Source: Lachnospiraceae bacterium C1.1 (lineage in GTDB: Bacteria > Bacillota > Clostridia > Lachnospirales > Lachnospiraceae). Taken from it: a stretch of DNA of 64,000 bases. Where the stretch lies: contig JAUISW010000001.1 of assembly GCA_030434875.1 (NCBI GenBank), forward strand, positions 62,001 through 126,000. The letters run 5' to 3'. The translations under genes were made by a program, and so were the position numbers. The notes beneath the pieces are model-generated. The model was given only the letters and a program-made list of their open reading frames with translations, was not told where the DNA came from and did not search any database. Of the stretch, positions 1-64,000 are shown in pieces (within the stretch, counting starts at the first letter, position 1; each line of letters starts with the position of its first letter).

Positions 1-1
1 T

Positions 2-127
2 GATCCGACGGATGTGGGGGCATGGACCGGTCTGTGGCTTCCCATACTGCTGATATCACTTGGCGCGGCGGCAGTTATAGCTGGATGCGTCAGTATCGTT
101 ATTGTCAAAAGGAACGGTTTTTTTTGA
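2..127 (+). CDS. C-terminal end of a membrane-anchored surface protein (partial)
   Basis: The frame starting at base 2 is open from the window edge to a TGA at 125-127 and reads as about 41 residues. An acidic stretch (DPTDVGAWTG) is followed by one hydrophobic segment of about 25 residues and a short basic end (VKRNGFF). That layout is typical of the C-terminal anchor of secreted Clostridia surface proteins. No LPXTG motif is visible in the portion present. The rest of the gene lies upstream, so the function cannot be named. It belongs to element E0 or to whatever lies beyond it. Confidence 0.5.
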   Translation, partial: DPTDVGAWTGLWLPILLISLGAAAVIAGCVSIVIVKRNGFF

Positions 128-129
128 CA

Positions 130-399
130 TGTGAAAAATACGGATCTCCTGATGTATTAGGGATAGGAGATGAGATTTGGAAAAGTAATGAAAGACGGCA
201 AAACATATACTTGGTCATGCAGGATGTGAACCACCAGCTTTTCACCGACAGCGTTCTTGAGGAGGTGATGATATCTCAGGAGAGGGAAGATAAAGATACG
301 GCGCTAAAGATATTAGAGTCTCTTGACCTGTTGGAATATGCACAGAGACATCCGCTTTCTTTATCCGGTGGACAAAAACAGAGAGTGTCTATCGCATAG
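130..399 (+). pseudogene. ECF/energy-coupling type ABC transporter ATPase, internal fragment
   Basis: The reading frame holds the Q-loop region (YLVMQDVNHQLF, typical of EcfA/CbiO-like ATPases), the helical domain and the ABC signature (LSGGQKQRVSIA), and then stops at once at TAG 397-399. The Walker A half before it, and the Walker B, D-loop and H-loop after it, are missing. An intact ATPase of this family has about 250-480 residues; only about 85 are recognisable here. The frame is open further upstream, but that part does not resemble the family. It is a decayed remnant left of the first att core, in the incomplete element E0. Confidence 0.7.
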
Positions 400-490
400 T
401 TGAGATGCATGCGCTTAGTGCCTAAGTGATTTGTTTTCCATACAGTATGTCAACAATGTGGTATAAAACTTGATGCGAAATTCATCTCCG

Positions 491-514
491 TGGTACTCGA
501 TGTGGTACTCGGTC
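491..514 (+). repeat. Right-arm integrase sites of E0 (2 copies)
   Basis: TGGTACTCG at 491-499 and TGGTACTCGGTC at 503-514, with a 12-bp period. The last base lies 61 bp before the core ATG at 575. The same pair with altered middle bases occurs at the same distance before the cores at 2941 and 23210. Confidence 0.7.
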
Positions 515-574
515 AAAACCATGAATCGCGGAAAGCCCGTAAAATAAAGAAAACTCAAGGGAGATTATATTATT

Positions 575-590
575 ATGAAACTAGGAATCG
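575..590 (+). repeat. att core copy 1 (E0/E1 boundary)
   Basis: ATGAAACTAGGAATCG, differing by one base from the first 16 bases of ychF (23210-23225). It is preceded by a ychF-like leader (AAAGCCCGTAAAATAAAG and a GGGAGATTATA ribosome site). The reading frame it starts closes after seven codons. Confidence 0.8.
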
Positions 591-720
591 TTATTTGAAG
601 GCCTTTTTCATATATCTCCATATAAAACATTAAATCTATTCAAAACCGCATAAATACTTCATTTGCGGAAATTCCAACTCTGATATAACTTGATAAAGAT
701 TCATATATTTTATAAAAAAA

Positions 721-772
721 TGGCACTCGTGTGGCACTTGGTGGCACTCGATATGGCACTCGATGGCACTCG
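721..772 (+). repeat. Left-arm integrase sites of E1 (5 copies)
   Basis: TGGCACTCG or TGGCACTTG at 721, 732, 742, 754 and 764, spaced 10-12 bp, about one helical turn. The first begins 131 bp after the core end at 590. The period is far too short for a CRISPR array and fits cooperative binding of an integrase N-terminal domain. Confidence 0.7.
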
Positions 773-1075
773 TTTTTGGGTAGTCCTATGAGGGAATACT
801 TCATGCCATTTTTGGTAACTTTCTAGTTTAAAAGTCCCAAATTAGCATTTAACAAATCAATTTTGTAAAAATGGTATTTGTACCTGACTGGAAATATAAC
901 GAATCCATGCTGTTGCTTGGTTTAAATTACGTACGATAGTAGCAATAAACATGGTAAAAACGTACATAAACTTAACTTGACAAGACAACTCTATGATGAT
1001 AAGTTAAAAATATGTATAGAAATGCTATGTAATAGAGTAAAATCAGACAAATAATTAACATCATGGAGCGAGTAT

Positions 1076-1843
1076 ATGAACTTATATTATGAACTGTTAC
1101 AATATCCAATTTTTTCCATGAAAGAAGTTAATGGCCTGTATTCAAGTGAACGGACAGCAAGGATGGCATTAGGAAAGCTTCTGAAGGAAAATATGGTGCT
1201 AAAAATTCGAAATGGGTTATATACGTGTCTTAGCGGTGAAAATGGCGGACCAGTGGCTAACAGATTTCAAATTGCCAGTGCTATCACGCCATCTTCATAT
1301 GTATCACATCATACAGCATTTGAATATTATGGAACTGCCGATCAGGTTTTCTATGAGGTTTATGTTGGCTCAGAGACACGTTTTCACGACTTTGAATTTG
1401 ATGGGTACACTTATCATTATGTAAAAGAACAGATGAAAGAAGGTATAGTTTTTCCGGAATTTGGCGGCGGCGTGAGGATTACAGATAAGGAGCGGACGAT
1501 AACGGACTCCATAAAGGATATGAATCTCATTGCCGGGCTGGAAGAGGTGCTTTCATGTCTCGTGTCCGTGAACAGTATTGATGAAACAAAAATGTTAAAT
1601 TATCTGGCCTTATATGACAATGCCTTTTTATATCAGAAGACAGGTTTTATCTTTAGTGAATATCAGAGGGAACTGGGCATAAGCGATGATTTTATAAAGA
1701 TGTGTAAGGATAGGAGCGGAGATTCAAAACGATATTTGACAACTGGAATAAATGAGCCTGCTTATTCCGGTGAATGGAAGTTGGTCTATCCAAAGAATAT
1801 TAAGAGAATGAAAAACGGAGGGCTAGAAGATGCCGCAATTTAA
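1076..1843 (+). CDS. abiEi: AbiEi-family type IV antitoxin / transcriptional autoregulator
   Basis: The product has 255 residues. The N-terminal 60 read as a winged-helix domain (VNGLYSSERTARMALGKLLKENMVLKIRNGLYTC in pieces), as in AbiEi proteins. The middle carries the family pattern of an HTAFEYYG segment, and KERTITDSIKDM resembles the D-R-T-hhD motif of the C-terminal antitoxin domain. The start ATG 1076 has GGAGCGAG upstream. It overlaps the toxin gene by 14 bp, the usual coupled order with antitoxin first. In known AbiE systems the antitoxin represses its own promoter and counteracts the toxin without stable binding. It is the only module in this window with an intact toxin. Confidence 0.85.
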   Translation: MNLYYELLQYPIFSMKEVNGLYSSERTARMALGKLLKENMVLKIRNGLYTCLSGENGGPVANRFQIASAITPSSYVSHHTAFEYYGTADQVFYEVYVGSETRFHDFEFDGYTYHYVKEQMKEGIVFPEFGGGVRITDKERTITDSIKDMNLIAGLEEVLSCLVSVNSIDETKMLNYLALYDNAFLYQKTGFIFSEYQRELGISDDFIKMCKDRSGDSKRYLTTGINEPAYSGEWKLVYPKNIKRMKNGGLEDAAI

Positions 1844-2768
1844 TAGAAGAGAGCTTGATGTAAGAGCTCGGGAATATGGCTTTAATAGCGATACCTTTGA
1901 GAAGGTTCTTCGATTGAGGACAATTCTTGATTTCTTAAATACGCATGAATATATGCGTGAACATTTGTTGCTTAAGGGCGGAACGGCAATAAATCTGACT
2001 GTTTTTAACCTTCCAAGATTGTCGGTTGATATAGATTTGGATTTTGTTCCAAATCTGACAAGAGAAGAAACGGTGAATGAAAGAGAACGACTTACGGAGA
2101 TCCTGAAGGGATTTATGTCGGAGCAAGGATATTCCCTCTCTGAGGCATCAAGATTCAGTCACAGCCTGGACGCATTCCATTATAATTATGTGAATGCAGC
2201 TGGTAATAGAGATATGATCAAGATAGAGATCAACTATTCACTGAGAACGCACGTGCTATTGCCAGAGGACAGGGCATTAGTGACTGATGCTTTCGGAGAA
2301 CCGATAAAGGTCAGGACGGTCGCTGCAATGGAAATTTTTGCGGCAAAAACCAATGCTCTGATAAGTAGAGCGGCTGCAAGAGATCTGTATGACTTCTGTA
2401 ATATGGCTGATATTAATCTGTTTGCAGGAGAGGAAGACTTGTTTAGAAAATGCATTATTTTCTATGCAACAATCTCGGCAAAAGAAGTGAACAAAACCTT
2501 TGATACATCAGCCATAGACAGTCTTGTCTTTTCAAAAATAAAATCAGATTTGTTCCCGGTTCTGGCTGTGAAGGATAAATTTGACCTGAAAGGAAAGAAG
2601 CAACAAGCAAAGGAGTATATAGCATCGCTTATGAAGCCGACAGCTCAGGAAATGGAATATATGGAAAGGTTTATAGCAAAGGAGTACAAGCCGGAACTGC
2701 TTTTTGAAGATACAGAGATTGTTGAGCGCTTACGGAATCATCCGATGGCACTATGGAAATGTAAATGA
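1830..2768 (+). CDS. abiEii: AbiEii/AbiGii-family nucleotidyltransferase toxin
   Basis: The product has 312 residues, full length for the family (DUF1814). The nucleotidyltransferase core is clear at residues 47-72: LLKGGTAINL supplies the GG(T/S) motif and SVDIDLDF the metal-binding D-x-D. A later conserved segment reads KIEINYS, and AARDLYDF matches the R-D-hhD motif. Family members transfer nucleotides (for some, to tRNA 3' ends) and cause growth arrest or abortive infection. The ribosome site GGAGGGC lies within the antitoxin gene, so translation is probably coupled. A hairpin terminator follows. No lesion is seen, so it is probably functional. Confidence 0.87.
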   Translation: MPQFNRRELDVRAREYGFNSDTFEKVLRLRTILDFLNTHEYMREHLLLKGGTAINLTVFNLPRLSVDIDLDFVPNLTREETVNERERLTEILKGFMSEQGYSLSEASRFSHSLDAFHYNYVNAAGNRDMIKIEINYSLRTHVLLPEDRALVTDAFGEPIKVRTVAAMEIFAAKTNALISRAAARDLYDFCNMADINLFAGEEDLFRKCIIFYATISAKEVNKTFDTSAIDSLVFSKIKSDLFPVLAVKDKFDLKGKKQQAKEYIASLMKPTAQEMEYMERFIAKEYKPELLFEDTEIVERLRNHPMALWKCK

Positions 2769-2797
2769 TTTGTCACTACACGTTTTTACAAATCCGT

Positions 2798-2837
2798 CCT
2801 GACATGGTAATATATATTCGCTGTGTCAGGGCTGTTT
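2798..2837 (+). terminator. Terminator after abiE of E1
   Basis: CCTGACA (2798-2804) pairs with TGTCAGG (2824-2830), followed by GCTGTTTTTA. It separates the toxin gene from the right-arm sites. Confidence 0.5.
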
Positions 2838-2856
2838 TTATGTCGTAATACATAAA

Positions 2857-2880
2857 TGGTACTCGTCGTGGCACTCGGTC
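2857..2880 (+). repeat. Right-arm integrase sites of E1 (2 copies)
   Basis: TGGTACTCG at 2857-2865 and TGGCACTCGGTC at 2869-2880, with a 12-bp period. The end lies 61 bp before the core ATG at 2941, as in E0 and E4. Confidence 0.7.
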
Positions 2881-2940
2881 AAACAAGCTGAGATAACAAA
2901 TGGCTTAAATAAAGCATTTTAAAAAGGAGATACATAAAAA

Positions 2941-2956
2941 ATGAAACTAGGAATCG
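2941..2956 (+). repeat. att core copy 2 (E1/E2 boundary)
   Basis: ATGAAACTAGGAATCG, identical to copies 1 and 4, with an AAAAAGGAGATACAT ribosome-site leader before it. The frame from this ATG closes after eleven codons. Confidence 0.8.
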
Positions 2957-3086
2957 CTCCGAGTTTGGTATTTTGATAAATCTCCTTATAAGCGTATAAA
3001 AACTCTTAAAACCGCATGACATAAGGCTTTGCAGAAAATTCTATTCCTATAAATCTTGATATAGATTCATAAAAATCATAAAAAAA

Positions 3087-3116
3087 TGGCACTCCTGTGG
3101 CACTCGATGGCACCCA
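3087..3116 (+). repeat. Left-arm integrase sites of E2 (3 copies)
   Basis: TGGCACTCC at 3087, TGGCACTCG at 3098 and TGGCACCCA at 3108. The first starts 131 bp after the core end at 2956, exactly as in E1. Confidence 0.65.
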
Positions 3117-3238
3117 TGGGAGTGTTGTCGGAACTTTATTAATTATTCCCGAATCAGCAAAATTGAATATGCAGAAAAACGCTAAGTCGTAAGCTGTTTT
3201 ATGCTGATGGACAAAACTATAGTCATCAGCATACTTTA

Positions 3239-3276
3239 CATTGGTGTATATATAGTGTAAAATGTGTACACCAATG
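3239..3276. promoter_or_regulatory. Probable operator/promoter of the first E2 antitoxin gene
   Basis: CATTGGTGTA (3239-3248) and TACACCAATG (3267-3276) form a perfect 10-bp inverted repeat around an AT-rich TATATATAGTGTAAAAT that could serve as the -10 region. AbiEi antitoxins repress their own promoters through inverted repeats, so this is a likely binding site. Confidence 0.5.
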
Positions 3277-3300
3277 CAAGGTTTGTTTGAGGTGACATAT

Positions 3301-3894
3301 ATGACTAAGTTTGAAGAGATTGATAAATTATTAGAACAAAATGATGGATACTTGTTTTCAAAAGATGTAGAGAAAGCCGGAATCTCCAGAACGTATTTGG
3401 CTAGCTATGTTAAGGAAAGAGGACTGGAGAAAGTATCAAAAGGAATCTATATTTCGCCGGACACATGGGAGGATGAACTGTACATTCTCCAACTTCGTTA
3501 TCCAAAAGTTATTTTCTCCGGAGAAACTGCGCTGTATCTTCATGAAATGATTGATAGAGAATACTCACAGATTACTGTGACGGTCCCACCAAGATTTAAT
3601 CGAACCAGATTATTGTCTGAAGGGGTTGTGATTCGGCAGGAACAGGAGACCAGTTATAATCTTGGAATCACAGAATTACAAACAAATTTTGGAAACACAG
3701 TTAGGGTCTATGATGTGGAAAAGACGGTCTGTGATCTTGTAAAACTGAGAGGCAAAATAGAAGTTCAACATTATCAGACTGCAATTAAGTCATATATGAG
3801 AAGAAAAGACAAGGACTTAACGCGTTTGCTTAAGTATGCAGAAACCTTAAAAATTCGAGATGAAATCATGAAATACATTGAGGTGATGGTATGA
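3301..3894 (+). CDS. AbiEi-family antitoxin, E2 module 1
   Basis: The product has 197 residues from ATG 3301, which has GAGGTG upstream. An earlier ATG at 3262 falls inside the inverted-repeat operator, so I prefer the shorter form. The N-terminal helix-turn-helix (residues about 1-50: ISRTYLASYVKERGLEKVSKGIYIS) is followed by the family core IFSGETALYLHEMIDRE and VYDVEKTVCDLVK. It is about 40% identical by eye to the second E2 antitoxin (4326-4919). The stop overlaps the ATG of the following toxin remnant (ATGA at 3891). The antitoxin is intact although its toxin is lost. Confidence 0.85.
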   Translation: MTKFEEIDKLLEQNDGYLFSKDVEKAGISRTYLASYVKERGLEKVSKGIYISPDTWEDELYILQLRYPKVIFSGETALYLHEMIDREYSQITVTVPPRFNRTRLLSEGVVIRQEQETSYNLGITELQTNFGNTVRVYDVEKTVCDLVKLRGKIEVQHYQTAIKSYMRRKDKDLTRLLKYAETLKIRDEIMKYIEVMV

Positions 3895-3930
3895 TAAAAA
3901 CTGCTATACAGCTAAAAGCAAAGATAAGAA
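3891..3930 (+). pseudogene. Start of an AbiEii toxin gene, cut by an IS200/IS605 remnant
   Basis: ATG 3891 overlaps the antitoxin stop. Only about 13 residues (MIKTAIQLKAKIR) remain. They match the start of the second E2 toxin remnant (MIKSATAVKTKIK). The sequence then passes directly into the C-terminal part of an IS200/IS605 transposase. The catalytic region is absent. Confidence 0.7.
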
Positions 3931-4240
3931 ATATATTTTTGGTGTAGAGGATATTACGTAGATACGGTAGGCAAGAATGCGAAGAAGATACAGGAGTATA
4001 TTCAGAATCAGCTTAAGGAAGATTTGGAATATGATCAGATGACATTGAAGGAGTATATCGACCCGTTTACGGGTGAGCCGGTATTGCAAAAGAAATAAGG
4101 ATGAGCCCAGGGGGCTCACTGAGTAAATGACTTTGCGGCTGGCGAACTTTTCGATTGGTCTTTAGACCCAGTGCCGGTAACAAGCCCTTATAGGGCGTGA
4201 ACAAACCACCGGCTAAGCCGGTGGTTATGATTTGCTTTTT
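3931..4240 (+). mobile_element. IS200/IS605-family element, 3' remnant
   Basis: The frame ending at TAA 4096-4098 reads FWCRGYYVDTVGKN and continues for about 50 residues. I recognise this as the C-terminal end of a Y1 TnpA transposase (the catalytic HUH and tyrosine parts are missing). After it lies a non-coding tail with a perfect hairpin, CCACCGGC/GCCGGTGG at 4206-4224, typical of the structured right end used by these elements. The left end and most of tnpA are gone, so it cannot move alone. It sits inside the first E2 toxin gene. Confidence 0.65.
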
Positions 4241-4313
4241 CGCTACAAAAATATAATTATATAGCGAGAAAGTATTGATTTTCTCGCTACTAGATTCTAA
4301 AATTGTAGCGAAA
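4238..4313. promoter_or_regulatory. Nested inverted repeats before the second E2 antitoxin (operator)
   Basis: Four half-sites are arranged symmetrically: TTTCGCTAC (4238), TAGCGAGAA (4262), TTCTCGCTA (4281) and GTAGCGAAA (4305). The outer pair and the inner pair are each perfect reverse complements, with starts 24, 19 and 24 bp apart. A TATAAT lies at 4252-4257. This fits a two-dimer autorepression site of the antitoxin. Confidence 0.55.
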
Positions 4314-4325
4314 GGGGTTGATTAC

Positions 4326-4919
4326 ATGGATGAAGAAAATATCCTTGATAAGCTAATTGAAGAACAGAACGGATATATTCGACTAATAGATGCTCAAAAT
4401 GAAGGAGTATCAAAGTATACTGTTATGGAGTATGTCCGTAAAAATGAAATGGAAAAACTAGCACCTGGTGTATATATTTCGTCTGATGCTTGGGAAGATA
4501 GATTGTATTTATTGCAGCTTCGTAACAGGAAAATTGTTTTTTCACATGAGTCCGCTTTGTACATGCATAATCTTTCTGATAGAGAACCTTTTTCGCCGGT
4601 CATTACTGTCGGGAGAGGATATAATGCGAAACATCTAAAAGATAAGGGCGTTGTAGTTCATACGGTAAGACCGGAGTGGTTAGAGCTTGGATTAACGCAT
4701 GCACAGACATTCACTGGAAATACAGTACGAATCTATGACAGAGAACGTTGTATTTGCGATATTATCAAGAATAAAAATAAGATGGATATTCAAGTATTTC
4801 AAATGGCTTTGACATCTTATTTTACTGATGGTGATAAAAATATTCATAACCTTATGAAATATTCCGAGATTATGGGGATTTCAGATAAGGTGAGACAATA
4901 TACAGAGGTATTATTATGA
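4326..4919 (+). CDS. AbiEi-family antitoxin, E2 module 2
   Basis: The product has 197 residues from ATG 4326 (AAAGGGG upstream). An in-frame ATG at 4275 lies inside the operator repeats and is less likely. The domain order matches module 1: N-terminal helix-turn-helix (EGVSKYTVMEYVRKNEMEKL) with GVYISSDAWEDRLYLLQLR, then IVFSHESALYMHNLSDRE, then IYDRERCICDIIKN. The length is the same as module 1. The stop overlaps the ATG of the broken toxin (4916). The two modules probably arose by duplication or by stacking of two related cassettes, and differ enough in sequence and operator to be non-cross-regulating. Confidence 0.85.
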   Translation: MDEENILDKLIEEQNGYIRLIDAQNEGVSKYTVMEYVRKNEMEKLAPGVYISSDAWEDRLYLLQLRNRKIVFSHESALYMHNLSDREPFSPVITVGRGYNAKHLKDKGVVVHTVRPEWLELGLTHAQTFTGNTVRIYDRERCICDIIKNKNKMDIQVFQMALTSYFTDGDKNIHNLMKYSEIMGISDKVRQYTEVLL

Positions 4920-5145
4920 TTAAAAGTGCTACAGCCGTAAAGACAAAGATAAAAAAAAGGCAGGTGGAAATAGTGATAAATCCCAGATAATGCTGAGAAT
5001 ATATCTGATGGAACGACTTTTGGAGAGAGTTTCTTTATCAAAGTATAGAGATAACTTTGTGCTAAAGGGCGGCCTTCTAGTGTCTTCGTTAGTTGGCGTG
5101 GATATGCGTTCAACTATCTTGATAGGCAATTGTGTTTTTTCTTAG
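4916..5145 (+). pseudogene. AbiEii toxin gene, frameshifted and truncated
   Basis: ATG 4916 reads MIKSATAVKTKIK and then hits a stop at 4979. The +1 frame continues the protein (LRIYLMERLLERVSLSKYRDN, FVLKGGLLVSSLVGVDMRST) to a stop at 5143. The GG motif of the nucleotidyltransferase is present, but the sequence departs from the family just before the D-x-D residues, so no active enzyme can be made. Frameshift plus deletion, following an intact antitoxin. Confidence 0.75.
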
Positions 5146-5246
5146 TGCAGATATGCATTTTACACATATAAAGTTTACGTTAAATCGGCTCTTTGCTAAT
5201 TGTTTTTGGAGGTGGTATGATGATATTATTAATGTGAGGAGTAAGT

Positions 5247-6098
5247 ATGGCTAAGAAAAAGGTTACAGAGGATGAATCCTCTAGAAATGGGCTCAGTGCT
5301 CAAATTAACGTTGAGCTTGATAAAGCGATTGATGATTTAACTTTATTTGATGATGACCTTATGAGCAAGGTTTTTGATGGAAATATTGAAGCCACAGAAC
5401 TTTTATTGCAGATTATCCTTGAGCGTAAGGATGTCAGGGTCGTTAGAGTTAAAGGTCAGGTTGAACTTAAGAGCCCATATCTAGGTGGAAGAAATATCAA
5501 GCTTGATATTGATGCTATAGATGGAAATGGTATAGAGTTTGATGTAGAGGTTCAGCGTAATACTAAGGGTTCCAATATTAGACGGCCAAGATTTCATCAA
5601 AGCATGATGGATTCAAGGCTATTAAAGAAAAATCAGGAATTTAAGGAACTGAAAGACACTTATGTTATTTTCATTTGTCGGCATGACAAATTTAAGGAAA
5701 ACAAGCCGATATATCATGTAGATAAGATTATCAGAGAAACAGGCAAGACTTTTGATGATGGAGCTCATATAATTTACGTTAATGGTAAGTATAGGGGCGA
5801 AGATGATTTCGGTAAGTTAGCACATGACTTTAATTGCAAGAAGGCAGACAATATTTATTTCAAGCCTCTCGCTGATGGAGTCAGACATTTCAAAGAAACT
5901 GAGAAAGGACGTGATGCTATGTGTGAATCATTTACAAAGTTAGCTGATAAAGTTGCTGATGAGCGAGCTGAACAGACAACAATAAATAATATCAAACTAA
6001 TGATGAAGAACATGAAGTGTTCTTTAGAGGATGCTCTTAATGCTCTTGAAATTAAGGGAAAAGAGCGTGCTATCATAGCAAAGCAGCTCCAAAAGTAA
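5247..6098 (+). CDS. Rpn-family PD-(D/E)XK nuclease (recombination-promoting nuclease / putative transposase)
   Basis: The product has 283 residues with GAGGAG before ATG 5247. The middle part carries the Rpn/PF12784 signature: KSPYLGGRNIKLDIDAIDGNG followed by FDVEVQ, which supply the D and E-x-Q of the nuclease core, then RRPRFHQSMMDSRLLKKNQEF and VIFICRHDKF. The C-terminal 60 residues are helical (KLADKVADERAEQTT, AIIAKQLQK), as usual. E. coli Rpn proteins are DNA endonucleases that stimulate RecA-independent recombination. Copies are often numerous in Lachnospiraceae and associated with mobile regions. The gene is intact and sits between toxin debris and the E2/E3 junction. Confidence 0.85.
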   Translation: MAKKKVTEDESSRNGLSAQINVELDKAIDDLTLFDDDLMSKVFDGNIEATELLLQIILERKDVRVVRVKGQVELKSPYLGGRNIKLDIDAIDGNGIEFDVEVQRNTKGSNIRRPRFHQSMMDSRLLKKNQEFKELKDTYVIFICRHDKFKENKPIYHVDKIIRETGKTFDDGAHIIYVNGKYRGEDDFGKLAHDFNCKKADNIYFKPLADGVRHFKETEKGRDAMCESFTKLADKVADERAEQTTINNIKLMMKNMKCSLEDALNALEIKGKERAIIAKQLQK

Positions 6099-6125
6099 AA
6101 CTTAATTATAGCTACAAAGTACATC

Positions 6126-6157
6126 AAAGCAGTGGACTTATGTCAGCTGCTTTTTTC
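6126..6157 (+). terminator. Terminator after the Rpn gene
   Basis: AAAGCAG (6126-6132) and CTGCTTT (6147-6153) form a stem leading into a T run. Confidence 0.5.
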
Positions 6158-6329
6158 GTGCAATTATTTAAAACGATATAATTCTATTGTTTTTATGGTT
6201 GGAGGAAGCTGCTATATGAAATTAGTTTATGTGAAGCTTCGCATAAACCAAAAAAAGCCAAGTGAGCGTGGAAAGACATATAGCGAAAAGCCCATAAAAT
6301 AAAGGTTTTTAAAGGAGATATAAGATAAT

Positions 6330-6345
6330 ATTAAACTAGGAATCG
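6330..6345 (+). repeat. att core copy 3 (E2/E3 boundary)
   Basis: ATTAAACTAGGAATCG: identical to copies 1, 2 and 4 except that the start codon is ATT. The leader AAAGCCCATAAAATAAAG and TAAAGGAGATATAA are retained. Confidence 0.75.
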
Positions 6346-6463
6346 CGCGGCTCCACCATTTTCACGTTTTGTCACGCTAGGTTCCAAAAGCTTATATTTC
6401 CTCACTTTTAAAAAATTCTTTTCTTACATATCGTCACGTAAAATCACGTGAAGTGGTTTTAAA

Positions 6464-6492
6464 TGGCACATGAATGGCAAAAAAATGGCACA
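6464..6492 (+). repeat. Left-arm integrase sites of E3 (3 copies)
   Basis: TGGCACA at 6464, TGGCAAA at 6475 and TGGCACA at 6486, period 11 bp. The first begins 119 bp after the core end at 6345, the same as in E4 and 12 bp less than in E1 and E2. Confidence 0.6.
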
Positions 6493-6572
6493 TATTAATC
6501 AATTTGGAAACGTTTCATGCCAAATATAATAGGTAAACCTAGGAGGGGTAGTCACACCCAGTTTTTTTACAT

Positions 6573-6611
6573 AGGACTGTTATTTCGAAAGAGATAGCTG
6601 TTCTTTTTTTA
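6573..6611 (+). terminator. T-tailed hairpin near the left end of E3
   Basis: AGGACTGTTATTTC (6573-6586) pairs, with G-T wobbles, with GAGATAGCTGTTCT (6591-6604) and runs into seven T. It would stop transcription entering E3 from E2, and resembles the hairpin at the other end of E3. Confidence 0.5.
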
Positions 6612-6950
6612 TCAGCACTTTTGAATTGTGTATTTCTTACTGGATGAGGATTCTGTATAATTGAAGACAGCGAAAATCGTTAAGGAAAGAATCGAAGATG
6701 ATGCAAACGAAAAAGCAGCATTAAAATTTTCAATAACTGCCCTTTCGTTTGCATCTATTTCGATTTTTCCTGGTTGAACAAAGCGCGTCCGGGTGGCTGT
6801 TATATATGGGATTTCAATATTTCCACTCTTTTGTCGACCAGTATATCATATGTTGTGAAAAATGGATATCAAATGTGCAGAAATCCATTTTTATGCAACA
6901 CAAATAAGCCTCCCTTTAGGAAGCTTTCTGAGATATTCAGTTGTAGCCCT

Positions 6951-8132
6951 TCAACATAGCATATGAGGAGTCGGAACAGTTAAGAACTCCTCTGCTGGCA
7001 GGGGTATTATCTTTCCACCACAGGAAGAACATTTACAAACATCTTTGTTATAAAGTAACTTGATAATGGTCGGTGCATCAAGCCCCTTAAGTCTTGATAT
7101 GTATTGCTTGCAGCCCAAAAGATTGCGGCATAGAGTAATCTTCTTGCTTTTATTGTGGGACGACAGCAATCCATAATGTCGTATCCGAACGAAACGTTTT
7201 GGAGGAACATGCATAAGGAATCTTCGGATGAATTCCTCTCCTGAAAGCGTAAGTTCTTTCCACTGACCATGATTTTTGTAATCTTTAACTGTAAATGTAA
7301 CCGTGGAGTCTGTCATGCTTTTAATACGGTAATTGCTTATGGCTATGCGGTGGGTGTATTTTCCAAGATATTTGATCACGGATTCGGCCCCCTTAAAAGG
7401 CTTTTTGCAATAAGGGATCCATTCTTTAGCATAGCAGAAATCCAAAAGTTCCTTGAAAACATAATGATTTTTAAACGGCTCCGCTGTGCCATGGAATTCC
7501 AGTTTTCCATCCGACCAAAGCTGTTTTAATTCAGCAAGATACTTACCGCGGAATACTTTCGAGATAACCTTGACAGGAATAAAAAATTCTTCTCCGTTAT
7601 CCTTCCAATGATTTTTGGAATCGAGTCCTCCGCCAAGAACAATGCTATGGATATGGGGATGGAAATTCATCTCACTTCCCCAAGTATGAAGGATACATAT
7701 ATAGCCAATGTTGGCGCCGAGATGCTTTTTATCAGAAGCTAACTCGCTTAAGGTATCGGAGGCGGCATGATACAGAGTATTGTAAAGAAGCTTCTGGTTG
7801 CTGTATATGACCGGATTCAGTTCTTTCGGAACAGTAAAAACCACATGGAAATATGGTGCATCCAAAACATCCTCCCTGCGAGCATCTACCCATTTCTCTT
7901 TTGGAAACTTCTGACACATTGGGCAGCATCTGTCTCGGCAGGAATTATAATGGATTGAAATGCAACCACAGTCTTCACAAACGCTTATGTTTACTCCAAA
8001 TGCGCCGGTCTTACAATTTATGATGTGATAGGCAGCTTTTCGCTGGTCGGAGGAAAGTGTATGCCGTTTCTCGTAATCTGGATAAAATCTGTTAAATACA
8101 TCCTGAATGGTTACAGTACATTCACCACTCAT
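6951..8132 (-). CDS. IS91-family transposase (HUH rolling-circle type)
   Basis: The product has 393 residues. The N-terminal zinc-binding region carries CEDCGC and CRDRCCPMCQ (about residues 55-75). The HUH metal site is FHPHIHSIVLGGG (about residue 155), and the Y1 transposase fold follows with the conserved KYTHRIAISNYRI block near residue 255, the part that usually holds the catalytic tyrosine. A C-terminal cysteine pair (CKCSSCGGKIIPL) is also seen. The length is normal for the family. The start overlaps the stop of the recombinase gene upstream by 4 bp. The gene is intact. Confidence 0.85.
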   Translation of the reverse strand: MSGECTVTIQDVFNRFYPDYEKRHTLSSDQRKAAYHIINCKTGAFGVNISVCEDCGCISIHYNSCRDRCCPMCQKFPKEKWVDARREDVLDAPYFHVVFTVPKELNPVIYSNQKLLYNTLYHAASDTLSELASDKKHLGANIGYICILHTWGSEMNFHPHIHSIVLGGGLDSKNHWKDNGEEFFIPVKVISKVFRGKYLAELKQLWSDGKLEFHGTAEPFKNHYVFKELLDFCYAKEWIPYCKKPFKGAESVIKYLGKYTHRIAISNYRIKSMTDSTVTFTVKDYKNHGQWKELTLSGEEFIRRFLMHVPPKRFVRIRHYGLLSSHNKSKKITLCRNLLGCKQYISRLKGLDAPTIIKLLYNKDVCKCSSCGGKIIPLPAEEFLTVPTPHMLC

Positions 8133-8977
8133 GATTTGCCGCCTTTAGGATCGTCAAAAGGGCTACGGATGCCGAGAAGGGTCTTATTGCTAACATGCAG
8201 ATACACATCTGTAGAGCGAGGATCCACATGACCAAGAAGGGATTGGATATATTTAATGTCAACACCGCTTTCAAACAGATGACTTGCAAAACTGTGACGG
8301 CAGGCGTGGGATGAAACACGGCGAGTTATACCGGCTTTTTTAGCGCTTGCTTTGAAGAATTGGTTAATGCTTCCGATATCAAGGTAACTTCCTGTCCAGG
8401 AACTCGGAAAAAGGATACCTCTGGGTTTGCCACATTTAAACCAGTATTCGGTAAGCAGATCAAGATTCTTTTTTGAAAGTATAGTATATCTGTCAATCCT
8501 GCCTTTAGCTTCACGGACATGAATGGTCATGTTGGTGCGGGAAATATCATCGTAATACAGATGGATCACCTCTGACACACGAAGTCCTGAAGAATACATG
8601 GTAGCAATGATAGCCTTGTGCTTGAGATTGTCAGTTGCATCAATGATAGCGTTAATCTCCTGTGGGGTAAGGACTGTTGGAAGATTCCGCTCACGTTTCA
8701 TTGCAGGAACTTCTTCGTCATCCCAGGCAATCTTAAGAACTCTCTTATAAAGAAACTTGATGGAAGCGCGATAATGGTTATGCGTTTCAGGGGATATGCC
8801 CTCCAGACGTTTCCTGGTAAGGAAGGCGTCTGCCTCCTCAAGGGAAAGTTCAGAGATTTGCTTATTTGTGCAACGCAGGAAATATCCCACATCGTTGCAA
8901 TAGAGCTGAATTGTTCGTTCACGCAGGTTGCGTTTTTCCGCAGCAAGGCGGATAGAGTTATAAATATCTTCGTACAT
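8129..8977 (-). CDS. Tyrosine recombinase carried by the IS91-type element
   Basis: The product has 282 residues. The N-terminal SAM-like core-binding domain covers about residues 1-95. In the catalytic domain, SSGLRVSEV gives the first Arg, HACRHSFASHLF the H-x-x-R, and LLGHVDPRSTDVYLH the His and the Tyr nucleophile. It resembles XerC/D-like integrases that accompany IS91 transposases in Bacillota and Bacteroidota. It lacks the AP2-like N-terminal arm-binding domain of the E4 integrase, so it is unlikely to act on the ychF att arms. It is co-transcribed with the transposase. A GGAGG site (CCTCC on the plus strand near 8986) precedes the start. Confidence 0.85.
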   Translation of the reverse strand: MYEDIYNSIRLAAEKRNLRERTIQLYCNDVGYFLRCTNKQISELSLEEADAFLTRKRLEGISPETHNHYRASIKFLYKRVLKIAWDDEEVPAMKRERNLPTVLTPQEINAIIDATDNLKHKAIIATMYSSGLRVSEVIHLYYDDISRTNMTIHVREAKGRIDRYTILSKKNLDLLTEYWFKCGKPRGILFPSSWTGSYLDIGSINQFFKASAKKAGITRRVSSHACRHSFASHLFESGVDIKYIQSLLGHVDPRSTDVYLHVSNKTLLGIRSPFDDPKGGKS

Positions 8978-9347
8978 TGAAAACCTCCTAAATATGCAGT
9001 GTTAACGACAACAACTAACTATCAGGAGGAGCATTAGCATCATAATTGTGATTGAATATGACGTTAGGAAATGTTATTCTTTTCATAGGCAGTGGAACTT
9101 TCTTGATTCAGTTGTTTTGTTGTGGTGACTAAACTATACCGAATAAAGGAAGATGTTTCCACTGCTTTTTTAGATAAAGTAAAACTGCGCCACAGCCTTG
9201 GCAGGCCATCGCGCAGCGATTTTGTTCAATCGGAATTTTTAGAGGCAAATTATATTTCAGGATAATAGGCTTACAAATATATTAACAATCTGCATAATTT
9301 CTGCATAAACAGAAATTGGAGATATTTATTATAATTCGGGAAAAGAA
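8978..9347. other. Non-coding stretch at the upstream end of the IS91-type element
   Basis: No gene. It holds the promoter side of the recombinase operon, GCAGTGGAAC (9089-9098) paired at a distance with GTTTCCACTGC (9155-9165) before a T run, and the candidate element end at 9221-9229. A GC-rich patch (9187-9220) differs from its surroundings. Confidence 0.4.
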
Positions 9348-10390
9348 TTGTTTTCGTTTATGTCGGGGAAACTGGGAATGTCATCGGAGGATGCTGTTAA
9401 GTATTTTGATGCAGCGATTGAATTGGAAGGAAGGCTTTCAGGATCAATATATACCACAATGGAGAAGAAAGGTGAAGGATATCTGGATAAGGTAAACAAT
9501 GAGATGAGCTTTGAGGAACTGGCTGCACTTTCTGTGAAGCTTCCTATAGCAGCCATTATGAGGCGGTCGGATATAAATATGATGGCATATATCTTGTTAC
9601 TACTCCTGATTATTTTAAAACTCTTGATGAGGTGTACACAGATGACAATTTGGATAGCATCAAGGGAATCTTGCTATTCAATTATTTTTCAAACTATGCA
9701 AAATACCTCGATAAAGAAACTTACGATAAAACAAATGAGTTGAATGCCAAGTATCTTGGTACAAGTGGGATATTATCCGATAAAGAGAACGCTTATAATA
9801 TTGTCACAGATTTACTTCCGGTATCAATGCAGAAAGTATACATTGCAAAGTACGGATCTGAAGAAGACAAAAAGAGAATGGAAGATTTGTGTCAGCAGGT
9901 TATCGATACTTATAGAGAGCTGCTTAATGAGAATAGCTGGGCTTCGGATGAAGTTAAGAAAAAAGCCATTGAAAAACTGGATAAGATAGCCATTCATGCC
10001 GCTTACCCGGATAAATTCAGAGACACTTCCGATATTGATATTTCTGATTGTTCACTTATTGAAGCTACCAGGCGCATCTGGATGGCTGAGACAAAGCATG
10101 ATATGAGTTGTTTAGGCCAAAACCTTGATAAGGACATGTGGGCAGAAGGCTTTAATATTTTAACCTGCAATGCCGGGTATGATCCGTCTGCCAACACTAT
10201 TAGCATGATCATAGGAATGATGGGAGAACCTTTCTATTCAAGTGATATGGACGTGGAAGAGATGTACGCCTCAATTGGAGCATTCTGGGTGGGACATGAA
10301 GTGTCACATGCTTTTGATCTGGTGATCCATCAGCCGGAGCATTATTTTGGCAGAAAAGCTCTGACTGAGTATATCCATAATTTGTATTAA
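9348..10390 (+). pseudogene. M13-family (neprilysin-like) zinc metallopeptidase, frameshifted and truncated
   Basis: Two frames together spell about 345 residues of an M13 peptidase: SFEELAALSVKLPIAAIM in the first, then AVGYKYDGIYLVTTPDYF and onward in the second. The switch lies at about 9555-9565 (ATTATGAGGCGG, probably one G lost). The zinc motif HEVSH is seen near the end (WVGHEVSHAFD), but the ORF then leaves the family and stops after 22 unrelated residues, so the third zinc ligand is missing. The N-terminal half of a 630-680 residue protein is also absent. Debris next to the IS91-type element. Confidence 0.75.
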
Positions 10391-10424
10391 GTTATAGCAA
10401 CCAACAAAGAAAGGGGGAAAAATT

Positions 10425-11234
10425 ATGATTTCAATTATCAGTTTTGTTCTGTGTTTAATCATTATTGGTATTCTTTACAGGAATATGATTGCCTGGAAAG
10501 GAGACTATCGGATTTCAAGAGGACAGGCTTTGCTGCCGGTGTTTCTTGGGCTTTTATCTGTGCCGATTTCATTTATTTTCGCTTTAATAATTGGGTGGTG
10601 CTTCAGGTCGGTAACCGGGTTTGCTCCTTCAGAGGGACCGGCATTACTTGCCAGTTTCAACCATGCGCTTTTCTCAGCGGCTATGAGTGAAGAGCTCGCA
10701 AAACTACTCATTACACTTATTGTATTATGCATTTTCAGGAAAAAATTGAGAAATGTATATGAATATATGCTGATAGCAGGGGCTGTCGGATTCGGATTTA
10801 CGCTTATAGAAGATTTTGTATATAGTGCAGGGCTTTCAGGTCTTGTGATGAGACTGCCGAATATAACAGCGCATGTGATGCTTGGGCTTGACATGGGAAG
10901 GCATCTTGGACTTGCCAGATATAACAAAGTAACAGGCAGTGGGTCTGTAATAAAAGAATATCTTCTTGCATATTTTGTCCCTGTATTCTGTCATGCTGTT
11001 TTTGACTTTTTTGCTGCAAACAAGCTAATACATGCCGGGGATGATGTAGAGGTTGTGACAGCAGAAATACAGAGATCTGTACATATTGGGGTTGGTATGG
11101 TGTTAATTGCGGTAATTTCGGTATTTATATTTCAGATATACTTATTCAAACGCCTTAAGAAAAACGCATCAAATCTTGTTGCTCTTTCCTTTACAGATGC
11201 TGGAAGTACGGAACAGGAGAACACTAATGCTTAA
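10425..11234 (+). CDS. PrsW-family intramembrane metalloprotease
   Basis: The product has 269 residues with about eight hydrophobic segments. Conserved family features are the EE-x-x-K type motif SEELAKLLITL (about residue 88), GFGFTLIEDFVYS (about 122), HVMLGLDMGRHLG (about 148) and HAVFDFFAA (about 190). PrsW of Bacillus cleaves an anti-sigma factor in the membrane; other family members have unknown substrates. AAAGGGGG precedes ATG 10425. It is the first of three overlapping or closely spaced membrane protease genes, which suggests one transcript. Confidence 0.75.
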   Translation: MISIISFVLCLIIIGILYRNMIAWKGDYRISRGQALLPVFLGLLSVPISFIFALIIGWCFRSVTGFAPSEGPALLASFNHALFSAAMSEELAKLLITLIVLCIFRKKLRNVYEYMLIAGAVGFGFTLIEDFVYSAGLSGLVMRLPNITAHVMLGLDMGRHLGLARYNKVTGSGSVIKEYLLAYFVPVFCHAVFDFFAANKLIHAGDDVEVVTAEIQRSVHIGVGMVLIAVISVFIFQIYLFKRLKKNASNLVALSFTDAGSTEQENTNA

Positions 11235-12060
11235 AAAGTATATTGAATTTATGAAAAGATCACCGCTGATAACTGCTGCACTCTGCATAGTATACGTGGT
11301 TGTGTGTTTTAAGACGGTACATACAGAGACAAATTTCCAGTTCTTTATAGTAAGGACCATGCTGTGCGGAGCGGTGTGCTTTTTTCTGTACCAGATATCC
11401 GGAGATAAGATACTGGCCTCCTGCTATGTTTCTACAGGATATGTCATCAAGAACGCCATTGGATTTTTATTGATGTCCCTTATCATGGGCTCTGTATTGC
11501 TGATTTCGAATATAGAAGAAAAGGTACCCCTGAAGGAAAATCCGATATTGGGATTTATCATTATATTTCTTATGTTTATTTCTGTGGGACTTTTTGAGGA
11601 ACTGGCTTTCAGGGCAGTTATAAACGATGCGATTATCTATAAGTTCAGGGAAAAGAAATATGTCTTTGTTCTGAGTGCAGTGGTTTCTTCACTGGTATTC
11701 GGAGCTGTACATGTTTTGGGATTTGATCCCTCATCGCCTGTTGCATGGGGACAGGCGGTCGCCAAAACACTGGAATCAGGCGTTTTTGGTCTGGCCCTCC
11801 TTATACTGTATTGGAAGACAAGAAATATCTGGGCCTGCGGCCTGGCTCACGGACTGTTTGATTTTTTTGCAGGTTATACAGAAGGCCTGTTTGTTCCGGT
11901 TGGAGATTCGGGTTCATCGTATATTAATACCGGTGAAGATGGCGCGAGAATCCTTATCACATACTTTATAATTGCTGCAATAAATGCAGTTCTGACGTTT
12001 ATTGTGTGGAAGAAAGTCGGTAAGACTATTGATTTTGAAAAGATCAGACGAGAATGGTAA
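11227..12060 (+). CDS. CPBP-family intramembrane protease, first copy
   Basis: The product has 277 residues from ATG 11227 (AGGAG at 11215-11219); a start at 11176 would lie deep inside the prsW-like gene. It overlaps that gene by 8 bp. It is a multi-span membrane protein with all three CPBP (Abi, CAAX-like) motifs: LFEELAFRAVI (EExxxR), LVFGAVHVLGF (FxxxH) and LAHGLFDFF (HxxxD). Family members act as glutamate-type membrane proteases or as bacteriocin self-immunity proteins. No bacteriocin precursor is visible nearby. Confidence 0.8.
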   Translation: MLKKYIEFMKRSPLITAALCIVYVVVCFKTVHTETNFQFFIVRTMLCGAVCFFLYQISGDKILASCYVSTGYVIKNAIGFLLMSLIMGSVLLISNIEEKVPLKENPILGFIIIFLMFISVGLFEELAFRAVINDAIIYKFREKKYVFVLSAVVSSLVFGAVHVLGFDPSSPVAWGQAVAKTLESGVFGLALLILYWKTRNIWACGLAHGLFDFFAGYTEGLFVPVGDSGSSYINTGEDGARILITYFIIAAINAVLTFIVWKKVGKTIDFEKIRREW

Positions 12061-12072
12061 GGAGAATTGGTT

Positions 12073-12882
12073 ATGGAAAACAAAAAAGTAAGGAAACATT
12101 CATTATGTGAAAAAAATGCTGTAATTGCAATGATACTGACAGTTCCTCTGGGTTTATTAACTCAATTGAGCGGCCAGCCACAGGGAGTAGTAAGCGCACT
12201 TATTGTCTCCGCTCTGTCCCTGGCTCTTCTGATCATTTATAATAAGTGGTTTTCGCCTGAATTTGATGGCGTGTTTAAGGCTCATGTTCCGGTAAAAGAG
12301 ATACTTATGGTATCCTCTGCGATGGCAATCCTTATTATCGGATGCATAATCATAAATGCTATATATAGTGGACTTGCTTTCAAACCATCAGTTTCTTTCG
12401 TGTGCCTGGCACTAATGGCTGGCATTAGTGAGGAGACCATTTTCAGGGCGATGCTTATTCCTATAGGAATGAGATATCTGAAGGTGAAGAATAGGGCAGT
12501 GGCAGCAGTAATTATCTCATCTGTCATCTTCGGACCGCTCCATTTGACAAATATATTCGTAGGAGCAGATCCTGTCATGACTCTGATACAGGCATTCATG
12601 GCAACCTGTGGCGGTTTTGTTCTCGCCGGAATATATCTGAGAACCGGCTCGGTAATCCCGGGAATGATTGCTCACGCTGTGTATGATTTTATCAATTTTG
12701 TTACAGATCCAACCATCAATGAAAAGGGCGCTGTAGTTTCTGATAGCGGGAATGTTGGTATTTCGTATTATGTGATTATACTGGCGGTTTCGGTGACGCT
12801 TCTTGTAGCAGGATGCTATCTTATCAGAAAGACTAAACAGGATACAATAGAGAATATATGGAAGATCAAGTGGAGCAACTGA
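12073..12882 (+). CDS. CPBP-family intramembrane protease, second copy
   Basis: The product has 269 residues from ATG 12073 with AAGGAG at 12059-12064, 12 bp after the previous stop. It has about eight hydrophobic segments and the CPBP motifs ISEETIFRAML, VIFGPLHLTNIF and IAHAVYDFI. It is related to the preceding gene in motif spacing but diverged outside the motifs, so an old duplication or separate acquisition. With the PrsW-like gene it forms a three-gene set of membrane proteases whose substrate is unknown. Confidence 0.8.
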   Translation: MENKKVRKHSLCEKNAVIAMILTVPLGLLTQLSGQPQGVVSALIVSALSLALLIIYNKWFSPEFDGVFKAHVPVKEILMVSSAMAILIIGCIIINAIYSGLAFKPSVSFVCLALMAGISEETIFRAMLIPIGMRYLKVKNRAVAAVIISSVIFGPLHLTNIFVGADPVMTLIQAFMATCGGFVLAGIYLRTGSVIPGMIAHAVYDFINFVTDPTINEKGAVVSDSGNVGISYYVIILAVSVTLLVAGCYLIRKTKQDTIENIWKIKWSN

Positions 12883-12948
12883 ATTCAATCGGAGAAGTAA
12901 AAATGAGGGAAGGTATATAAAGCATCGGAGGAGATAAGACGAATTTCT

Positions 12949-14082
12949 ATGAGAGAAAATGACAAGAGAGTAGTAGACAGATTTACAGAGCTTGCGCTGG
13001 TAGACGGTGAATCCTTTAATGAGAGGCTTGTCGCTGATTATCTTATAGCAGAGTTCCAAAAGCTGGGAATAAAGCTTATCGAGGATGATATTGCCGGTAA
13101 GATCGGTGGTAACTGTGGGAATCTGTATGGCTTTGCAGAGGAGCGGGGAAAGTATGCAGACTCTGAGCCTATTCTGTTCTGTGCACATATGGACACCGTA
13201 TCTCCGGGGAACAATAAGAAGATCATATTAAATGACGGCGGAACAATCACAAGCGATCATACGACTGTCCTGGGAGCAGATGACAGGGTTGGCATAGCAG
13301 GAATTATCGAGGCGTACACCAGAGTAATCGAGGAAAATCTGGATCATCCGCCAATAGAGTTTCTGTTTACGGTGGCAGAAGAGGTTTACGGCCTTGGAAG
13401 CGCGGCTCTTGATTATTCAAGGATTCGCTCCAGGATAGCCTTTGCTCCCGACTGCAGCGGAGAATATGGAGTCTATTCATCCTGCGAGCCGACACTCATT
13501 TCATTCGAAGTACATATAAAGGGTAAGGCTTCCCACGCTGGTTATGAGCCTGAAAAGGGAATAAATGCAATAGCAGTAGCAGCTGCTGCAATCAGCAGAA
13601 TAAAGCAGGGGTGGGCTGATGATCACACCACGCTGAATATCGGAATAATAGAAGGCGGAAGTGTTACCAACGCTGTTCCGGAAAACTGTTTTATAAAAGG
13701 TGAGATAAGAAGCGGTGTCCATGAAGATGCACATCGGACAATAGACTTAGTAGAAGGCATTTTTTCAGAAGAAGCGAATAGAGCAGGTGCAGAGCTTTGC
13801 ATAGATAAAAAAGAAAGAATCACCGTTTACAGGATAGATCCCGAAGCCGCAGAAGGAAGTGCTTTGGATAGATATAAGAGAGCATTAGAGAAACAGGGAA
13901 GGAGAGCCGTGGCAAAGAAATCCTTTGGAGGAAGTGATATAAATTCTTTGATAAAACACGGAATGGACGGACTAAATATATACGGTCCCATGCATAACAT
14001 ACATACAACTGAAGAATACACAACTGTCCAGGAAATAGCAGACTTCACAGAACTGATAAAGATACTTATGACACAACCATGA
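12949..14082 (+). CDS. M20-family metallopeptidase, peptidase T-like
   Basis: The product has 377 residues, normal for the PepT/YqjE-like group. The two-zinc site is readable: CAHMDTV (first His and catalytic Asp), GADDRVG (bridging Asp), VAEEVYGLGS (catalytic Glu and Glu ligand), FAPDCSG and, at the C-terminus, MHNIHTTEE (final His). The middle lid domain (about 180-300) contains GKASHAGYEPEKG. Such enzymes are cytoplasmic aminopeptidases acting on tripeptides or small peptides. GGAGGAG lies about 15 bp before the start. It follows the membrane protease genes by 66 bp and may share their transcript; a role in clearing cleaved peptides is only inference. Confidence 0.85.
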   Translation: MRENDKRVVDRFTELALVDGESFNERLVADYLIAEFQKLGIKLIEDDIAGKIGGNCGNLYGFAEERGKYADSEPILFCAHMDTVSPGNNKKIILNDGGTITSDHTTVLGADDRVGIAGIIEAYTRVIEENLDHPPIEFLFTVAEEVYGLGSAALDYSRIRSRIAFAPDCSGEYGVYSSCEPTLISFEVHIKGKASHAGYEPEKGINAIAVAAAAISRIKQGWADDHTTLNIGIIEGGSVTNAVPENCFIKGEIRSGVHEDAHRTIDLVEGIFSEEANRAGAELCIDKKERITVYRIDPEAAEGSALDRYKRALEKQGRRAVAKKSFGGSDINSLIKHGMDGLNIYGPMHNIHTTEEYTTVQEIADFTELIKILMTQP

Positions 14083-14122
14083 GGAACAATTTAAAGGCTT
14101 TTGCGAATATAAGGGGGCAAAA

Positions 14123-14539
14123 ATGAGAAAGAAACTGGTTTTAGCACCGATTATGATGGCGGCTGTCTTGTTGTTTGCAAATATCACTCCCGCGGTGATA
14201 CAAAATGAGAACCATATATATTACCAGAACAAAGAACTACAGGAATATGTCAGGCAGTATGGAATCGTAATTGAGTCATGGTATCCTTTTGGCGGAAGAG
14301 GACATATTGCGGAAAACTTCAGTAATGAAGCGATAGTTAAGATAGCCGATGAGCACGATGTTACATCTGCCCAGGTTATTCTCAGGTGGCACATCCAGGA
14401 AGGCTATATAGCGATTCCGGGTTCATCGAATCCTGAACATATTGCAGAGAATTATGATATTTTCGACTTCGAACTGTCTGAAGAAGAAATGAGGGAAATC
14501 GAAGCAATAAATGAACAGAGAAGATATGAGAACTGGTAA
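14123..14539 (+). pseudogene. Aldo/keto reductase, C-terminal half joined to a signal-like N-terminus
   Basis: 138 residues. From about residue 22, the sequence (ITPAVIQNENH, VIESWYPFGG, VILRWHIQEGYIAIPGSSNP, ENYDIFDFELSEEEM) is the C-terminal half of an aldo/keto reductase, which normally has about 280 residues. The catalytic Asp, Tyr and Lys lie in the lost half. The first 20 residues (MRKKLVLAPIMMAAVLLFAN) look like a signal peptide and have their own AGGGGG ribosome site, so the fragment may be translated. Enzyme activity is not expected. Confidence 0.7.
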
Positions 14540-14585
14540 ATATCAGAAACATATATAAGTCTCAGATTGAAAAGGAGTAAATACT

Positions 14586-15098
14586 ATGAAGATACTTGTG
14601 CTGAACGGAAGTCCACGGTCTAACGGAAATACCGCAAAAATGATTGATGCATTTCGTGAATCTGCTGAGAAAAACAGTCATCAGGTAGTCTGCTTCAATG
14701 TCTGTAAAATGAATATAAAAGGCTGCCTTGCCTGTGAATACTGCCACGGAAAAGGACAGGGCACCTGCGTTCAGAAAGACGATATGCAGGAGATATACAA
14801 AGAACTGAAAGACACCCAGATGCTTGTTCTGGCCGCGCCAATCTATTACCATGGCATTTCAGGACAGCTAAAATGTGTGATAGACCGCTTTTACTCGGCA
14901 CTCTACCCGACGGCACCGAAATCTCTTAAAAAGACTGCAATGTTTCTGAGTTCCGGCGATCCGGAGATGTACGATGGTGCAAAATTCTCCTATGAAGGTG
15001 ATTTCCTCGGCTATCTTGGCTTGGAGGGCTGCGGTATATTTACAAATCACGATAATGACGTTATGGAAAAAATCAGAAAGATGGCTTTGTCATTATAA
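14586..15098 (+). CDS. Flavodoxin-fold NAD(P)H-dependent oxidoreductase
   Basis: The product has 170 residues. It begins MKILVLNGSPRSNGNTAKM, the FMN phosphate-binding loop of the FMN-reductase/flavodoxin-like family, and continues with CLACEYCHGKGQGTCVQKDDM, a cysteine-rich loop common in the iron-sulfur flavoprotein-like branch, and LAAPIYYHGISGQLK for isoalloxazine contact. The length is slightly short, but no family-defining part is missing. AAAAGGAGT precedes the start. It may reduce flavin or quinone-like substrates; the substrate cannot be told. It is the last gene of E3 before its end hairpin. Confidence 0.8.
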   Translation: MKILVLNGSPRSNGNTAKMIDAFRESAEKNSHQVVCFNVCKMNIKGCLACEYCHGKGQGTCVQKDDMQEIYKELKDTQMLVLAAPIYYHGISGQLKCVIDRFYSALYPTAPKSLKKTAMFLSSGDPEMYDGAKFSYEGDFLGYLGLEGCGIFTNHDNDVMEKIRKMALSL

Positions 15099-15140
15099 CT
15101 TCAAATTTGTCGACCTAATTGAATATTGAACGTAACATAG

Positions 15141-15174
15141 AGCAGTTATCTCAAATTGAGATAGCTGCTTTTTA
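15141..15174 (+). terminator. Terminator near the right end of E3
   Basis: AGCAGTTATCTC (15141-15152) pairs with GAGATAGCTGCT (15158-15169), followed by TTTTA. It closes the oxidoreductase transcript and resembles the hairpin at 6573-6611. Confidence 0.65.
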
Positions 15175-15329
15175 TACTTGCTTTGCTAAAGCGCGTTGCA
15201 CTGTCTTTTCGATACCCAGGGTAGAGAAAAAAATAGAAATGTAGTAATATACAAAAGGCTATGACCAAAAGTGTCATAAATATTGAAAATACAGTAAAAT
15301 CAATACTTTTAGAAGGAGATATATAGAAA

Positions 15330-15345
15330 ATGAAACTAGGAATCG
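15330..15345 (+). repeat. att core copy 4 (E3/E4 boundary)
   Basis: ATGAAACTAGGAATCG with AGAAGGAGATATATAG before it. The frame from this ATG stays open for 42 codons, with the first five codons of ychF fused to unrelated sequence. Confidence 0.8.
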
Positions 15346-15463
15346 GCGTCAGTGCCGGATTTCACGTTTCTCTTCAAAAGTTCTCAAACCTTGTTATTTC
15401 GGAATTCCCACATATCATAAATTTCACACAAATTCCCATATCTTCACAAAAATTATAAAATAT

Positions 15464-15492
15464 TGGCGTGGCGATGGCGTAAGTACTGGCGT
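15464..15492 (+). repeat. Left-arm integrase sites of E4 (4 copies)
   Basis: TGGCGT at 15464, TGGCGA at 15469, TGGCGT at 15475 and TGGCGT at 15487. The first starts 119 bp after the core end at 15345, as in E3. Confidence 0.6.
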
Positions 15493-16230
15493 AGTTCGGT
15501 AGACTTGGTCAAGATGATAAGTAAGTGATAATAATAGTTATTTTCCAAAATGAGCCTCAGTGCAAACGCACTTATTCTTAAGCGTCTTGATAAATATAAA
15601 ACAAAACCTCCTAGGTATGTCATTAGATGGATAATTACTTCTGCTATTTGACATGAACTGCGGAGGGTTTGTTTTTTAAGATCTGCTTTTAAAATCTAAC
15701 CGATTTATTTACCAACTTATTTACCAATTTTAGTTGGTAAATACATTGGTAAAAAGGTTGGTAAATCTATGAGTTATAGGATTAGCCTAACGCGCACGAC
15801 ATAGGAAGTGCGGAAGATGCATAATGAGGAGATTTTAGGTTGTAACTTTATGCGTATCCTGTTACTTACTTTTTAAGTGAAGTATCGGATTATCCGCACA
15901 TTGTTGGCAATTCGCAGATTTTTGACAGAATGCTGTATTTATGGGGCTTCAGAGTTACGAAGCTTCGTTTCGGAATATCCGTGAAGGGGTAGTTTGAGAT
16001 CATTATGAAATGAAGTGGTCCAACGAGCGGTCGCCAAGTGGTGGCCAAGGTCGTTGAATTGCTACGGAATGTTGATTTTATAAGGAATGCAGGCTTTTCG
16101 AAGCCTCGTAATAAACCAAGATTTGGACAGGGTTGTTTTTTGATTCGCCATAATAAGAACTTGCAAATAAGGATAAATGGCTGTATCATAAAGTTGAAAC
16201 AAGTGGTTTCGGATTTGTGAGGTAAACCAA
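15493..16230. other. E4 left region before the antitoxin gene
   Basis: Mostly non-coding. It holds a T-tailed long-loop hairpin (ACAAAACCTCC at 15601-15611, GGAGGGTTTGT at 15662-15672) and a cluster of five TTGGTAAA-type repeats on both strands (15707-15766). A short frame ending at the TAG near 15990 (SDYPHIVGNSQIFDRM, LWGFRVTKLRFG) reads like a remnant of a real protein, not identified. GAAACAAGTGGTTTC lies just before the antitoxin gene. Confidence 0.45.
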
Positions 16231-16848
16231 ATGGTATATGATTATATAATTGAAAATTACAAAAATGGTGAGCCGATTTTTTTGACTGAGTTGCCATGCG
16301 ATTCAAAGGACTATCTTCGTCAGGAGATGAAGAAGCTTGTGGATGAAGGAAAGTTAGAACGTTTATATAATGGTGTATATTTCTTGTCTTATGTTACGAT
16401 TCTTGGAACAAAAGGAAAGGTTTCAGTAGATAAGTATATCGAGAAGAAGTATCTTGGGTCAGAAGACAAGGTGGAAGGCTATATAACGGGATTACAGCTT
16501 GCAAACAAATATGGATTTACAACGCAGAACCCCTCTTGCTATGAAGTTTGTAGCAATGAGGCATCAACTAAACAGCGTAAGCAGGAGATAGATGGAAATA
16601 CCATTGTTGTATATAAACCGGTTGCTGAGGTTACATCTAAGAATAAATCTGCATTACAGTTTCTGGATTTAATGTCTATGATTGACAAGTATAGTGAGAT
16701 TTCCGGGCAGGAATTTACTTCAAAGCTAAAAGATTTTGTTAATTCAATAGGTGTGGATTTTTCGGTTGTAAAAGAATACTTATCATTATATCCGGATAAA
16801 GTTTATAGAAATATCTATGAAGGAGGCTTGATGGGTGAGTTGGTATAG
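16231..16848 (+). CDS. AbiEi-like type IV antitoxin (DUF6088-type), E4 module
   Basis: The product has 205 residues, with GTGAGG before ATG 16231. The N-terminal winged-helix part (residues about 1-55: LRQEMKKLVDEGKLERLYNGVYFL) and the following ITGLQLANKYGFTTQ and EVCSNEASTKQR segments fit the DUF6088 antitoxin family that precedes AbiEii-type toxins. It differs clearly from the E1 and E2 antitoxins, so this module is a separate acquisition. The end overlaps the toxin start by 14 bp. The gene is intact although the toxin is interrupted. Confidence 0.8.
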   Translation: MVYDYIIENYKNGEPIFLTELPCDSKDYLRQEMKKLVDEGKLERLYNGVYFLSYVTILGTKGKVSVDKYIEKKYLGSEDKVEGYITGLQLANKYGFTTQNPSCYEVCSNEASTKQRKQEIDGNTIVVYKPVAEVTSKNKSALQFLDLMSMIDKYSEISGQEFTSKLKDFVNSIGVDFSVVKEYLSLYPDKVYRNIYEGGLMGELV

Positions 16849-16999
16849 AGAATATAAAGAGCAGTGGAAAGAGATTATTGAGACTGTAGCTGCCGAAGAA
16901 CATCGTACGACTCAGATGGTTGAAAAAGATACTATTCAGTCGATGATTTTGTCTGGTATTTCTCAAAGTGATCTCCCTTTTGTATTTAAGGGAGGAACT
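16835..16999 (+). pseudogene. AbiEii toxin, N-terminal part (split by a RIT element)
   Basis: ATG 16835 starts MSWYREYKEQWKEII and runs to LPFVFKGGT at base 16999, the first half of the nucleotidyltransferase motif. Translation then enters RIT end sequence and stops at 17030 after about ten foreign residues. The remaining part of the protein resumes at 20552. The target GGAACT is present on both sides. Confidence 0.8.
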
Positions 17000-17091
17000 A
17001 ATACCGAGTTTTTCATAATGCCGAGTTTTTGATTTTTCACATGGAAATATGTCTTCTTTCTATGTATTTATCGGCATAAATGCTTATCATG

Positions 17092-17134
17092 AACCTATCA
17101 GTTGAAATAGGAAACTGATAGGTTTTTATTTTTG
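17092..17134 (+). terminator. Hairpin terminator at the left end of the RIT element
   Basis: AACCTATCAG (17092-17101) and CTGATAGGTT (17115-17124) form a perfect 10-bp stem followed by T-rich sequence, just upstream of the first recombinase ribosome site. It would shield the recombinases from outside transcription. Confidence 0.7.
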
Positions 17135-17157
17135 TTTTCAGAAAGGAGACGCTGCTT

Positions 17158-18423
17158 ATGACAAACACAATCTTAAAACAGGCCGCAGACTGCTTCTATG
17201 AGAAAATCTCTCAAAAAAAATATGCTGAGGCCACTCTACGAAACTACCGTCAAAAAATCCATGCTCTTCTACGTTTTTGTGATTCTATGGGGTTTGAATC
17301 CTTTAATTATGAAGAAGCAGAGACATATTCTCAATGGCTCAACGAAAGGGTTGAACGAGGTGAGATACAGAACAAATATGCCGGTTTTCTCAAAAGCATT
17401 GCTTTGTCCTTTGCTGATTTTAATTCTGTTCCGTCGGATATGCAGGATGATTATACTTTTGTTCCACACAAGACCTTCGTATCTTCGAAAAACACCCTGA
17501 ATGCAGACAGTCGAAACGTCTACGAGGAGTTTCATCATTACCTCAGTGATATATATGCCCCGGCCAGTTTTCGTGGGTACCTTGTGATTGTTTCACCATT
17601 GCTCCATTATCTTGAGGATAATTCCATTCCTCTTAATGAAATCACCCCTCAGATCATTAGAGAATACCTTGTGTTTATTGCTCCTAACCGGCCGAATAGC
17701 ATGGGGGATGTTGTTTTTGGAATTCGTGTGTTTTTAAGATTCCTAAGCGAACGAGGCTATATAAGCTGGTCAGTAGATATGATGTCATTTCGTATGGCGC
17801 CGTCGAGAAAAAAAGTACCTGTTGCGTATTCGGATAGCGAAATTCAACGAATGGTTGAAAGCATTGATACAACACACGATACCGGCAAGCGTGATTATGC
17901 GATTATTGTTATGTCACTGTTTACAGGGCTTAGGAGTGTAGATATCAGAAACCTTAAACTCTCAGATATAGACTGGGAAAAGGATTCGATTCATATCATC
18001 CAGCATAAGACGAATCGCGAGCTTATTATACCTCTGCTTACGGCCGTTGGAAACGCAACAGTTGACTACATTCTGAACGGCAGACCTGAATCTAAGGAAC
18101 CTTACGTTTTTTTATCCCACGGCAGAGGGAGTAGAGGAGAACCTATGGGGGCAGGAACTATTATCAACCGAATGCGTATCTATCTGAAAAAATCTGGCAT
18201 TAAAAAATGCGGTTTTGACGGAAAGGATTTTCATGCGCTCAGAAAAACATTTGCCACTAACCTGCTTGTATCCGGAACGCCACTGGAGTCAGTAGCAAGT
18301 GCCCTTGGTGATGCAGGCGTACAGGCCGCTAAACCCTATCTTGCACTGGATGATGATAATCTACGCTTGTGCTGCCCTGAGAAGATGGCACATCCTTGTA
18401 GGAAGGAGGGATTAGATGCCTAA
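17158..18423 (+). CDS. RIT tyrosine recombinase A
   Basis: The product has 421 residues, with AAAGGAG before ATG 17158. The N-terminal core-binding part (residues about 1-230) includes ATLRNYRQKIHALLRFC. In the catalytic part, FTGLRSVDIRNL holds the first Arg and FHALRKTFATNLL the H-x-x-R. The usual LGH reads LGD (ALGDAGVQAAKPYLALD), with the Tyr following. The His-to-Asp change is notable for a nucleophile-side residue but may be tolerated. It overlaps the next gene by 8 bp. Confidence 0.85.
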   Translation: MTNTILKQAADCFYEKISQKKYAEATLRNYRQKIHALLRFCDSMGFESFNYEEAETYSQWLNERVERGEIQNKYAGFLKSIALSFADFNSVPSDMQDDYTFVPHKTFVSSKNTLNADSRNVYEEFHHYLSDIYAPASFRGYLVIVSPLLHYLEDNSIPLNEITPQIIREYLVFIAPNRPNSMGDVVFGIRVFLRFLSERGYISWSVDMMSFRMAPSRKKVPVAYSDSEIQRMVESIDTTHDTGKRDYAIIVMSLFTGLRSVDIRNLKLSDIDWEKDSIHIIQHKTNRELIIPLLTAVGNATVDYILNGRPESKEPYVFLSHGRGSRGEPMGAGTIINRMRIYLKKSGIKKCGFDGKDFHALRKTFATNLLVSGTPLESVASALGDAGVQAAKPYLALDDDNLRLCCPEKMAHPCRKEGLDA

Positions 18424-19375
18424 GAAAAAGTTCTATGGTTTCCTCAGCAGCTTTGCGGTACAACTCAATGAGTTTATTGAATATAAGCGCAGCCTTGGAT
18501 ATGTGGAAGATTCTTATTTTCACCTAAACAGCTTTGATGAGTTCTGTGCTGACAAGTATCCTGATGCGGATGAACTGACAGCAAATATCGTCACTGAATG
18601 GTGCGCTATAAGCGACAAAGGGATCATCAACCGCTGTAGTCAGATACGGGAATTCGCTCGGTATCTTCTTTCAATGGGTAAGCAGGCTTATATGTATCCG
18701 GCAACAGCAATCCCCAAAAGGAATGACGGTCTGCCTTATATCATTTCGCAAGCTGAGCAGTCACGTTTCTTTGATGCGACAGACCAGAGGGTTTATTCAA
18801 AGAAGTCACCGATTATGGAATACACTGCACCTGTTGTATTTCGTCTTATGCTTGGATGCGGGCTTCGACCCAGAGAGGTTGTATGCCTTTATCGAAGGCA
18901 TTTTGATTTCAACAACGGAACGATATATATAGAGGATTCCAAAAACCATCGTGACCGACGTATTGCAGTTTCCAGAGATCTGATGGAACTTTGCAGACGT
19001 TTTGACTATATAGCGGACGGATTTTTCCCTGAACGTGCGTGTTTTTTCCCTAACAAAGCCGGCAATCCCCTTAGCTATCCATCACTGGTTTATCTTTTCC
19101 AGAAGTCTTGGGATCTCTCAGGTAATGACACAGGTGAAGGACGCCCATCCTTATATTCTTTCCGCTTTACCTTTGCTACAGAAACCCTGATGCGCTGGAT
19201 TGAAGAAGGAAGGGATATAGAAGCTATGATTCCATATCTGAGCGCATATATGGGGCATGTAAAATTTAAGGACACCTACTACTATATCAAACTCCTGCCC
19301 GACAGGATTGCAAAGATGAAGTTTATGAGCGTCAATGGTATAATCCCGGAGGTGAATCGAAATGAATGGTGGTAA
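18416..19375 (+). CDS. RIT tyrosine recombinase B
   Basis: The product has 319 residues, with GGAGGGA before ATG 18416. The N-terminal SAM-like region has LNEFIEYKRSLGYVEDS. In the catalytic domain, LGCGLRPREVVCLYR carries the first Arg and HRDRRIAVS the beta-hairpin Lys/Arg region. The box usually reading H-x-x-R appears as LYSFRFTFATE, where the His is replaced but the Arg is kept. YMGHVKFKDTYYYIKL gives the His and Tyr. It overlaps RitC by 14 bp, so the three proteins are likely translated together and may act as a complex. Confidence 0.85.
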   Translation: MPKKKFYGFLSSFAVQLNEFIEYKRSLGYVEDSYFHLNSFDEFCADKYPDADELTANIVTEWCAISDKGIINRCSQIREFARYLLSMGKQAYMYPATAIPKRNDGLPYIISQAEQSRFFDATDQRVYSKKSPIMEYTAPVVFRLMLGCGLRPREVVCLYRRHFDFNNGTIYIEDSKNHRDRRIAVSRDLMELCRRFDYIADGFFPERACFFPNKAGNPLSYPSLVYLFQKSWDLSGNDTGEGRPSLYSFRFTFATETLMRWIEEGRDIEAMIPYLSAYMGHVKFKDTYYYIKLLPDRIAKMKFMSVNGIIPEVNRNEWW

Positions 19376-20405
19376 GAATAATGATTTCTGGACGCTTCTT
19401 GGTCAATTCTTTCAGTTGTATCCAAAGCAGCGTAACATAAGCGAGAACACAGTTCTCAACTGGCGTTATACATGGAATATATTTCTGTCATGGCTGTTCA
19501 ATGTCAAAGGCATCATCCCAGAAAAGCTGGCGATTGACACGGTCACATCTCAAATGTTGATGGAATTTCTTGATGACATGGTCAGAGATAGAAACTGGTC
19601 ACCGCAAACGAGAAATGAGCGACTTTCCATGATAAGGAGTTTCTACCAGTATGCTGCTTCTGTGGAACCGCTGTATTATAACAAGGTTAAGGAACTGGGT
19701 CGGATTAAAAAGGCTAAATGCGTGGATTCATCTGGAGTGATTGACTACATCCCCAAAGAAGCCATGACTGTGTTATTATCAATCCCGGATCCGACGACAC
19801 GGCTTGGATGCCGTGATATGTTCTATATGTCCCTCGCATATGACATAGCTGCAAGAACAGCAGAAATGACATCCATGAAAGTAAAGGATCTTAATCCGGA
19901 CAAAAAGGTGGTCACGCTGACTGGAAAGGGGCGAAAGCAAAGGTTGGTGCCTGTATCACCCCAAACTATTGATATGTACAGAAGCTATATCCGTTCTTTC
20001 CATACATCATATGATCCAGAGGATTATTTATTTTACACTGTACACAATGGGGTTCATACAAAAATGTCATCGGATACGGTCGCACGCTTCTTAAAAATCC
20101 ATTCGGAAGAAGCACGGAAGAAATGTACGGAAATGCCTGAAAAAGTCCATCCACATCAGGCTTTCCGCACTTCAAGGGCAATGCACTTGCTTCAGAGTGA
20201 TGCACCATTGGCAACTGTTGCACTCATCCTTGGGCATTCGGATCCAATCACTACCGTTAAACATTATGCTGCGGCAGATACTGAGATGAAACGAAAGCTG
20301 ATGGAGCGTGCCTCAAAAGAAATGCTCCCTGATTTTAATGATACGGAAGCTATCTGGAAAAATGACAAGGATATCATTGGAAGATTATATCTTGGCAGAA
20401 AGTAG
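19362..20405 (+). CDS. RIT tyrosine recombinase C
   Basis: The product has 347 residues, with GGAGGTG before ATG 19362. The core-binding domain includes ENTVLNWRYTWNIFLSWLF and WSPQTRNERLSMIRSFYQY. The catalytic residues are readable: DIAARTAEMTSMK (Arg), GKGRKQRLVPV (Lys), HPHQAFRTSRAMHL (H-x-x-R) and LILGHSDPITTVKHYAAA (His, Tyr). It is the member of the trio with the most canonical active site. A hairpin terminator at 20454-20490 follows. Confidence 0.87.
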   Translation: MNGGKNNDFWTLLGQFFQLYPKQRNISENTVLNWRYTWNIFLSWLFNVKGIIPEKLAIDTVTSQMLMEFLDDMVRDRNWSPQTRNERLSMIRSFYQYAASVEPLYYNKVKELGRIKKAKCVDSSGVIDYIPKEAMTVLLSIPDPTTRLGCRDMFYMSLAYDIAARTAEMTSMKVKDLNPDKKVVTLTGKGRKQRLVPVSPQTIDMYRSYIRSFHTSYDPEDYLFYTVHNGVHTKMSSDTVARFLKIHSEEARKKCTEMPEKVHPHQAFRTSRAMHLLQSDAPLATVALILGHSDPITTVKHYAAADTEMKRKLMERASKEMLPDFNDTEAIWKNDKDIIGRLYLGRK

Positions 20406-20453
20406 AAGTTGATTTAAAATGGGCTTCAGATTCTGTCGTTGTTAATGCCGAGA

Positions 20454-20490
20454 ATAAAGGCTGGGATTTAACAGATTCCAGCCTTTATGA
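20454..20490 (+). terminator. Terminator after the RIT recombinase genes
   Basis: ATAAAGGCTGG (20454-20464) pairs with CCAGCCTTTAT (20478-20488). The T tail is weak on the plus strand, but the stem is perfect. Confidence 0.55.
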
Positions 20491-20523
20491 TAAAAATATC
20501 GGCATTTATAAAAACTCGGTATT

Positions 20524-20557
20524 AGTTCCTAAATGCCGATATCGGCATTTAGGAACT
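20524..20557. repeat. 34-bp perfect palindrome at the right end of the RIT element
   Basis: AGTTCC, then TAAATGCCGAT and its complement ATCGGCATTTA, then GGAACT. The whole 34 bp is self-complementary. Partial copies of the inner motif (ATGCCGA) occur inside both ends (17018, 17071, 20445, 20499), so it is probably the recombinase binding unit. Confidence 0.8.
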
Positions 20558-21301
20558 TCTTTATCAAAGGCGTATGGACTCATTGATAGGTTTTCAGAAG
20601 ATATCGATTTGTCTATGAATCGCAAGCCAACTGAAGGTGAAAAAAAGCAGACAAAGAATTTGATTCTGAACTTAGCGGAGAATTTAGGACTGATTTTAAC
20701 TAATCCAGAGGATATACAATCTCGCCATAGCTACAATAAATATGTGTTCAAGTACGAATCATTTTTTAGTGAAATACCTTTGGAGCTGATTATTGAAACG
20801 AGTTTTTATCAGGACGTTTATCCGGCAGAGAATCACGATGTTTATAGCTTTGTGGGAAGATTCTGCGAAAAGAATGGAATTACACTTCCTATTCCATTTG
20901 ATGAAGCAAAGATAAGTATGCAGGTGCAGTCCTTGGGACGAACACTTATTGATAAGGTATTTGCTGTTTGCGATTATCGTATTCAAAATATGATGGATCG
21001 AGATTCGAGACATTTATATGATATTGCGAAGCTGCTTCCTGAGGTTGAGATAACACCTGAATTGGATGCTTTGATTGATAGGGTGCGCGACGATCGTATG
21101 AAGTCTAAGAACAATCCATCAGCGCAGCTTGAATATAATATTCCAGATATGCTTAAGGAAATTATTTCAAGTCGATTCTATGAATCAGATTATAACAATA
21201 TCACGAAAAAGCTTTTATATGAGGATGCGTCATATAATGATGCAATTGAAAAAGGAATAGCACTAGTAGCAGATATGGATATTTTTGAATATAAAAAGTA
21301 G
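20552..21301 (+). pseudogene. AbiEii toxin, C-terminal part (split by a RIT element)
   Basis: The frame resumes at GGAACT and reads TSLSKAYGLIDRFSEDIDLS, giving the Ser of GGTS and the D-x-D metal ligands. It continues about 230 residues to YKK and a stop at 21299-21301. Motifs include ELIIETSFYQD and RDSRHLYDIAKLL (the R-D-hhD motif). Joined to 16835-16999, the two parts make a normal 300-residue AbiEii with no other lesion, so precise RIT excision would restore the toxin. An internal ATG at 20609 has no clear ribosome site. Confidence 0.85.
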
Positions 21302-21364
21302 AAGCTACTTTGGTCGAGAGAATATAAGAAAGTAACTTTTGGTCCATTGGACCAGAAGTGATGT

Positions 21365-21392
21365 AAGACAGGAGAAATCCTGTCTTATTTTT
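21365..21392 (+). terminator. Terminator after the E4 abiE module
   Basis: AAGACAGGA (21365-21373), loop GAAA, TCCTGTCTT (21378-21386), then ATTTTTT: a strong intrinsic terminator. Confidence 0.85.
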
Positions 21393-21462
21393 TGCGCAAA
21401 ATTTCTGCAGATTCTGATCATATGTGTCCCATATGTATTTTGAACGGGTGGAAATAAGTAAT

Positions 21463-21719
21463 TTTTCGTAATCGGTTCTGACTCGTTCCAAATAGTAGAT
21501 GAAGGGATAAAGAAAAAATTATGTAGGTTTAGTAATGGGTGATTTTTCAACCCAAATGTATGTTGAGAGAAAAAATCGGTAAATTTTGCCCTTGATTTAG
21601 TAATGGGCGGAAAACCACCCCAAATGTAATGTGAAGGATTTAAGAGAAGTTTTGAAAAGAATTCTTCATTTTTCTAGTAATGAGTCACTTACTTAACCAA
21701 ATGAATTATGAGTGGAAAG
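21463..21719 (+). repeat. Iterated regulatory repeats upstream of the E4 integrase region
   Basis: Three clear units begin TAGTAATG at 21530, 21598 and 21675. Each contains a small hairpin (GGGT/ACCC or GGGC/CCC) and a following CCAAATG(T)A-TGTGA-like block. A fourth, degenerate unit lies at about 21463-21505 (CCAAATAGTAGATGAAGGGA). Unit spacing is 68-77 bp. No coding capacity. Possible binding sites for an excisionase or regulator. Confidence 0.55.
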
Positions 21720-21736
21720 AACAGGAGGTTTAATTA

Positions 21737-21844
21737 ATGAATATTGCAGAAACATTAAAGCATCTTGGAAATCATTGGGAATTATATTGCTTGGTAAAGC
21801 GTAAGGAGTTTGAAAGGTTTATCTCAGAAAATATTGAAACCTAA
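21737..21844 (+). CDS. Small protein of 35 residues upstream of the integrase
   Basis: ATG 21737 is preceded by AGGAGG with ideal spacing. The product is MNIAETLKHLGNHWELYCLV plus KRKEFERFISENIET, soluble with a basic middle. The position between the iterated repeats and the integrase is where integrative elements often encode an excisionase or regulator, but I do not recognise the family, and it could instead be the head of a truncated gene. The ribosome site is the main evidence that it is translated. Confidence 0.45.
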   Translation: MNIAETLKHLGNHWELYCLVKRKEFERFISENIET

Positions 21845-21895
21845 ACGGATGCTTGATATCAGCGGATTTCAAGCATGTCAAAAAATGAAACAACA

Positions 21896-21924
21896 TTGTA
21901 AAGAGCCCCTGATTAGTGTATAAT
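21896..21924 (+). promoter_or_regulatory. Promoter of the E4 integrase
   Basis: TTGTAA (21896-21901), a 17-bp spacer, TATAAT (21919-21924). AGCCCCT (21904-21910) in the spacer can pair with AGGGGCT (21939-21945) downstream of the start point, and the latter is followed by TCTTTA. This may be an operator or a terminator for read-through from upstream. Confidence 0.65.
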
Positions 21925-21970
21925 ACATTAGTTGATTTAGGGGCTTCTTTAGCTTAGAAAGGAGCCTTTA

Positions 21971-23101
21971 ATGGGAAAAGATCTCAAAGGAAAGGAGCTT
22001 GGAGAAGGAATTGTTCAACGAGCCAATGGTACATACCAAGCGAGATTCGTTGATAAATTCGGTAAAAGAAGACAAAAGAAATCCAAGAAACTACAAGAAG
22101 TAAGACAGTGGCTCGCTGATGCTACATATATTGATAAACACAGTGATTTGGATCAGGCTGCGGATATGCTCGTAGATGCTTGGTTTGAATATTGGATAGG
22201 AATCAAGAAGCAGACAGTGAGACCTAACACGGTCAGAAACTATTCGGAACGATATGAACGAAATATCAAGAGCGTGATTGGAAACAAACTTCTGACAGAC
22301 GTTAAACCGGTGCATTGCCAGAAGATTTTTTCTAATATGGCGGAGGAAGGTTATAAGACCACTACCATATATCAGACTAGAATAGCTCTTTATAACATGT
22401 TTGAATTTGCAAAGGAGAATGATGTTCTTATCAATAATCCATGCAAGAAATCAGTAAAGAGCGATATGGGAAAGCCGTCTGAGAAGAAAGAAGCTCTTAC
22501 GATAGATGTTCAGAAGAAGTTTTTAGAAGCTGTGGTTGGTTACAGCTATGAGAATCAGTATCGCTTCGTATTACAGACCGGACTTCGTACAGGAGAGCTT
22601 GCGGGACTTAAGTGGAGTGATATCGACTTCAAAAATCGTACTATGAAGATTGAGAGGACGATGGAGTATCGCTATAGCGTGGGTGAATGGAGAGTTGGCC
22701 CACCTAAGAGTAAATCTGGTTATCGTACAATTCCGCTTACAGATGAAGTAATCCGCATTCTTGAGAATCAAAAAGCAAAAAACAAGAGTTTAAAGCTCGT
22801 TCCGATTGAATGGAGCGATACTGTCTTTCTATGCAGAAAGGGTACACCGGTTAAGAACAGCACTTATGACACTGGCTTGTTTAAGTATTGCGACCGTATA
22901 GGCATTCCGAGATTTTCAATGCATGTACTAAGACATACTTTTGCTACCAGATGCATTGAAGGTGGAATGAAACCCAAGACTCTGCAGAAGATTTTAGGTC
23001 ATTCCAATATCGGAATCACAATGAATCTATACGTACATATTACGGAAGATGAAAAACACAGAGAGATTGATCTCGTGGCTGACGCGTTAAAAGTGATATA
23101 A
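21971..23101 (+). CDS. int: Tyrosine integrase of E4 (Tn916/phage type, AP2-like N-terminus)
   Basis: The product has 376 residues, with AAAGGAG before ATG 21971. Residues 1-60 (GIVQRANGTYQARFVDKFGKRRQKKSKK) form the AP2-like arm-binding domain of Tn916-type integrases. The SAM-like core-binding domain spans about 65-165. Catalytic residues: TGLRTGELAGLKW (Arg), KSKSGYRTIPL (Lys region), HVLRHTFATRC (H-x-x-R), ILGHSNIGITMNLYVH (His and Tyr). The stop codon is 25 bp from the right-arm repeats and 108 bp from the ychF start, the usual placement of int beside its attachment site. It is the obvious candidate for driving integration at the ychF core and possibly mobilising E1-E3 in trans. Confidence 0.92.
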   Translation: MGKDLKGKELGEGIVQRANGTYQARFVDKFGKRRQKKSKKLQEVRQWLADATYIDKHSDLDQAADMLVDAWFEYWIGIKKQTVRPNTVRNYSERYERNIKSVIGNKLLTDVKPVHCQKIFSNMAEEGYKTTTIYQTRIALYNMFEFAKENDVLINNPCKKSVKSDMGKPSEKKEALTIDVQKKFLEAVVGYSYENQYRFVLQTGLRTGELAGLKWSDIDFKNRTMKIERTMEYRYSVGEWRVGPPKSKSGYRTIPLTDEVIRILENQKAKNKSLKLVPIEWSDTVFLCRKGTPVKNSTYDTGLFKYCDRIGIPRFSMHVLRHTFATRCIEGGMKPKTLQKILGHSNIGITMNLYVHITEDEKHREIDLVADALKVI

Positions 23102-23125
23102 AACTTAATGCGAAATCAAAACAGA

Positions 23126-23149
23126 TGGTGCCCGATGTGGTGCCCGGTC
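23126..23149 (+). repeat. Right-arm integrase sites of E4 (2 copies)
   Basis: TGGTGCCCG at 23126-23134 and TGGTGCCCGGTC at 23138-23149, period 12 bp. The end is 61 bp before the ychF ATG, matching E0 and E1 exactly while the middle bases differ. Confidence 0.7.
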
Positions 23150-23209
23150 GAAATCGCAAAACGCGGAAAGCCCGTAAAATAAAGACTTTTTAAGGAGATA
23201 TAAAACATT

Positions 23210-23225
23210 ATGAAATTAGGAATCG
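23210..23225 (+). repeat. att core copy 5, the 5' end of ychF
   Basis: ATGAAATTAGGAATCG, one base (T for C at position 8) different from copies 1, 2 and 4. The leader AAAGCCCGTAAAATAAAG and TTAAGGAGATATAAAAC before it matches the other junctions. This is probably the host half of the attachment site. Confidence 0.8.
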
Positions 23226-24307
23226 TAGGACTTCCGAATGTCGGAAAGAGTACACTTTTTAACTCGCTTACAAATGCAGGAGCACTGGCTGCCAACTATC
23301 CGTTTGCAACTATTGATCCGAATGTCGGTATTGTTACAGTTCCGGATGCGAGAGTAAAGCATCTTGGAGAAATGTATCATTCAAAGAAGGTTACACCGGC
23401 GGTTATAGAGTTCGTTGATATCGCAGGTCTTGTAAAGGGCGCGTCAAAGGGTGAAGGACTCGGAAACCAGTTCCTTGCAAATATTCGTGAATGTGATGCA
23501 ATCGTACATGTAGTGCGTTGCTTTGAAGATCCTAATGTTATTCACGTGGATGGAAATATTAATCCGCTTCGGGATATCGAGACTATCAATCTTGAACTTA
23601 TATTTGCAGATATGGAAGTTATCGACAGAAGAATCGCAAAAGTCGGTAAGGCTGTCAGAATGGACAAGACTTATGCAAAAGAGGCTGCTCTTCTTGATAA
23701 GCTTAAAAAGCTCTTAGAGGACGGCAAGATGGCGAAGTCCTATGAGACTGATGATGAAGATGAGATCGCACTTCTTAAAGGATACTCACTTCTTACATCA
23801 AAGCCTACAATTTATGCTGCAAATGTAGCGGAGGAAGATCTTGCAAATGACGGCGCAGACAATGAAGGCGTTAAGGCAGTAAGAGAATTTGCAAAGGGCG
23901 AAAATTCTGAGGTATTTGTTATCTGTGCAGAAATTGAGGCTGAGATCTCTGAGCTCGATGAGGATGACAAAAAGGCATTTTTAGACGATCTTGGTCTTGA
24001 GGAGTCTGGTCTCGACAAGCTCATCAAGGCAAGTTATTCACTTTTGGGACTTATTTCATACCTTACATGTGGTGAGGATGAGTCTAGGGCATGGACGATC
24101 ACCAGAGGCATGAAGGCTCCTCAGGCAGCGGGAAAGATCCACACAGACTTTGAGAGAGGATTCATCAAGGCTGAAGTTATCGGATATGATACGCTAGTAG
24201 AATGCGGAAGCATGACAGCAGCCAAGGAAAAGGGACTTGTCAGAATGGAAGGTAAGGACTATGTCGTTCAGGACGGAGATGTTGTCCTTTTCAGGTTTAA
24301 CGTATGA
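23210..24307 (+). CDS. ychF: Redox-regulated ATPase YchF (Obg family)
   Basis: The product has 365 residues, full length. The P-loop is GLPNVGKST (residues 6-14). The switch region is [22 protein letters not shown]. The G4 motif is of the YchF type rather than NKxD (YAANVAEED), which explains ATP preference. The C-terminal TGS-like domain ends [10 protein letters not shown]. YchF is a conserved ribosome-associated ATPase linked to stress responses. TAAGGAG lies 15-9 bp before the start. The original promoter is separated by the element array, so expression depends on sequence carried by the elements. It overlaps lgt by 4 bp. Confidence 0.97.
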
Positions 24308-25173
24308 ATTCAACGGATATTGCTTTCCCGAATCTTGGGATTTATCTTCATGATGTGCCGAAAACCTTTTCGGTATTTGGATTCAGCATTGCTCTTTACG
24401 GCTGCATAATCGGAACGGGAATTCTTTTGGGAGTCCTGCTGGCAGCTTATGACAGACGTGACAGGGGCTTAAGTGATGACCCGATATGGGATGTTGCAGC
24501 CTGGGCGGTCGTTATATCAATTATCTCTGCCAGAGCTTATTATGTAATATTTGCCTGGGATTATTATAAAGATAATCTGATCAATGTTTTTAATATCCGT
24601 CAGGGTGGTCTTGCCATATATGGCGGTGTTATAGGCGCTTTTCTTACAATATATGTATATTGCAGGATAAAAAAGGTATCCTTCCTTGAGCTCTTTGACA
24701 GCATAGCATTGGGATTTCCTCTTGGACAGGCAATGGGACGATGGGGAAATTTCTTTAACAGAGAAGCTTTTGGAGGCTGGTCGGAAGGTCCATTTTCCAT
24801 GAGACTTCCTCTTGCTGCGGTAAGGGATTCGGATATATCTGACGGGATCCGCGCTCATATAACTGCGGGAATGGATTATATACAGGTTCATCCTACTTTT
24901 TTATATGAATCTGCATGGAATTTCTGCCTGCTGATATTTCTCTTCATATATAGAAGGCATAAAAAATTCAGCGGAGAAATTTTCTTTCTATACCTCTTTT
25001 TCTATGGATTAGGTCGTATATTCATAGAGGGACTTAGAACAGACCAGCTCATAGCACCCGTTATAAATATTCCGATCAGTCAGATAGTTGCAGGTCTTTG
25101 CATGATCGCTTCGACTGTATTTATAATATATAAGAAGAAATCAATAAAAAATACGGAAGGATCAAAAGAATAA
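24304..25173 (+). CDS. lgt: Prolipoprotein diacylglyceryl transferase
   Basis: The product has 289 residues. The enzyme transfers diacylglycerol from phosphatidylglycerol to the lipobox cysteine of prolipoproteins, in the cytoplasmic membrane. About seven hydrophobic segments are present. Conserved blocks: GGLAIYGGVIGA, the Lgt signature MGRWGNFFNREAFGG, HPTFLYESAWN, and the C-terminal FFYGLGRIFIEGLRTDQL. The ATGA overlap with ychF implies translational coupling. The lipoprotein OppA in this window would be a substrate. Confidence 0.96.
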   Translation: MNSTDIAFPNLGIYLHDVPKTFSVFGFSIALYGCIIGTGILLGVLLAAYDRRDRGLSDDPIWDVAAWAVVISIISARAYYVIFAWDYYKDNLINVFNIRQGGLAIYGGVIGAFLTIYVYCRIKKVSFLELFDSIALGFPLGQAMGRWGNFFNREAFGGWSEGPFSMRLPLAAVRDSDISDGIRAHITAGMDYIQVHPTFLYESAWNFCLLIFLFIYRRHKKFSGEIFFLYLFFYGLGRIFIEGLRTDQLIAPVINIPISQIVAGLCMIASTVFIIYKKKSIKNTEGSKE

Positions 25174-25550
25174 GAGACTTTTGGTTACTGTTCACAGGCA
25201 AACTGCGCACTCCGCTGCGCAGTTATGCCACAATAACTCTGACTGAACACTGGGTTTTGCCCATTGCCGTATGCGCATAATACTTAGCGAAGCAAAGCTG
25301 AGCTTAGTATATGCCACACAGAGGGGGCAATCTTAAATGGCAAAACCCGTTACTGGAGCACGCTGAAAGCGTGTGAACAGTAACGACTTTTGATTTTCGC
25401 TGTCAAAAATTTTGATTATATAAAAATAGTACAATTTTTTAAAAAATATAAAACGCAAGATGTTGTTTGTATTTTAAGAATACAGCACAATATCTTGCGC
25501 TTTTAAATTTCAAAAAACAAAATACAGAATAGACGCGCCTTGGCGAGGTG
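25174..25550. other. Nested palindromic region between lgt and mraZ
   Basis: No gene. GTTACTGTTCACA (25184-25196) and TGTGAACAGTAAC (25372-25384) enclose several inner inverted repeats: AACTGCGCA/TGCGCAGTT around 25201-25224, GGGTTTTGCC/GGCAAAACCC around 25252 and 25339, and ATACTTAGC/GCTTAGTAT. The segment could fold into one long branched hairpin of about 200 nt. A terminator follows: GCAAGAT (25455-25461) with ATCTTGC (25492-25498) and GCTTTT. Confidence 0.6.
25455..25504 (+). terminator. Terminator between lgt and mraZ
   Basis: CGCAAGATGTTGT pairs with ACAATATCTTGCG across an inner GTATT/AATAC stem, followed by CTTTT. The A-rich 5' side makes it possibly bidirectional. Confidence 0.7.
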
Positions 25551-25579
25551 TTGCGAATCTAAGAATTTTGCGCTAAAAT
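25551..25579 (+). promoter_or_regulatory. Promoter of the division/wall cluster
   Basis: TTGCGA (25551-25556), 17-bp spacer, TAAAAT (25574-25579). The predicted start is near 25586, directly before the MraZ boxes. Confidence 0.6.
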
Positions 25580-25589
25580 GAACAGGTAA

Positions 25590-25623
25590 GTGGAGAAAAG
25601 TGTCAGATTGTGGTAAAAAGTGG
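25590..25623 (+). promoter_or_regulatory. MraZ operator boxes
   Basis: GTGG, GTGT, GTGG and GTGG start at 25590, 25600, 25610 and 25620, an exact 10-bp period. MraZ of other bacteria binds GTGG-type boxes repeated every 10 bp in front of its own gene, so this is a probable autoregulation site. Confidence 0.65.
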
Positions 25624-25632
25624 TGAATAATT

Positions 25633-26064
25633 ATGTTCATGGGAGAATATAATCACACAATTGATGCCAAAGGCAGGCTGATTATTCCCGCGAAGTTCCG
25701 AGAGGGACTTGGCGATACTTTTATTATCACAAAAGGTCTGGACGGATGTCTTACTGCTTACGATCTTGAAGCTTGGAAAAAGCTTGAGGAAGGACTAAGA
25801 TCGCTTCCGGGAACTTTGAAAGAGGCCAGAGCTTTAAGCAGATTCTTTCTGGCAGGGGCAACAGAAGCTGAGCTTGATAAGCAGGGCAGAGCTCTTTTGC
25901 CGGCACCATTACGTGAACATGCGGGGCTGATAAAAGATGTGGTACTTGTCGGTGTGGGCGACAAGGTGGAGATCTGGAGTGCCGAGAAATGGCAAGCCGT
26001 TTCAGCCCCGGAAAATATTGATGATATTGCTGAGAGTCTCAGCAGCATGGGATTCAATTTATGA
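25633..26064 (+). CDS. mraZ: Transcriptional regulator MraZ
   Basis: The product has 143 residues, typical length. Two AbrB-like SpoVT repeats begin [22 protein letters not shown] and [23 protein letters not shown], each with the D-x-x-GR-hhhP signature. It forms ring-shaped oligomers and regulates the dcw cluster. The gene opens the cluster behind a candidate promoter and four 10-bp-spaced boxes. It overlaps rsmH by 4 bp. Confidence 0.97.
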
Positions 26065-27011
26065 GTGTGGAATTCAAACACAAATCAGTTCTATTAAATG
26101 AAACGATCGACGGACTTAACATTATTCCGAACGGCATATACCTCGACGGAACAGTCGGAGGTGCCGGACATTCGTCGGTTATCGCATCGAGACTTGATGC
26201 CTCGGCAGGAGGCAGGCTTATAGGACTCGACCAGGATGAAGTAGCTGTGAAAACGGCGTCTGAACGACTTAAGGCTTTTGATTGTGCGAAGGTCGTCAGA
26301 TCTAATTATTGCAATTTTCGTGAAATCCTGAATGACCTGGGTGTGGACAGAGTCAATGGGATTCTTTTGGATTTAGGAGTGTCGTCCTATCAGCTGGATA
26401 CAGCTGATAGGGGATTTTCCTACATGGAGGATGCTCCGTTGGACATGAGGATGGATGACAGAAATCCACTTAGTGCCTATACGATAGTAAATGAGTATTC
26501 CGAAAATGAATTATATAGATTAATAAGAGATTATGGAGAGGATAAGTTCGCTAAAAACATCGCAAAGCACATCTGCGCTGCACGACAGGTCAAACCTGTA
26601 AGAACAACTCTTGAACTCTCAGAAATTATCAAAGAATCAATTCCAATGAAAATACGAAAAAACGGAGGACATCCTGCTAAACGTACTTTTCAGGCTATAA
26701 GGATCGAAGTAAATCATGAACTTGATGTACTTGAAGGGACGTTGGATTCGATGATCGATTCGCTGGCACCGGGTGGAAGATTATGTATAATCACTTTCCA
26801 TTCATTGGAAGACAGGATCGTTAAAGTCAATTTTAAGAGAAATGAAAATCCATGTACATGTCCTCCGGAATTTCCGGTGTGTGTATGCGGAAAGAAGTCA
26901 AAGGGAAAAGTAATAAGCAGAAAGCCTATTCTTCCGTCAGAAGAGGAGATGGAGGAAAATTCAAGATCGAAGAGTGCAAAGCTCAGAATATTTGAAAAGG
27001 CTCAGAATTAA
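26061..27011 (+). CDS. rsmH: 16S rRNA (cytosine(1402)-N(4))-methyltransferase
   Basis: The product has 316 residues. SAM-binding signatures: [23 protein letters not shown], and [16 protein letters not shown] followed by [16 protein letters not shown], the RsmH/MraW family block. [18 protein letters not shown] and [13 protein letters not shown] complete the active site. It methylates N4 of C1402 in 16S rRNA. The conserved position after mraZ and the ATGA overlap support the call. Confidence 0.97.
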
Positions 27012-27043
27012 AATGAATCTTTAATAAGATTCGGGGAGGGGGA

Positions 27044-27544
27044 ATGATGGCAAGACATCAGCAAAGAAGGAATTCTGCTACAAGAAGAAGTCGCCGCAGC
27101 GAAGACCGCTATTATGTGGATGGCAATACAGTCAGAAAAGTTGCGCCAAGAAAAAGCAGACCTTCTAAGAAAATTACCATAAAAGAAGCCGAACCTATCC
27201 CGGAGAGACCTAAGCGCCTTTTCAATATGAGTGCGGGATATGTATTGTTCCTGCTTTTGTCACTCTTGATATCGGCAACAGTATGTATTGGATATGTCAG
27301 ACTCAGATCTGAACTTACAGCTGATCAGAAGGAAATATCGAAACTGGAAAGTACTTATAATGCTCTGAAACAGTCAAATGATGAGGAATATGACCGTATC
27401 ATGGCATCTGTGGATCTGGAAAGCATAAAGAAAAGGGCTATGACTGAATACGGCATGAAATATCCTAATGAAGATCAGGTTGTGAATATTTCAGGCGCAG
27501 ACAACGATTATGTTAGACAGTATGGAGACATACCAAAAAAATGA
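27044..27544 (+). CDS. ftsL: Cell division protein FtsL-like (septum formation initiator type)
   Basis: The product has 166 residues. A long basic cytoplasmic N-terminus (about 60 residues, RRNSATRRSRRSEDR) is followed by one transmembrane segment (VLFLLLSLLISATVCIGYV, residues about 67-88) and an extracellular coiled coil (ELTADQKEISKLESTYNALK), ending with DYVRQYGDIPKK. This is FtsL topology. Identity between FtsL proteins is low, so position between rsmH and pbp is part of the evidence. A very strong GGGAGGGGG site serves ATG 27044 or 27047. It overlaps the next gene by 4 bp. Confidence 0.8.
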   Translation: MMARHQQRRNSATRRSRRSEDRYYVDGNTVRKVAPRKSRPSKKITIKEAEPIPERPKRLFNMSAGYVLFLLLSLLISATVCIGYVRLRSELTADQKEISKLESTYNALKQSNDEEYDRIMASVDLESIKKRAMTEYGMKYPNEDQVVNISGADNDYVRQYGDIPKK

Positions 27545-29919
27545 AAAAAATTAAAAAATTCACTTTGAGGATGCAGAGAAAGCTGGTAGTACTGTTTATT
27601 TTGGTGCTGGCAGCTTTTATTGCTTTAAGCTACAAGTTGTACACAATTACAAGGGACAAGGGAGATGCTTATAAACGTCAGGTTCTTGCCCAACAGCACA
27701 GCGGATCGACTACGCTTCCTTTCAGAAGAGGAGATATTGTTGACAGGAAAGGCAGCAGACTTGCTTATTCTGAAAAAGTCTATAATCTGGTAGTTGATGC
27801 GAAACAGATGAATGAGGATGATGGAATCCATCTTGAGCCTACCTATTCAGCGATTAAGGAAAGTTTTCCTGAAGTTGATATTGATGATTTAAGGGATTAT
27901 GTGACAAAGAATCCCGGATCAAGATACAGGATTTTTGCAAAAAAGCTTTCATATGATGAGGTTGAAAAATTCGAAGATCTTATGAAAAAATCATCGGCAG
28001 CTGCAGTATCGGCAGATGAGCCGGTGGGAACGATAAACGGAGTATGGTTTGAAGAAGACTATACAAGAAAATATCCATATGATTCACTTGCCTGTGATGT
28101 TGTTGGATTTGTACAGGGAAATAATGTTGGTTTTTACGGACTGGAAGGCTATTATAATGATACCTTGAACGGCATAAATGGCAGAAGCTACAGCTATTTA
28201 AATGACGAAGACGTTATGGAGGACAGCATTCAGCCGGCAACAGACGGAAAAACGCTTGTTACGACTCTGGATGTAAATGTACAGTCGATCGTAGAAAAAC
28301 ATATAAAACTTTTTTACGAAAAATACAAGAATAATTATAGAGAAGGTGCGGCTGCAGAGAATATAGGTGTCATCGTTATGAATCCGAATAATGGCGAAGT
28401 TTATGCGATGGCAGGATATCCTGTATTTAATCTGAATGACCCGGAGAACATGGATGATGTTGATCTGACACCTTATATGAAATCAGCGTCAGAAAATACA
28501 GTGTTGGCGGTTTCATCAAACTCTGCCGCAGAAAGTGCATCAGATGAAACATCAGAAGAAACAGCAGAAGAAAATACTGAAGATACTACAGTTTCAAATG
28601 ATACTGCGGAGTCTGCAGAGGTAAGTGCTAATCAGACTGAAACTCTGGAAATGGATGATCTTACCAAGGCTAAAAATGCCATATGGAGAAATTTCTGCAT
28701 ATCGGATTCTTATGAGCCTGGTTCGGTAATGAAGCCGTTTACTGTGGCCGGAGCTTTGGATGCAGGAAAAATAACCGGTGATGAAAGCTATGAGTGCGGC
28801 GGTTATATGGAAGTTGGTGGGTTCAAGATTCACTGTCATAACAGACTTGGTGACGGACTGCTTACAGTCCAGCAGGGCATGGCAAAATCCTGTAACGTAG
28901 TACTTATGAATATTGCATTTGCAATGGGTAAGGATGAATGGTTAAGATATAACAGGATATTTAATTTCGGATTGAAAACAAATATCGACCTTTACGGAGA
29001 AACAAATGCAAGCTCGGTAATTTTTGATGAGACAATGGGACAAACAGACCTTGCGGTAGCATCTTTTGGTCAGGGCTTTAATGTTACAATGATACAGATG
29101 GCGGCAGGTTTTTCAGCCTTGATTAATGGTGGATATTACTATCAGCCGCATCTTGTTAGTGAAGTTGAAAACTCGGATGGAGCAGTTATAGAAGAAAAAG
29201 AGCCTAAGCTTCTGAAACAGGTAATCTCAGAAAGTACATCAAAGAAGATGCGTGAGATCCTTAAAACAGTTGTCATGAGCGACAAGAGTGAATGTACAGG
29301 TTGGTCAGCAAGACCGGCAGGGTATACAGAAGGCGGAAAAACCGGTACAGCGGAAAAAATCCCCAGAGGAAACGGAAATTATCTTATTTCCTTTATGGGA
29401 TATGTTCCGGCAGATGATCCACAGGTTCTCTGCTATGTCATCATTGATACACCTAACCATCCGCAGCAGTCGGAATCAACGAGAATGGCGACTGTGCTGA
29501 ATAAAGATATTATGACAGAGGTACTTCCCTATCTTAATATTTTCCCGACGGAACCTCTTACAGAAGAAGAACTTGCATCTCTTTCTGAGAGCCAGGAAGG
29601 ATTCTTCGTAGGATCTGACGGAGTGAGTGAAAATTCAGTAAGCGGAGATTCTGTCAGCGGAGATTCTGCTGATGGAAGCGGAGAGACAGCTGATGACGGA
29701 ACTATTGTTATCGATCCGGAAAAGACAGTATCTTATGACAGCGCAGGAAGAGCTATTTCTCAAAATGAGATAAAATATGATGAAGAAACCGGGTATCCGC
29801 TTGATCCGGCAACGGGAGAAGTTCTTGATCCTGTGACTTTACAGCCGATCAATGGCAATTCTTCATTTATGACAGAATCAGGAACGGGAGATACGCAGGA
29901 AACTGCGCAGACAGAGTAA
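27541..29919 (+). CDS. Division-type penicillin-binding protein (FtsI/SpoVD class B)
   Basis: The product has 792 residues. N-terminal transmembrane anchor (about 15-32), dimerisation/PBP domain, then transpeptidase. Active-site motifs: S395-VMK (SYEPGSVMKPF), S450-CN (KSCNVVLMN) and K600-TG (EGGKTGTAEK). It cross-links septal peptidoglycan outside the membrane. Two oddities: an acidic Ser/Glu/Thr-rich insertion of about 60 residues (312-372) just before the active-site Ser, and an acidic C-terminal tail (about 685-792) with repeated SVSGDS in place of the PASTA domain seen in SpoVD. It directly follows ftsL. Confidence 0.93.
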   Translation: MKKIKKFTLRMQRKLVVLFILVLAAFIALSYKLYTITRDKGDAYKRQVLAQQHSGSTTLPFRRGDIVDRKGSRLAYSEKVYNLVVDAKQMNEDDGIHLEPTYSAIKESFPEVDIDDLRDYVTKNPGSRYRIFAKKLSYDEVEKFEDLMKKSSAAAVSADEPVGTINGVWFEEDYTRKYPYDSLACDVVGFVQGNNVGFYGLEGYYNDTLNGINGRSYSYLNDEDVMEDSIQPATDGKTLVTTLDVNVQSIVEKHIKLFYEKYKNNYREGAAAENIGVIVMNPNNGEVYAMAGYPVFNLNDPENMDDVDLTPYMKSASENTVLAVSSNSAAESASDETSEETAEENTEDTTVSNDTAESAEVSANQTETLEMDDLTKAKNAIWRNFCISDSYEPGSVMKPFTVAGALDAGKITGDESYECGGYMEVGGFKIHCHNRLGDGLLTVQQGMAKSCNVVLMNIAFAMGKDEWLRYNRIFNFGLKTNIDLYGETNASSVIFDETMGQTDLAVASFGQGFNVTMIQMAAGFSALINGGYYYQPHLVSEVENSDGAVIEEKEPKLLKQVISESTSKKMREILKTVVMSDKSECTGWSARPAGYTEGGKTGTAEKIPRGNGNYLISFMGYVPADDPQVLCYVIIDTPNHPQQSESTRMATVLNKDIMTEVLPYLNIFPTEPLTEEELASLSESQEGFFVGSDGVSENSVSGDSVSGDSADGSGETADDGTIVIDPEKTVSYDSAGRAISQNEIKYDEETGYPLDPATGEVLDPVTLQPINGNSSFMTESGTGDTQETAQTE

Positions 29920-30007
29920 AGAGTCTTGAAATAAAGGTTCGTGTGATTTATAATCGTAGAGCTAAATGTTTTATGAAATTTTAATGGGTTGAATCGGAGA
30001 CAGGGTT

Positions 30008-30985
30008 ATGCTGATTTTATTTTTGATTTCGCTGGCAGTAAGTTTTGTGCTGTCAGCAGTGTGTGGAATTTTTGTTTTGCCGGCTTTGAAAAGACTAAAG
30101 GCAAGTCAGACAGAGAGGGAAGAGGGACCGGCTTCGCATAAGGTGAAAAGCGGAACCCCCACAATGGGAGGAATAATTTTTCTTATAGCTTTTATTATTG
30201 TGGCGGGAATTGCTTCTACCCGATACAGAATGATCATTCCGATTATTATCTCAACAGTTCTTTTTGGAGCTATCGGTTTTATTGATGACTATATAAAAGT
30301 AGTTATGAAAAGGAACCTTGGTTTGAGAGCATGGCAGAAGATGGCACTTCAGATAGTTGCATCTGCAATCCTTCTTTTCTATGTTTACAATTTCACTGAG
30401 GTAAAAATGGACATGCTCGTTCCGTTTTCAGCCCTTTTTTCTGCAGATGCAGAAGATATGTATGTGAATTTCGGATTTCTTACTATTCCATTTTTATTTA
30501 TAGTTATTATTGGTTCTGTTAATGGTTCTAATTTTACAGACGGTCTGGACGGACTTTTGAGTTCGGTAACGCTCGTTATTTCACTTTTCCTTGCAGCTGT
30601 TTCAATGAAGCTTGGAGTACAGATAACACCTGCAGCCGGAGCAATGGCCGGCGCATTGATAGGATTTCTTCTCTATAACTGGCATCCTGCAAAGGTGTTT
30701 ATGGGAGATACGGGATCGCTTGCGCTGGGAGGATTTGTTGCGGCAGCTATGCTGATGCTGAAAATGCCGCTTTTGCTGGTGTTTGTAGCATTCATCTATT
30801 TAGCAGAAGTGCTTTCGGTTATTATACAGGTTCTTTATTTCAAGGCTACAGGCGGTAAGAGATTTTTCAGAATGGCACCGATACATCATCATTTCGAACT
30901 TGGGGGGTGGAACGAAGTTCAGGTGGTAAGAGCCTTTACGATAGTCACGTTGATACTTTGCGTGATAGCGTACATTATAGTCTGA
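30008..30985 (+). CDS. mraY: Phospho-N-acetylmuramoyl-pentapeptide-transferase
   Basis: The product has 325 residues and about ten membrane segments. It transfers phospho-MurNAc-pentapeptide to undecaprenyl phosphate, forming lipid I. Signatures: KSGTPTMGGIIFL, the Asp pair in GFIDDYIKV, NFTDGLDGL, FMGDTGSLALGG and the HHHFELGGW motif near the C-terminus. All known catalytic Asp residues are present. The start ATG 30008 follows a GGAGACAGGG site. The gap of 88 bp after the PBP gene has no terminator. Confidence 0.97.
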   Translation: MLILFLISLAVSFVLSAVCGIFVLPALKRLKASQTEREEGPASHKVKSGTPTMGGIIFLIAFIIVAGIASTRYRMIIPIIISTVLFGAIGFIDDYIKVVMKRNLGLRAWQKMALQIVASAILLFYVYNFTEVKMDMLVPFSALFSADAEDMYVNFGFLTIPFLFIVIIGSVNGSNFTDGLDGLLSSVTLVISLFLAAVSMKLGVQITPAAGAMAGALIGFLLYNWHPAKVFMGDTGSLALGGFVAAAMLMLKMPLLLVFVAFIYLAEVLSVIIQVLYFKATGGKRFFRMAPIHHHFELGGWNEVQVVRAFTIVTLILCVIAYIIV

Positions 30986-30993
30986 TCTAGTAT

Positions 30994-32148
30994 ATGGTCA
31001 GAAAGAAAACCAGGCAGGCGGCTAAAAGCAGAGCATTATTTGTAGATCCCAGCATGCTCATAGTCGTTGTGCTGCTTCTGTGTTTCGGTCTTATAATGGT
31101 TTATTCCGCCAGCTCTTATGAGGCCAGTGTAAAATTTAATGATTCAACCATTTATCTGAGAAATCAGCTTAGAGCCAGTGTTTTGGGAATTATCTGCATG
31201 TTTGTTTTTTCCAGAATAGATTATCACAGACTTAAGAAATTTGCTCCGTTAATGTATATTGGTTCACTTCTGTCGGTCGTGGCAGTAATGACGCCCTTGG
31301 GAATGACGATAAACGGTGCAAGGCGTTGGATAAAACTGGGTCCTTTCTCGGTGCAGCCGGCAGAGATAGTAAAGCTGGCGCTGATAGTTTTCTTTGCAGC
31401 ATTTATATGCAAAAGAAAAGAAGAGTTGAAATATCTTCGAGGTTTTGTTAAATGTATGATTCCTGCGTTGATACCGGCCGGGATGATATATGTTATTACG
31501 AGTAATCTGAGCTCGGCCATAATTGTCGCAGGAATGGCCGTAGTTATTCTTTTTGTAGCTTCTCCGAGATATTGGTATTATATTTTGGGAGCGTTATTAG
31601 TTTTTTCAGCTGTATTTCTGGTTGTTTATCTTGTCGGCAACGGAATTCTGCCTGAAAATGTGTCTTACAGACTTACTCGTGTAAAGGCGTGGCTGCATCC
31701 GGAAGCATATGCATCCGGAAGTGGATTTCAGACCTTACAGGCGCTGTATTCTATAGGCTCCGGAGGAGTGACAGGAAAGGGGCTCGGACAGAGTGTACAG
31801 AAGCTTGGATTGGTTCCTGAAGCACAGAATGATATGATTTTTTCGATAATCTGTGAGGAGTTAGGGTTATTTGGTGCGTTTGCAGTACTTCTTATGTTCC
31901 TTATCCTTATACTCCGACTTTTGATAGTAGCAACAAATGCTCCGGATCTTTTTGGAGCTTTGCTTGTAGTAGGTGTTATGGGGCATATTTCGCTGCAGGT
32001 TATTTTGAATATAGCCGTTGTAACAAATGTAATTCCAAATACCGGTGTTACGCTGCCATTTATTTCGTATGGAGGTACTTCGGTATTGTTCCTGATGGCT
32101 GAGATCGGAATAGCACTCAATGTTTCACGCGCACAAAGGTCAAATTAA
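30994..32148 (+). CDS. ftsW: SEDS-family peptidoglycan glycosyltransferase (FtsW/SpoVE)
   Basis: The product has 384 residues with ten predicted membrane segments. SEDS motifs: CFGLIMVYSASSYEA near the N-terminus, GARRWIKLGPFSVQPAEIVKL (about 105-125) and IPNTGVTLPFISYGGTS (about 345). FtsW polymerises lipid II together with a class B PBP, here presumably the product of 27541-29919. It starts 8 bp after mraY with no strong ribosome site of its own, and its stop overlaps the ATG of ftsQ. The usual murD before it and murG after it are missing. Confidence 0.93.
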   Translation: MVRKKTRQAAKSRALFVDPSMLIVVVLLLCFGLIMVYSASSYEASVKFNDSTIYLRNQLRASVLGIICMFVFSRIDYHRLKKFAPLMYIGSLLSVVAVMTPLGMTINGARRWIKLGPFSVQPAEIVKLALIVFFAAFICKRKEELKYLRGFVKCMIPALIPAGMIYVITSNLSSAIIVAGMAVVILFVASPRYWYYILGALLVFSAVFLVVYLVGNGILPENVSYRLTRVKAWLHPEAYASGSGFQTLQALYSIGSGGVTGKGLGQSVQKLGLVPEAQNDMIFSIICEELGLFGAFAVLLMFLILILRLLIVATNAPDLFGALLVVGVMGHISLQVILNIAVVTNVIPNTGVTLPFISYGGTSVLFLMAEIGIALNVSRAQRSN

Positions 32149-32882
32149 TGAATAAAGTTTCGAACGGAAAAAAGACATTAATGATCATAGCGATAGCAGT
32201 ATGTTTACTTTTACTTATTTTTGGTATAGCAATGAAGTCTTTTCACGTTTCGACAGTTCATGTAAGGGGAAATTCCTATTACACGGATGATGAAATCAGA
32301 AATATGCTGCTTGGCGGTAAGTTTTCATATAATTCATTATACCTAAAGCTCAGATATGCAAGAGGCATAAAGGAAGATTTTCCTTTTATAGAAAGGGCTG
32401 ATATATCTTTCGATTCTGCAAACGAGATCACCATAACAGTTTATGAGAAATCTATAGCAGGATGTGTTTCTTATCTTGGAAGATATATGTATTTTGACAA
32501 AGATGGAATAATTGTTGAAAGTTCCACTGATGTCAAAGAGGGAATTCCTGTTGTAAAAGGACTTAAGTTTGAACAGTGTGTGATGGGGGAACTGCTTCCG
32601 GTAAGTGATACGGATGTGTTTAAGGAAATACTTTCACTCACACAGCTGCTCAATAAATATTCGATAGTATGTGATGGGATATACTTTCCGGCTGACGGTA
32701 CGATCACTCTTTATTTCGATAAGGCAAGAGTCTATGTTGGAACAATGGATAATATAGATGAAAAGATGATCAAACTGCAATATATTGTTCCAAAACTTGA
32801 AGGATTGAGCGGAGTGCTTCACCTGGAAAACTATGATGGTGAAAATAAAGATGAGTATATTACATTTGAAACAGAAGATTAA
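32148..32882 (+). CDS. ftsQ: Division protein FtsQ/DivIB (POTRA domain)
   Basis: The product has 244 residues. A short basic N-terminus and a transmembrane segment (LMIIAIAVCLLLLIFGIAM, about 10-28) are followed by a POTRA-type domain starting FHVSTVHVRGNSYYTDDEI, then FIERADISFDSANEITITVYEK, the typical FtsQ/DivIB pattern, and a beta domain with the YFDKDGIIVESS element. It bridges early and late division proteins outside the membrane. It sits between ftsW and ftsZ, as expected for ftsQ. Confidence 0.88.
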   Translation: MNKVSNGKKTLMIIAIAVCLLLLIFGIAMKSFHVSTVHVRGNSYYTDDEIRNMLLGGKFSYNSLYLKLRYARGIKEDFPFIERADISFDSANEITITVYEKSIAGCVSYLGRYMYFDKDGIIVESSTDVKEGIPVVKGLKFEQCVMGELLPVSDTDVFKEILSLTQLLNKYSIVCDGIYFPADGTITLYFDKARVYVGTMDNIDEKMIKLQYIVPKLEGLSGVLHLENYDGENKDEYITFETED

Positions 32883-32915
32883 TTTATCTTAGAGTTTGTA
32901 TTTTTAACAAAACAG

Positions 32916-32944
32916 TTGATTAATCGCCCAAAAGATTATATTAT
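32916..32944 (+). promoter_or_regulatory. Promoter of ftsZ
   Basis: TTGATT (32916-32921), 17-bp spacer, TATTAT (32939-32944). It gives ftsZ its own transcript with a leader of about 70 nt, besides read-through from the cluster. Confidence 0.6.
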
Positions 32945-33019
32945 ATATACTAAATGGTGTGTTGTGATTAAAATTAAGTTATATATTTAGACTTGGGGAG
33001 ATGTAAGGAGGAAATATCT

Positions 33020-34216
33020 GTGACGGAGCTGAATATACAGATAAAGGAAGAAGAAGCCGATTCTTCATGCAGGATTTTGGTCGTTGGTGTTGGAGGAGCT
33101 GGAAATAATGCAGTCAACCGAATGATCGATGAAAAAATCGAAGGCGTGGATCTTTTAGGTGTAAATACTGATAAGCAGGCTTTACAGCATTGTAAGGCAC
33201 CTAAGCTTTTACAGATCGGTGAGAAGCTCACCAGAGGACTTGGAGCCGGAGCACAGCCTGAGATGGGTGAAAAGGCTGCTGAGGAAAGTCAGGAAGAAAT
33301 ATCGAACGCAGTTAAGAATTATGATATGGTCTTTGTTACTTGCGGAATGGGAGGCGGTACCGGTACAGGTGCGGCTCCTGTTATAGCACGTATTGCGAAA
33401 GAGCAGGGAATTCTCACTGTAGGTGTTGTTACAAAGCCATTTAAGTTCGAGGCAAAGACAAGAATGACTAATGCCAAGAACGGTATAGAAAAGCTTAAGA
33501 ATTCGGTTGATACACTTATTGTTATTCCGAATGATAAGCTTCTTGAAATAGTTGATCGTAAGACTTCATTTGCTGACGCTTTGAAAAAAGCTGATGAGGT
33601 ATTACAGCAGGCAGTACAGGGAATAACTGATCTTATCAATGTTCCTGCACTTATTAACCTTGATTTTGCTGATATCAGAACAGTAATGAAGGATAAAGGT
33701 ATTGCACATATCGGTATCGGTATGGCTAAGGGTGAAGATAAGGCAAGTGAGGCTGTTAAACTTGCTGTAGAAAGCCCGCTTCTTGAAACAACCATTCGCG
33801 GAGCTTCAAATGTCATCGTTAATATTTCAGGTGATATTACGCTCTTTGATGCAAATGAGTCAGCAGATTATGTACAGACACTTACGGGTGAAGATACAAA
33901 TATCATCTTTGGTGCAAAGCAGGATGAGACAGAGTCTGATTTTGTAAAGATAACTGTTATAGCTACAGGACTTGATGAATCAAATGTAGAGCAGCCTAAG
34001 TATAGTCAGCCTGCATTTACAGCTTCAGTACCTAAGCCGACAGTAAATCCTGGTGTCGCAACATTTAATCCGCCTAATTTCGGAGCTGTTCAGGCTCAGC
34101 AGTCTGGTGGAAGTAACGTAATACAGAACGGCAACAGACCTTATCAGGCAGGTTCTATGCCGACACGTGTGGAACCGAAGTCAATCAAAGTGCCTGATTT
34201 CCTTAAGAGAAGCTGA
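33020..34216 (+). CDS. ftsZ: Cell division protein FtsZ
   Basis: The product has 398 residues from GTG 33020, chosen because AAGGAGG (33005-33011) is ideally placed; upstream in-frame codons overlap that site. GTPase signatures: [15 protein letters not shown], the tubulin loop [15 protein letters not shown] (about residue 110) and [11 protein letters not shown], which carries the T7 Asp. A variable linker (about 325-385) leads to the conserved C-terminal peptide [10 protein letters not shown] that binds membrane tethers. It polymerises into the division ring. ftsA is not adjacent. Confidence 0.97.
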
Positions 34217-34278
34217 TGAAGATTCCCGGTCGAAATAAGGTTTGAAATGCCGAAAACGACCATAAGAGAGGTCTTAAT

Positions 34279-34728
34279 ATGAAATGTCCGTTCTGCGGTC
34301 ATGATAATACGCGGGTTATTGATTCCAGACCCGCAGAAGATAACAACTCAATCAGACGAAGAAGAGCCTGCGATGAATGTGGGAAACGTTTTACGACGTA
34401 TGAAAAAGTCGAAACAATTCCTTTAATGATCATCAAGAAAGATAATAATCGTGAGGCATACGACAGAACAAAGCTAGAAGGTGGAGTCCTAAGAGCTTGT
34501 CATAAAAGACCGGTTTCAGCGGAAGAGATCACCAGACTTGTAGATTCGGTTGAAAATGAGGTTTTCAGCCTTGGAGAAAAAGAAGTTTCCAGCACAGTTC
34601 TGGGAGAGTTGGTAATGAAAAAATTAAAAACACTGGATGCAGTTGCATATGTGCGTTTCGCCAGTGTTTACAGAGAATTTAAGGACGTTGGATCATTTCT
34701 GGAGGAGCTCAAGAAGGTTCTTGAGTAA
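34279..34728 (+). CDS. nrdR: Transcriptional repressor NrdR
   Basis: The product has 149 residues. An N-terminal zinc ribbon (MKCPFCGHDNTRVIDSR and RRACDECGKRFTTYE, four Cys) is followed by an ATP-cone domain (KKDNNREAYDRTKLEGGVLRAC in pieces). NrdR represses ribonucleotide reductase genes in response to dATP. Full length and all metal ligands present. AGAGAGG precedes ATG 34279. It lies 62 bp after ftsZ. Confidence 0.97.
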   Translation: MKCPFCGHDNTRVIDSRPAEDNNSIRRRRACDECGKRFTTYEKVETIPLMIIKKDNNREAYDRTKLEGGVLRACHKRPVSAEEITRLVDSVENEVFSLGEKEVSSTVLGELVMKKLKTLDAVAYVRFASVYREFKDVGSFLEELKKVLE

Positions 34729-34827
34729 AATGGTCTTTCGTACTAACACCGTCTATAAGGGGAGGCATTATTTAAATGTCTCCCTTTTTACATCCAAATT
34801 AGCGAGCTTATAAGGAAAGATATATAT

Positions 34828-35328
34828 ATGTTTGAGAGATTTTATCCTGATGAAGAATGTAATTCTGTTTACAAGATAGATTTTGAAAAATTTTATGCAA
34901 AGGGATATCGTGGTGTTATCTTTGATATAGATAATACACTGGTTCCGCATAATGCACCGGCAGACAGAAATGCGATACGTCTTTTCAAGAGATTAAAGAG
35001 AATCGGTTTTAAGGTTATGTTGCTTTCAAATAATGGAAAGAAACGTGTAGAGAAATTTAATGATGCAGTAAAGGCTGAGTATATTCATTTTGCCTGCAAG
35101 CCTTCAAAAAAAGGATATATAAAGGCAATGGAGATGATGGGAACAAAGCCGGAAAATACTTTTTTTGTGGGGGATCAGCTTTTTACTGATGTATGGGGAG
35201 CAAAGAGGGTTGGTATCCATAGCATACTTGTAAGACCGATGAATCCTAAAGAGGAAATTCAGATTATTTTGAAGCGTTTGCCTGAAAAAATTTTGCTCAA
35301 GAGATATCATCGAAAAAAAAATAGTTGA
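34828..35328 (+). CDS. YqeG-family HAD phosphatase
   Basis: The product has 166 residues. HAD class IIIA motifs: I is VIFDIDNTLVPH (about residues 30-41, with the D-x-D-x-T nucleophile), II is LLSNNGKKR (Ser), III is CKPSKKG (Lys), and IV is FFVGDQLFTDVWGAK. The family is related to mitochondrial phosphatidylglycerophosphate phosphatase. In Bacillota the gene is often near efp or aroE/yqeH; here it is 66 bp before efp. GGAAAGATAT precedes the ATG. Confidence 0.9.
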   Translation: MFERFYPDEECNSVYKIDFEKFYAKGYRGVIFDIDNTLVPHNAPADRNAIRLFKRLKRIGFKVMLLSNNGKKRVEKFNDAVKAEYIHFACKPSKKGYIKAMEMMGTKPENTFFVGDQLFTDVWGAKRVGIHSILVRPMNPKEEIQIILKRLPEKILLKRYHRKKNS

Positions 35329-35353
35329 AATAGTTACGAACTTAGTGTAAAAT
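35325..35353 (+). promoter_or_regulatory. Promoter of efp
   Basis: TTGAAA (35325-35330), 17-bp spacer, TAAAAT (35348-35353), overlapping the end of the YqeG gene. Confidence 0.65.
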
Positions 35354-35394
35354 GTTTTGGTATTTGACATGCGTTATGTAAGGAGGAATATTGA

Positions 35395-35952
35395 ATGGTT
35401 TCTGCAAGTGATTTCAGAAATGGCCTGACTGTTGAAATCGACGGTACAGTTTATCAGATTATTGAGTTTCAGCACGTAAAGCCCGGTAAGGGTGCAGCTT
35501 TTGTAAGAACAAAGCTTAAGGATGTTATCAATTCGGGAGTTGTAGAAAAGACTTTCCGTCCGACAGAGAAATTCCCTGCCGCACATATTGAGAGAAAAGA
35601 TATGCAGTATCTTTACAATGACGGCGATCTTTTCAACTTTATGGATCCTGAGTCCTACGAGCAGATTGCAATAAATAGAGATATAATCGCTGACTCTCTT
35701 AAGTTCGTAAAGGAAAATGAGACATGTAAGGTTAATTCTTACAATGGTTCAGTGTTCGCAGTAGAGCCTCCGCTCTTTGTTGAACTTGAGATCACAGATA
35801 CTGAGCCCGGCTTCAAGGGTGATACAGCTACAGGTGCTTCTAAGCCTGCTACAGTTGAGACAGGCGCACAGGTTAACGTACCTCTTTTTGTTAACCAGGG
35901 CGACACTATCAAGATTGATACACGTACAGGTGAGTACCTTTCAAGAGTATAA
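35395..35952 (+). CDS. efp: Translation elongation factor P
   Basis: The product has 185 residues, standard for EF-P. Domain I has the tip loop [15 protein letters not shown] with Lys32 at the usual modification position. The KPGKGAA form without the Pro34 of YmfI-type loops fits EF-Ps whose modification is unknown or absent. Domain III ends with the family signature [24 protein letters not shown], seen here at about residues 128-152 (given in one piece only to mark the block). It relieves stalling at polyproline. AAGGAGG precedes the start. Confidence 0.97.
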
Positions 35953-36013
35953 GTCTTGTTATAGTTTGGACTCTAAAAGCGGATTAATTCAGCTTTAACA
36001 TTATAAAGACCGT

Positions 36014-36049
36014 AGACAGGTCAGACGGAGCAACCGTACTGATCTGTCT
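36014..36049 (+). other. Strong hairpin downstream of efp
   Basis: AGACAGGTCAG (36014-36024) pairs with CTGATCTGTCT (36039-36049, one G-T), and inside it ACGG (36025) pairs with CCGT (36034): about 15 bp of nearly continuous stem with a 5-base loop. No T run follows, so it is either an imperfect terminator or a structured RNA end. A smaller GGCAGC/GCTGCC hairpin lies at 36169-36189. Confidence 0.5.
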
Positions 36050-36208
36050 AGCGGGATTATATGAGCTATAGGGCTCACAGAAATTCAATTCATTATAACA
36101 GTATCGTTCAGATTACTGTAAAAATCCCATTTTTATTAAACAAAGTTTATTAATATGTATTTGTAAATGGCAGCTTTATTTTTGCTGCCCTAATAGAAAT
36201 GGAGAAAA

Positions 36209-37150
36209 ATGAATAAAATTATTAATTATAATTCAAATTTAAGATATGAAGAATTCAGAAAAGAACTTGTAAATGGCATAGCTGATATATGCGGAGAAGA
36301 ATTTACGGTACGAGAAGAGCATGTTCATAAGAATAATGCAAAAGAACTTTTTGGCGTCTCCATTAGAAATAAAAACACAAATGTTGCTCCTACGATTTAT
36401 CTTGAAGGTTTTTATGAAGATTTTATTAACGGCGAAAAGAATCTGAATGAGATAGAAAACGATATTATCAGAATTTATAAGCTTAACTGTTTAAATGGCA
36501 ATAGGATCAATGTTGACTTTTTTAAGGATTTTTCAATAGTTAAAGAAAAGCTCGTCTACAGACTCGTGAATTATGACATGAATCGAGAAAGGCTTAAGGA
36601 GATTCCTCACAGAAGATATCTTGATCTTGCTATCATATATGTTCTTAATCTGAACGAATGCGGAGGAAGCATTACCATCAGAAATGAACATCTTGATATT
36701 TGGAATGTCGATGAAGAAACAGTTTATCAATATGCAGAGAAGAATACACCGAAGGCATTTAAGTTAAAAATCAGCAGGTTCTCAGATATGATGCTGGATA
36801 TATTGAAGGATAAGGAAGATGTCGAACCTGAGGATCTGGATACACTGCTTGACAATCATATGCTGCCGATGTTCATTATGACAAACGAGCAATGTATGTT
36901 TGGAGCTTCAAGTCTTTTATATAAGGATTCGTTAAAGGAGTTCGCAGAAAAGATCGGATCTGGATTTTACCTGCTTCCTTCATCGGTTCATGAGACGATC
37001 CTGCTTCCTGAAGATGAGAAACTGAATTCGGAAAATCTGGAAGAGATGGTCAGAAGTGTAAATGAGACTGTAGTTGATAAGGAAGTCTTTCTTTCGGATA
37101 ATGTTTATTATTACAGTCCGGAGAATAATAAACTAGAAATAGCAGGCTGA
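36209..37150 (+). CDS. DUF5688-family protein
   Basis: The product has 313 residues, soluble, with no signal peptide or membrane segment. It matches the DUF5688 proteins common in Lachnospiraceae: YEEFRKELVNGIADICGEEF at the start, GVSIRNKNTNVAPTIYLEGFYEDF, a RLVNYDMNRERLKEIPHRRYLDLAIIY block and, near the end, GSGFYLLPSSVHETILLPE, a hallmark of the family (blocks are separate pieces of one protein). The function is unknown. It stands alone behind its own leader, with a hairpin terminator after it. GGAGAAA precedes ATG 36209. Confidence 0.8.
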   Translation: MNKIINYNSNLRYEEFRKELVNGIADICGEEFTVREEHVHKNNAKELFGVSIRNKNTNVAPTIYLEGFYEDFINGEKNLNEIENDIIRIYKLNCLNGNRINVDFFKDFSIVKEKLVYRLVNYDMNRERLKEIPHRRYLDLAIIYVLNLNECGGSITIRNEHLDIWNVDEETVYQYAEKNTPKAFKLKISRFSDMMLDILKDKEDVEPEDLDTLLDNHMLPMFIMTNEQCMFGASSLLYKDSLKEFAEKIGSGFYLLPSSVHETILLPEDEKLNSENLEEMVRSVNETVVDKEVFLSDNVYYYSPENNKLEIAG

Positions 37151-37158
37151 TAATATGT

Positions 37159-37202
37159 CGAAATAGCAATTAACAATTTCGTAATAATTAATTGCTATTT
37201 CG
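37159..37202 (+). terminator. Hairpin after the DUF5688 gene
   Basis: CGAAATAGCAATTAA (37159-37173) and TTAATTGCTATTTCG (37188-37202) form a perfect 15-bp stem. The 3' side overlaps the tRNA-Arg promoter, and the T tail is weak (ATTTCTTT). Confidence 0.6.
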
Positions 37203-37220
37203 ATTTCTTTGTGTTATTAT
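37192..37220 (+). promoter_or_regulatory. Promoter of tRNA-Arg
   Basis: TTGCTA (37192-37197), 17-bp spacer, TATTAT (37215-37220), 18 bp before the tRNA. Confidence 0.55.
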
Positions 37221-37237
37221 AGTTCGGTGGTTCGATT

Positions 37238-37311
37238 GCGTTTGTAGCTCAGCTGGATAGAGCACAGGCCTCCGACGCCTGGTGTCAAGGGTTCGAATCC
37301 CTCCAAACGCA
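37238..37311 (+). tRNA. tRNA-Arg (anticodon CCG)
   Basis: Acceptor GCGTTTG (37238-37244) pairs with CAAACGC (37304-37310). D-stem GCTC/GAGC. Anticodon stem CAGGC/GCCTG with loop CTCCGAC, so the anticodon is CCG at 37272-37274. T-arm GGG-TTCGAAT-CCC with one mismatch at the stem base. The CCA end is not encoded. It reads the Arg codon CGG. Confidence 0.93.
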
Positions 37312-37452
37312 CTAGTTTAGAAAAGGTTTCAGCCTTGATCATTGGAACGGAAATATTTTTAGGTATTTTTTGTATTATAATTGTGAAATGGTATATACAA
37401 AACTGCTTTTGATAAGCTGCAGTTGATATAATATAGAATTGAAAGGACAGGA

Positions 37453-38718
37453 ATGAAGTTGGATCTGAATGAAATTAAAAAATTTGTGACTGAGCATTAT
37501 CAGTATGTTGCGGTAGGTGTTCTTTTTGTTTTACTGGTCATTGTTCTTATAGTATTTTCATTGCATCGAGCCAGTTCGGGAGAAGAATCAAAAAAGGATT
37601 CGGAAGATGCAACTGAGACAGTTAGTACGGAACCGATACCTGTTCCGGATGATATACAGCTTGAGCAGAATGCTTATGAAGAGATAAATTCTTTCTTTAC
37701 TAAATATTACAATGCACTTGCAGAGGCAGATTTTGATACTCTTGCTGATATGGGCGAAGTGCTTGACGATGATGTTAAAGCTAAGAGAACTGTACGCGCA
37801 GGATATACAGAAGACTACGAAAATATGTCATGTTATACTGTAGAGGGACCTGAATCTGATTCTTACATAGTATTTGTATATTATGAGATTAAGTTTAAGA
37901 ATATCGATACACTTGCTCCGGGACTTTCAACTTTCTTTATTATAAAGGATGGCGACAGCTTCAAGCTTAAGGATATAGGAAGCCTTCCGGATAATGAAAA
38001 AGAGTATATAACGGAAGTAGCATCATCAGATGACGTACAGAAACTTCTTGAGGATGTAGATGTTCTTTATCAGAAGAACACTGAGGCAGATGCAACACTT
38101 GCTGCCTTCATGACTTCTCTTCAGACAAAGATCGATGCAGCAGATGCTTCGAGTATAGCAGCAGATACTGCTTCTACAGAAGCTGATGAGTCTGCAACTG
38201 TACGTGTGACAACAACAGATACAGTTAATGTTCGTTCTACACCTGATACAAATGGCGAAAAGATCGGAACTGCAATGGCAGGTGATTCATTCATCAGACT
38301 TAGTGAAGAGAATGGCTGGAGTAAGATTCAGTATAAGGATACAGAAGCATATATTCTTTCAGAATACCTCACAACTGCACAGGGTGATACTGTAGTAGCA
38401 GGTCAGATTAACGGCGAAGATGTAAATGCAGAAGATGCTGAAGCTGCAGAGAATAATGAGGCAGAAGCAGAAGCTGAACCAGAAGAAGCCCAGGAAGAAA
38501 CAGAGACTACAGATAACAGCAGTTCCTCAACCGGCAAGAAGGTTTATGTTTCCGAGGCTATTTCTGTTCGTGGAGGAGCCAGCACAGATTCTGAGAAGAT
38601 TGGCTCTGCATATAATGGTGATACTTATTCTATCACAGGTGAAGACGGAGACTGGTATAAGATCGATTACAAGGGATCTACAGGCTATGTGCGCAAGGAT
38701 GTTGTTACAGTAAAATAA
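37453..38718 (+). CDS. Membrane-anchored protein with two bacterial SH3 domains
   Basis: The product has 421 residues. A short N-terminus and one transmembrane helix (VAVGVLFVLLVIVLIVFSL, about 18-37) precede an extracellular part. This has an acidic stretch, an NTF2-like or helical region (about 70-200), then two SH3b domains: about 252-310 (VNVRSTPDTNGEKIGTAM, then GWSKIQYKDTEAYI) and about 355-421 (ISVRGGASTDSEKIGSAY, then DWYKIDYKGSTGYV). An acidic Glu/Ala linker joins them. SH3b domains usually bind cell wall. A wall-associated role is inference. Expressed alone, between tRNA-Arg and a strong terminator. Confidence 0.85.
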   Translation: MKLDLNEIKKFVTEHYQYVAVGVLFVLLVIVLIVFSLHRASSGEESKKDSEDATETVSTEPIPVPDDIQLEQNAYEEINSFFTKYYNALAEADFDTLADMGEVLDDDVKAKRTVRAGYTEDYENMSCYTVEGPESDSYIVFVYYEIKFKNIDTLAPGLSTFFIIKDGDSFKLKDIGSLPDNEKEYITEVASSDDVQKLLEDVDVLYQKNTEADATLAAFMTSLQTKIDAADASSIAADTASTEADESATVRVTTTDTVNVRSTPDTNGEKIGTAMAGDSFIRLSEENGWSKIQYKDTEAYILSEYLTTAQGDTVVAGQINGEDVNAEDAEAAENNEAEAEAEPEEAQEETETTDNSSSSTGKKVYVSEAISVRGGASTDSEKIGSAYNGDTYSITGEDGDWYKIDYKGSTGYVRKDVVTVK

Positions 38719-38730
38719 ATATCGATCATG

Positions 38731-38767
38731 AAGAGATATATTCCATTTGGGATATATCTCTTTTTTA
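38731..38767 (+). terminator. Terminator after the SH3 protein gene
   Basis: GAGATATAT (38733-38741) and ATATATCTC (38752-38760) followed by TTTTTT. Confidence 0.8.
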
Positions 38768-40359
<1,592 letters not shown>

Positions 40360-40393
40360 ATTAAATATTTACTGTAAATAAATTGCAATTTCA

Positions 40394-40427
40394 AAAGCAG
40401 ACAGTCAATCAGGCTGTCTGCTTTTTT
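40394..40427 (+). terminator. Terminator after gdhA
   Basis: AAAGCAGACAG (40394-40404) and CTGTCTGC (40414-40421) followed by TTTTTT. Confidence 0.9.
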
Positions 40428-40670
40428 CTGTTAAAATAGATTTAGAATGATAATTGTCTGCAAATTCATGCAAAATAGCAAGTTTTTGTGATTTTTGCAA
40501 ATTGAATAAAAATACAAAAAATAAAGAATATACTGAATAAATACAAGAAAATTATTAAATAGATAAAATCTTGATTTATTTTATATAATAACTAAATTGA
40601 TTTATTTTAACAATATTATGATAATTCTTATCATTTTTTAACGAATGTATATTTATGAGAAAGCCTTTAC

Positions 40671-40699
40671 TTGACAGAAGAACAAAGTACGTGTAGAAT
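40671..40699 (+). promoter_or_regulatory. Promoter of the opp operon
   Basis: TTGACA (40671-40676), 17-bp spacer, TAGAAT (40694-40699). Close to consensus and the only strong promoter before oppB, giving a leader of about 270 nt. Confidence 0.75.
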
Positions 40700-40855
40700 A
40701 CACAATTGTTCGCAGTGAGTACACATGTATTTATGAATACGTGTATTTGAAAAATGTAATTCTGCAGAAAGTTATGGCTTTGGTTATAGGGAATAATCGT
40801 AGTTAAAAATCATTTGTAGTTGAGTTACAAAATTTCATAGTTAACAGATCTGCGA

Positions 40856-40894
40856 GGAGTGAATTGGCAATGACGCCATCCACTTCTTTTTTTT
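40856..40894 (+). terminator. Leader terminator before oppB (possible attenuator)
   Basis: GGAGTG (40856-40861) and TGGC (40865-40868) pair with GCCA (40875-40878) and CACTTC (40881-40886) around a small internal loop, followed by eight T. It lies about 85 bp before the oppB start and inside the transcribed leader. Confidence 0.65.
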
Positions 40895-40976
40895 AACAAT
40901 TCAGCGCGTTAAAGTGTTAACTTGAAAAATAAAACGAAGCTGGATTCAGAAAGATAAAAACAGGAGGAATTTTCAA

Positions 40977-41888
40977 GTGGCTAAGTATGCAATAAAACGA
41001 TTTGTTTTGGCAATCGTCACTATCTTTATTATTTGTGCGATTACCTTTTTTGCCATGAACGCTATCCCCGGCGGACCTTTCAACAAAGAAAAGGCCTCTT
41101 CACCGGCAGTTCAGGCAGTTCTGGAGGAACGTTTTCATCTGAATGAACCTGTAGGAACCCAGTTCCTTATTTACATGGGAAATCTTTTACATGGTGATTT
41201 CGGAGTTTCCTTAAAAACAGGACGTGATATCTGGCAGACGATCTCAGAATCATTTGCTGTATCTGCGAGAATCGGCTTTTTTGCAATGCTGATAGCCCTT
41301 ATTATTGGTGTTGTTTTGGGAAGTCTTGCAGCTCTTTTCAGAAATAAGCTTCCGGACAGACTTATAGTTTTCTTCTCTACACTTGCTACAGCAGTACCGA
41401 GTTTCGTAATGGCATCACTGCTTTTGCTTATTTTCTGCATTCAGCTTAAAGTCATTCCGGTATGGAGTACATCAAATCAGAATTATATTCTGCCGGTAAT
41501 TGCTCTTTCTCTGTATCCGATGGCTTATATTACAAGACTTACAAAGACAAGTATGCTGGATGTTCTTGGACAGGATTATGTCAGAACAGCAAAGGCGAAG
41601 GGTGTTTCATGGGTAAGCATGATATTTAAGCACTCATTAAGAAATGCTCTTATACCTGTAATTACATATGTTGGTCCTATGACAGCATCGATCATGACAG
41701 GAAGCCTTGTAGTAGAAACGATATTTACTATCGGAGGTCTCGGATCTAAATTTGTAGAGTCGATCACAAACCGTGATTATACGATGATAATGGGAACAAC
41801 AATCTTCCTTGCAATACTTATGGTTGTTGTAAATCTGCTTTCGGACCTTGTATATAAACTTGTTGATCCGAGAATTAAATTTGAGTAA
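40977..41888 (+). CDS. oppB: Oligopeptide ABC transporter permease OppB
   Basis: The product has 303 residues from GTG 40977, with AGGAGG upstream. Six membrane segments. The N-terminal VIFIICAITFFAMNAIPGGPF-like start and the EAA loop (QDYVRTAKAKGVSWVSMIFKHSLRNALIP in pieces) are typical of OppB/DppB, as is the end YKLVDPRIKFE. With OppC it forms the membrane channel for peptides. First gene of oppBCDF-A. Confidence 0.95.
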   Translation: MAKYAIKRFVLAIVTIFIICAITFFAMNAIPGGPFNKEKASSPAVQAVLEERFHLNEPVGTQFLIYMGNLLHGDFGVSLKTGRDIWQTISESFAVSARIGFFAMLIALIIGVVLGSLAALFRNKLPDRLIVFFSTLATAVPSFVMASLLLLIFCIQLKVIPVWSTSNQNYILPVIALSLYPMAYITRLTKTSMLDVLGQDYVRTAKAKGVSWVSMIFKHSLRNALIPVITYVGPMTASIMTGSLVVETIFTIGGLGSKFVESITNRDYTMIMGTTIFLAILMVVVNLLSDLVYKLVDPRIKFE

Positions 41889-41903
41889 GGAGTAGCAGCA
41901 TTA

Positions 41904-42962
41904 ATGGATACACCAAAGAAAAATCTGCTTAGTACGCAGCTTGATTTAAGTAAATTTGTAAAAGCAACGGATGAGGAAAAACGCCAGGCGGAAGTAATGA
42001 GTGAATCAACTACTTTTTTCCGTGATGGAATGAAAAAACTTATGAAGAATCCTCTTGCCGTTGGAAGTATCATTGTGCTTGCACTGATACTTTTATTGAT
42101 AATATTTGCACCAATGGTAGTTCCTTACAGTTATGAGGAAATCCTTACGGTTAACGGTGTCCGTGACAATGGTGCAAAAAACCTTGGAGCATTTGAGTAT
42201 TCTCAGATGGAGCAGGAATTCATGGCTCAGGGAGGAAAGGTATTTCCTCATATCATGGGAACAGACGAACTTTGTCGTGATTATTTCATAAGAGTCGTAT
42301 ATGGTACAAGGGTTTCACTTTTTGTAGGTATTTTTGCAAGCCTTGTAGTTCTGGTGATCGGTGTTCTTTATGGAGCTGTTTCCGGTTATACAGGAGGAAA
42401 GGTAGATTTGATAATGATGAGAATAGTGGATATTATCTATTCCCTTCCGGATCTTCTGGTTATCATACTTCTCTCGGTGGTATTAAGAGAAACACTTGAT
42501 CTTTCATCAGTACCTGTTCTGAGTTCTCTCGGAACTAACATGGTTTCACTCTTTATTGTTTTCGGTCTTCTTTACTGGGTTGGAATGGCAAGACTTGTTA
42601 GAGCTGAAATTCTTTCAATTAAGGAGAATGAATATGTTCTTGCGGCTCGTTCGATCGGTGCAAAACCGGGACATATTATTTGGAGACACATTCTTCCTAA
42701 CTGCATAAGTGTGATCATTATTGCAACTGCTTTGCAAATCCCTTCAGCGATATTTACTGAGAGTTATCTTTCTTTCCTTGGACTTGGTGTTGCACTTCCG
42801 ATGCCTTCACTCGGAAGTCTTGCAAACGCTGCAAGACAGGGTATGCAGTCAAATCCTATGAAGCTTGTATTCCCTGCAGTTATGATCTGCCTCGTAGTAC
42901 TTGCATTTAATCTGCTTGGTGATGGACTCAGAGATGCATTTGATCCTAAGCTTAAGAAATAA
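41904..42962 (+). CDS. oppC: Oligopeptide ABC transporter permease OppC
   Basis: The product has 352 residues. The N-terminal cytoplasmic part is about 60 residues, with KKLMKNPLAVGSIIVLAL leading into the first membrane segment. The periplasm-side insertion around HIMGTDELCRDYFIRVVYGTR is typical of OppC (family motif GTDxxGRD, here GTDELCRD). The EAA loop is ARSIGAKPGHIIWRHILPN. It ends LGDGLRDAFDPKLKK, the family C-terminal signature. It starts 15 bp after oppB. Confidence 0.95.
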   Translation: MDTPKKNLLSTQLDLSKFVKATDEEKRQAEVMSESTTFFRDGMKKLMKNPLAVGSIIVLALILLLIIFAPMVVPYSYEEILTVNGVRDNGAKNLGAFEYSQMEQEFMAQGGKVFPHIMGTDELCRDYFIRVVYGTRVSLFVGIFASLVVLVIGVLYGAVSGYTGGKVDLIMMRIVDIIYSLPDLLVIILLSVVLRETLDLSSVPVLSSLGTNMVSLFIVFGLLYWVGMARLVRAEILSIKENEYVLAARSIGAKPGHIIWRHILPNCISVIIIATALQIPSAIFTESYLSFLGLGVALPMPSLGSLANAARQGMQSNPMKLVFPAVMICLVVLAFNLLGDGLRDAFDPKLKK

Positions 42963-43041
42963 GGTAAATCTTTATGTTTAATGGATTTACGGTTAGATTG
43001 TTAAGAGCTGTGTTGTTTTAATTGAAAGAGGAATTTGATCG

Positions 43042-44085
43042 ATGAATGAGAACAAAATAGAATCTATAAATAAAGACAATGAAGATTATGTTCTTCAGGT
43101 AAAGAATCTTCATACTTCATTCTTTACAGATAAAGGTGAGGTTAAATCAGTAAATGGAGTATCTTTTAACCTCAAAAAAGGAAAAATTCTTGGTGTTGTT
43201 GGAGAATCCGGATCGGGAAAAAGTGTAACAGCCTATTCTATAATGCAGATACTTGCTGACACAGGTCGTGTAGTTGAAGGCGAGATCCTTTATAAAGGAC
43301 AGAATATCCTTGATTACAGCAAGAAAGAGATCCAGGGTTTCAGAGGCAAATGCTGCAGTATTATTTTCCAGGATCCGATGACGAGCCTTAATCCGGTCTT
43401 TACTATCGGACATCAGATCATGGAAGCAGTAATGCTGCATACCAATAAAAATAAGAAGGAAGCTGAAGAGAGGGCAATCGAGCTTCTTAAGCTCGTAGGT
43501 ATCAATGAACCTGAAAAACGTCTGAAGCAGTATCCTTTTGAGCACTCCGGCGGTATGAGACAGAGAGTTATGATCGCCATGGCTCTCGCAACTGAACCGG
43601 ATATTCTTATAGCAGATGAGCCTACAACTGCGCTTGATGTTACGATCCAGGCTCAGATACTTGAACTTTTGCAGGATATCCAGAAAAAGATGGGAATGGC
43701 TATTATCCTTGTTACACACGATCTTGGTGTTATAGCATCAATGTGTGATGAGATAATAGTTATGTATGGCGGACGCGTATGTGAAAGAGGCAGTGCGGAG
43801 GATATTTTCTATCATCCCTGTCATGAATACACAAAGGGTCTTCTTCGCTCTATCCCTAATCTTGATAATATGGGCGAGAAACTCATACCTATCGCGGGTA
43901 ACCCGATAAACCTTTTGAATATGCCTAAGGGCTGCGCATTTTGTTCGAGATGTGATAATGCACTTAAAATTTGTATAGATGAAGTGCCTTATGAAATGGA
44001 AATGGCTGAAGGACATCATGCATCATGCTGGCTTAATGTTATGCGTCAGTTAGAGCAGGAAGGGAAATTAGCAGTAAATGAGTGA
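43042..44085 (+). CDS. oppD: Oligopeptide ABC transporter ATPase OppD
   Basis: The product has 347 residues. Walker [10 protein letters not shown]-loop [12 protein letters not shown], signature [15 protein letters not shown], Walker [14 protein letters not shown], switch VTHDLG. The C-terminal oligopeptide-transporter domain contains the Cys-rich [14 protein letters not shown], which in relatives binds an iron-sulfur cluster. It overlaps oppF by 8 bp. It powers peptide import with OppF. Confidence 0.95.
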
Positions 44086-45046
44086 AGATAATAAATACCT
44101 TGTCGAGGTAAAGGATTTAAAACAACATTTTAATATACCGTCAGGCTTCTTTGGTCACCAGACACTTAAAGCTGTTGATGGCGTCAGTTTTAATATAAAA
44201 AGCGGAGAAACACTTGGACTGGTAGGAGAGTCCGGGTGTGGCAAAACAACTGTAGGACGTACTCTTTTGAGACTTTATCAGCCTACAAGCGGCGAAGTGA
44301 GATTTAACGGTGAATTAGTTACGGATAAAAACATTACATCTTTGAGAAAAGAAATGCAGATGGTATTTCAGGATCCGTATTCATCGCTTGACCCAAGAAT
44401 GACAGTTGAGGATATTATCGGAGAACCGCTGGATATACATAAGCTTTACACATCAAAATCTGAACGCAGGGATAAGATACTCAGCATAATGGAACTTGTA
44501 GGATTAAATGCCGAGCATGCGACAAGATATGTGCATGAATTTTCCGGCGGACAGAGACAAAGGATTGGTATAGCAAGGGCTCTTGCGGTCAATCCCAGTT
44601 TTATTGTATGTGATGAACCGGTTTCGGCTCTTGATGTTTCGATCCAGGCTCAGGTAATAAACATGTTTGAAGATCTGCAGGAAAAGCTTGGTATGGCCTA
44701 TCTTTTCATTGCTCATGATCTTCTGATAGTTCATCATATTTCTGACAGGATCGCAGTAATGTATCTTGGGAGAGTTGTAGAGATAGCGGATGCAGATGAG
44801 CTCAACGAATCACCGATCCATCCCTACACCTTGTCACTTCTTTCGGCAGTACCGGTACCGGATCCTATAAAGGCTAAGGCAAATAAAAGGATCATACTTG
44901 AGGGAGATGTTCCAAGTCCTCTCAATATGCCTACCGGTTGTCCTTTCAGAACAAGATGTAAGTATGCTACAGAGCAGTGTGCAGCTGAATGTCCTTCACT
45001 GACAGAACGCGGCAACGGCCATATGGTAGCTTGCTGGAACAGATAA
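44078..45046 (+). CDS. oppF: Oligopeptide ABC transporter ATPase OppF
   Basis: The product has 322 residues. Walker [11 protein letters not shown]-loop [14 protein letters not shown] (the typical OppF form), signature [15 protein letters not shown], Walker [13 protein letters not shown], switch IAHDL. The C-terminal domain has [19 protein letters not shown]. It overlaps oppD. Function as for OppD. Confidence 0.95.
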
Positions 45047-45154
45047 GATAATTTCCGCGTGAACGGATAATTATAGAAAAAGAGCAGCTGTATCTGACCA
45101 GATCAGAATACAGTAAAATAAGCTTTAAGGGAATTTAAGGAGGAAAAAAGCATT

Positions 45155-46882
45155 ATGAAGAAGTTACTAGCAATACTTCTCACCGGCGCTATGACATTCA
45201 GTCTTCTCAGTGGATGCGGAAGTTCATCAGGATCTTCAGCTGCTTCTGAGAGCGCATCAACAGTAAGCGAAAGCAACAAATTAAGAGTCTGCCTTGCAAG
45301 TGAACCGGATCATCTTGATCCTGCACTGAATGCGACCGTAGATGGTGCTGCATTGGCATCCAACTCATTCGTTGGTCTCTATACTTACAATGAGAGCGGA
45401 GAGATCGTACCGGCACTTGCCAGTGATATGCAGACATCAGATGACGGTCTCACATACACTATTACACTTAAGGATGATCTTAAGTGGAGTGACGGCTCAG
45501 ATCTTACAGCAGCAGATTTTGAGTATTCATGGAAGAGAGCTGCAGATCCTCAGACAGCAGCAGATTATGCATATCTTCTTGATGTATTTGCAAAAAATGC
45601 CGATGGAACAATTGCAGTATCAGCAAGTGATGACGGAAAGAGCCTTACATGTACACTTGAGTCTCCATGTCCTTATTTCATGAGTCTTCTTGCATTCCCG
45701 GTATTTATGCCTGTTAAGCAGGAAGCGGTTGAATCAGCTTCAGACTGGCAGACAAACCCGGGTTCATGGGCTTCAGAGGCCGGATTTGTTACAAACGGTG
45801 CATTTACTCTTGCTGAGTGGAAGCACAATGAGTCAATGGTTTATGTAAAGAACCCTTACTTCTATGATGCAGATAATGTAAAGCTTGAGGAACTTGATTT
45901 CATGCTTTCTGCAGATGATACTGCAAAGCTTGCAGCATACAATGCAGGAGATCTTGATTATATTGATCCGCTTCCGAATGATGAGCTTGCAAATCTTAAG
46001 GATAGCGAGGAGTTCCACGTTCTTGAAGAAATCGGAACATATTATGTAGTATTTAATGTAAACAGCTCGATCTTTGATGGTAAGACACCTGAGCAGGCTT
46101 CAAACATGAGAAAAGCTATGGGCTATCTTGTAGACAGACAGACCGTTGTTGATAATATCGGTCAGACAGGTCAGACTCCTGCAAATGCCTTCATTCCTGA
46201 GACAATGAGCGATGGCAATGGCGGAATCTTTAAGACAAGTGATGATGCTTATACATATCCTGACGAGGCTTCTAACGGATACTATCCTATAGAAGTAAAT
46301 ATTGAGAAGGCTGTAGAGCTCCTTAAGGAAGCAGGATATGAGTTTGATGCTAATAACATGCTTTCGGCAGATACACCGATCCATATGAATTACCTTACAA
46401 ACGATACAACACAGCATCTTGCAGTTGCACAGCAGCTTCAGCAGGATTTTGCACAGATCGGTATCACAATGGATATTCAGACTGAAGACTGGCAGACATT
46501 CATAAATGACAGAAATAACGCTAACTATGATGTATGCCGTGGTGGTTGGATCGCAGATTACGATGATCCTATCAACATGCTTGAGATCTTTGTTCCTAAT
46601 GAGGCAGATTCCGGAAACGATCACCCTATGCTTGGATTTAATCCTACAGAAGCTGCTCCTGACTGGACAGAGTACATGAGCCTTATAAAAGAGATCAAGG
46701 CTGATGCTGATCTGGCTGATCGTGAAGCTAAGATGCACCAGGCTGAAGATATGCTTATGGATACAGGAGCTGTAGTTCCGATTTATTTCTATAATGAAGC
46801 TTATCTCCAGAAAGCAAATGTAACCGGCGCATATGCAAATGTATTTGGAACAAGATATTTCCTTTATGCTTCTAAATCATAA
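45155..46882 (+). CDS. oppA: Oligopeptide-binding lipoprotein OppA
   Basis: The product has 575 residues. A signal peptide (residues 1-20) ends in the lipobox LLSG-C21, so it is lipidated by Lgt and anchored outside the membrane. A Ser/Ala-rich linker leads to the SBP family 5 fold: LASEPDHLDPALNATVDGA near the start, LKWSDGSDLTAADFEYSWKRA, FVTNGAFTLAEWKHN and NDRNNANYDVCRGGWIADYDDP. It captures peptides for OppBCDF. AAGGAGG precedes the start; a terminator follows. The gap of 108 bp after oppF could support a higher level of this component. Confidence 0.96.
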   Translation: MKKLLAILLTGAMTFSLLSGCGSSSGSSAASESASTVSESNKLRVCLASEPDHLDPALNATVDGAALASNSFVGLYTYNESGEIVPALASDMQTSDDGLTYTITLKDDLKWSDGSDLTAADFEYSWKRAADPQTAADYAYLLDVFAKNADGTIAVSASDDGKSLTCTLESPCPYFMSLLAFPVFMPVKQEAVESASDWQTNPGSWASEAGFVTNGAFTLAEWKHNESMVYVKNPYFYDADNVKLEELDFMLSADDTAKLAAYNAGDLDYIDPLPNDELANLKDSEEFHVLEEIGTYYVVFNVNSSIFDGKTPEQASNMRKAMGYLVDRQTVVDNIGQTGQTPANAFIPETMSDGNGGIFKTSDDAYTYPDEASNGYYPIEVNIEKAVELLKEAGYEFDANNMLSADTPIHMNYLTNDTTQHLAVAQQLQQDFAQIGITMDIQTEDWQTFINDRNNANYDVCRGGWIADYDDPINMLEIFVPNEADSGNDHPMLGFNPTEAAPDWTEYMSLIKEIKADADLADREAKMHQAEDMLMDTGAVVPIYFYNEAYLQKANVTGAYANVFGTRYFLYASKS

Positions 46883-46930
46883 ATTTCTGTAAAAATGTGA
46901 TCTTTTTAGATCATAGATTTTAGCAGATTG

Positions 46931-46968
46931 AGGACAGACTGTCGCAAGATGGTCTGTCTTTTATTTTG
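46931..46968 (+). terminator. Terminator after oppA
   Basis: GGACAGAC (46932-46939) and GTCTGTC (46952-46958) followed by TTTTATTTT. Confidence 0.75.
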
Positions 46969-47227
46969 AACAAAAAAATAGCCTTATCAAGCTGATTGTT
47001 TGGCGTTTTGCACAAATGAAATATTGGAAAGACGAAAACTGTATGCTAAAATTAGATATGAGTTATAGGAGGCATATAGGGATTATAATCCATAGACACG
47101 TTTCCTATATATTATTTTTGAATTTTATTCGAAATTATATTTATCAATCTTCTTTGAGAGAAAATTGGAAGCTGGATCAAGTGATTGCGATAGGGCAGAA
47201 TTAAGATCATTAGGAGGTTAAAATAGG
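46969..47227. other. Intergenic region before the FIST gene
   Basis: AT-rich, with no RNA gene recognised. A 62-codon frame at 47016-47204 has no ribosome site and no family resemblance, and is probably not translated. AGGAGG for the FIST gene ends at 47217. Confidence 0.4.
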
Positions 47228-48319
47228 ATGCAGAGCGTTGTAGGTTATAGCAAAAACAAAGATGTCAAGGCTGCAGTAGAGGAAGCAACCTCTCGAATGA
47301 AAAGTCCGGTCGGAATTATTATAATGTCTGATTATCAGATGCTTCCTGAGGCATCGAGACTCATACATGAGAAATTTCCTGATGCAGAGACTATAGGAAC
47401 AAGTGGAACTTCATATTGTAATACGGAAAGTTCTGATTCGATCCTTGTAGTTACAGCGTTTGAGTCAGAGGCAAAATGTGTGGCAGGCGTTATTAAACAC
47501 CTTGCAACCTGCCCTATAGCTGACATAGGCGGCTTGCAGAAAAGTGTACGTGAGATTTCTGCCGGACGTGAAGATACGGTATGTATAGAATATTGTACAA
47601 ATAACGAAGAAATGCTTGTAAGTACAATGGATGTGGCTCTTGGAAAGAGCGGCATATCACTTATAGGCGGAACGGTATTCGGCTATCCTGCAAATGTTAA
47701 GGGGCAGGTAACATATAATGGTGATGTGTATGAAAATACCTGTGCATATATTCTTGTTAAAAATCTGAAGGGTAAGGCAAGAGTATACAGGGAGAATATT
47801 TATGGCAAGATGGATAATAACCCTCATATTGCCACAAAAGTTAATACTAAAGAAAAAGAACTTATCGAGCTTGATCATAAGAGCGCAGCCGAAGTATATT
47901 CATCGGAACTTGGGATTTCAAAGGATAAGATCTGTGATAACGTTCTTAAAAATCCCCTTGGAAGAGCTGTTGAGGACAATATCTATATTTCTTCGCAGCA
48001 TACACTCAAACCCAACGGAACACTTGTAAATTATAAGAGCATCAATGAAAATGATACTATTTATTTCCTGAAACTTCTTGATTATGATGATATCAACAGG
48101 GTTACAAGAGAAACGATAAGTGGAGACTTCAGGAATATCAATCTTGTGATCTCGTGCAACTGTATTTTCCGTTATGTGCTCTTTAACAACGAAAATTACT
48201 TTAATACCTTCCTGAATAATATGTCGACGATAGGAAACCACGTTGGCAATATCGGAGGTGGAGAGCAGTTTAACAATCAACATGTTAACCAGACCATGGT
48301 TTGTGCTGTATTTGATTGA
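47228..48319 (+). CDS. FIST-domain sensor protein
   Basis: The product has 363 residues, soluble, with no signal peptide. The N-terminal half ([65 protein letters not shown] in pieces) is a FIST_N domain. The second half ([25 protein letters not shown], then [14 protein letters not shown] and [12 protein letters not shown]) is FIST_C. FIST proteins are predicted small-ligand, probably amino-acid, sensors. The stop is 14 bp before the ATG of a soluble chemoreceptor. The pair likely works as sensor and signalling parts. Confidence 0.85.
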
Positions 48320-48333
48320 GGGGGTCACAGAGA

Positions 48334-49311
48334 ATGTTTGGATTCAGAAAAGCAGTTGAAGAGACAGAATCTGTTCAGAAGGAACAGACTCCGGTAAATA
48401 GTCACAATCTTAAGGATGACCTTGTAGGATTAAGAGCTTTTGGAAATTATGTAAATGAGCAGAAGGCGAAGCTTCAGGAAGAAGAGGTTGCAACTTCTGA
48501 CGAGCTGAAGGCAATAAGAACGTCATTTAATGCTGTTAATGATAAGACCCAGGAAATGAACAATTCTGTGGATAATTTCAGAGAGCAGTTTAATAATGTA
48601 CGTTCAATAACAGCTTCTTTTGATGAAATTATCGAGAAAATGCTTGCAACAGCTGATGAAACTCATACTAATATGAGCAAGGTAAGAAACAGTTCGGATT
48701 CTGTTGAAAATACCATAGCTGAGGTACAGTCAGTATTTACAGAATTTCAGAAGAGCTTTGATGAGATTCAGGAAAAGGTAAATCAGATCAATGGTATAGC
48801 AAATCAGACAAATCTTCTGGCACTTAATGCATCTATTGAAGCAGCGAGAGCAGGAGAAAGCGGAAGAGGATTTGCAGTTGTTGCTGATCAGGTAAATAAG
48901 CTTTCCTCGGATATAAAAACTCTTGTAAGTTCTATAGGAGACAGCATGGGTGTGCTTAATAATAATAACAGCAAGCTTATGTCTTCGATCGATGATACAA
49001 GAAAGGCAATGCAGGAATCTGTAGAGCATGTCAATGAAACTGAGGAAGTAGTTGATAATATCAAGATCGTTGCCGGCGAAATAGAGGGCGGCAATAAGAA
49101 GATGTCAGAAGTATTTGCAGAATGTGCCGATAATGTAAATGATATTACAAACAGCATTCAGACTTCGGTAAGTTATTTTGAAAGAGTTGAAGATGCGATC
49201 AATGATATGAGTGTTAACATCACGAGAAAAGGATTCATATTTGAAAATATGGGAAATATCCTTGATCAGACTGATGCTCTTATCGACAGGGTCGAAAAGA
49301 GAAACGAATAA
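48334..49311 (+). CDS. Soluble methyl-accepting chemotaxis protein
   Basis: The product has 325 residues from ATG 48334 (GAGGGGG at 48318-48324 overlaps the FIST stop). No transmembrane segment. It is almost entirely coiled coil, with the MCP signalling hairpin [20 protein letters not shown] at about 165-185 preceded by [16 protein letters not shown]. The sensor region is missing, so input must come from a partner, most simply the FIST protein next door. It signals to CheA/CheW to control motility. Confidence 0.88.
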
Positions 49312-49324
49312 AGCACTTCATGAA

Positions 49325-49375
49325 GGGAAGCCTGTCCAAACGCTGGTCAAAGTTTGGCAGACTCCCCTTTTTCTA
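49325..49375 (+). terminator. Terminator after the chemoreceptor gene
   Basis: GGGAAGCCTGTCCAAAC and GTTTGGCAGACTCCCC form an imperfect long stem followed by TTTTT. Confidence 0.75.
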
Positions 49376-49401
49376 TTTTAAATAAAAAATAAAAAAAGTT
49401 G

Positions 49402-49430
49402 TTGACATGGGTGAAACAGAGTGGTATTAT
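49402..49430 (+). promoter_or_regulatory. Promoter of tRNA-Leu
   Basis: TTGACA (49402-49407), 17-bp spacer, TATTAT (49425-49430). Strong; the tRNA begins about 75 bp after the predicted start. Confidence 0.75.
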
Positions 49431-49509
49431 TCTAAATGTGCCACAGAGAACAAGAGTTAAAAACACAATATCTTGTGGTTATTAAGTGGTCAGGAACTAA
49501 ATATAGTGC

Positions 49510-49594
49510 GCGGAAGTGTCGGAATTGGCAGACGAGCAAGACTAAGGATCTTGTGCATACTACTTGCGTGCGGGTTCAAGTCCCGCCTTCCGCA
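49510..49594 (+). tRNA. tRNA-Leu (anticodon AAG)
   Basis: Acceptor GCGGAAG (49510-49516) pairs with CTTCCGC (49587-49593). The D-arm GGAATTGGCAGAC is of Leu type. Anticodon stem CAAGA/TCTTG with loop CTAAGGA, giving anticodon AAG at 49544-49546. Long class-II variable arm, T-arm GCGGG-TTCAAGT-CCCGC, discriminator A. All arms fit. A34 in a bacterial tRNA-Leu is uncommon (normal forms are GAG, TAG, CAG, TAA, CAA) and would need TadA editing to inosine for broad decoding. CCA is not encoded. Confidence 0.9.
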
Positions 49595-49937
49595 TTAAAT
49601 GAGAACAGCTTTCAGCTGTTCTTTTTTTGCGTGGAAGGGGTCCTTGAACCCGGCTTGCTGACGCAAGCGGTTCAAGGTCTCGGCGACCATAAAGGCCGCC
49701 TCGGTCGGCGCTAAGCGGGTGTCCACTGGACACCCAGCGCCCCGCCATCCGCATAAAAAAAGAACAGCTAATAGCCGTTCTTTTTTGCGTGGAAGGGGTC
49801 CTTGAACCCGGCTTGCTGACGTAAGCGATTCAAGGTCTCGGCGACCATGTTGCGGTGTTTGCTCTTTCTCTTGATAAAATGCGAATTCTACATTATAATT
49901 GTTTAAGTAATGAATTCTACGCTAGGAGGATGCGTCA
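49595..49937. repeat. GC-rich repeat region after tRNA-Leu
   Basis: A 63-bp sequence (TGCGTGGAAGGGGTCC to GGCGACCAT) is present twice in direct orientation at 49628-49690 and 49786-49848 with two mismatches. Each copy follows a T-tailed hairpin (AGAACAGCT/AGCTGTTCT at 49602-49620; a similar one at 49761). Between them is a short perfect palindrome (GGGTGTCCA-C-TGGACACCC at 49717-49735). No gene. The bactofilin promoter TTGATA (49871)-17 bp-TATAAT (49894) closes the region. Confidence 0.65.
49871..49899 (+). promoter_or_regulatory. Promoter of the bactofilin-pyrH region
   Basis: TTGATA (49871-49876), 17-bp spacer, TATAAT (49894-49899), 39 bp before the bactofilin ATG. Confidence 0.7.
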
Positions 49938-50840
49938 ATGGGTTTTTTTAGTGATTTTAAGGATGACCTTGAGTCATCACTGGAAGAAGTTAATGAGACT
50001 CAGGATACAGCTGCGGCAGAAGAGTTACCTATAGAAGATATTTCTTTAGAAAATACGGCAATTGAAGGAATAGAGCCGGAAGAAGCTTTAACAGAAGAAG
50101 CTTTGTCGGAAGAAATTTCTTTAGAGGAAATTCCTGTTGAAGAAGTTGCAGCTGTAGATGGGGATGTTATTGGAGATATACCATCAGAACCGCTGCAGGA
50201 TGAGCAGCCTGTAGGAACTGAGGAAGCGGATATTTCACAGTTGGAGGCTGAAATATCGGCAGAAGCGGAAAATATTACAGAAAATCAAATTGAAGAGGAG
50301 AGTATTGAGATGAGTGGAGACAAGAATGAATTTGAGAATGTATTAAGTGATGGACCTGCAACTGATGAGGTGGGCAGCATTACAGCTGGAATGACCATTA
50401 ATGGTAACATTTCTTCAGAGGGTTCGCTTGATGTATTTGGTACAGTTGTTGGAGATATTACGGTTAAGGGGAAACTTAATATTTCCGGAAGTATCACAGG
50501 AAACTCAAACGCAGCCGAGATTTTTGCTGATTCTGCAAAGATCACAGGTGAGGTTATCTCAAACGGTGCAGTAAAAGTTGGCCAGGAATCTGTAATCATT
50601 GGCAACATTGCTGCAACATCAGCAGTTATAGCAGGTGCTGTAAAGGGAAATATCGATGTACACGGACCTGTTATTCTTGATACATCAGCCATTGTTATGG
50701 GTGATATCAAGTCTAAATCAGTACAGATCAATAATGGTGCCGTTATCGAAGGTCACTGCTCACAGGCTTATGCAGATGTAAGCCCGACATCTTTCTTTGA
50801 TGATTTGAAGAGCAGCTTTGACGATAAGAAGAAAAAATAA
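49938..50840 (+). CDS. Bactofilin-family cytoskeletal protein with acidic N-terminus
   Basis: The product has 300 residues. Residues 1-135 are very acidic and Glu/Ile/Pro-rich with a repeating EEI/EEA pattern, probably disordered. Residues about 145-275 form the bactofilin beta-helix (ITAGMTINGNISSEGSLDVFG and VVGDITVKGKLNISGSITGN as separate pieces, repeated hydrophobic-Gly turns). Bactofilins polymerise into filaments at membranes and wall-growth sites. AGGAGG precedes ATG 49938. The short basic tail DDKKKK may contact membrane. It lies 24 bp before pyrH. Confidence 0.88.
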   Translation: MGFFSDFKDDLESSLEEVNETQDTAAAEELPIEDISLENTAIEGIEPEEALTEEALSEEISLEEIPVEEVAAVDGDVIGDIPSEPLQDEQPVGTEEADISQLEAEISAEAENITENQIEEESIEMSGDKNEFENVLSDGPATDEVGSITAGMTINGNISSEGSLDVFGTVVGDITVKGKLNISGSITGNSNAAEIFADSAKITGEVISNGAVKVGQESVIIGNIAATSAVIAGAVKGNIDVHGPVILDTSAIVMGDIKSKSVQINNGAVIEGHCSQAYADVSPTSFFDDLKSSFDDKKKK

Positions 50841-50864
50841 TTAAGGCAGGGATCATACAATATT

Positions 50865-51560
50865 ATGAAAAGAGTAATGCTTAAACTCTCCGGCGAGGCA
50901 CTTGCCGGAGATAAGAAGACGGGCTTTGACGAAGAAACAGTACGTGGAGTAGCACTTCAGGTAAAGAAACTGGTCGAAGATAAGGTTGAGGTCGGAATTG
51001 TTATAGGCGGAGGAAATTTCTGGAGAGGCAGAAGTTCTGAGCGTATTGACAGAACAAAGGCTGACCAGATAGGGATGCTTGCTACAATAATGAACTGTAT
51101 TTATGTATCTGAGATTTTCAGATCGGAAGGAATGATGACAAACATTCTTACTCCTTTTGAGTGCGGTTCATTTACCAAGCTTTTCTCCAAGGACAGAGCA
51201 AATAAATATTTTGCACATGGACAGGTAGTATTCTTTGCAGGCGGTACCGGTCATCCGTATTTTTCAACGGATACAGGTGTTGTTCTCCGCGCAGTGGAGG
51301 TAGAGGCAGATGCCATTCTTCTTGCAAAAGCTATTGATGGAGTGTATGATTCTGACCCAAAGAACAATCCGAATGCGAAAAAATATGACAAGCTGACGAT
51401 CAGCGAAATAGTTGAGAAGAAACTGCAGGTTATAGATCTTGCGGCTTCGATCATAGCTATGGAGAATAAGATGCCGATGCGCGTTTTTTCGCTTAATGAA
51501 AAAGATGGAATAATAAACGCAGTAAGCGGCGACTTTAAGGGAACCGACATTACCTGCTGA
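50865..51560 (+). CDS. pyrH: UMP kinase
   Basis: The product has 231 residues, hexameric amino-acid-kinase fold. Signatures: RVMLKLSGEALAGDKKTGFD, VIGGGNFWRGR, DQIGMLATIMN, GGTGHPYFSTDTGVVLRA and KAIDGVYDSDPK. It phosphorylates UMP to UDP and is usually GTP-activated and UTP-inhibited. It is followed 10 bp later by frr, the conserved bacterial order. Confidence 0.97.
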   Translation: MKRVMLKLSGEALAGDKKTGFDEETVRGVALQVKKLVEDKVEVGIVIGGGNFWRGRSSERIDRTKADQIGMLATIMNCIYVSEIFRSEGMMTNILTPFECGSFTKLFSKDRANKYFAHGQVVFFAGGTGHPYFSTDTGVVLRAVEVEADAILLAKAIDGVYDSDPKNNPNAKKYDKLTISEIVEKKLQVIDLAASIIAMENKMPMRVFSLNEKDGIINAVSGDFKGTDITC

Positions 51561-51570
51561 AAGGGAAAAT

Positions 51571-52122
51571 ATGGACGAGAGAGTAAAAAAATATGAAGTC
51601 AAGATGAATAAGTCACTTGATAATCTTGATGGAGAGTACAAGGCAATAAGAGCCGGAAGAGCAAATCCTCATATTCTTGATAAGATAAGAGTAGATTATT
51701 ATGGAACACCTACGCCCATACAGCAGGTAGGTAATGTTTCAGTTCCGGAGGCAAGAGTTATAATGATCAAACCTTATGATAAAACTATGCTTAAGGAGAT
51801 CATCAAGGCTCTTGAAGTTTCTGATATAGGCATTAATCCTAATAACGACGGAACTTCAATACGACTTGTATTCCCGGAACTTACCGAGGAACGTCGTAAG
51901 CAGCTTTGCAAGGATGTCAAGAAAAAGGGCGAAGAATGCAAGGTGGCTATCAGAAATATCCGTCGTGACGGAAATGAAGAATTCAAGAAGCTTTCAAAGG
52001 AAGATGTTTCCGAAGATCTTATAAGTGAGCTTCAGGATGATCTGCAGAAACTTACAGATTCTTTTATCAAGAAGGTTGATGCAGCATCAGCAGAAAAAGA
52101 AAAGGAAATTATGACAGTATGA
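51571..52122 (+). CDS. frr: Ribosome recycling factor
   Basis: The product has 183 residues, full length. Typical blocks: LDGEYKAIRAGRANPHILDKI, VDYYGTPTPIQQVGNVSVPEAR, and IRNIRRDGNEEFKKL (separate pieces). With EF-G it splits post-termination ribosomes. Its stop overlaps the ATG of uppS (ATGA). Confidence 0.97.
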   Translation: MDERVKKYEVKMNKSLDNLDGEYKAIRAGRANPHILDKIRVDYYGTPTPIQQVGNVSVPEARVIMIKPYDKTMLKEIIKALEVSDIGINPNNDGTSIRLVFPELTEERRKQLCKDVKKKGEECKVAIRNIRRDGNEEFKKLSKEDVSEDLISELQDDLQKLTDSFIKKVDAASAEKEKEIMTV

Positions 52123-52847
52123 AAATTCCGACACACATAGCTATAATTCTTGACGGAAACGGCAGATGGGCAAAATCCAAGGGAATGCCGCGTACTTATG
52201 GGCATACCGTTGGAGCAAAAAATGTTGAAACTATATGTCGCGCCTGCCACGACATCGGTGTGAAATATCTTACAGTATATGCTTTTTCGACTGAAAACTG
52301 GTCGAGACCTTCAGATGAAGTATCGGCTCTTATGTTGCTTCTCAGGCAGTATCTGGCTACATGCCAGAAAACCGCAAAAAAGAACAACATGAATGTAAAG
52401 GTTATCGGAGATAAGAGCAGGCTTGATAAAGATATACAGGAAACTATAGCTAAGTTGGAGGAGTATACATCTGATTTTGACGGCTTATATTTTACAATTG
52501 CCTTGAATTACGGTAGCCGTGATGAAATTTGTCGTGCTATAAACGAAATTGCAGACGAAAGAGAAAGGGGCATTATATCAAAGGATGAGCCCATCAGCGA
52601 GGAAATGATAAGTGCACATTTGGATACAAGAGGGATTCCTGATCCGGATCTGCTTATCAGAACCAGCGGAGAGGAAAGACTTTCAAATTTCCTTCTCTGG
52701 CAGTGTGCATATACAGAATTCTATTTCACAAAGGTACATTGGCCTGATTTCGGAAAGGATGCTTTGATAGAAGCAATTCAGGCATATACCAAACGAGACA
52801 GACGTTATGGCGCGGTCAGTGATACGGAGGATTCAGAAAATGCTTAG
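52119..52847 (+). CDS. uppS: Isoprenyl transferase (undecaprenyl diphosphate synthase)
   Basis: The product has 242 residues. Signatures: HIAIILDGNGRWAKSKGMPR (catalytic Asp), GVKYLTVYAFSTENWSRP, LYFTIALNYGSRDEI and DPDLLIRTSGEERLSNFLLW. It makes the lipid carrier used by MraY. It overlaps frr (4 bp) and cdsA (8 bp). Confidence 0.97.
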   Translation: MKIPTHIAIILDGNGRWAKSKGMPRTYGHTVGAKNVETICRACHDIGVKYLTVYAFSTENWSRPSDEVSALMLLLRQYLATCQKTAKKNNMNVKVIGDKSRLDKDIQETIAKLEEYTSDFDGLYFTIALNYGSRDEICRAINEIADERERGIISKDEPISEEMISAHLDTRGIPDPDLLIRTSGEERLSNFLLWQCAYTEFYFTKVHWPDFGKDALIEAIQAYTKRDRRYGAVSDTEDSENA

Positions 52848-53640
52848 AACCAGAGTATTGAGCGGTGCAGCTCTGGTAATTATATTAGCCGGTGCGCTAT
52901 ATCTGGGAGGGTACTTTTTATGGACCCTCCTATTATTTGCCTCATTGGTAGGCCTTATGGAATTTTACAGAGCAGTTCACGGGGTTAAGCTTGGTGAGAC
53001 CTACAAAGCGGGACCTCTGGAAATTGCCGGGATAATTACAACTTTTGCCTATTATCTGATAATGTGCATCAGTACAAGAAAAGAATACCTTTTTTACACT
53101 CTGGTGATCTCACTTATATTTTATATGATAATATATGTAGTCACTTTTCCGAGACACCAGACTTCTGAATGCATGCAGGTTTACTTTGGAGAAATATATG
53201 TAAGCGTAATGCTTTCTTTTATTTATCTTCTCTGGAGAGCGGGCGGACTTAAGCTTACAGTTCTTATTTTTATAAGCTCCTGGGTATGTGATACTTTTGC
53301 ATATTTTGCAGGAAGGGCACTCGGAAAGCATAAACTTGCACCGGTCCTCAGCCCGAAAAAATCAGTTGAGGGATCTGTCGGAGGTGTACTGGGTGCATTG
53401 CTCTTAGGGGCTCTTTATGCATATCTTATATCGCTTCCGATTGTGGAAACAGCATTGATATGTGCTTTTACAAGTATAATATCCCAATTTGGAGATCTTT
53501 TTGCATCAGCAATAAAGAGAAATCATGAAATAAAGGATTACGGAAATCTTATACCGGGTCATGGAGGTATATTGGACAGGTTTGACTCGGTAATAATAAC
53601 GGCTCCATTCATATATGTTTTATGTGAGGTGATTTTATAA
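52840..53640 (+). CDS. cdsA: Phosphatidate cytidylyltransferase
   Basis: The product has 266 residues from ATG 52840, chosen for the ACGGAGGA site at 52824-52831; an in-frame ATG at 52807 lies inside uppS. It has about eight membrane segments and the CdsA signature KKSVEGSVGG with the later FGDLFASAIKRNHEIKDYG and PGHGGILDRFDS. It makes CDP-diacylglycerol for phospholipid synthesis. The stop overlaps the dxr ATG by one base. Confidence 0.96.
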   Translation: MLRTRVLSGAALVIILAGALYLGGYFLWTLLLFASLVGLMEFYRAVHGVKLGETYKAGPLEIAGIITTFAYYLIMCISTRKEYLFYTLVISLIFYMIIYVVTFPRHQTSECMQVYFGEIYVSVMLSFIYLLWRAGGLKLTVLIFISSWVCDTFAYFAGRALGKHKLAPVLSPKKSVEGSVGGVLGALLLGALYAYLISLPIVETALICAFTSIISQFGDLFASAIKRNHEIKDYGNLIPGHGGILDRFDSVIITAPFIYVLCEVIL

Positions 53641-54770
53641 TGAAAAAAATCGTAGTTCTGGGTTCAACAGGTTCTATAGGAACACAGACACTTGATATAA
53701 TCCGAAGCTATACGGATAAGTTATCCTGTATAGCACTTGCTGCAATGAAAAGCGTTGATAAGATTGAAGAGCAGGTAAGAGAATTCCATCCGGATTATGC
53801 AGTTATGTATGATGAGAAGGCTGCAGAGGAGCTGAAGGTCAGAATAAAAGATACTGATACGAAGGTTCTTTCAGGAATGGATGGTCTTACTGAGATTGCC
53901 ACACTCGAAGATGCTGATATAGTAGTAGGTGCCATAGTCGGAATGATCGGTATCCGTCCTACACTGGCAGCTATCAGAGCAAAGAAAGATATCGCTCTTG
54001 CAAATAAAGAGACTCTCGTAACAGCAGGACACATAATCATGAGAGAGGCAGCAGAGGCAGGAGTAAAGATACTTCCTGTTGATTCTGAACATTCAGCTAT
54101 ATTTCAGTCAATGCAGGGTGAGGAGCATGAAAAGATAGAGAAGATCCTCCTTACAGCATCCGGCGGACCCTTCAGAGGTAAGAAGCGGGATGAGCTTGTA
54201 TCAATGACTGCAGCGGAGGCACTTAAGCATCCTAACTGGGATATGGGACCTAAAGTTACAATTGATTCTTCAACTCTTGTAAATAAGGGTCTGGAAGTAA
54301 TGGAAGCCAGATGGCTTTTTGATGTTGATTATGACAATATAGAAGTAGTCGTGCATCCGGAGAGCATCGTTCATTCGGCAGTTCAGTATACTGATGGTGC
54401 GGTAATTGCACAGCTCGGAGTTCCGGATATGCATCTTCCTATACAGTATGCGCTTTTTTATCCCCATAGGATGAAACTGGATCATGAAAGGCTTGATCTT
54501 ACAAAGATCGCAAAGTTGAATTTTGAAAAGCCGGATATGGAGACCTTTAAAGGACTTGCGCTCGCATTCAGGGCAGCAAGGACGGGAGGAAGCCTTCCAA
54601 CAGTATTTAATGCGGCAAATGAAGTTGCTGTAAGAAAATTCCTTAAGGGAGAGATAACATACCTTGGAATAACAGAGGAAATAGAAAAGGCTATGGATGA
54701 TCATAAACTTATAGAAAATCCGACACTCGACGAAATTTTTGAAATAGAAGAGGCGTTTGATAAGTGCTGA
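53640..54770 (+). CDS. dxr: 1-deoxy-D-xylulose-5-phosphate reductoisomerase
   Basis: The product has 376 residues. NADPH-binding LGSTGSIGTQTLDIIRS at the start, LANKETLVTAG, PVDSEHSAIFQ (metal-binding Asp and Glu), TASGGPFRGK and HPNWDMGPKVTIDSSTLVNKG (substrate site; pieces of one block), then EARWLFD and VVHPESIVHS. It catalyses the committed MEP-pathway step, giving isoprenoid precursors for UppS. ispG does not follow in this window. Confidence 0.97.
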   Translation: MKKIVVLGSTGSIGTQTLDIIRSYTDKLSCIALAAMKSVDKIEEQVREFHPDYAVMYDEKAAEELKVRIKDTDTKVLSGMDGLTEIATLEDADIVVGAIVGMIGIRPTLAAIRAKKDIALANKETLVTAGHIIMREAAEAGVKILPVDSEHSAIFQSMQGEEHEKIEKILLTASGGPFRGKKRDELVSMTAAEALKHPNWDMGPKVTIDSSTLVNKGLEVMEARWLFDVDYDNIEVVVHPESIVHSAVQYTDGAVIAQLGVPDMHLPIQYALFYPHRMKLDHERLDLTKIAKLNFEKPDMETFKGLALAFRAARTGGSLPTVFNAANEVAVRKFLKGEITYLGITEEIEKAMDDHKLIENPTLDEIFEIEEAFDKC

Positions 54771-55831
54771 TAAAGTTAATATTATTCTTAGTTATTTTTT
54801 CAATAATCGTTCTGGTGCATGAAGGCGGACATTGCATTATAGGAAAGAGAAGCGGCATAAACGTTGTGGAGTTTTCTATAGGACTAGGACCGACAATATG
54901 GGGCTTTGAAAGAGGTGGAACTAAATATTCTATTAAAGCCCTGCCGTTTGGTGGAGTCTGTCAGTTTGAAGGGATGGATCCGGACGGCGAAGATGATGAG
55001 GGTGACGGAGCAGCATTGAGTCCTCATTCAATGCTTAATGCACCGCTTTGGTCAAGAATAGCAACTGTTTCCGCAGGACCGATCATGAATTTTGTGCTTG
55101 CATTCTTTTTATCTCTTTTTGTGATCGGAAGTATGGGATATGATGAGCCTGTGATCAGTGGAGTAATGGAGGGATACCCGGCTGCCGAGGCTGGAATACA
55201 GGCCGGAGACAAAATTGTGAAGATTGGGTCTAAGCATATAGATGTCTACAGAGATATAAGTCTTTACATGTTGCTTAATGAATCAAAGACCGCAAGAATT
55301 ACTTTTGAAAGAGATGGTGAGATTCAGACAGTGGATGTAACACCAAAACTGGATGAAGAATCCGGAAGATATCTTTTTGGACTTTATGGTGCGGGAGAGC
55401 GAGTTAAAGGTAATGTCTTAGATACTGTTTATTACAGCGTGGTAGAAGTCAGATATTGGATAGAAGCCACATGGAAGAGCCTTGGAATGATCTTTGCAGG
55501 ACGAGTTACAATGGATGATGTAGCAGGTCCGGTAGGAGTTGCTCAGACGGTTGGAGAAGTATATGATGCGTCGAAGAGCAGCGGTATCTTTTATATATGG
55601 ATAAATATGATGGAACTGACGATCCTTCTTACGGCAAATCTTGGCGTAATGAATCTTTTACCATTTCCTGCATTGGATGGAGGAAGGCTGGTATTTCTTT
55701 TTATAGAGCTGATAACCAGACGTAAGGTTAACCGAAAGATAGAAGCTGTCGTACACTTTGTGGGAATGTGTGTGCTGCTTGTATTTATGGTCTTTGTATT
55801 GTATAACGATGTATCGAAGTTTTTCAGATAG
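54764..55831 (+). CDS. rseP: Site-2 intramembrane metalloprotease RseP
   Basis: The product has 355 residues from GTG 54764 (overlapping dxr by 7 bp). The zinc motif is HEGGH (residues about 19-23) in the first membrane segment. The PDZ domain lies around 125-205 (YPAAEAGIQAGDKIVKIG). The third ligand is in NLLPFPALDGGRLVFL. Four membrane segments. The acidic loop DPDGEDDEGDGAA is typical of Clostridia. It cleaves membrane-bound substrates such as anti-sigma factors or remnant signal peptides. Confidence 0.95.
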   Translation: MLIKLILFLVIFSIIVLVHEGGHCIIGKRSGINVVEFSIGLGPTIWGFERGGTKYSIKALPFGGVCQFEGMDPDGEDDEGDGAALSPHSMLNAPLWSRIATVSAGPIMNFVLAFFLSLFVIGSMGYDEPVISGVMEGYPAAEAGIQAGDKIVKIGSKHIDVYRDISLYMLLNESKTARITFERDGEIQTVDVTPKLDEESGRYLFGLYGAGERVKGNVLDTVYYSVVEVRYWIEATWKSLGMIFAGRVTMDDVAGPVGVAQTVGEVYDASKSSGIFYIWINMMELTILLTANLGVMNLLPFPALDGGRLVFLFIELITRRKVNRKIEAVVHFVGMCVLLVFMVFVLYNDVSKFFR

Positions 55832-55863
55832 ACAGCTTCGGGTATTGGACGAGGTAACAGAGT

Positions 55864-56781
55864 ATGAAATGTAGCAAGTGTGGAAAAATAATCGATGATG
55901 ATTCCAGATTTTGCAGATTCTGCGGAAATCCTGTAGAGACTGTTGAAGAAACAGTTCAAAAGGAAGAGAACAAAGATGAAAAAAAGACCGGAATGGTGCT
56001 GGATCTGGAAGAATTAGAGGAGGAAGAGGACGAGGATGAAGGCTTTATAGGTGTTTTTCTCAAAAATATAAATCCTCTTCATCTTGTGGCTTTTGCCGTA
56101 TTGCTTTGTCTGCTTGTATCTGTAACAGTATTTGCAGTACTTAAGAAGGACAACAAAAATCTTGACGAAGATGTTCTTGGGGATAGTGAAAATCCGACTG
56201 CAGAGCTGATAGTCTGGGATGATGCTGAATCAACTACAGTTGAAGATGAAGAAGAAACGGTATCAGATGAAGAAGTTCAGGATACAGTTGATGAGGCTTT
56301 TTACGATCCTGACTTTACGGATGATAAGGATATTCATGAATATGAGCTGATAATTGATGATCTAAGCTGGACGGAAGCTTATCAGGAATGTATAAATAAG
56401 GGCGGTTATCTTGTTCGTTTGAATTCTGATGAAGAAACTGAATATGTTTTAAAGCAGATAAGCAAAGAAGGCTACGATAACGTTTATTTTTACATTGGCG
56501 CATCAAGAAACGAGGATTCAAAGGACTATTACTGGGTAAACAGTGATGCAAAGCATTTTGGTGAGGCATTAAATAAATCATCAGATTATGAATCCTATTG
56601 GCTTTACGGTGAACCGAGCTACAAAGACACAGATCTCGGAACAGATGAGTGTTTCCTGGATATGTTAAATCATCCCGACGAAGGAAAATGGTACTTTAAC
56701 GATATCTCCGATGACGGACTCTATAGCTTCATGAAAGGCAAGAAACGAATCGGATATATCTGCGAGTATGAAAACAAATAG
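55864..56781 (+). CDS. Zinc-ribbon membrane protein with C-type lectin-like domain
   Basis: The product has 305 residues. N-terminal zinc ribbon CSKCGKIIDDDSRFCRFCGNP (two CxxC pairs), an acidic linker, one transmembrane helix (about 72-97, LHLVAFAVLLCLLVSVTVF) and an acidic spacer. Residues about 155-305 have lectin-fold features: LSWTEAYQECINKGGYLVRLNS, VYFYIGASRNE, and at the end DECFLDMLNHPDEGKWYFND and IGYICEYE. This architecture is common and uncharacterised in Lachnospiraceae. The ribbon is cytoplasmic and the lectin-like part outside. Ligand unknown. It stands 32 bp after rseP and may be co-transcribed. Confidence 0.82.
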   Translation: MKCSKCGKIIDDDSRFCRFCGNPVETVEETVQKEENKDEKKTGMVLDLEELEEEEDEDEGFIGVFLKNINPLHLVAFAVLLCLLVSVTVFAVLKKDNKNLDEDVLGDSENPTAELIVWDDAESTTVEDEEETVSDEEVQDTVDEAFYDPDFTDDKDIHEYELIIDDLSWTEAYQECINKGGYLVRLNSDEETEYVLKQISKEGYDNVYFYIGASRNEDSKDYYWVNSDAKHFGEALNKSSDYESYWLYGEPSYKDTDLGTDECFLDMLNHPDEGKWYFNDISDDGLYSFMKGKKRIGYICEYENK

Positions 56782-56995
56782 GTTTTTGTTTTCGGGACTT
56801 CGCCTGTTACGCCGTTCGCCTCAAAGTTCCTACGAGGAACGCTCTCGCTTTGGACTCCGACGCAGCAGTAGATAATGCCCGCAAAAGACGCGGCATTATC
56901 TACTGCTGCGATTTTTCTTTTGCAGCGAAAGCGTCCCTCGTTGGAAACAGATTATCCGAACAACGCAACAGGAGATAACCCAGAACAAAAACCTA
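56779..56995. repeat. Palindromic repeat, copy A (about 215 bp)
   Basis: Shares long blocks in the same orientation with 61629-61826 (GACTTCGCCT, TACGCCGTTCGCC, AAAGTTCCTACGAGGAACGC, TCTCGCTTTGG, CTCCGACGCAGCAGTA, CTCGTTGGAAACAGAT, CGAACAACGCAACAGGAGAT). Ends are loosely inverted (GGTTTTTGTTTTCGGG and CCCAGAACAAAAACC). Internal stems include GCAGCAGTAGATAATGCC/GGCATTATCTACTGCTGC. Non-coding; MITE-like. Confidence 0.75.
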
Positions 56996-57017
56996 TAGTT
57001 TATAATTCTAGAGTATA

Positions 57018-57998
57018 TCAGTTGTAAACACTGCAATTCTTTACGGCTTCGGTCCAGTCAGCGAAGGCTTCCTCATCACGATGGTCCTCGGTATTGTAGT
57101 TATCGTTAATATATTTTCCGAGGTAAGCGCTGACTTTTTTTGAGCCGCTGAGGTTTAAGTGATCCCCAGCGTCTTTGGTGTCTGTTGACCAGTCAATACC
57201 GATCTCATCATTGTGCATATTCATGTCAAGAAAGGCAACTTCATTTTTGTCTGCCCAGTCCTGAATGGCTTCGTGCTTGGAAAGGTTGTAATTTACAGGG
57301 CTAGGTATAGCAGCTATCAGAAGTTTGATCTCATTTTTGTTCGCAAATGAAAGAATCTTATCAAGATAATGGAGATTTTCGGATGGAATTTCATCCTGCC
57401 CTCCGCGCTTACTCATATAGTCAATATCCCCGATATAGGGTTCAACCTTTTCTGAATATTGAAATCCCTTCATCCCATCTATATCATTTTCATCGAGCTC
57501 ATTAGTATCCATATTCATAAAAGTAGGAATGTAGGATTTATAAAAAGTATGATAATGAAAGATCGGAAATATGTCTTCCAGAAAATTAGTGGGATAAGCA
57601 TAGTTGTTTGCGTGAGACTGTGCTTCTGAAAACATCACATATGGTTCTATGACGATCAGATCCGGAGTCTGGCTTTTGTAGGAAGAGTTTAAAATAGAGC
57701 ACTGATCACAGAGTCTCATAGCTCCGTCACTTACATCATAACCTGTAATCCCGTACTCAGAATATATCTGAAGTGGGGAAATAGCTCTGAAAACCAGGCT
57801 GTTTCCGGTAAACATCACGTCTATGCTGTTTTTCTCCTCTTTAGCAATATCGGCCAGCTTTCGATTGGTATTGATGATATCATAAACCTCCCCACCATCA
57901 GGATTAACAATCGCAGAGCTTAAAAAAAGGGCTCCGGCAAATATTGCAAGAAAAGAAACTGCTTTTTTAAAATTTTTATTTTTAAGATAATTATTCAT
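57018..57998 (-). CDS. SGNH-hydrolase-fold membrane-anchored protein
   Basis: The product has 326 residues. One N-terminal membrane segment (AVSFLAIFAGALFLSSAIV, about 13-31) and an extracellular domain. SGNH-like elements are VMFTGNSLVFRAISP (block I, with Ser after GN) and DHLNLSGSKKVSAYLG (D-x-x-H, block V); DLIVIEPYVMF sits in the middle. It resembles AlgJ/AlgX- or DltD-like proteins that work with polysaccharide or teichoic acid O-acylation. The exact substrate is unknown. It stands alone on the minus strand, divergent from the kinase gene, with TATAAT (minus strand, 58012-58007) before it. Confidence 0.7.
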   Translation of the reverse strand: MNNYLKNKNFKKAVSFLAIFAGALFLSSAIVNPDGGEVYDIINTNRKLADIAKEEKNSIDVMFTGNSLVFRAISPLQIYSEYGITGYDVSDGAMRLCDQCSILNSSYKSQTPDLIVIEPYVMFSEAQSHANNYAYPTNFLEDIFPIFHYHTFYKSYIPTFMNMDTNELDENDIDGMKGFQYSEKVEPYIGDIDYMSKRGGQDEIPSENLHYLDKILSFANKNEIKLLIAAIPSPVNYNLSKHEAIQDWADKNEVAFLDMNMHNDEIGIDWSTDTKDAGDHLNLSGSKKVSAYLGKYINDNYNTEDHRDEEAFADWTEAVKNCSVYN

Positions 57999-58026
57999 AA
58001 GATATAATTATACTATTAAAAATCTG

Positions 58027-58055
58027 TTGACACAATCGGATAATAGAATTATTAT
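58027..58055 (+). promoter_or_regulatory. Promoter of the kinase gene
   Basis: TTGACA (58027-58032), 17-bp spacer, TATTAT (58050-58055). It lies back to back with the minus-strand -10 of the SGNH gene. Confidence 0.7.
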
Positions 58056-58106
58056 AGTTAATGCAAATTTGGCGTTCGCCGAACAAATCCCAATTTTTTA
58101 TGAAGT

Positions 58107-59834
58107 GTGAAAAAAATTATGACTAAGAAATATGAATTCATCCGTGAGATAGGAAACGGTGGAATGAGCATTGTTTACCTTGCACGTGATAAAAAACTGT
58201 CGATGAGATGGTCAATAAAAAAAATAGATTTAACTGCTGGAGAGCATATTGCGGAAAGTATAAAGAGAGAGGCTATGGCTCTCAGGATGCTCAGGACTGA
58301 TGCCGTGGCCAGGCTTGCAGATCTTTACAGAGAAGGAAATTATATATGTCTTTGTATGGAGTATGTAGAAGGAAGAAACTTAAGAGAAATAATAAAGAAT
58401 GATCCTGAATATGCAGCAAAAAATGCAGCCAAATGGGGAGAAGAATTGGCAGGAACCCTTTCAATACTTCATTCCTTAAAAATGCCGCTTATTTATCGTG
58501 ATATGAAACCGGGAAATGTTATTTTGAGACCAAATGGAAGATTATGTTTGATAGATTTTGGTGCTGCCAGATTAAAAAAAGACGCAGTTAGTGATACAGC
58601 GCCTACAGGAACAAGAAATTATGCGCCTCCTGAGCAGTTTAGAGGTTATGCAGATGAAAGATCGGATATATATGCACTTGGGAAAACAATAGAGAAAATT
58701 GCAGGGAATAAAGCAAGTCCTGCGTTGAAAAGAATTATCGCAAAAGCTGTAAATGAAGATCCTGAAAAACGTTATCAGACTGCCAGGGAAATGAAAAAGG
58801 CATTGAAAAGACTGAATAATATCAGAAAATACAGAGGATACATACTTGCAGCGGCTATCTTACCAGTCATATTGATCTTTGCAGTTTATATTAATTCTGT
58901 AAGAGCAGACAAAGAAAGCCTTACGGCCGATGGTTACAGAAGCCAGTTGATAGAGGAAAAAGAAGAGTATTTAAGAATTTCTGTAAAAAACGGGAATATT
59001 GAAGAGGCCCTTAATAAAATAGATGACTTTATTTTAGAGGCTGATGAAGAAAATATATCAGAATTATGCTATGAATCCGGACTGGCAGCTTTTTTTGAAT
59101 TAGAGGATTACGAAAAGGCTCTGAATTATTTTGAGAAAACAGATTTTGAAAAGATTCCAGAGGCATCATATCTAAGAGACATATCAAAAAACTTATCAAT
59201 TCTTTCTGAAGACAGACCGGCCATAAAAGAATATCTCGGCAATTTCAGAAAATTTAGTTTAACTAAGGTAATTGAAGAGGATAAAGCAAGAAATCTTCTT
59301 TATATAGCAAGAACAGAACTGATCATAAGTCCATTGTTCGAAGAAAATCAAAAGAATGAAATTTTGAAAAAAGCCTGTGAAGATATCGAACTTGTAGAAG
59401 ATATCATAAAGAAAAATGATAAATGCAAAAAGCTTGAGACAGAAACGGCGGATATTAAATTTATGATCGCAGAAAATCTAAACTATGATCATATTGCCAT
59501 AGAAGCAGGGATAAAATGGCTCGAGTCAGTTGATCCGTCAGAAGATAAAGAAAAAACATTGATGAGAATATCAGAAATAGAAAATTTGCTGGAGAAAGAG
59601 GGAGACGAAGAGAAGATCATAAACTTTTATGAAAAAGCAGAAAAGCTTCTTCCTTATGAAGTTGGCGAAACGTATTTGAAGCACATGAATCTGATATTGG
59701 AAAAAGGAGGAGAGTTGATCAAATTAAAGGAACTTTTGGCCAATGCAGCTCTTTGTGAGGACATAAAGGATACAGATGAATTTGTTTTAACAGAAAAGAG
59801 AGTTAAGGAGATATTGAGTGAAAATGAGAATTAA
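58107..59834 (+). CDS. Transmembrane Ser/Thr protein kinase with extracellular helical repeats
   Basis: The product has 575 residues from GTG 58107; ATG 58119 is an alternative and neither has a clear ribosome site. Kinase domain about 10-240: GNGGMSIVYLAR (Gly loop), SIKKI (Lys), YRDMKPGNVILR (catalytic loop, Tyr replacing His), LIDFGAARL (DFG), GTRNYAPPEQF and DERSDIYALGKTI. Catalytic residues are kept. One transmembrane helix at about 246-264. The outer part (265-575) is helical and TPR-like (DYEKALNYFEK), without PASTA domains. It overlaps the Ig-like protein gene by 17 bp. AT-rich codon use unlike its neighbours suggests transfer. Confidence 0.85.
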   Translation: MKKIMTKKYEFIREIGNGGMSIVYLARDKKLSMRWSIKKIDLTAGEHIAESIKREAMALRMLRTDAVARLADLYREGNYICLCMEYVEGRNLREIIKNDPEYAAKNAAKWGEELAGTLSILHSLKMPLIYRDMKPGNVILRPNGRLCLIDFGAARLKKDAVSDTAPTGTRNYAPPEQFRGYADERSDIYALGKTIEKIAGNKASPALKRIIAKAVNEDPEKRYQTAREMKKALKRLNNIRKYRGYILAAAILPVILIFAVYINSVRADKESLTADGYRSQLIEEKEEYLRISVKNGNIEEALNKIDDFILEADEENISELCYESGLAAFFELEDYEKALNYFEKTDFEKIPEASYLRDISKNLSILSEDRPAIKEYLGNFRKFSLTKVIEEDKARNLLYIARTELIISPLFEENQKNEILKKACEDIELVEDIIKKNDKCKKLETETADIKFMIAENLNYDHIAIEAGIKWLESVDPSEDKEKTLMRISEIENLLEKEGDEEKIINFYEKAEKLLPYEVGETYLKHMNLILEKGGELIKLKELLANAALCEDIKDTDEFVLTEKRVKEILSENEN

Positions 59835-61587
59835 AAATTTTAATGGCAGGGTAAAAAAACTGATAGCTTTGGTGCTTATCATGCAGACACTGACTATAAC
59901 AGAGCTGCCGCTATATGCAGCTGAAAGAGTTGAGATAAGAGATGAGTCAGGACATGAACTGATAATTTCCAAAGACGGAACTCTTAAAATGACTGGAAAC
60001 TGCGTATTTAATTTCAGCGGGAATTTTGATGGGAAAATTCTTGTAAATGATATGGGAATAGATGGAAAAGAAGAAAATTTTACCGAACTGAAAGATAAAA
60101 GATACCGGATAAGCTATGGAGAAGAAAAAAATATTTCATTTGTTGTTCTGGATGAGGATAAAATGCTTTTCAGACCGGTTAACGGTCTTCCGGAAATTAT
60201 CCATATAAGACCATCAAAAGCAGTGGGTGAAGGACCGAAGGTTAATTTCACTTACGAAATGGATATGGAAAGAAATTCTGTTGCATATCTTAAAGGAAGA
60301 CGTCCGGAAATTGAGTTAGGAGCTTCTGAAGGTATGGCAACATATCTGGAAATACGCTCAGGAGATCAGCTGAAAAAAATAAGAATTATTGATGAGAAAT
60401 ATATATATGATTTCAGTGAGGGAAGTTATAGTGTAAAAGTTTGGAATGAGGATTCAAAAGGAAAAAAATATGAGGCAGAGCTTCCGTTTAATAATTTCAT
60501 ATATGATAAAACTGCACCCGAAAAGCCACAGTTTGAGAACAATATAAAGATCCGGAACGGAGAAGAAATATTAGTAAATGAAAATACTAAAATAAAATTA
60601 ACTTCAAAAGATGACAGGAGTGGTATAAAAAAATATTTATTTGAAACTCAGGATGGAAAGAAAAGAGAAGGACGTGAGTTATCAATAGATGAAAATTTCA
60701 AAGGCGAGTTAAAAATATATGCTATGGATAATTGCGGAAATATGTCTGAGGCGTTGGAAATTCCAAAAATCATATCAGACCGTGAAGCTCCACAAATTAA
60801 AAAATTCACTGCTGATACAGAAAACGATCTTTTGATAATTAATGCAGAAGCCGAAGATAAGCTTTCAGATATCAAAGAAATAAATATCAGTCTGGATGGT
60901 GAACTATTAGAGGTGAAAAAAGATAAATATTTAGTTAAAGCAGAAATACCCCTTAAAATAATGAAAAAGGGAAAACATAAGCTAATTTTAAGCTGCGTGG
61001 ACAGTGCAGAAAATAAAAGTCAGAAAGAAATGATATTTTTGCTGGAGGATGATAGCGCTCCTGAGATTTCGTTAAAAGGGATTGAGAATATGAGAATCTA
61101 TAATAGAGATATCGAATTAAAGACTGAGGCAGCAGATGATGAACTGAAAAGTTTATCCTGTATAGCAGAAAAATATGATGAGGAGGGAAATCTGACAGAT
61201 AGAAAAGAATACCCGGGGGGAAAAATTAAATTTACTGAAGAGGGTAATTATAAAATCAAAGTTGCAGCGGAGGATATGAGCGGCAACAGGTCAGAACTTA
61301 TAAGATGTTTCAGCATAGATAAGACAGCGCCAGAAATAGCAGATTTTTCCAATATTGATCAGAAATATCTTAGAAACATTTTCCTTAAAAGAGACAGTTC
61401 CTACATAGCGTATGATCCGAACTTAAAGGAAACTGAGATTTTCTTAAACGGACGGAAATATGATGGGAAAAAAATAACAGAGCCTGGACATTACGTGTTA
61501 TCGGTAAAAGCTGTTGATAAGGCAGGAAATGACGCAGAATCAGCTGTGGAATTTGTCATAAGACATAAGGATAATCGAAGCCGTTAA
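59818..61587 (+). CDS. Secreted multi-domain Ig-like protein
   Basis: The product has 589 residues from GTG 59818 (AAGGAG at 59806-59811; ATG 59824 also possible). A signal peptide (LIALVLIMQTLTITELPLYA, cleavage near residue 35) is followed by several beta-rich Ig-like units of about 85-100 residues that start with Asp-x-x-APE/P (YDKTAPEKPQF, SDREAPQIKKF, DDSAPEISLKG, IDKTAPEIADF) and end in CVDSAENKSQ or VDKAGNDAESA. There is no wall anchor or terminal membrane helix. It overlaps the kinase gene and probably lies in one operon. Whether the kinase outer domain contacts it is speculation. Confidence 0.8.
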   Translation: MKMRIKNFNGRVKKLIALVLIMQTLTITELPLYAAERVEIRDESGHELIISKDGTLKMTGNCVFNFSGNFDGKILVNDMGIDGKEENFTELKDKRYRISYGEEKNISFVVLDEDKMLFRPVNGLPEIIHIRPSKAVGEGPKVNFTYEMDMERNSVAYLKGRRPEIELGASEGMATYLEIRSGDQLKKIRIIDEKYIYDFSEGSYSVKVWNEDSKGKKYEAELPFNNFIYDKTAPEKPQFENNIKIRNGEEILVNENTKIKLTSKDDRSGIKKYLFETQDGKKREGRELSIDENFKGELKIYAMDNCGNMSEALEIPKIISDREAPQIKKFTADTENDLLIINAEAEDKLSDIKEINISLDGELLEVKKDKYLVKAEIPLKIMKKGKHKLILSCVDSAENKSQKEMIFLLEDDSAPEISLKGIENMRIYNRDIELKTEAADDELKSLSCIAEKYDEEGNLTDRKEYPGGKIKFTEEGNYKIKVAAEDMSGNRSELIRCFSIDKTAPEIADFSNIDQKYLRNIFLKRDSSYIAYDPNLKETEIFLNGRKYDGKKITEPGHYVLSVKAVDKAGNDAESAVEFVIRHKDNRSR

Positions 61588-61628
61588 TATCTAACGCTCT
61601 TATAGAGAATTAAAAATCTTTAGTTTTT

Positions 61629-61826
61629 TGTTTTTGTTTTTTTAGGACTTCGCCTATTACGCCGTTCGCCTTAAAGTTCCTACGAGGAACGCTCTCGCTT
61701 TGGGCTCCGACGCAGCAGTACGTAATGCCGCAAAATACGCGGGCATAACTGCTGGCGTCTCGCACAATCCTCGTTGGAAACAGATAAGTCGAACAACGCA
61801 ACAGGAGATAATCCAGAACAAAAACG
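61629..61826. repeat. Palindromic repeat, copy B (about 198 bp)
   Basis: Second copy of 56779-56995 in the same orientation. The central part of copy A (stem and TTTTTCTTTTGCAGCG) is deleted or scrambled here. Non-coding. The stretch 61588-61937 otherwise holds only the ISLre2 leader. Confidence 0.75.
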
Positions 61827-61869
61827 TTAGCGTAAAATTTCCCTCGGAAAATTGAATAGAAAAGAAAAA

Positions 61870-61933
61870 AGAACATCCTGACGTGTGATATGATATTAGC
61901 TTGTGACACAAATATCATTAAGGAGGATGTTCT
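61870..61933 (+). promoter_or_regulatory. Ribosome-site-sequestering hairpin before the ISLre2 transposase
   Basis: AGAACATCCT (61870-61879) is complementary to AGGATGTTCT (61924-61933), which contains part of the AAGGAGGATG ribosome site. An inner stem TGATATT (61891-61897) / AATATCA (61911-61917) supports it. RNA entering from outside would fold and hide the site. A candidate native -10 (TATGAT, 61889-61894) would start RNA after the 5' half of the stem. Confidence 0.55.
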
Positions 61934-61937
61934 CTTT

Positions 61938-63440
61938 ATGGAAAACATTATACGCTATTTTATGTATGACTGCATCAAAAATCTTTTCAACACCAAACTC
62001 AATCTTTACAAAGATACAACTGACCTGGCATACTTTGTATTAAACGTGCAGGAAGAAGTCCAGGAGCTTGGAAGACGGTTCATACAGGATACTCTGCAGG
62101 AAATGAACCAGCTGATTAAGGATATGCCTGAGCGCAAAAACAACTGGTATGTTGAGCATAAAGGAGATTCCAAAAAGATCCTTACGTCATTAGGAGAGGT
62201 CATTGTAAACAAGACCCTTTATACATCAAAATTTGAAACAGATGAAAACGGGAAATATCTGGAATGCTATCTTTTGGATAAGGTTCTCGGGCTGAGTCCA
62301 AATCAAGCCATGACAGAAGATGTCACAGCAAAAATATACAAAGAAGCAGCGCTCACCTCGTATCAAAAAGCAGGTGAGGAAGCAACTGCCAGAGAAGGTG
62401 TTACAAAAGCTGCAGTAAAAAATATACTGCACAGTACACGCTTTCCGAAAAACTTCCAGATACCGGAGCAAAAGCGTATAGTAGAATACCTCTATATTGA
62501 TGCAGACGAAGACCATTATCATCTTCAGTTCCAGTCCAGTCGGGGAGACCTGAAATATAATTCTGTTGGAAGAAAACTGAACGGTGCAATCAATAAGATC
62601 ATATATGTATTTGAGGGTATAGAGCCTGTTAGTCCTAAAAGCAAACGGAATCATTTAATAAATACCCACTATTTCTGTCGTGGCAGTGAAGAGGATAATA
62701 AGCAGCTCTGGAAAGAGGTATTTGATTACATAGAAAACAAGTATGATACAAGTGCAATAAAGAAAATATATGTCAACTCTGATGGAGGAACATGGATCAA
62801 GTCAGGTTACAGAGGGCTTGCGGATGTTACATTTGTTCTTGATGAATTCCATATATCAAAGTACGTTAGCAAACTTATTCAGCATACAAAAGATTCTGAA
62901 GATGATGCAAGATCAGAAGTAATGGCAGCCATACGGGATGGAAAAAAATCTGATTTCTTTGAGGTAGTAGAAAAGCTTAAAAACTGTACCACTTCGGAAG
63001 CAGTAGTTCAGAGGATTGATTCTGCAGCGTCATATATTTCTTCAAACTGGACTGCGGCAAAGTACCGGTTAAAAAAATCAGAAGGAGTTGTAGCCTGCAG
63101 TGCAGAGGGACATGTCTGCCATGTACTGTCCAAGAGGATGAGTACGTTGCCGATGGGATGGTGCAGGTTAGGCGGATCCAAGATGGCTCGCTTGCGTGAG
63201 TATTATTATAATGGTGGAGATATGCTGGAACTGGCAAGGTTTCAGAGGAAAGAAATCCCCATGGCTGCAGGAGCCGAAGAAGTAGTTCTTAGTGCACGGG
63301 CAATGCTAAATTCAGAGCGAACTGACAGGAGTAAATCACTGATCGAATATGGCAAATATGCTGAAAGTATCCGCTCAAGTATATCAGTACAAAGCAGTAA
63401 AAGACTAAGTTTCCAACTTAATGGCAAATTGAAATTTTGA
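61938..63440 (+). CDS. ISLre2-family transposase
   Basis: The product has 500 residues from ATG 61938, with AAGGAGG upstream; an in-frame ATG at 61890 lies inside the hairpin leader. Typical ISLre2 transposase: MENIIRYFMYDCIKNLF start, ELGRRFIQDTLQEMNQLI, YLYIDADEDHYHLQ with the first acidic residue, KKIYVNSDGGTWIKSGY with the second Asp, VLDEFHISKYV, and ACSAEGHVCHVLSKRMSTLP with the Glu. Full length with no frameshift. The ends are not certain, but a 12-bp inverted repeat (63585-63596, 63654-63665) lies about 150 bp beyond the stop. Confidence 0.88.
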   Translation: MENIIRYFMYDCIKNLFNTKLNLYKDTTDLAYFVLNVQEEVQELGRRFIQDTLQEMNQLIKDMPERKNNWYVEHKGDSKKILTSLGEVIVNKTLYTSKFETDENGKYLECYLLDKVLGLSPNQAMTEDVTAKIYKEAALTSYQKAGEEATAREGVTKAAVKNILHSTRFPKNFQIPEQKRIVEYLYIDADEDHYHLQFQSSRGDLKYNSVGRKLNGAINKIIYVFEGIEPVSPKSKRNHLINTHYFCRGSEEDNKQLWKEVFDYIENKYDTSAIKKIYVNSDGGTWIKSGYRGLADVTFVLDEFHISKYVSKLIQHTKDSEDDARSEVMAAIRDGKKSDFFEVVEKLKNCTTSEAVVQRIDSAASYISSNWTAAKYRLKKSEGVVACSAEGHVCHVLSKRMSTLPMGWCRLGGSKMARLREYYYNGGDMLELARFQRKEIPMAAGAEEVVLSARAMLNSERTDRSKSLIEYGKYAESIRSSISVQSSKRLSFQLNGKLKF

Positions 63441-64000
63441 TAGTGATAGTTTGAGCTATTTGAGCCAGGGATGATCGTCACGTATCAGCAAAATATAGTG
63501 CCAGGTGAGGTATGAAAACATGATCCATGGAAAAGTCTCAGATGAACCTTGAAATGAAAAACTGAAGATGTAGGTTTAACATTGCAGAGCCACTTTTCGC
63601 CCACCCCGTTTACTTTTGATGGTAAGCGAAATGCAACTGCCCCACCCCAGCTCAAAGTGGCTCTGTGGATGTGACAGCACTTGTACTGTATATGTCGTTG
63701 CCGAATTTCCTAAGGCTTAAGACAGCTTCATGGAATTTTTATCTATTTTGACTTCCTTAAAATCAAGGTTTTAGAACTAAAGACATGCGGTAAAGGTTAC
63801 ATTACCCTTCAAAACTGCGAGGGCTTATTTATTGAACCCTGAAATAGAAAAAGCCAGGGGAAAGGTGGAACGTATCCAAAAGAAACATCATTTGAACCCG
63901 CCCGGCGAAATCAGCTTTTTACGCAGACTTGTGCCACAGGCGAAGAGCTCTTAGTCTTGAACGAATCGCCTGTGGCACTATGTCGGAGTTAAAGCGGAGT
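63441..64000. other. Region after the ISLre2 transposase
   Basis: No convincing gene. CAGAGCCACTTT (63585-63596) and AAAGTGGCTCTG (63654-63665) enclose two CCACCCC direct repeats and may belong to the IS right end. At the window edge, GTGCCACAGGCGA (63931-63943) and TCGCCTGTGGCAC (63966-63978) form a perfect 13-bp stem with a 22-base loop. Confidence 0.45.

What the first reader, a model, noticed from the sequence alone, without database searches (positions are those of the whole stretch)
575..23225. Tandem array of integrative elements stacked at the 5' end of ychF
A 16-bp core equal or nearly equal to the first 16 bases of ychF occurs five times in the same orientation at 575, 2941, 6330, 15330 and 23210. 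Each copy is preceded by a ychF-like leader (AAAGCCC-TAAAATAAAG and AAGGAGATATA, with variations). The intervals are discrete cassettes with unrelated cargo, and the copy next to ychF is adjacent to an integrase gene. This is what repeated site-specific insertion into one attachment site would leave. I do not know of a described accretion array at ychF; that part is from memory, not a search.
Basis: partly seen in the sequence, partly recalled or inferred. Interest (0 to 1): 0.92.

Follow-up and report, generated by a model that had tools for sequence, protein, structure and literature searches.

The report
Mobile-element stack at ychF's start codon
A bacterium of a gut and rumen family carries at least five different DNA elements inserted one after another at the very first bases of the housekeeping gene ychF, and related inserting enzymes use the same spot in many relatives while recognising different flanking signals.

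Summary
All five 16-bp cores are present; a sixth lies 3.9 kb left of the first, outside the window, so at least five units are stacked before ychF. The exact core occurs nowhere else in the 4.23-Mb genome. The cause is site-specific integration by a Tn916-like tyrosine integrase: 63 of its 79 best loci in GTDB genomes have ychF directly downstream. One 9,339-bp element, identical outside the core, sits at ychF in Coprococcus comes and Blautia luti. A same-species genome keeps the leftmost boundary with different content behind it. Strand exchange is inferred within ychF nt 9-16, so insertion replaces ychF's leader and first codons. Accretion arrays are known (ICESt1, Dehalococcoides ssrA), as is a pneumococcal prophage beside ychF: a variant of a known kind. 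Possibly new: integrases about 93% alike in the catalytic part share this core but use different arm repeats at fixed distances, and the separating residues lie almost only in the N-terminal domain. The array's one such integrase has right arms found in no other member.

The parts
1..574 (+). Right part of element E1 (E1 starts at contig 58633, outside the window); int-less right end with arm pair at 491 and 503
   Evidence: Arms TGGTACTCG on both ends of E1; right end up to 94% identical to int-bearing right ends, the match starting in the last codons of int, so int was probably deleted; no integrase relative in E1
575..590 (+). att core 2 (boundary E1/E2)
575..2940 (+). Element E2, 2366 bp, AbiEi/AbiEii cargo, no integrase; left arms 721-772, right arms 2857 and 2869
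   Evidence: 95% identical to Butyrivibrio L117 over offsets 281-2366, ending exactly at a core; arms; AbiE; no integrase relative
1076..1843 (+). AbiEi-type antitoxin (255 aa)
   Evidence: PADLOC AbiEi E 3e-119; no Pfam match
1830..2768 (+). AbiEii-type nucleotidyltransferase toxin (312 aa)
   Evidence: PF08843 4e-25, PADLOC AbiEii
2941..2956 (+). att core 3 (boundary E2/E3)
2941..6329 (+). Element E3, 3389 bp: two AbiEi-type regulators (3262, 4275) and an Rpn/PDDEXK protein (5247); left arms TGGCACTC, right arms not found
   Evidence: its last stretch plus the core, 75 bp, is 99% identical to the ychF leader and start of G026
6330..6345 (+). att core 4 (ATT variant; boundary E3/E4)
6330..15329 (+). 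Interval E4, 9000 bp: IS91 transposase plus XerD-like recombinase on the minus strand, peptidase, protease and reductase genes, some truncated; no right arms
   Evidence: a 114-bp stretch ending 5 bp before the core is 93% identical to the ychF leader of another genus, L180
15330..15345 (+). att core 5 (boundary E4/E5)
15330..23209 (+). Interval E5, 7880 bp, with the only close integrase of this family in the array; left arms TGGCGTA (15475, 15487), right arms TGGTGCCC, each at the usual distance but of unlike sequence
   Evidence: left 228 bp 91% to the start of another unit in Butyrivibrio L129
17158..20405 (+). Three consecutive tyrosine recombinases (Recombinase-in-Trio type, name recalled) between an AbiEi and an AbiEii gene
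   Evidence: PF00589 in all three
21971..23101 (+). Integrase (376 aa): weak Tn916-type N-domain, SAM-like, tyrosine recombinase domain
   Evidence: 63 of 79 related loci at ychF
23126..23146 (+). Right arm-type repeats TGGTGCCCG x2, 12 bp apart
23156..23209 (+). Leader supplied to ychF by the element (AAAGCCCGTAAAATAAAG, AAGGAGATATA)
   Evidence: positions -43 to -27 partly conserved over 61 int-adjacent loci
23210..23225 (+). att core 6 = first 16 bases of ychF
23210..24307 (+). ychF (365 aa)
   Evidence: PF06071, PF01926

Best explanation
The region is a tandem accretion array at one chromosomal attachment site, the first 16 bases of ychF. A tyrosine integrase of the Tn916-Int type joins a circular element to this core. 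Strand exchange lies inside codons 3-6, so each insertion leaves ychF's old leader, start codon and first codons at the left end and gives ychF a new leader, ribosome site and first codons carried on the element's right end. The core is rebuilt at both ends, so another element can insert again. E1-E4 have lost, or never had, a close integrase of this family; only E5, next to ychF, has one. SHOWN by sequence: the cores, arm repeats, right-end sharing between species, the identical element in two genera, and different contents behind one left boundary within the species. INFERRED: the exchange point, order of insertion, circles, and that E1-E4 can no longer be moved by E5's integrase because their arms differ from its TGGTGCCC arms.
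For: Cores. ychF start 78-324 bp after the end of the integrase match, same strand, in 61 of 79 loci by tblastn (the 324 of L113 comes from a partial match), plus L167 and L168. Shared left and right arms in 8 of 8 complete int-bearing elements read (L116, L117b, L122, L123, L125, L129b, L139, L145) at fixed distances, and in int-less E1; E2 shares TGGCACTC. Right repeats 12 bp apart in 53 of 56 right ends with a repeat; 59 of 62 loci had an open integrase frame and were examined. L122 and L123: 9339 bp, one mismatch, inside the core. E2 in Butyrivibrio ends exactly at a core. Same-species G023. Genus: repeat pairs of at least 7/8 before ychF in 19 of 28 genomes, shuffle rate 1-7.5%. Family sample: 19 of 71 look occupied, 11 with int found by tblastn and 8 by eye; 52 look empty.
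Against: E4 has no right arms and E5 has unlike arms at its two ends, so these two intervals are not clean single insertions. L129a pairs the same left-end type with unlike right arms. No circular form or empty site of this very strain was seen. The leader at 15330 resembles a ychF leader of another genus (107 of 119 positions) and is not explained. No relaxase or conjugation gene was seen among the ORFs scanned, so the route between cells is unknown.
Confidence: 0.9

Rival explanations
1. The cores are copies of a ychF leader spread by homologous recombination or small duplications, without an integrase; the cargo arrived by other means.
For: Leaders are mosaic: one leader type occurs with several arm types (L092 and L102, G003), and the E4 right end carries a leader like that of another genus's ychF.
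Against: Arm repeats at fixed places at both ends, an integrase beside ychF in 63 of 79 loci, an identical element with unlike flanks in two genera.
Confidence: 0.05
2. The members are phage satellites (as at pneumococcal ychF) rather than conjugative-type or orphan integrative elements.
For: A pneumococcal element beside ychF, with int next to the gene, has no structural genes seen and is called a prophage or satellite prophage (PMC6375853, PMC10383233, passages). The 9.3-kb element in L122 has RepA_N and DnaC-like (IstB family) genes and no relaxase among the seven ORFs scanned.
Against: No capsid or packaging gene among the ORFs scanned in the array or in L122, though satellites may lack these; integrase matches in the phage collection are only 27-33% identical (10 of 11 records listed).
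Confidence: 0.2
3. The integrase of E5 mobilises the int-less members in trans, so they are live mobilisable elements.
For: One int-less right-end type occurs seven times in six genomes, at ychF in two (L315, L316) and before internal cores in the rest, with arms from different classes side by side; no integrase relative lies in the stretches before them that I hold, 1.7-8.9 kb each.
Against: E5's right arm TGGTGCCCG occurs nowhere else in 124 kb around the array; arms and N-domain co-vary.
Confidence: 0.2

Closest known systems
Tandem accretion of ICESt1-related elements and CIMEs (Pavlovic 2004, Bellanger 2011; seen only as cited in passages and reference lists of PMC5357655 and PMC3146451)
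   Same: Elements stacked at one att site as direct repeats; members without integrase
   Different: There the 3' end of a gene (recalled); here the start codon of ychF, and the array's integrase shares arms with no other member found
Dehalococcoides ssrA genomic islands (PMC3146451, passages read)
   Same: Many islands at one site bounded by a short direct repeat; 16 with and 15 without an integration module
   Different: Serine recombinase and the 3' end of tmRNA; here a tyrosine integrase and a protein gene's 5' end
Pneumococcal prophage/satellite beside ychF (PMC6375853, PMC10383233, PMC8637289; passages read)
   Same: Integrase gene at the ychF-side end; insertion changes the predicted ychF promoter and its expression (PMC6375853)
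   Different: Single element; 14-26 bp core in the intergenic region, not in the coding start; no array in the passages read
Tn916/Tn1549 integrases
   Same: Domain layout; catalytic part matches a solved Int (6emz, E 5e-30; that it is Tn1549's is recalled); N-domain aligns weakly to Tn916 Int 1b69/1tn9 (the Tn916 name is from Pfam PF02920, and recall)
   Different: Tn916 inserts at many sites (PMC12084037, start of abstract in the listing); this family is site-specific
Streptococcal IMEs in accretion (PMC5357655, passages)
   Same: Tandems at shared genes whose integrases need not be related (21-69% identity)
   Different: Mostly 3' ends (rpsI, rpmG, rplL); here, across genomes, integrases about 93% alike in the catalytic part use one core with different arms

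Membership tests
Tandem accretion array | Several units in one orientation, each bounded by the att core | tested here: met
Tandem accretion array | Unit boundaries coincide with the core in another genome | tested here: met
   E2 vs L117, right boundary; its left 280 bp do not match there
CIME (cis-mobilisable element) | Functional att sites, no integration or transfer genes | tested here: inconclusive
   E1 and E2 have arms at the usual distances and no int; E3 has lost right arms; E4 lacks right arms; function not testable
CIME (cis-mobilisable element) | Mobilised by a resident related element | not testable with these tools
   Arm classes differ from E5's, which argues against it here
ICE / IME | Relaxase or conjugation genes | tested here: not met
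   None in Pfam scans of 19 larger ORFs and the integrase of E2-E5, of three E1 ORFs and of seven ORFs of L122's element; smaller ORFs were not scanned
Tn916 integrase family | Tn916 N-terminal DNA-binding domain and tyrosine recombinase domain | tested here: inconclusive
   PF00589 9e-32; PF02920 4.7e-5 but 23.7 bits, under its cut-off of 27
Phage satellite | Packaging-related genes or proven helper dependence | tested here: inconclusive
   None seen among the ORFs scanned, but satellites can lack them and dependence cannot be tested here

The most novel reading that the evidence does not exclude
ychF is a shared docking site at which competing integrases have kept one core but diversified their arm sites into compatibility groups. 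N-domain residues form a readable code for the arm sequence: 23 and 35 separate all three close classes (F/T for TGGTACTC, C/S for TGGCACTC, Q/Q for TGGTGCCC), and 15, 17, 34 and 37 separate one class from the other two. Int-less satellites answer with mixed arms that several integrases could read. Relatives use the same trick at the start codons of other translation genes (fmt, tsaD), taking over leader and first codons of the host gene.
Probability: 0.35. Interest if true: 0.82.

Novelty: new variant of a known kind. Interest (0 to 1): 0.63.

Why it matters
One conserved gene's start codon acts as an integration hotspot across Lachnospiraceae and some related families, and moves toxin-antitoxin and other cargo, in one case between genera of human gut bacteria. 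Each insertion rewrites the leader of a translation-linked ATPase, so occupancy may change ychF expression, as reported for pneumococcus. The set of near-identical integrases with different arm sites is a natural experiment for how arm specificity is encoded and why it diversifies, and for how stacked elements might avoid moving each other.

Tried and rejected
Chance duplicates of a ribosome-site leader: rejected by genome counts, arms and the cross-genus element. Reading the leftmost leader (58633) and the 15330 leader as one native ychF leader: dropped, only 76 of 144 aligned positions agree; 15330 instead resembles G086's ychF leader, 107 of 119. A promoter between int and ychF: none found by the consensus scan; its 3 hits over 2 kb are fewer than in shuffles (mean 5.6); the one upstream of int is TTGTAA-17-TATAAT at 21896. 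Left arms of TGGTGCCCG type for E5: absent from 124 kb. Avoidance of like arms between neighbours in an array: not tested; junctions are few, and E2 and E3 both have TGGCACTC left arms, so not claimed. A leader hairpin common to all right ends: not general (mean z -0.99 in 81 occupied, -0.30 in 52 empty leaders); only one subclass has a covarying stem. Print: searches pairing ychF with integrase/attachment site, integrative/insertion site/Lachnospiraceae, satellite prophage, genomic island/integrase, prophage/pneumococc/switch (in 31 and 79 not every term was required, and 79 listed 10 of 387) brought only the pneumococcal cases as integration at ychF. Of the other papers holding ychF I opened three at the word: two lists of marker genes for trees and a staphylococcal prophage gene list (PMC13046425, PMC4289293, PMC8460829); the rest were seen as listings. 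PMC5357655 and PMC4701971 do not hold the word. A search for arrays in Lachnospiraceae listed 12 of 61 papers, none that looked to be on this family. Subscription papers are not held.
Full report
WHAT IS THERE. The five cores are real. The window is G000:C1:62001-126000 of a 4.23-Mb genome; the exact core pattern occurs five times, all in the array. A looser pattern finds a sixth array core at C1:58633, ATGAAACTAGGAATTG with an AAGGAGATATA leader; of that pattern's ten places in the genome, six are in the array and four elsewhere. The stack thus has at least five intervals: E1 3942, E2 2366, E3 3389, E4 9000 and E5 7880 bp.

ANATOMY. Eight complete int-bearing elements from other genomes show the rule: core; repeats beginning 145-148 and 157-159 bp on; cargo; integrase; repeats 83-85 and 71-73 bp before the next core; leader; core. 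The repeat motif is shared between left and right in 8 of 8, but differs between element types. Right repeats are 12 bp apart in 53 of 56 right ends that have one; 59 of 62 loci had an open integrase frame and were examined. In the array, E1 has TGGTACTCG at both ends. E2 has TGGCACTCG on the left, and one TGGTACTCG plus one TGGCACTCG on the right. E3 keeps left TGGCACTC and has lost its right repeats. E4 has TGGCACA on the left and none on the right. E5 has TGGCGTA on the left and TGGTGCCCG on the right, each at the usual distance. E4 and E5 are therefore probably recombined or decayed; L129a shows the same left-end type with unlike right repeats. E1's right end begins within the last codons of an integrase, so its integrase was probably deleted. 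With a panel of 49 integrases, E1-E3 have no match and E4 only its 25-28% minus-strand recombinase.

THE INTEGRASE AND ITS SITE. The integrase has tyrosine recombinase and SAM-like domains and a sub-threshold Tn916 N-domain match. In GTDB genome contigs 259 stretches encode relatives; the best 80 were kept, giving 79 loci. A ychF start lies 78-324 bp after the integrase match on the same strand in 61 of 79. Two more (L167, L168) also run into ychF (Pfam for L168 only), L127 ends inside a core, and L142 is followed by an internal core. Two run into fmt and one into tsaD (Pfam); 11 are unresolved. Because the query is this integrase and only the best were kept, the ychF share is biased upward. 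In a class-wide sample, 9 of 293 genomes, the window's own included, have a relative at E 1e-60; of the other eight, six have ychF next (G260, the rest; search), one another ORF and one none close by.

MOBILITY AND EXCHANGE POINT. Coprococcus comes (L122) and Blautia luti (L123) carry the same 9,339-bp element with one mismatch, at core base 15, and unlike left flanks. At the right end, bases 7 and 9 of ychF differ from the left core in both hosts, base 12 differs between hosts, and at the left end base 15 differs. I infer exchange between about nt 9 and 16. Both strains share a name prefix (MSK.16), so they may come from one donor. A copy of 9,338 bp sits in G240 with a flank like L122's.

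COMPARATIVE OCCUPANCY. Genus: 48 genomes searched, 33 with a ychF hit below E 1e-80. For 28 the DNA before the gene is readable; 19 of 28 show a right-repeat pair of at least 7 of 8 (shuffles 1-7.5%), and a few others have remnants by eye (G003, G005, G007, G030). Left out: G023, G028, G043 (5' end or upstream missing), G042, G047 (fragments). Contigs break just before ychF: 24 of 30 within 2.5 kb against 2 of 30 on the other side, and upstream is the shorter side in 30 of 30 (G000, G042 and G047 left out; in G023 and G028 the break is inside the gene). This fits a locus that varies between strains but is indirect. Family: of 250 genomes searched I read 71, those in the cut list with ychF on the plus strand: 11 have an integrase within 600 bp, 8 more look occupied by eye and 52 look empty. 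Right ends of internal cores in G000 sit directly at ychF elsewhere: core 575 like G041 (92% over 121 bp), 6330 like G026 (99% over 75) and 15330 like G029 (96% over 52). G023, the same species, shares the left flank, the leftmost core with changed first bases and the first 344 bp of E1, then differs until an E2-like piece of 187 bp at the contig end. E2 is 95% identical to a Butyrivibrio stretch (offsets 281-2366) that ends exactly at a core. Further internal cores, hence stacks or possible stacks, occur in L117, L125, L129, L142, L223 and in G002, G004 and G011 of the genus; the last three sit on contigs other than that of ychF.

ARM CODE. Among 18 integrases at least 85% identical to the window's in the catalytic part, three repeat classes occur (10 TGGTACTC, 4 TGGCACTC, 4 TGGTGCCC). 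Catalytic identity between classes averages 92.6-94.2%. Columns that separate at least one pair of classes: 11 of 62 in the N-domain, 2 of 314 elsewhere (Fisher 7e-8). Columns 23 and 35 separate all three; label shuffles never gave such an N-domain column (500 shuffles). Over 45 of 49 integrases the partial correlation of repeat difference with N-domain difference, given catalytic difference, is 0.32, 0 of 1000 permutations as high. Shared ancestry inflates both tests: the nearest relative by catalytic part has the same repeats in 14 of 18. At larger catalytic distance (over 0.25) same-arm pairs are not closer in the N-domain than other pairs (11 pairs). The N-domain aligns with that of Tn916 Int (1b69/1tn9) only at E 0.33.

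INT-LESS UNITS. One right-end type without integrase occurs seven times in six genomes, at ychF in two. Its two repeats are unlike each other in six of seven copies; the seventh keeps only one. No integrase relative lies in the 1.7-8.9 kb before them that I hold. A search of 397 family genomes with E2's end found full-length copies only in G000, G219 and G111. Mixed arms could be drift after loss of the integrase, or use of several integrases; I cannot tell.

EFFECT ON ychF. Each insertion removes the native leader. No promoter-like site was found between int and ychF, so transcription may come from int or from a site the scan misses. In pneumococcus, insertion beside ychF goes with lower ychF mRNA (PMC6375853, abstract and passages). 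Whether this holds here is untested.

VERDICT. A real accretion array at an integration site in the coding start of ychF. Array and mechanism are of a known kind; the site, its breadth and the arm diversification make it a new variant.

Noticed in passing
window:17158-20405: Three consecutive tyrosine recombinases lie between an AbiEi gene (16231) and an AbiEii gene that matches its best PADLOC profile only from position 78 (20609), as if a recombinase trio had broken the AbiEii gene.
   Followed up: partly
L148, L151, L158 downstream of the integrase: Relatives of the integrase (51-57% identical) sit directly before the start codons of fmt (two loci) and tsaD (one), so start-codon targeting may be a habit of the family.
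   Followed up: partly
leaders of L139, L141, L144, L145, L146, L156, L161, L179, L194, L222, L228, L237, L238, L252, L253, L265, L267 (alignment A1): A 9-pair stem just before an unusual ribosome site (GGATAGGT) before ychF: 94.8% of cells pair, 18 cells with double changes against 6.8 in shuffles, slid controls at most 59.5%; but the number of pairs with double changes (4) is no higher than in shuffles (231 of 500). Possible attenuator or dyad.
   Followed up: partly
G005:C26 upstream of ychF (L020): The sequence around an integrase promoter and start lies right before ychF with the integrase gone, as if a deletion had fused them.
   Followed up: no
L302 and L303 (G029), minus strand: Left ends of E2-like elements at places other than ychF, one with core ATGAAAATAGGAATCG, suggest use of secondary sites.
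   Followed up: no
window:21500-21720: Three imperfect repeats around TAGTAATGGG...CCAAATG upstream of the integrase, possibly a control region (read by eye).
   Followed up: no
window:6951-8977: IS91-family transposase next to a XerD-like recombinase on the minus strand inside E4.
   Followed up: no
G004:C29 and C33 (L040, L269): The same TGTAACACC right end lies before ychF and before another element's left end (TGTGGCC repeats), each with 292 bases to the contig end: an array or mixed strains.
   Followed up: partly
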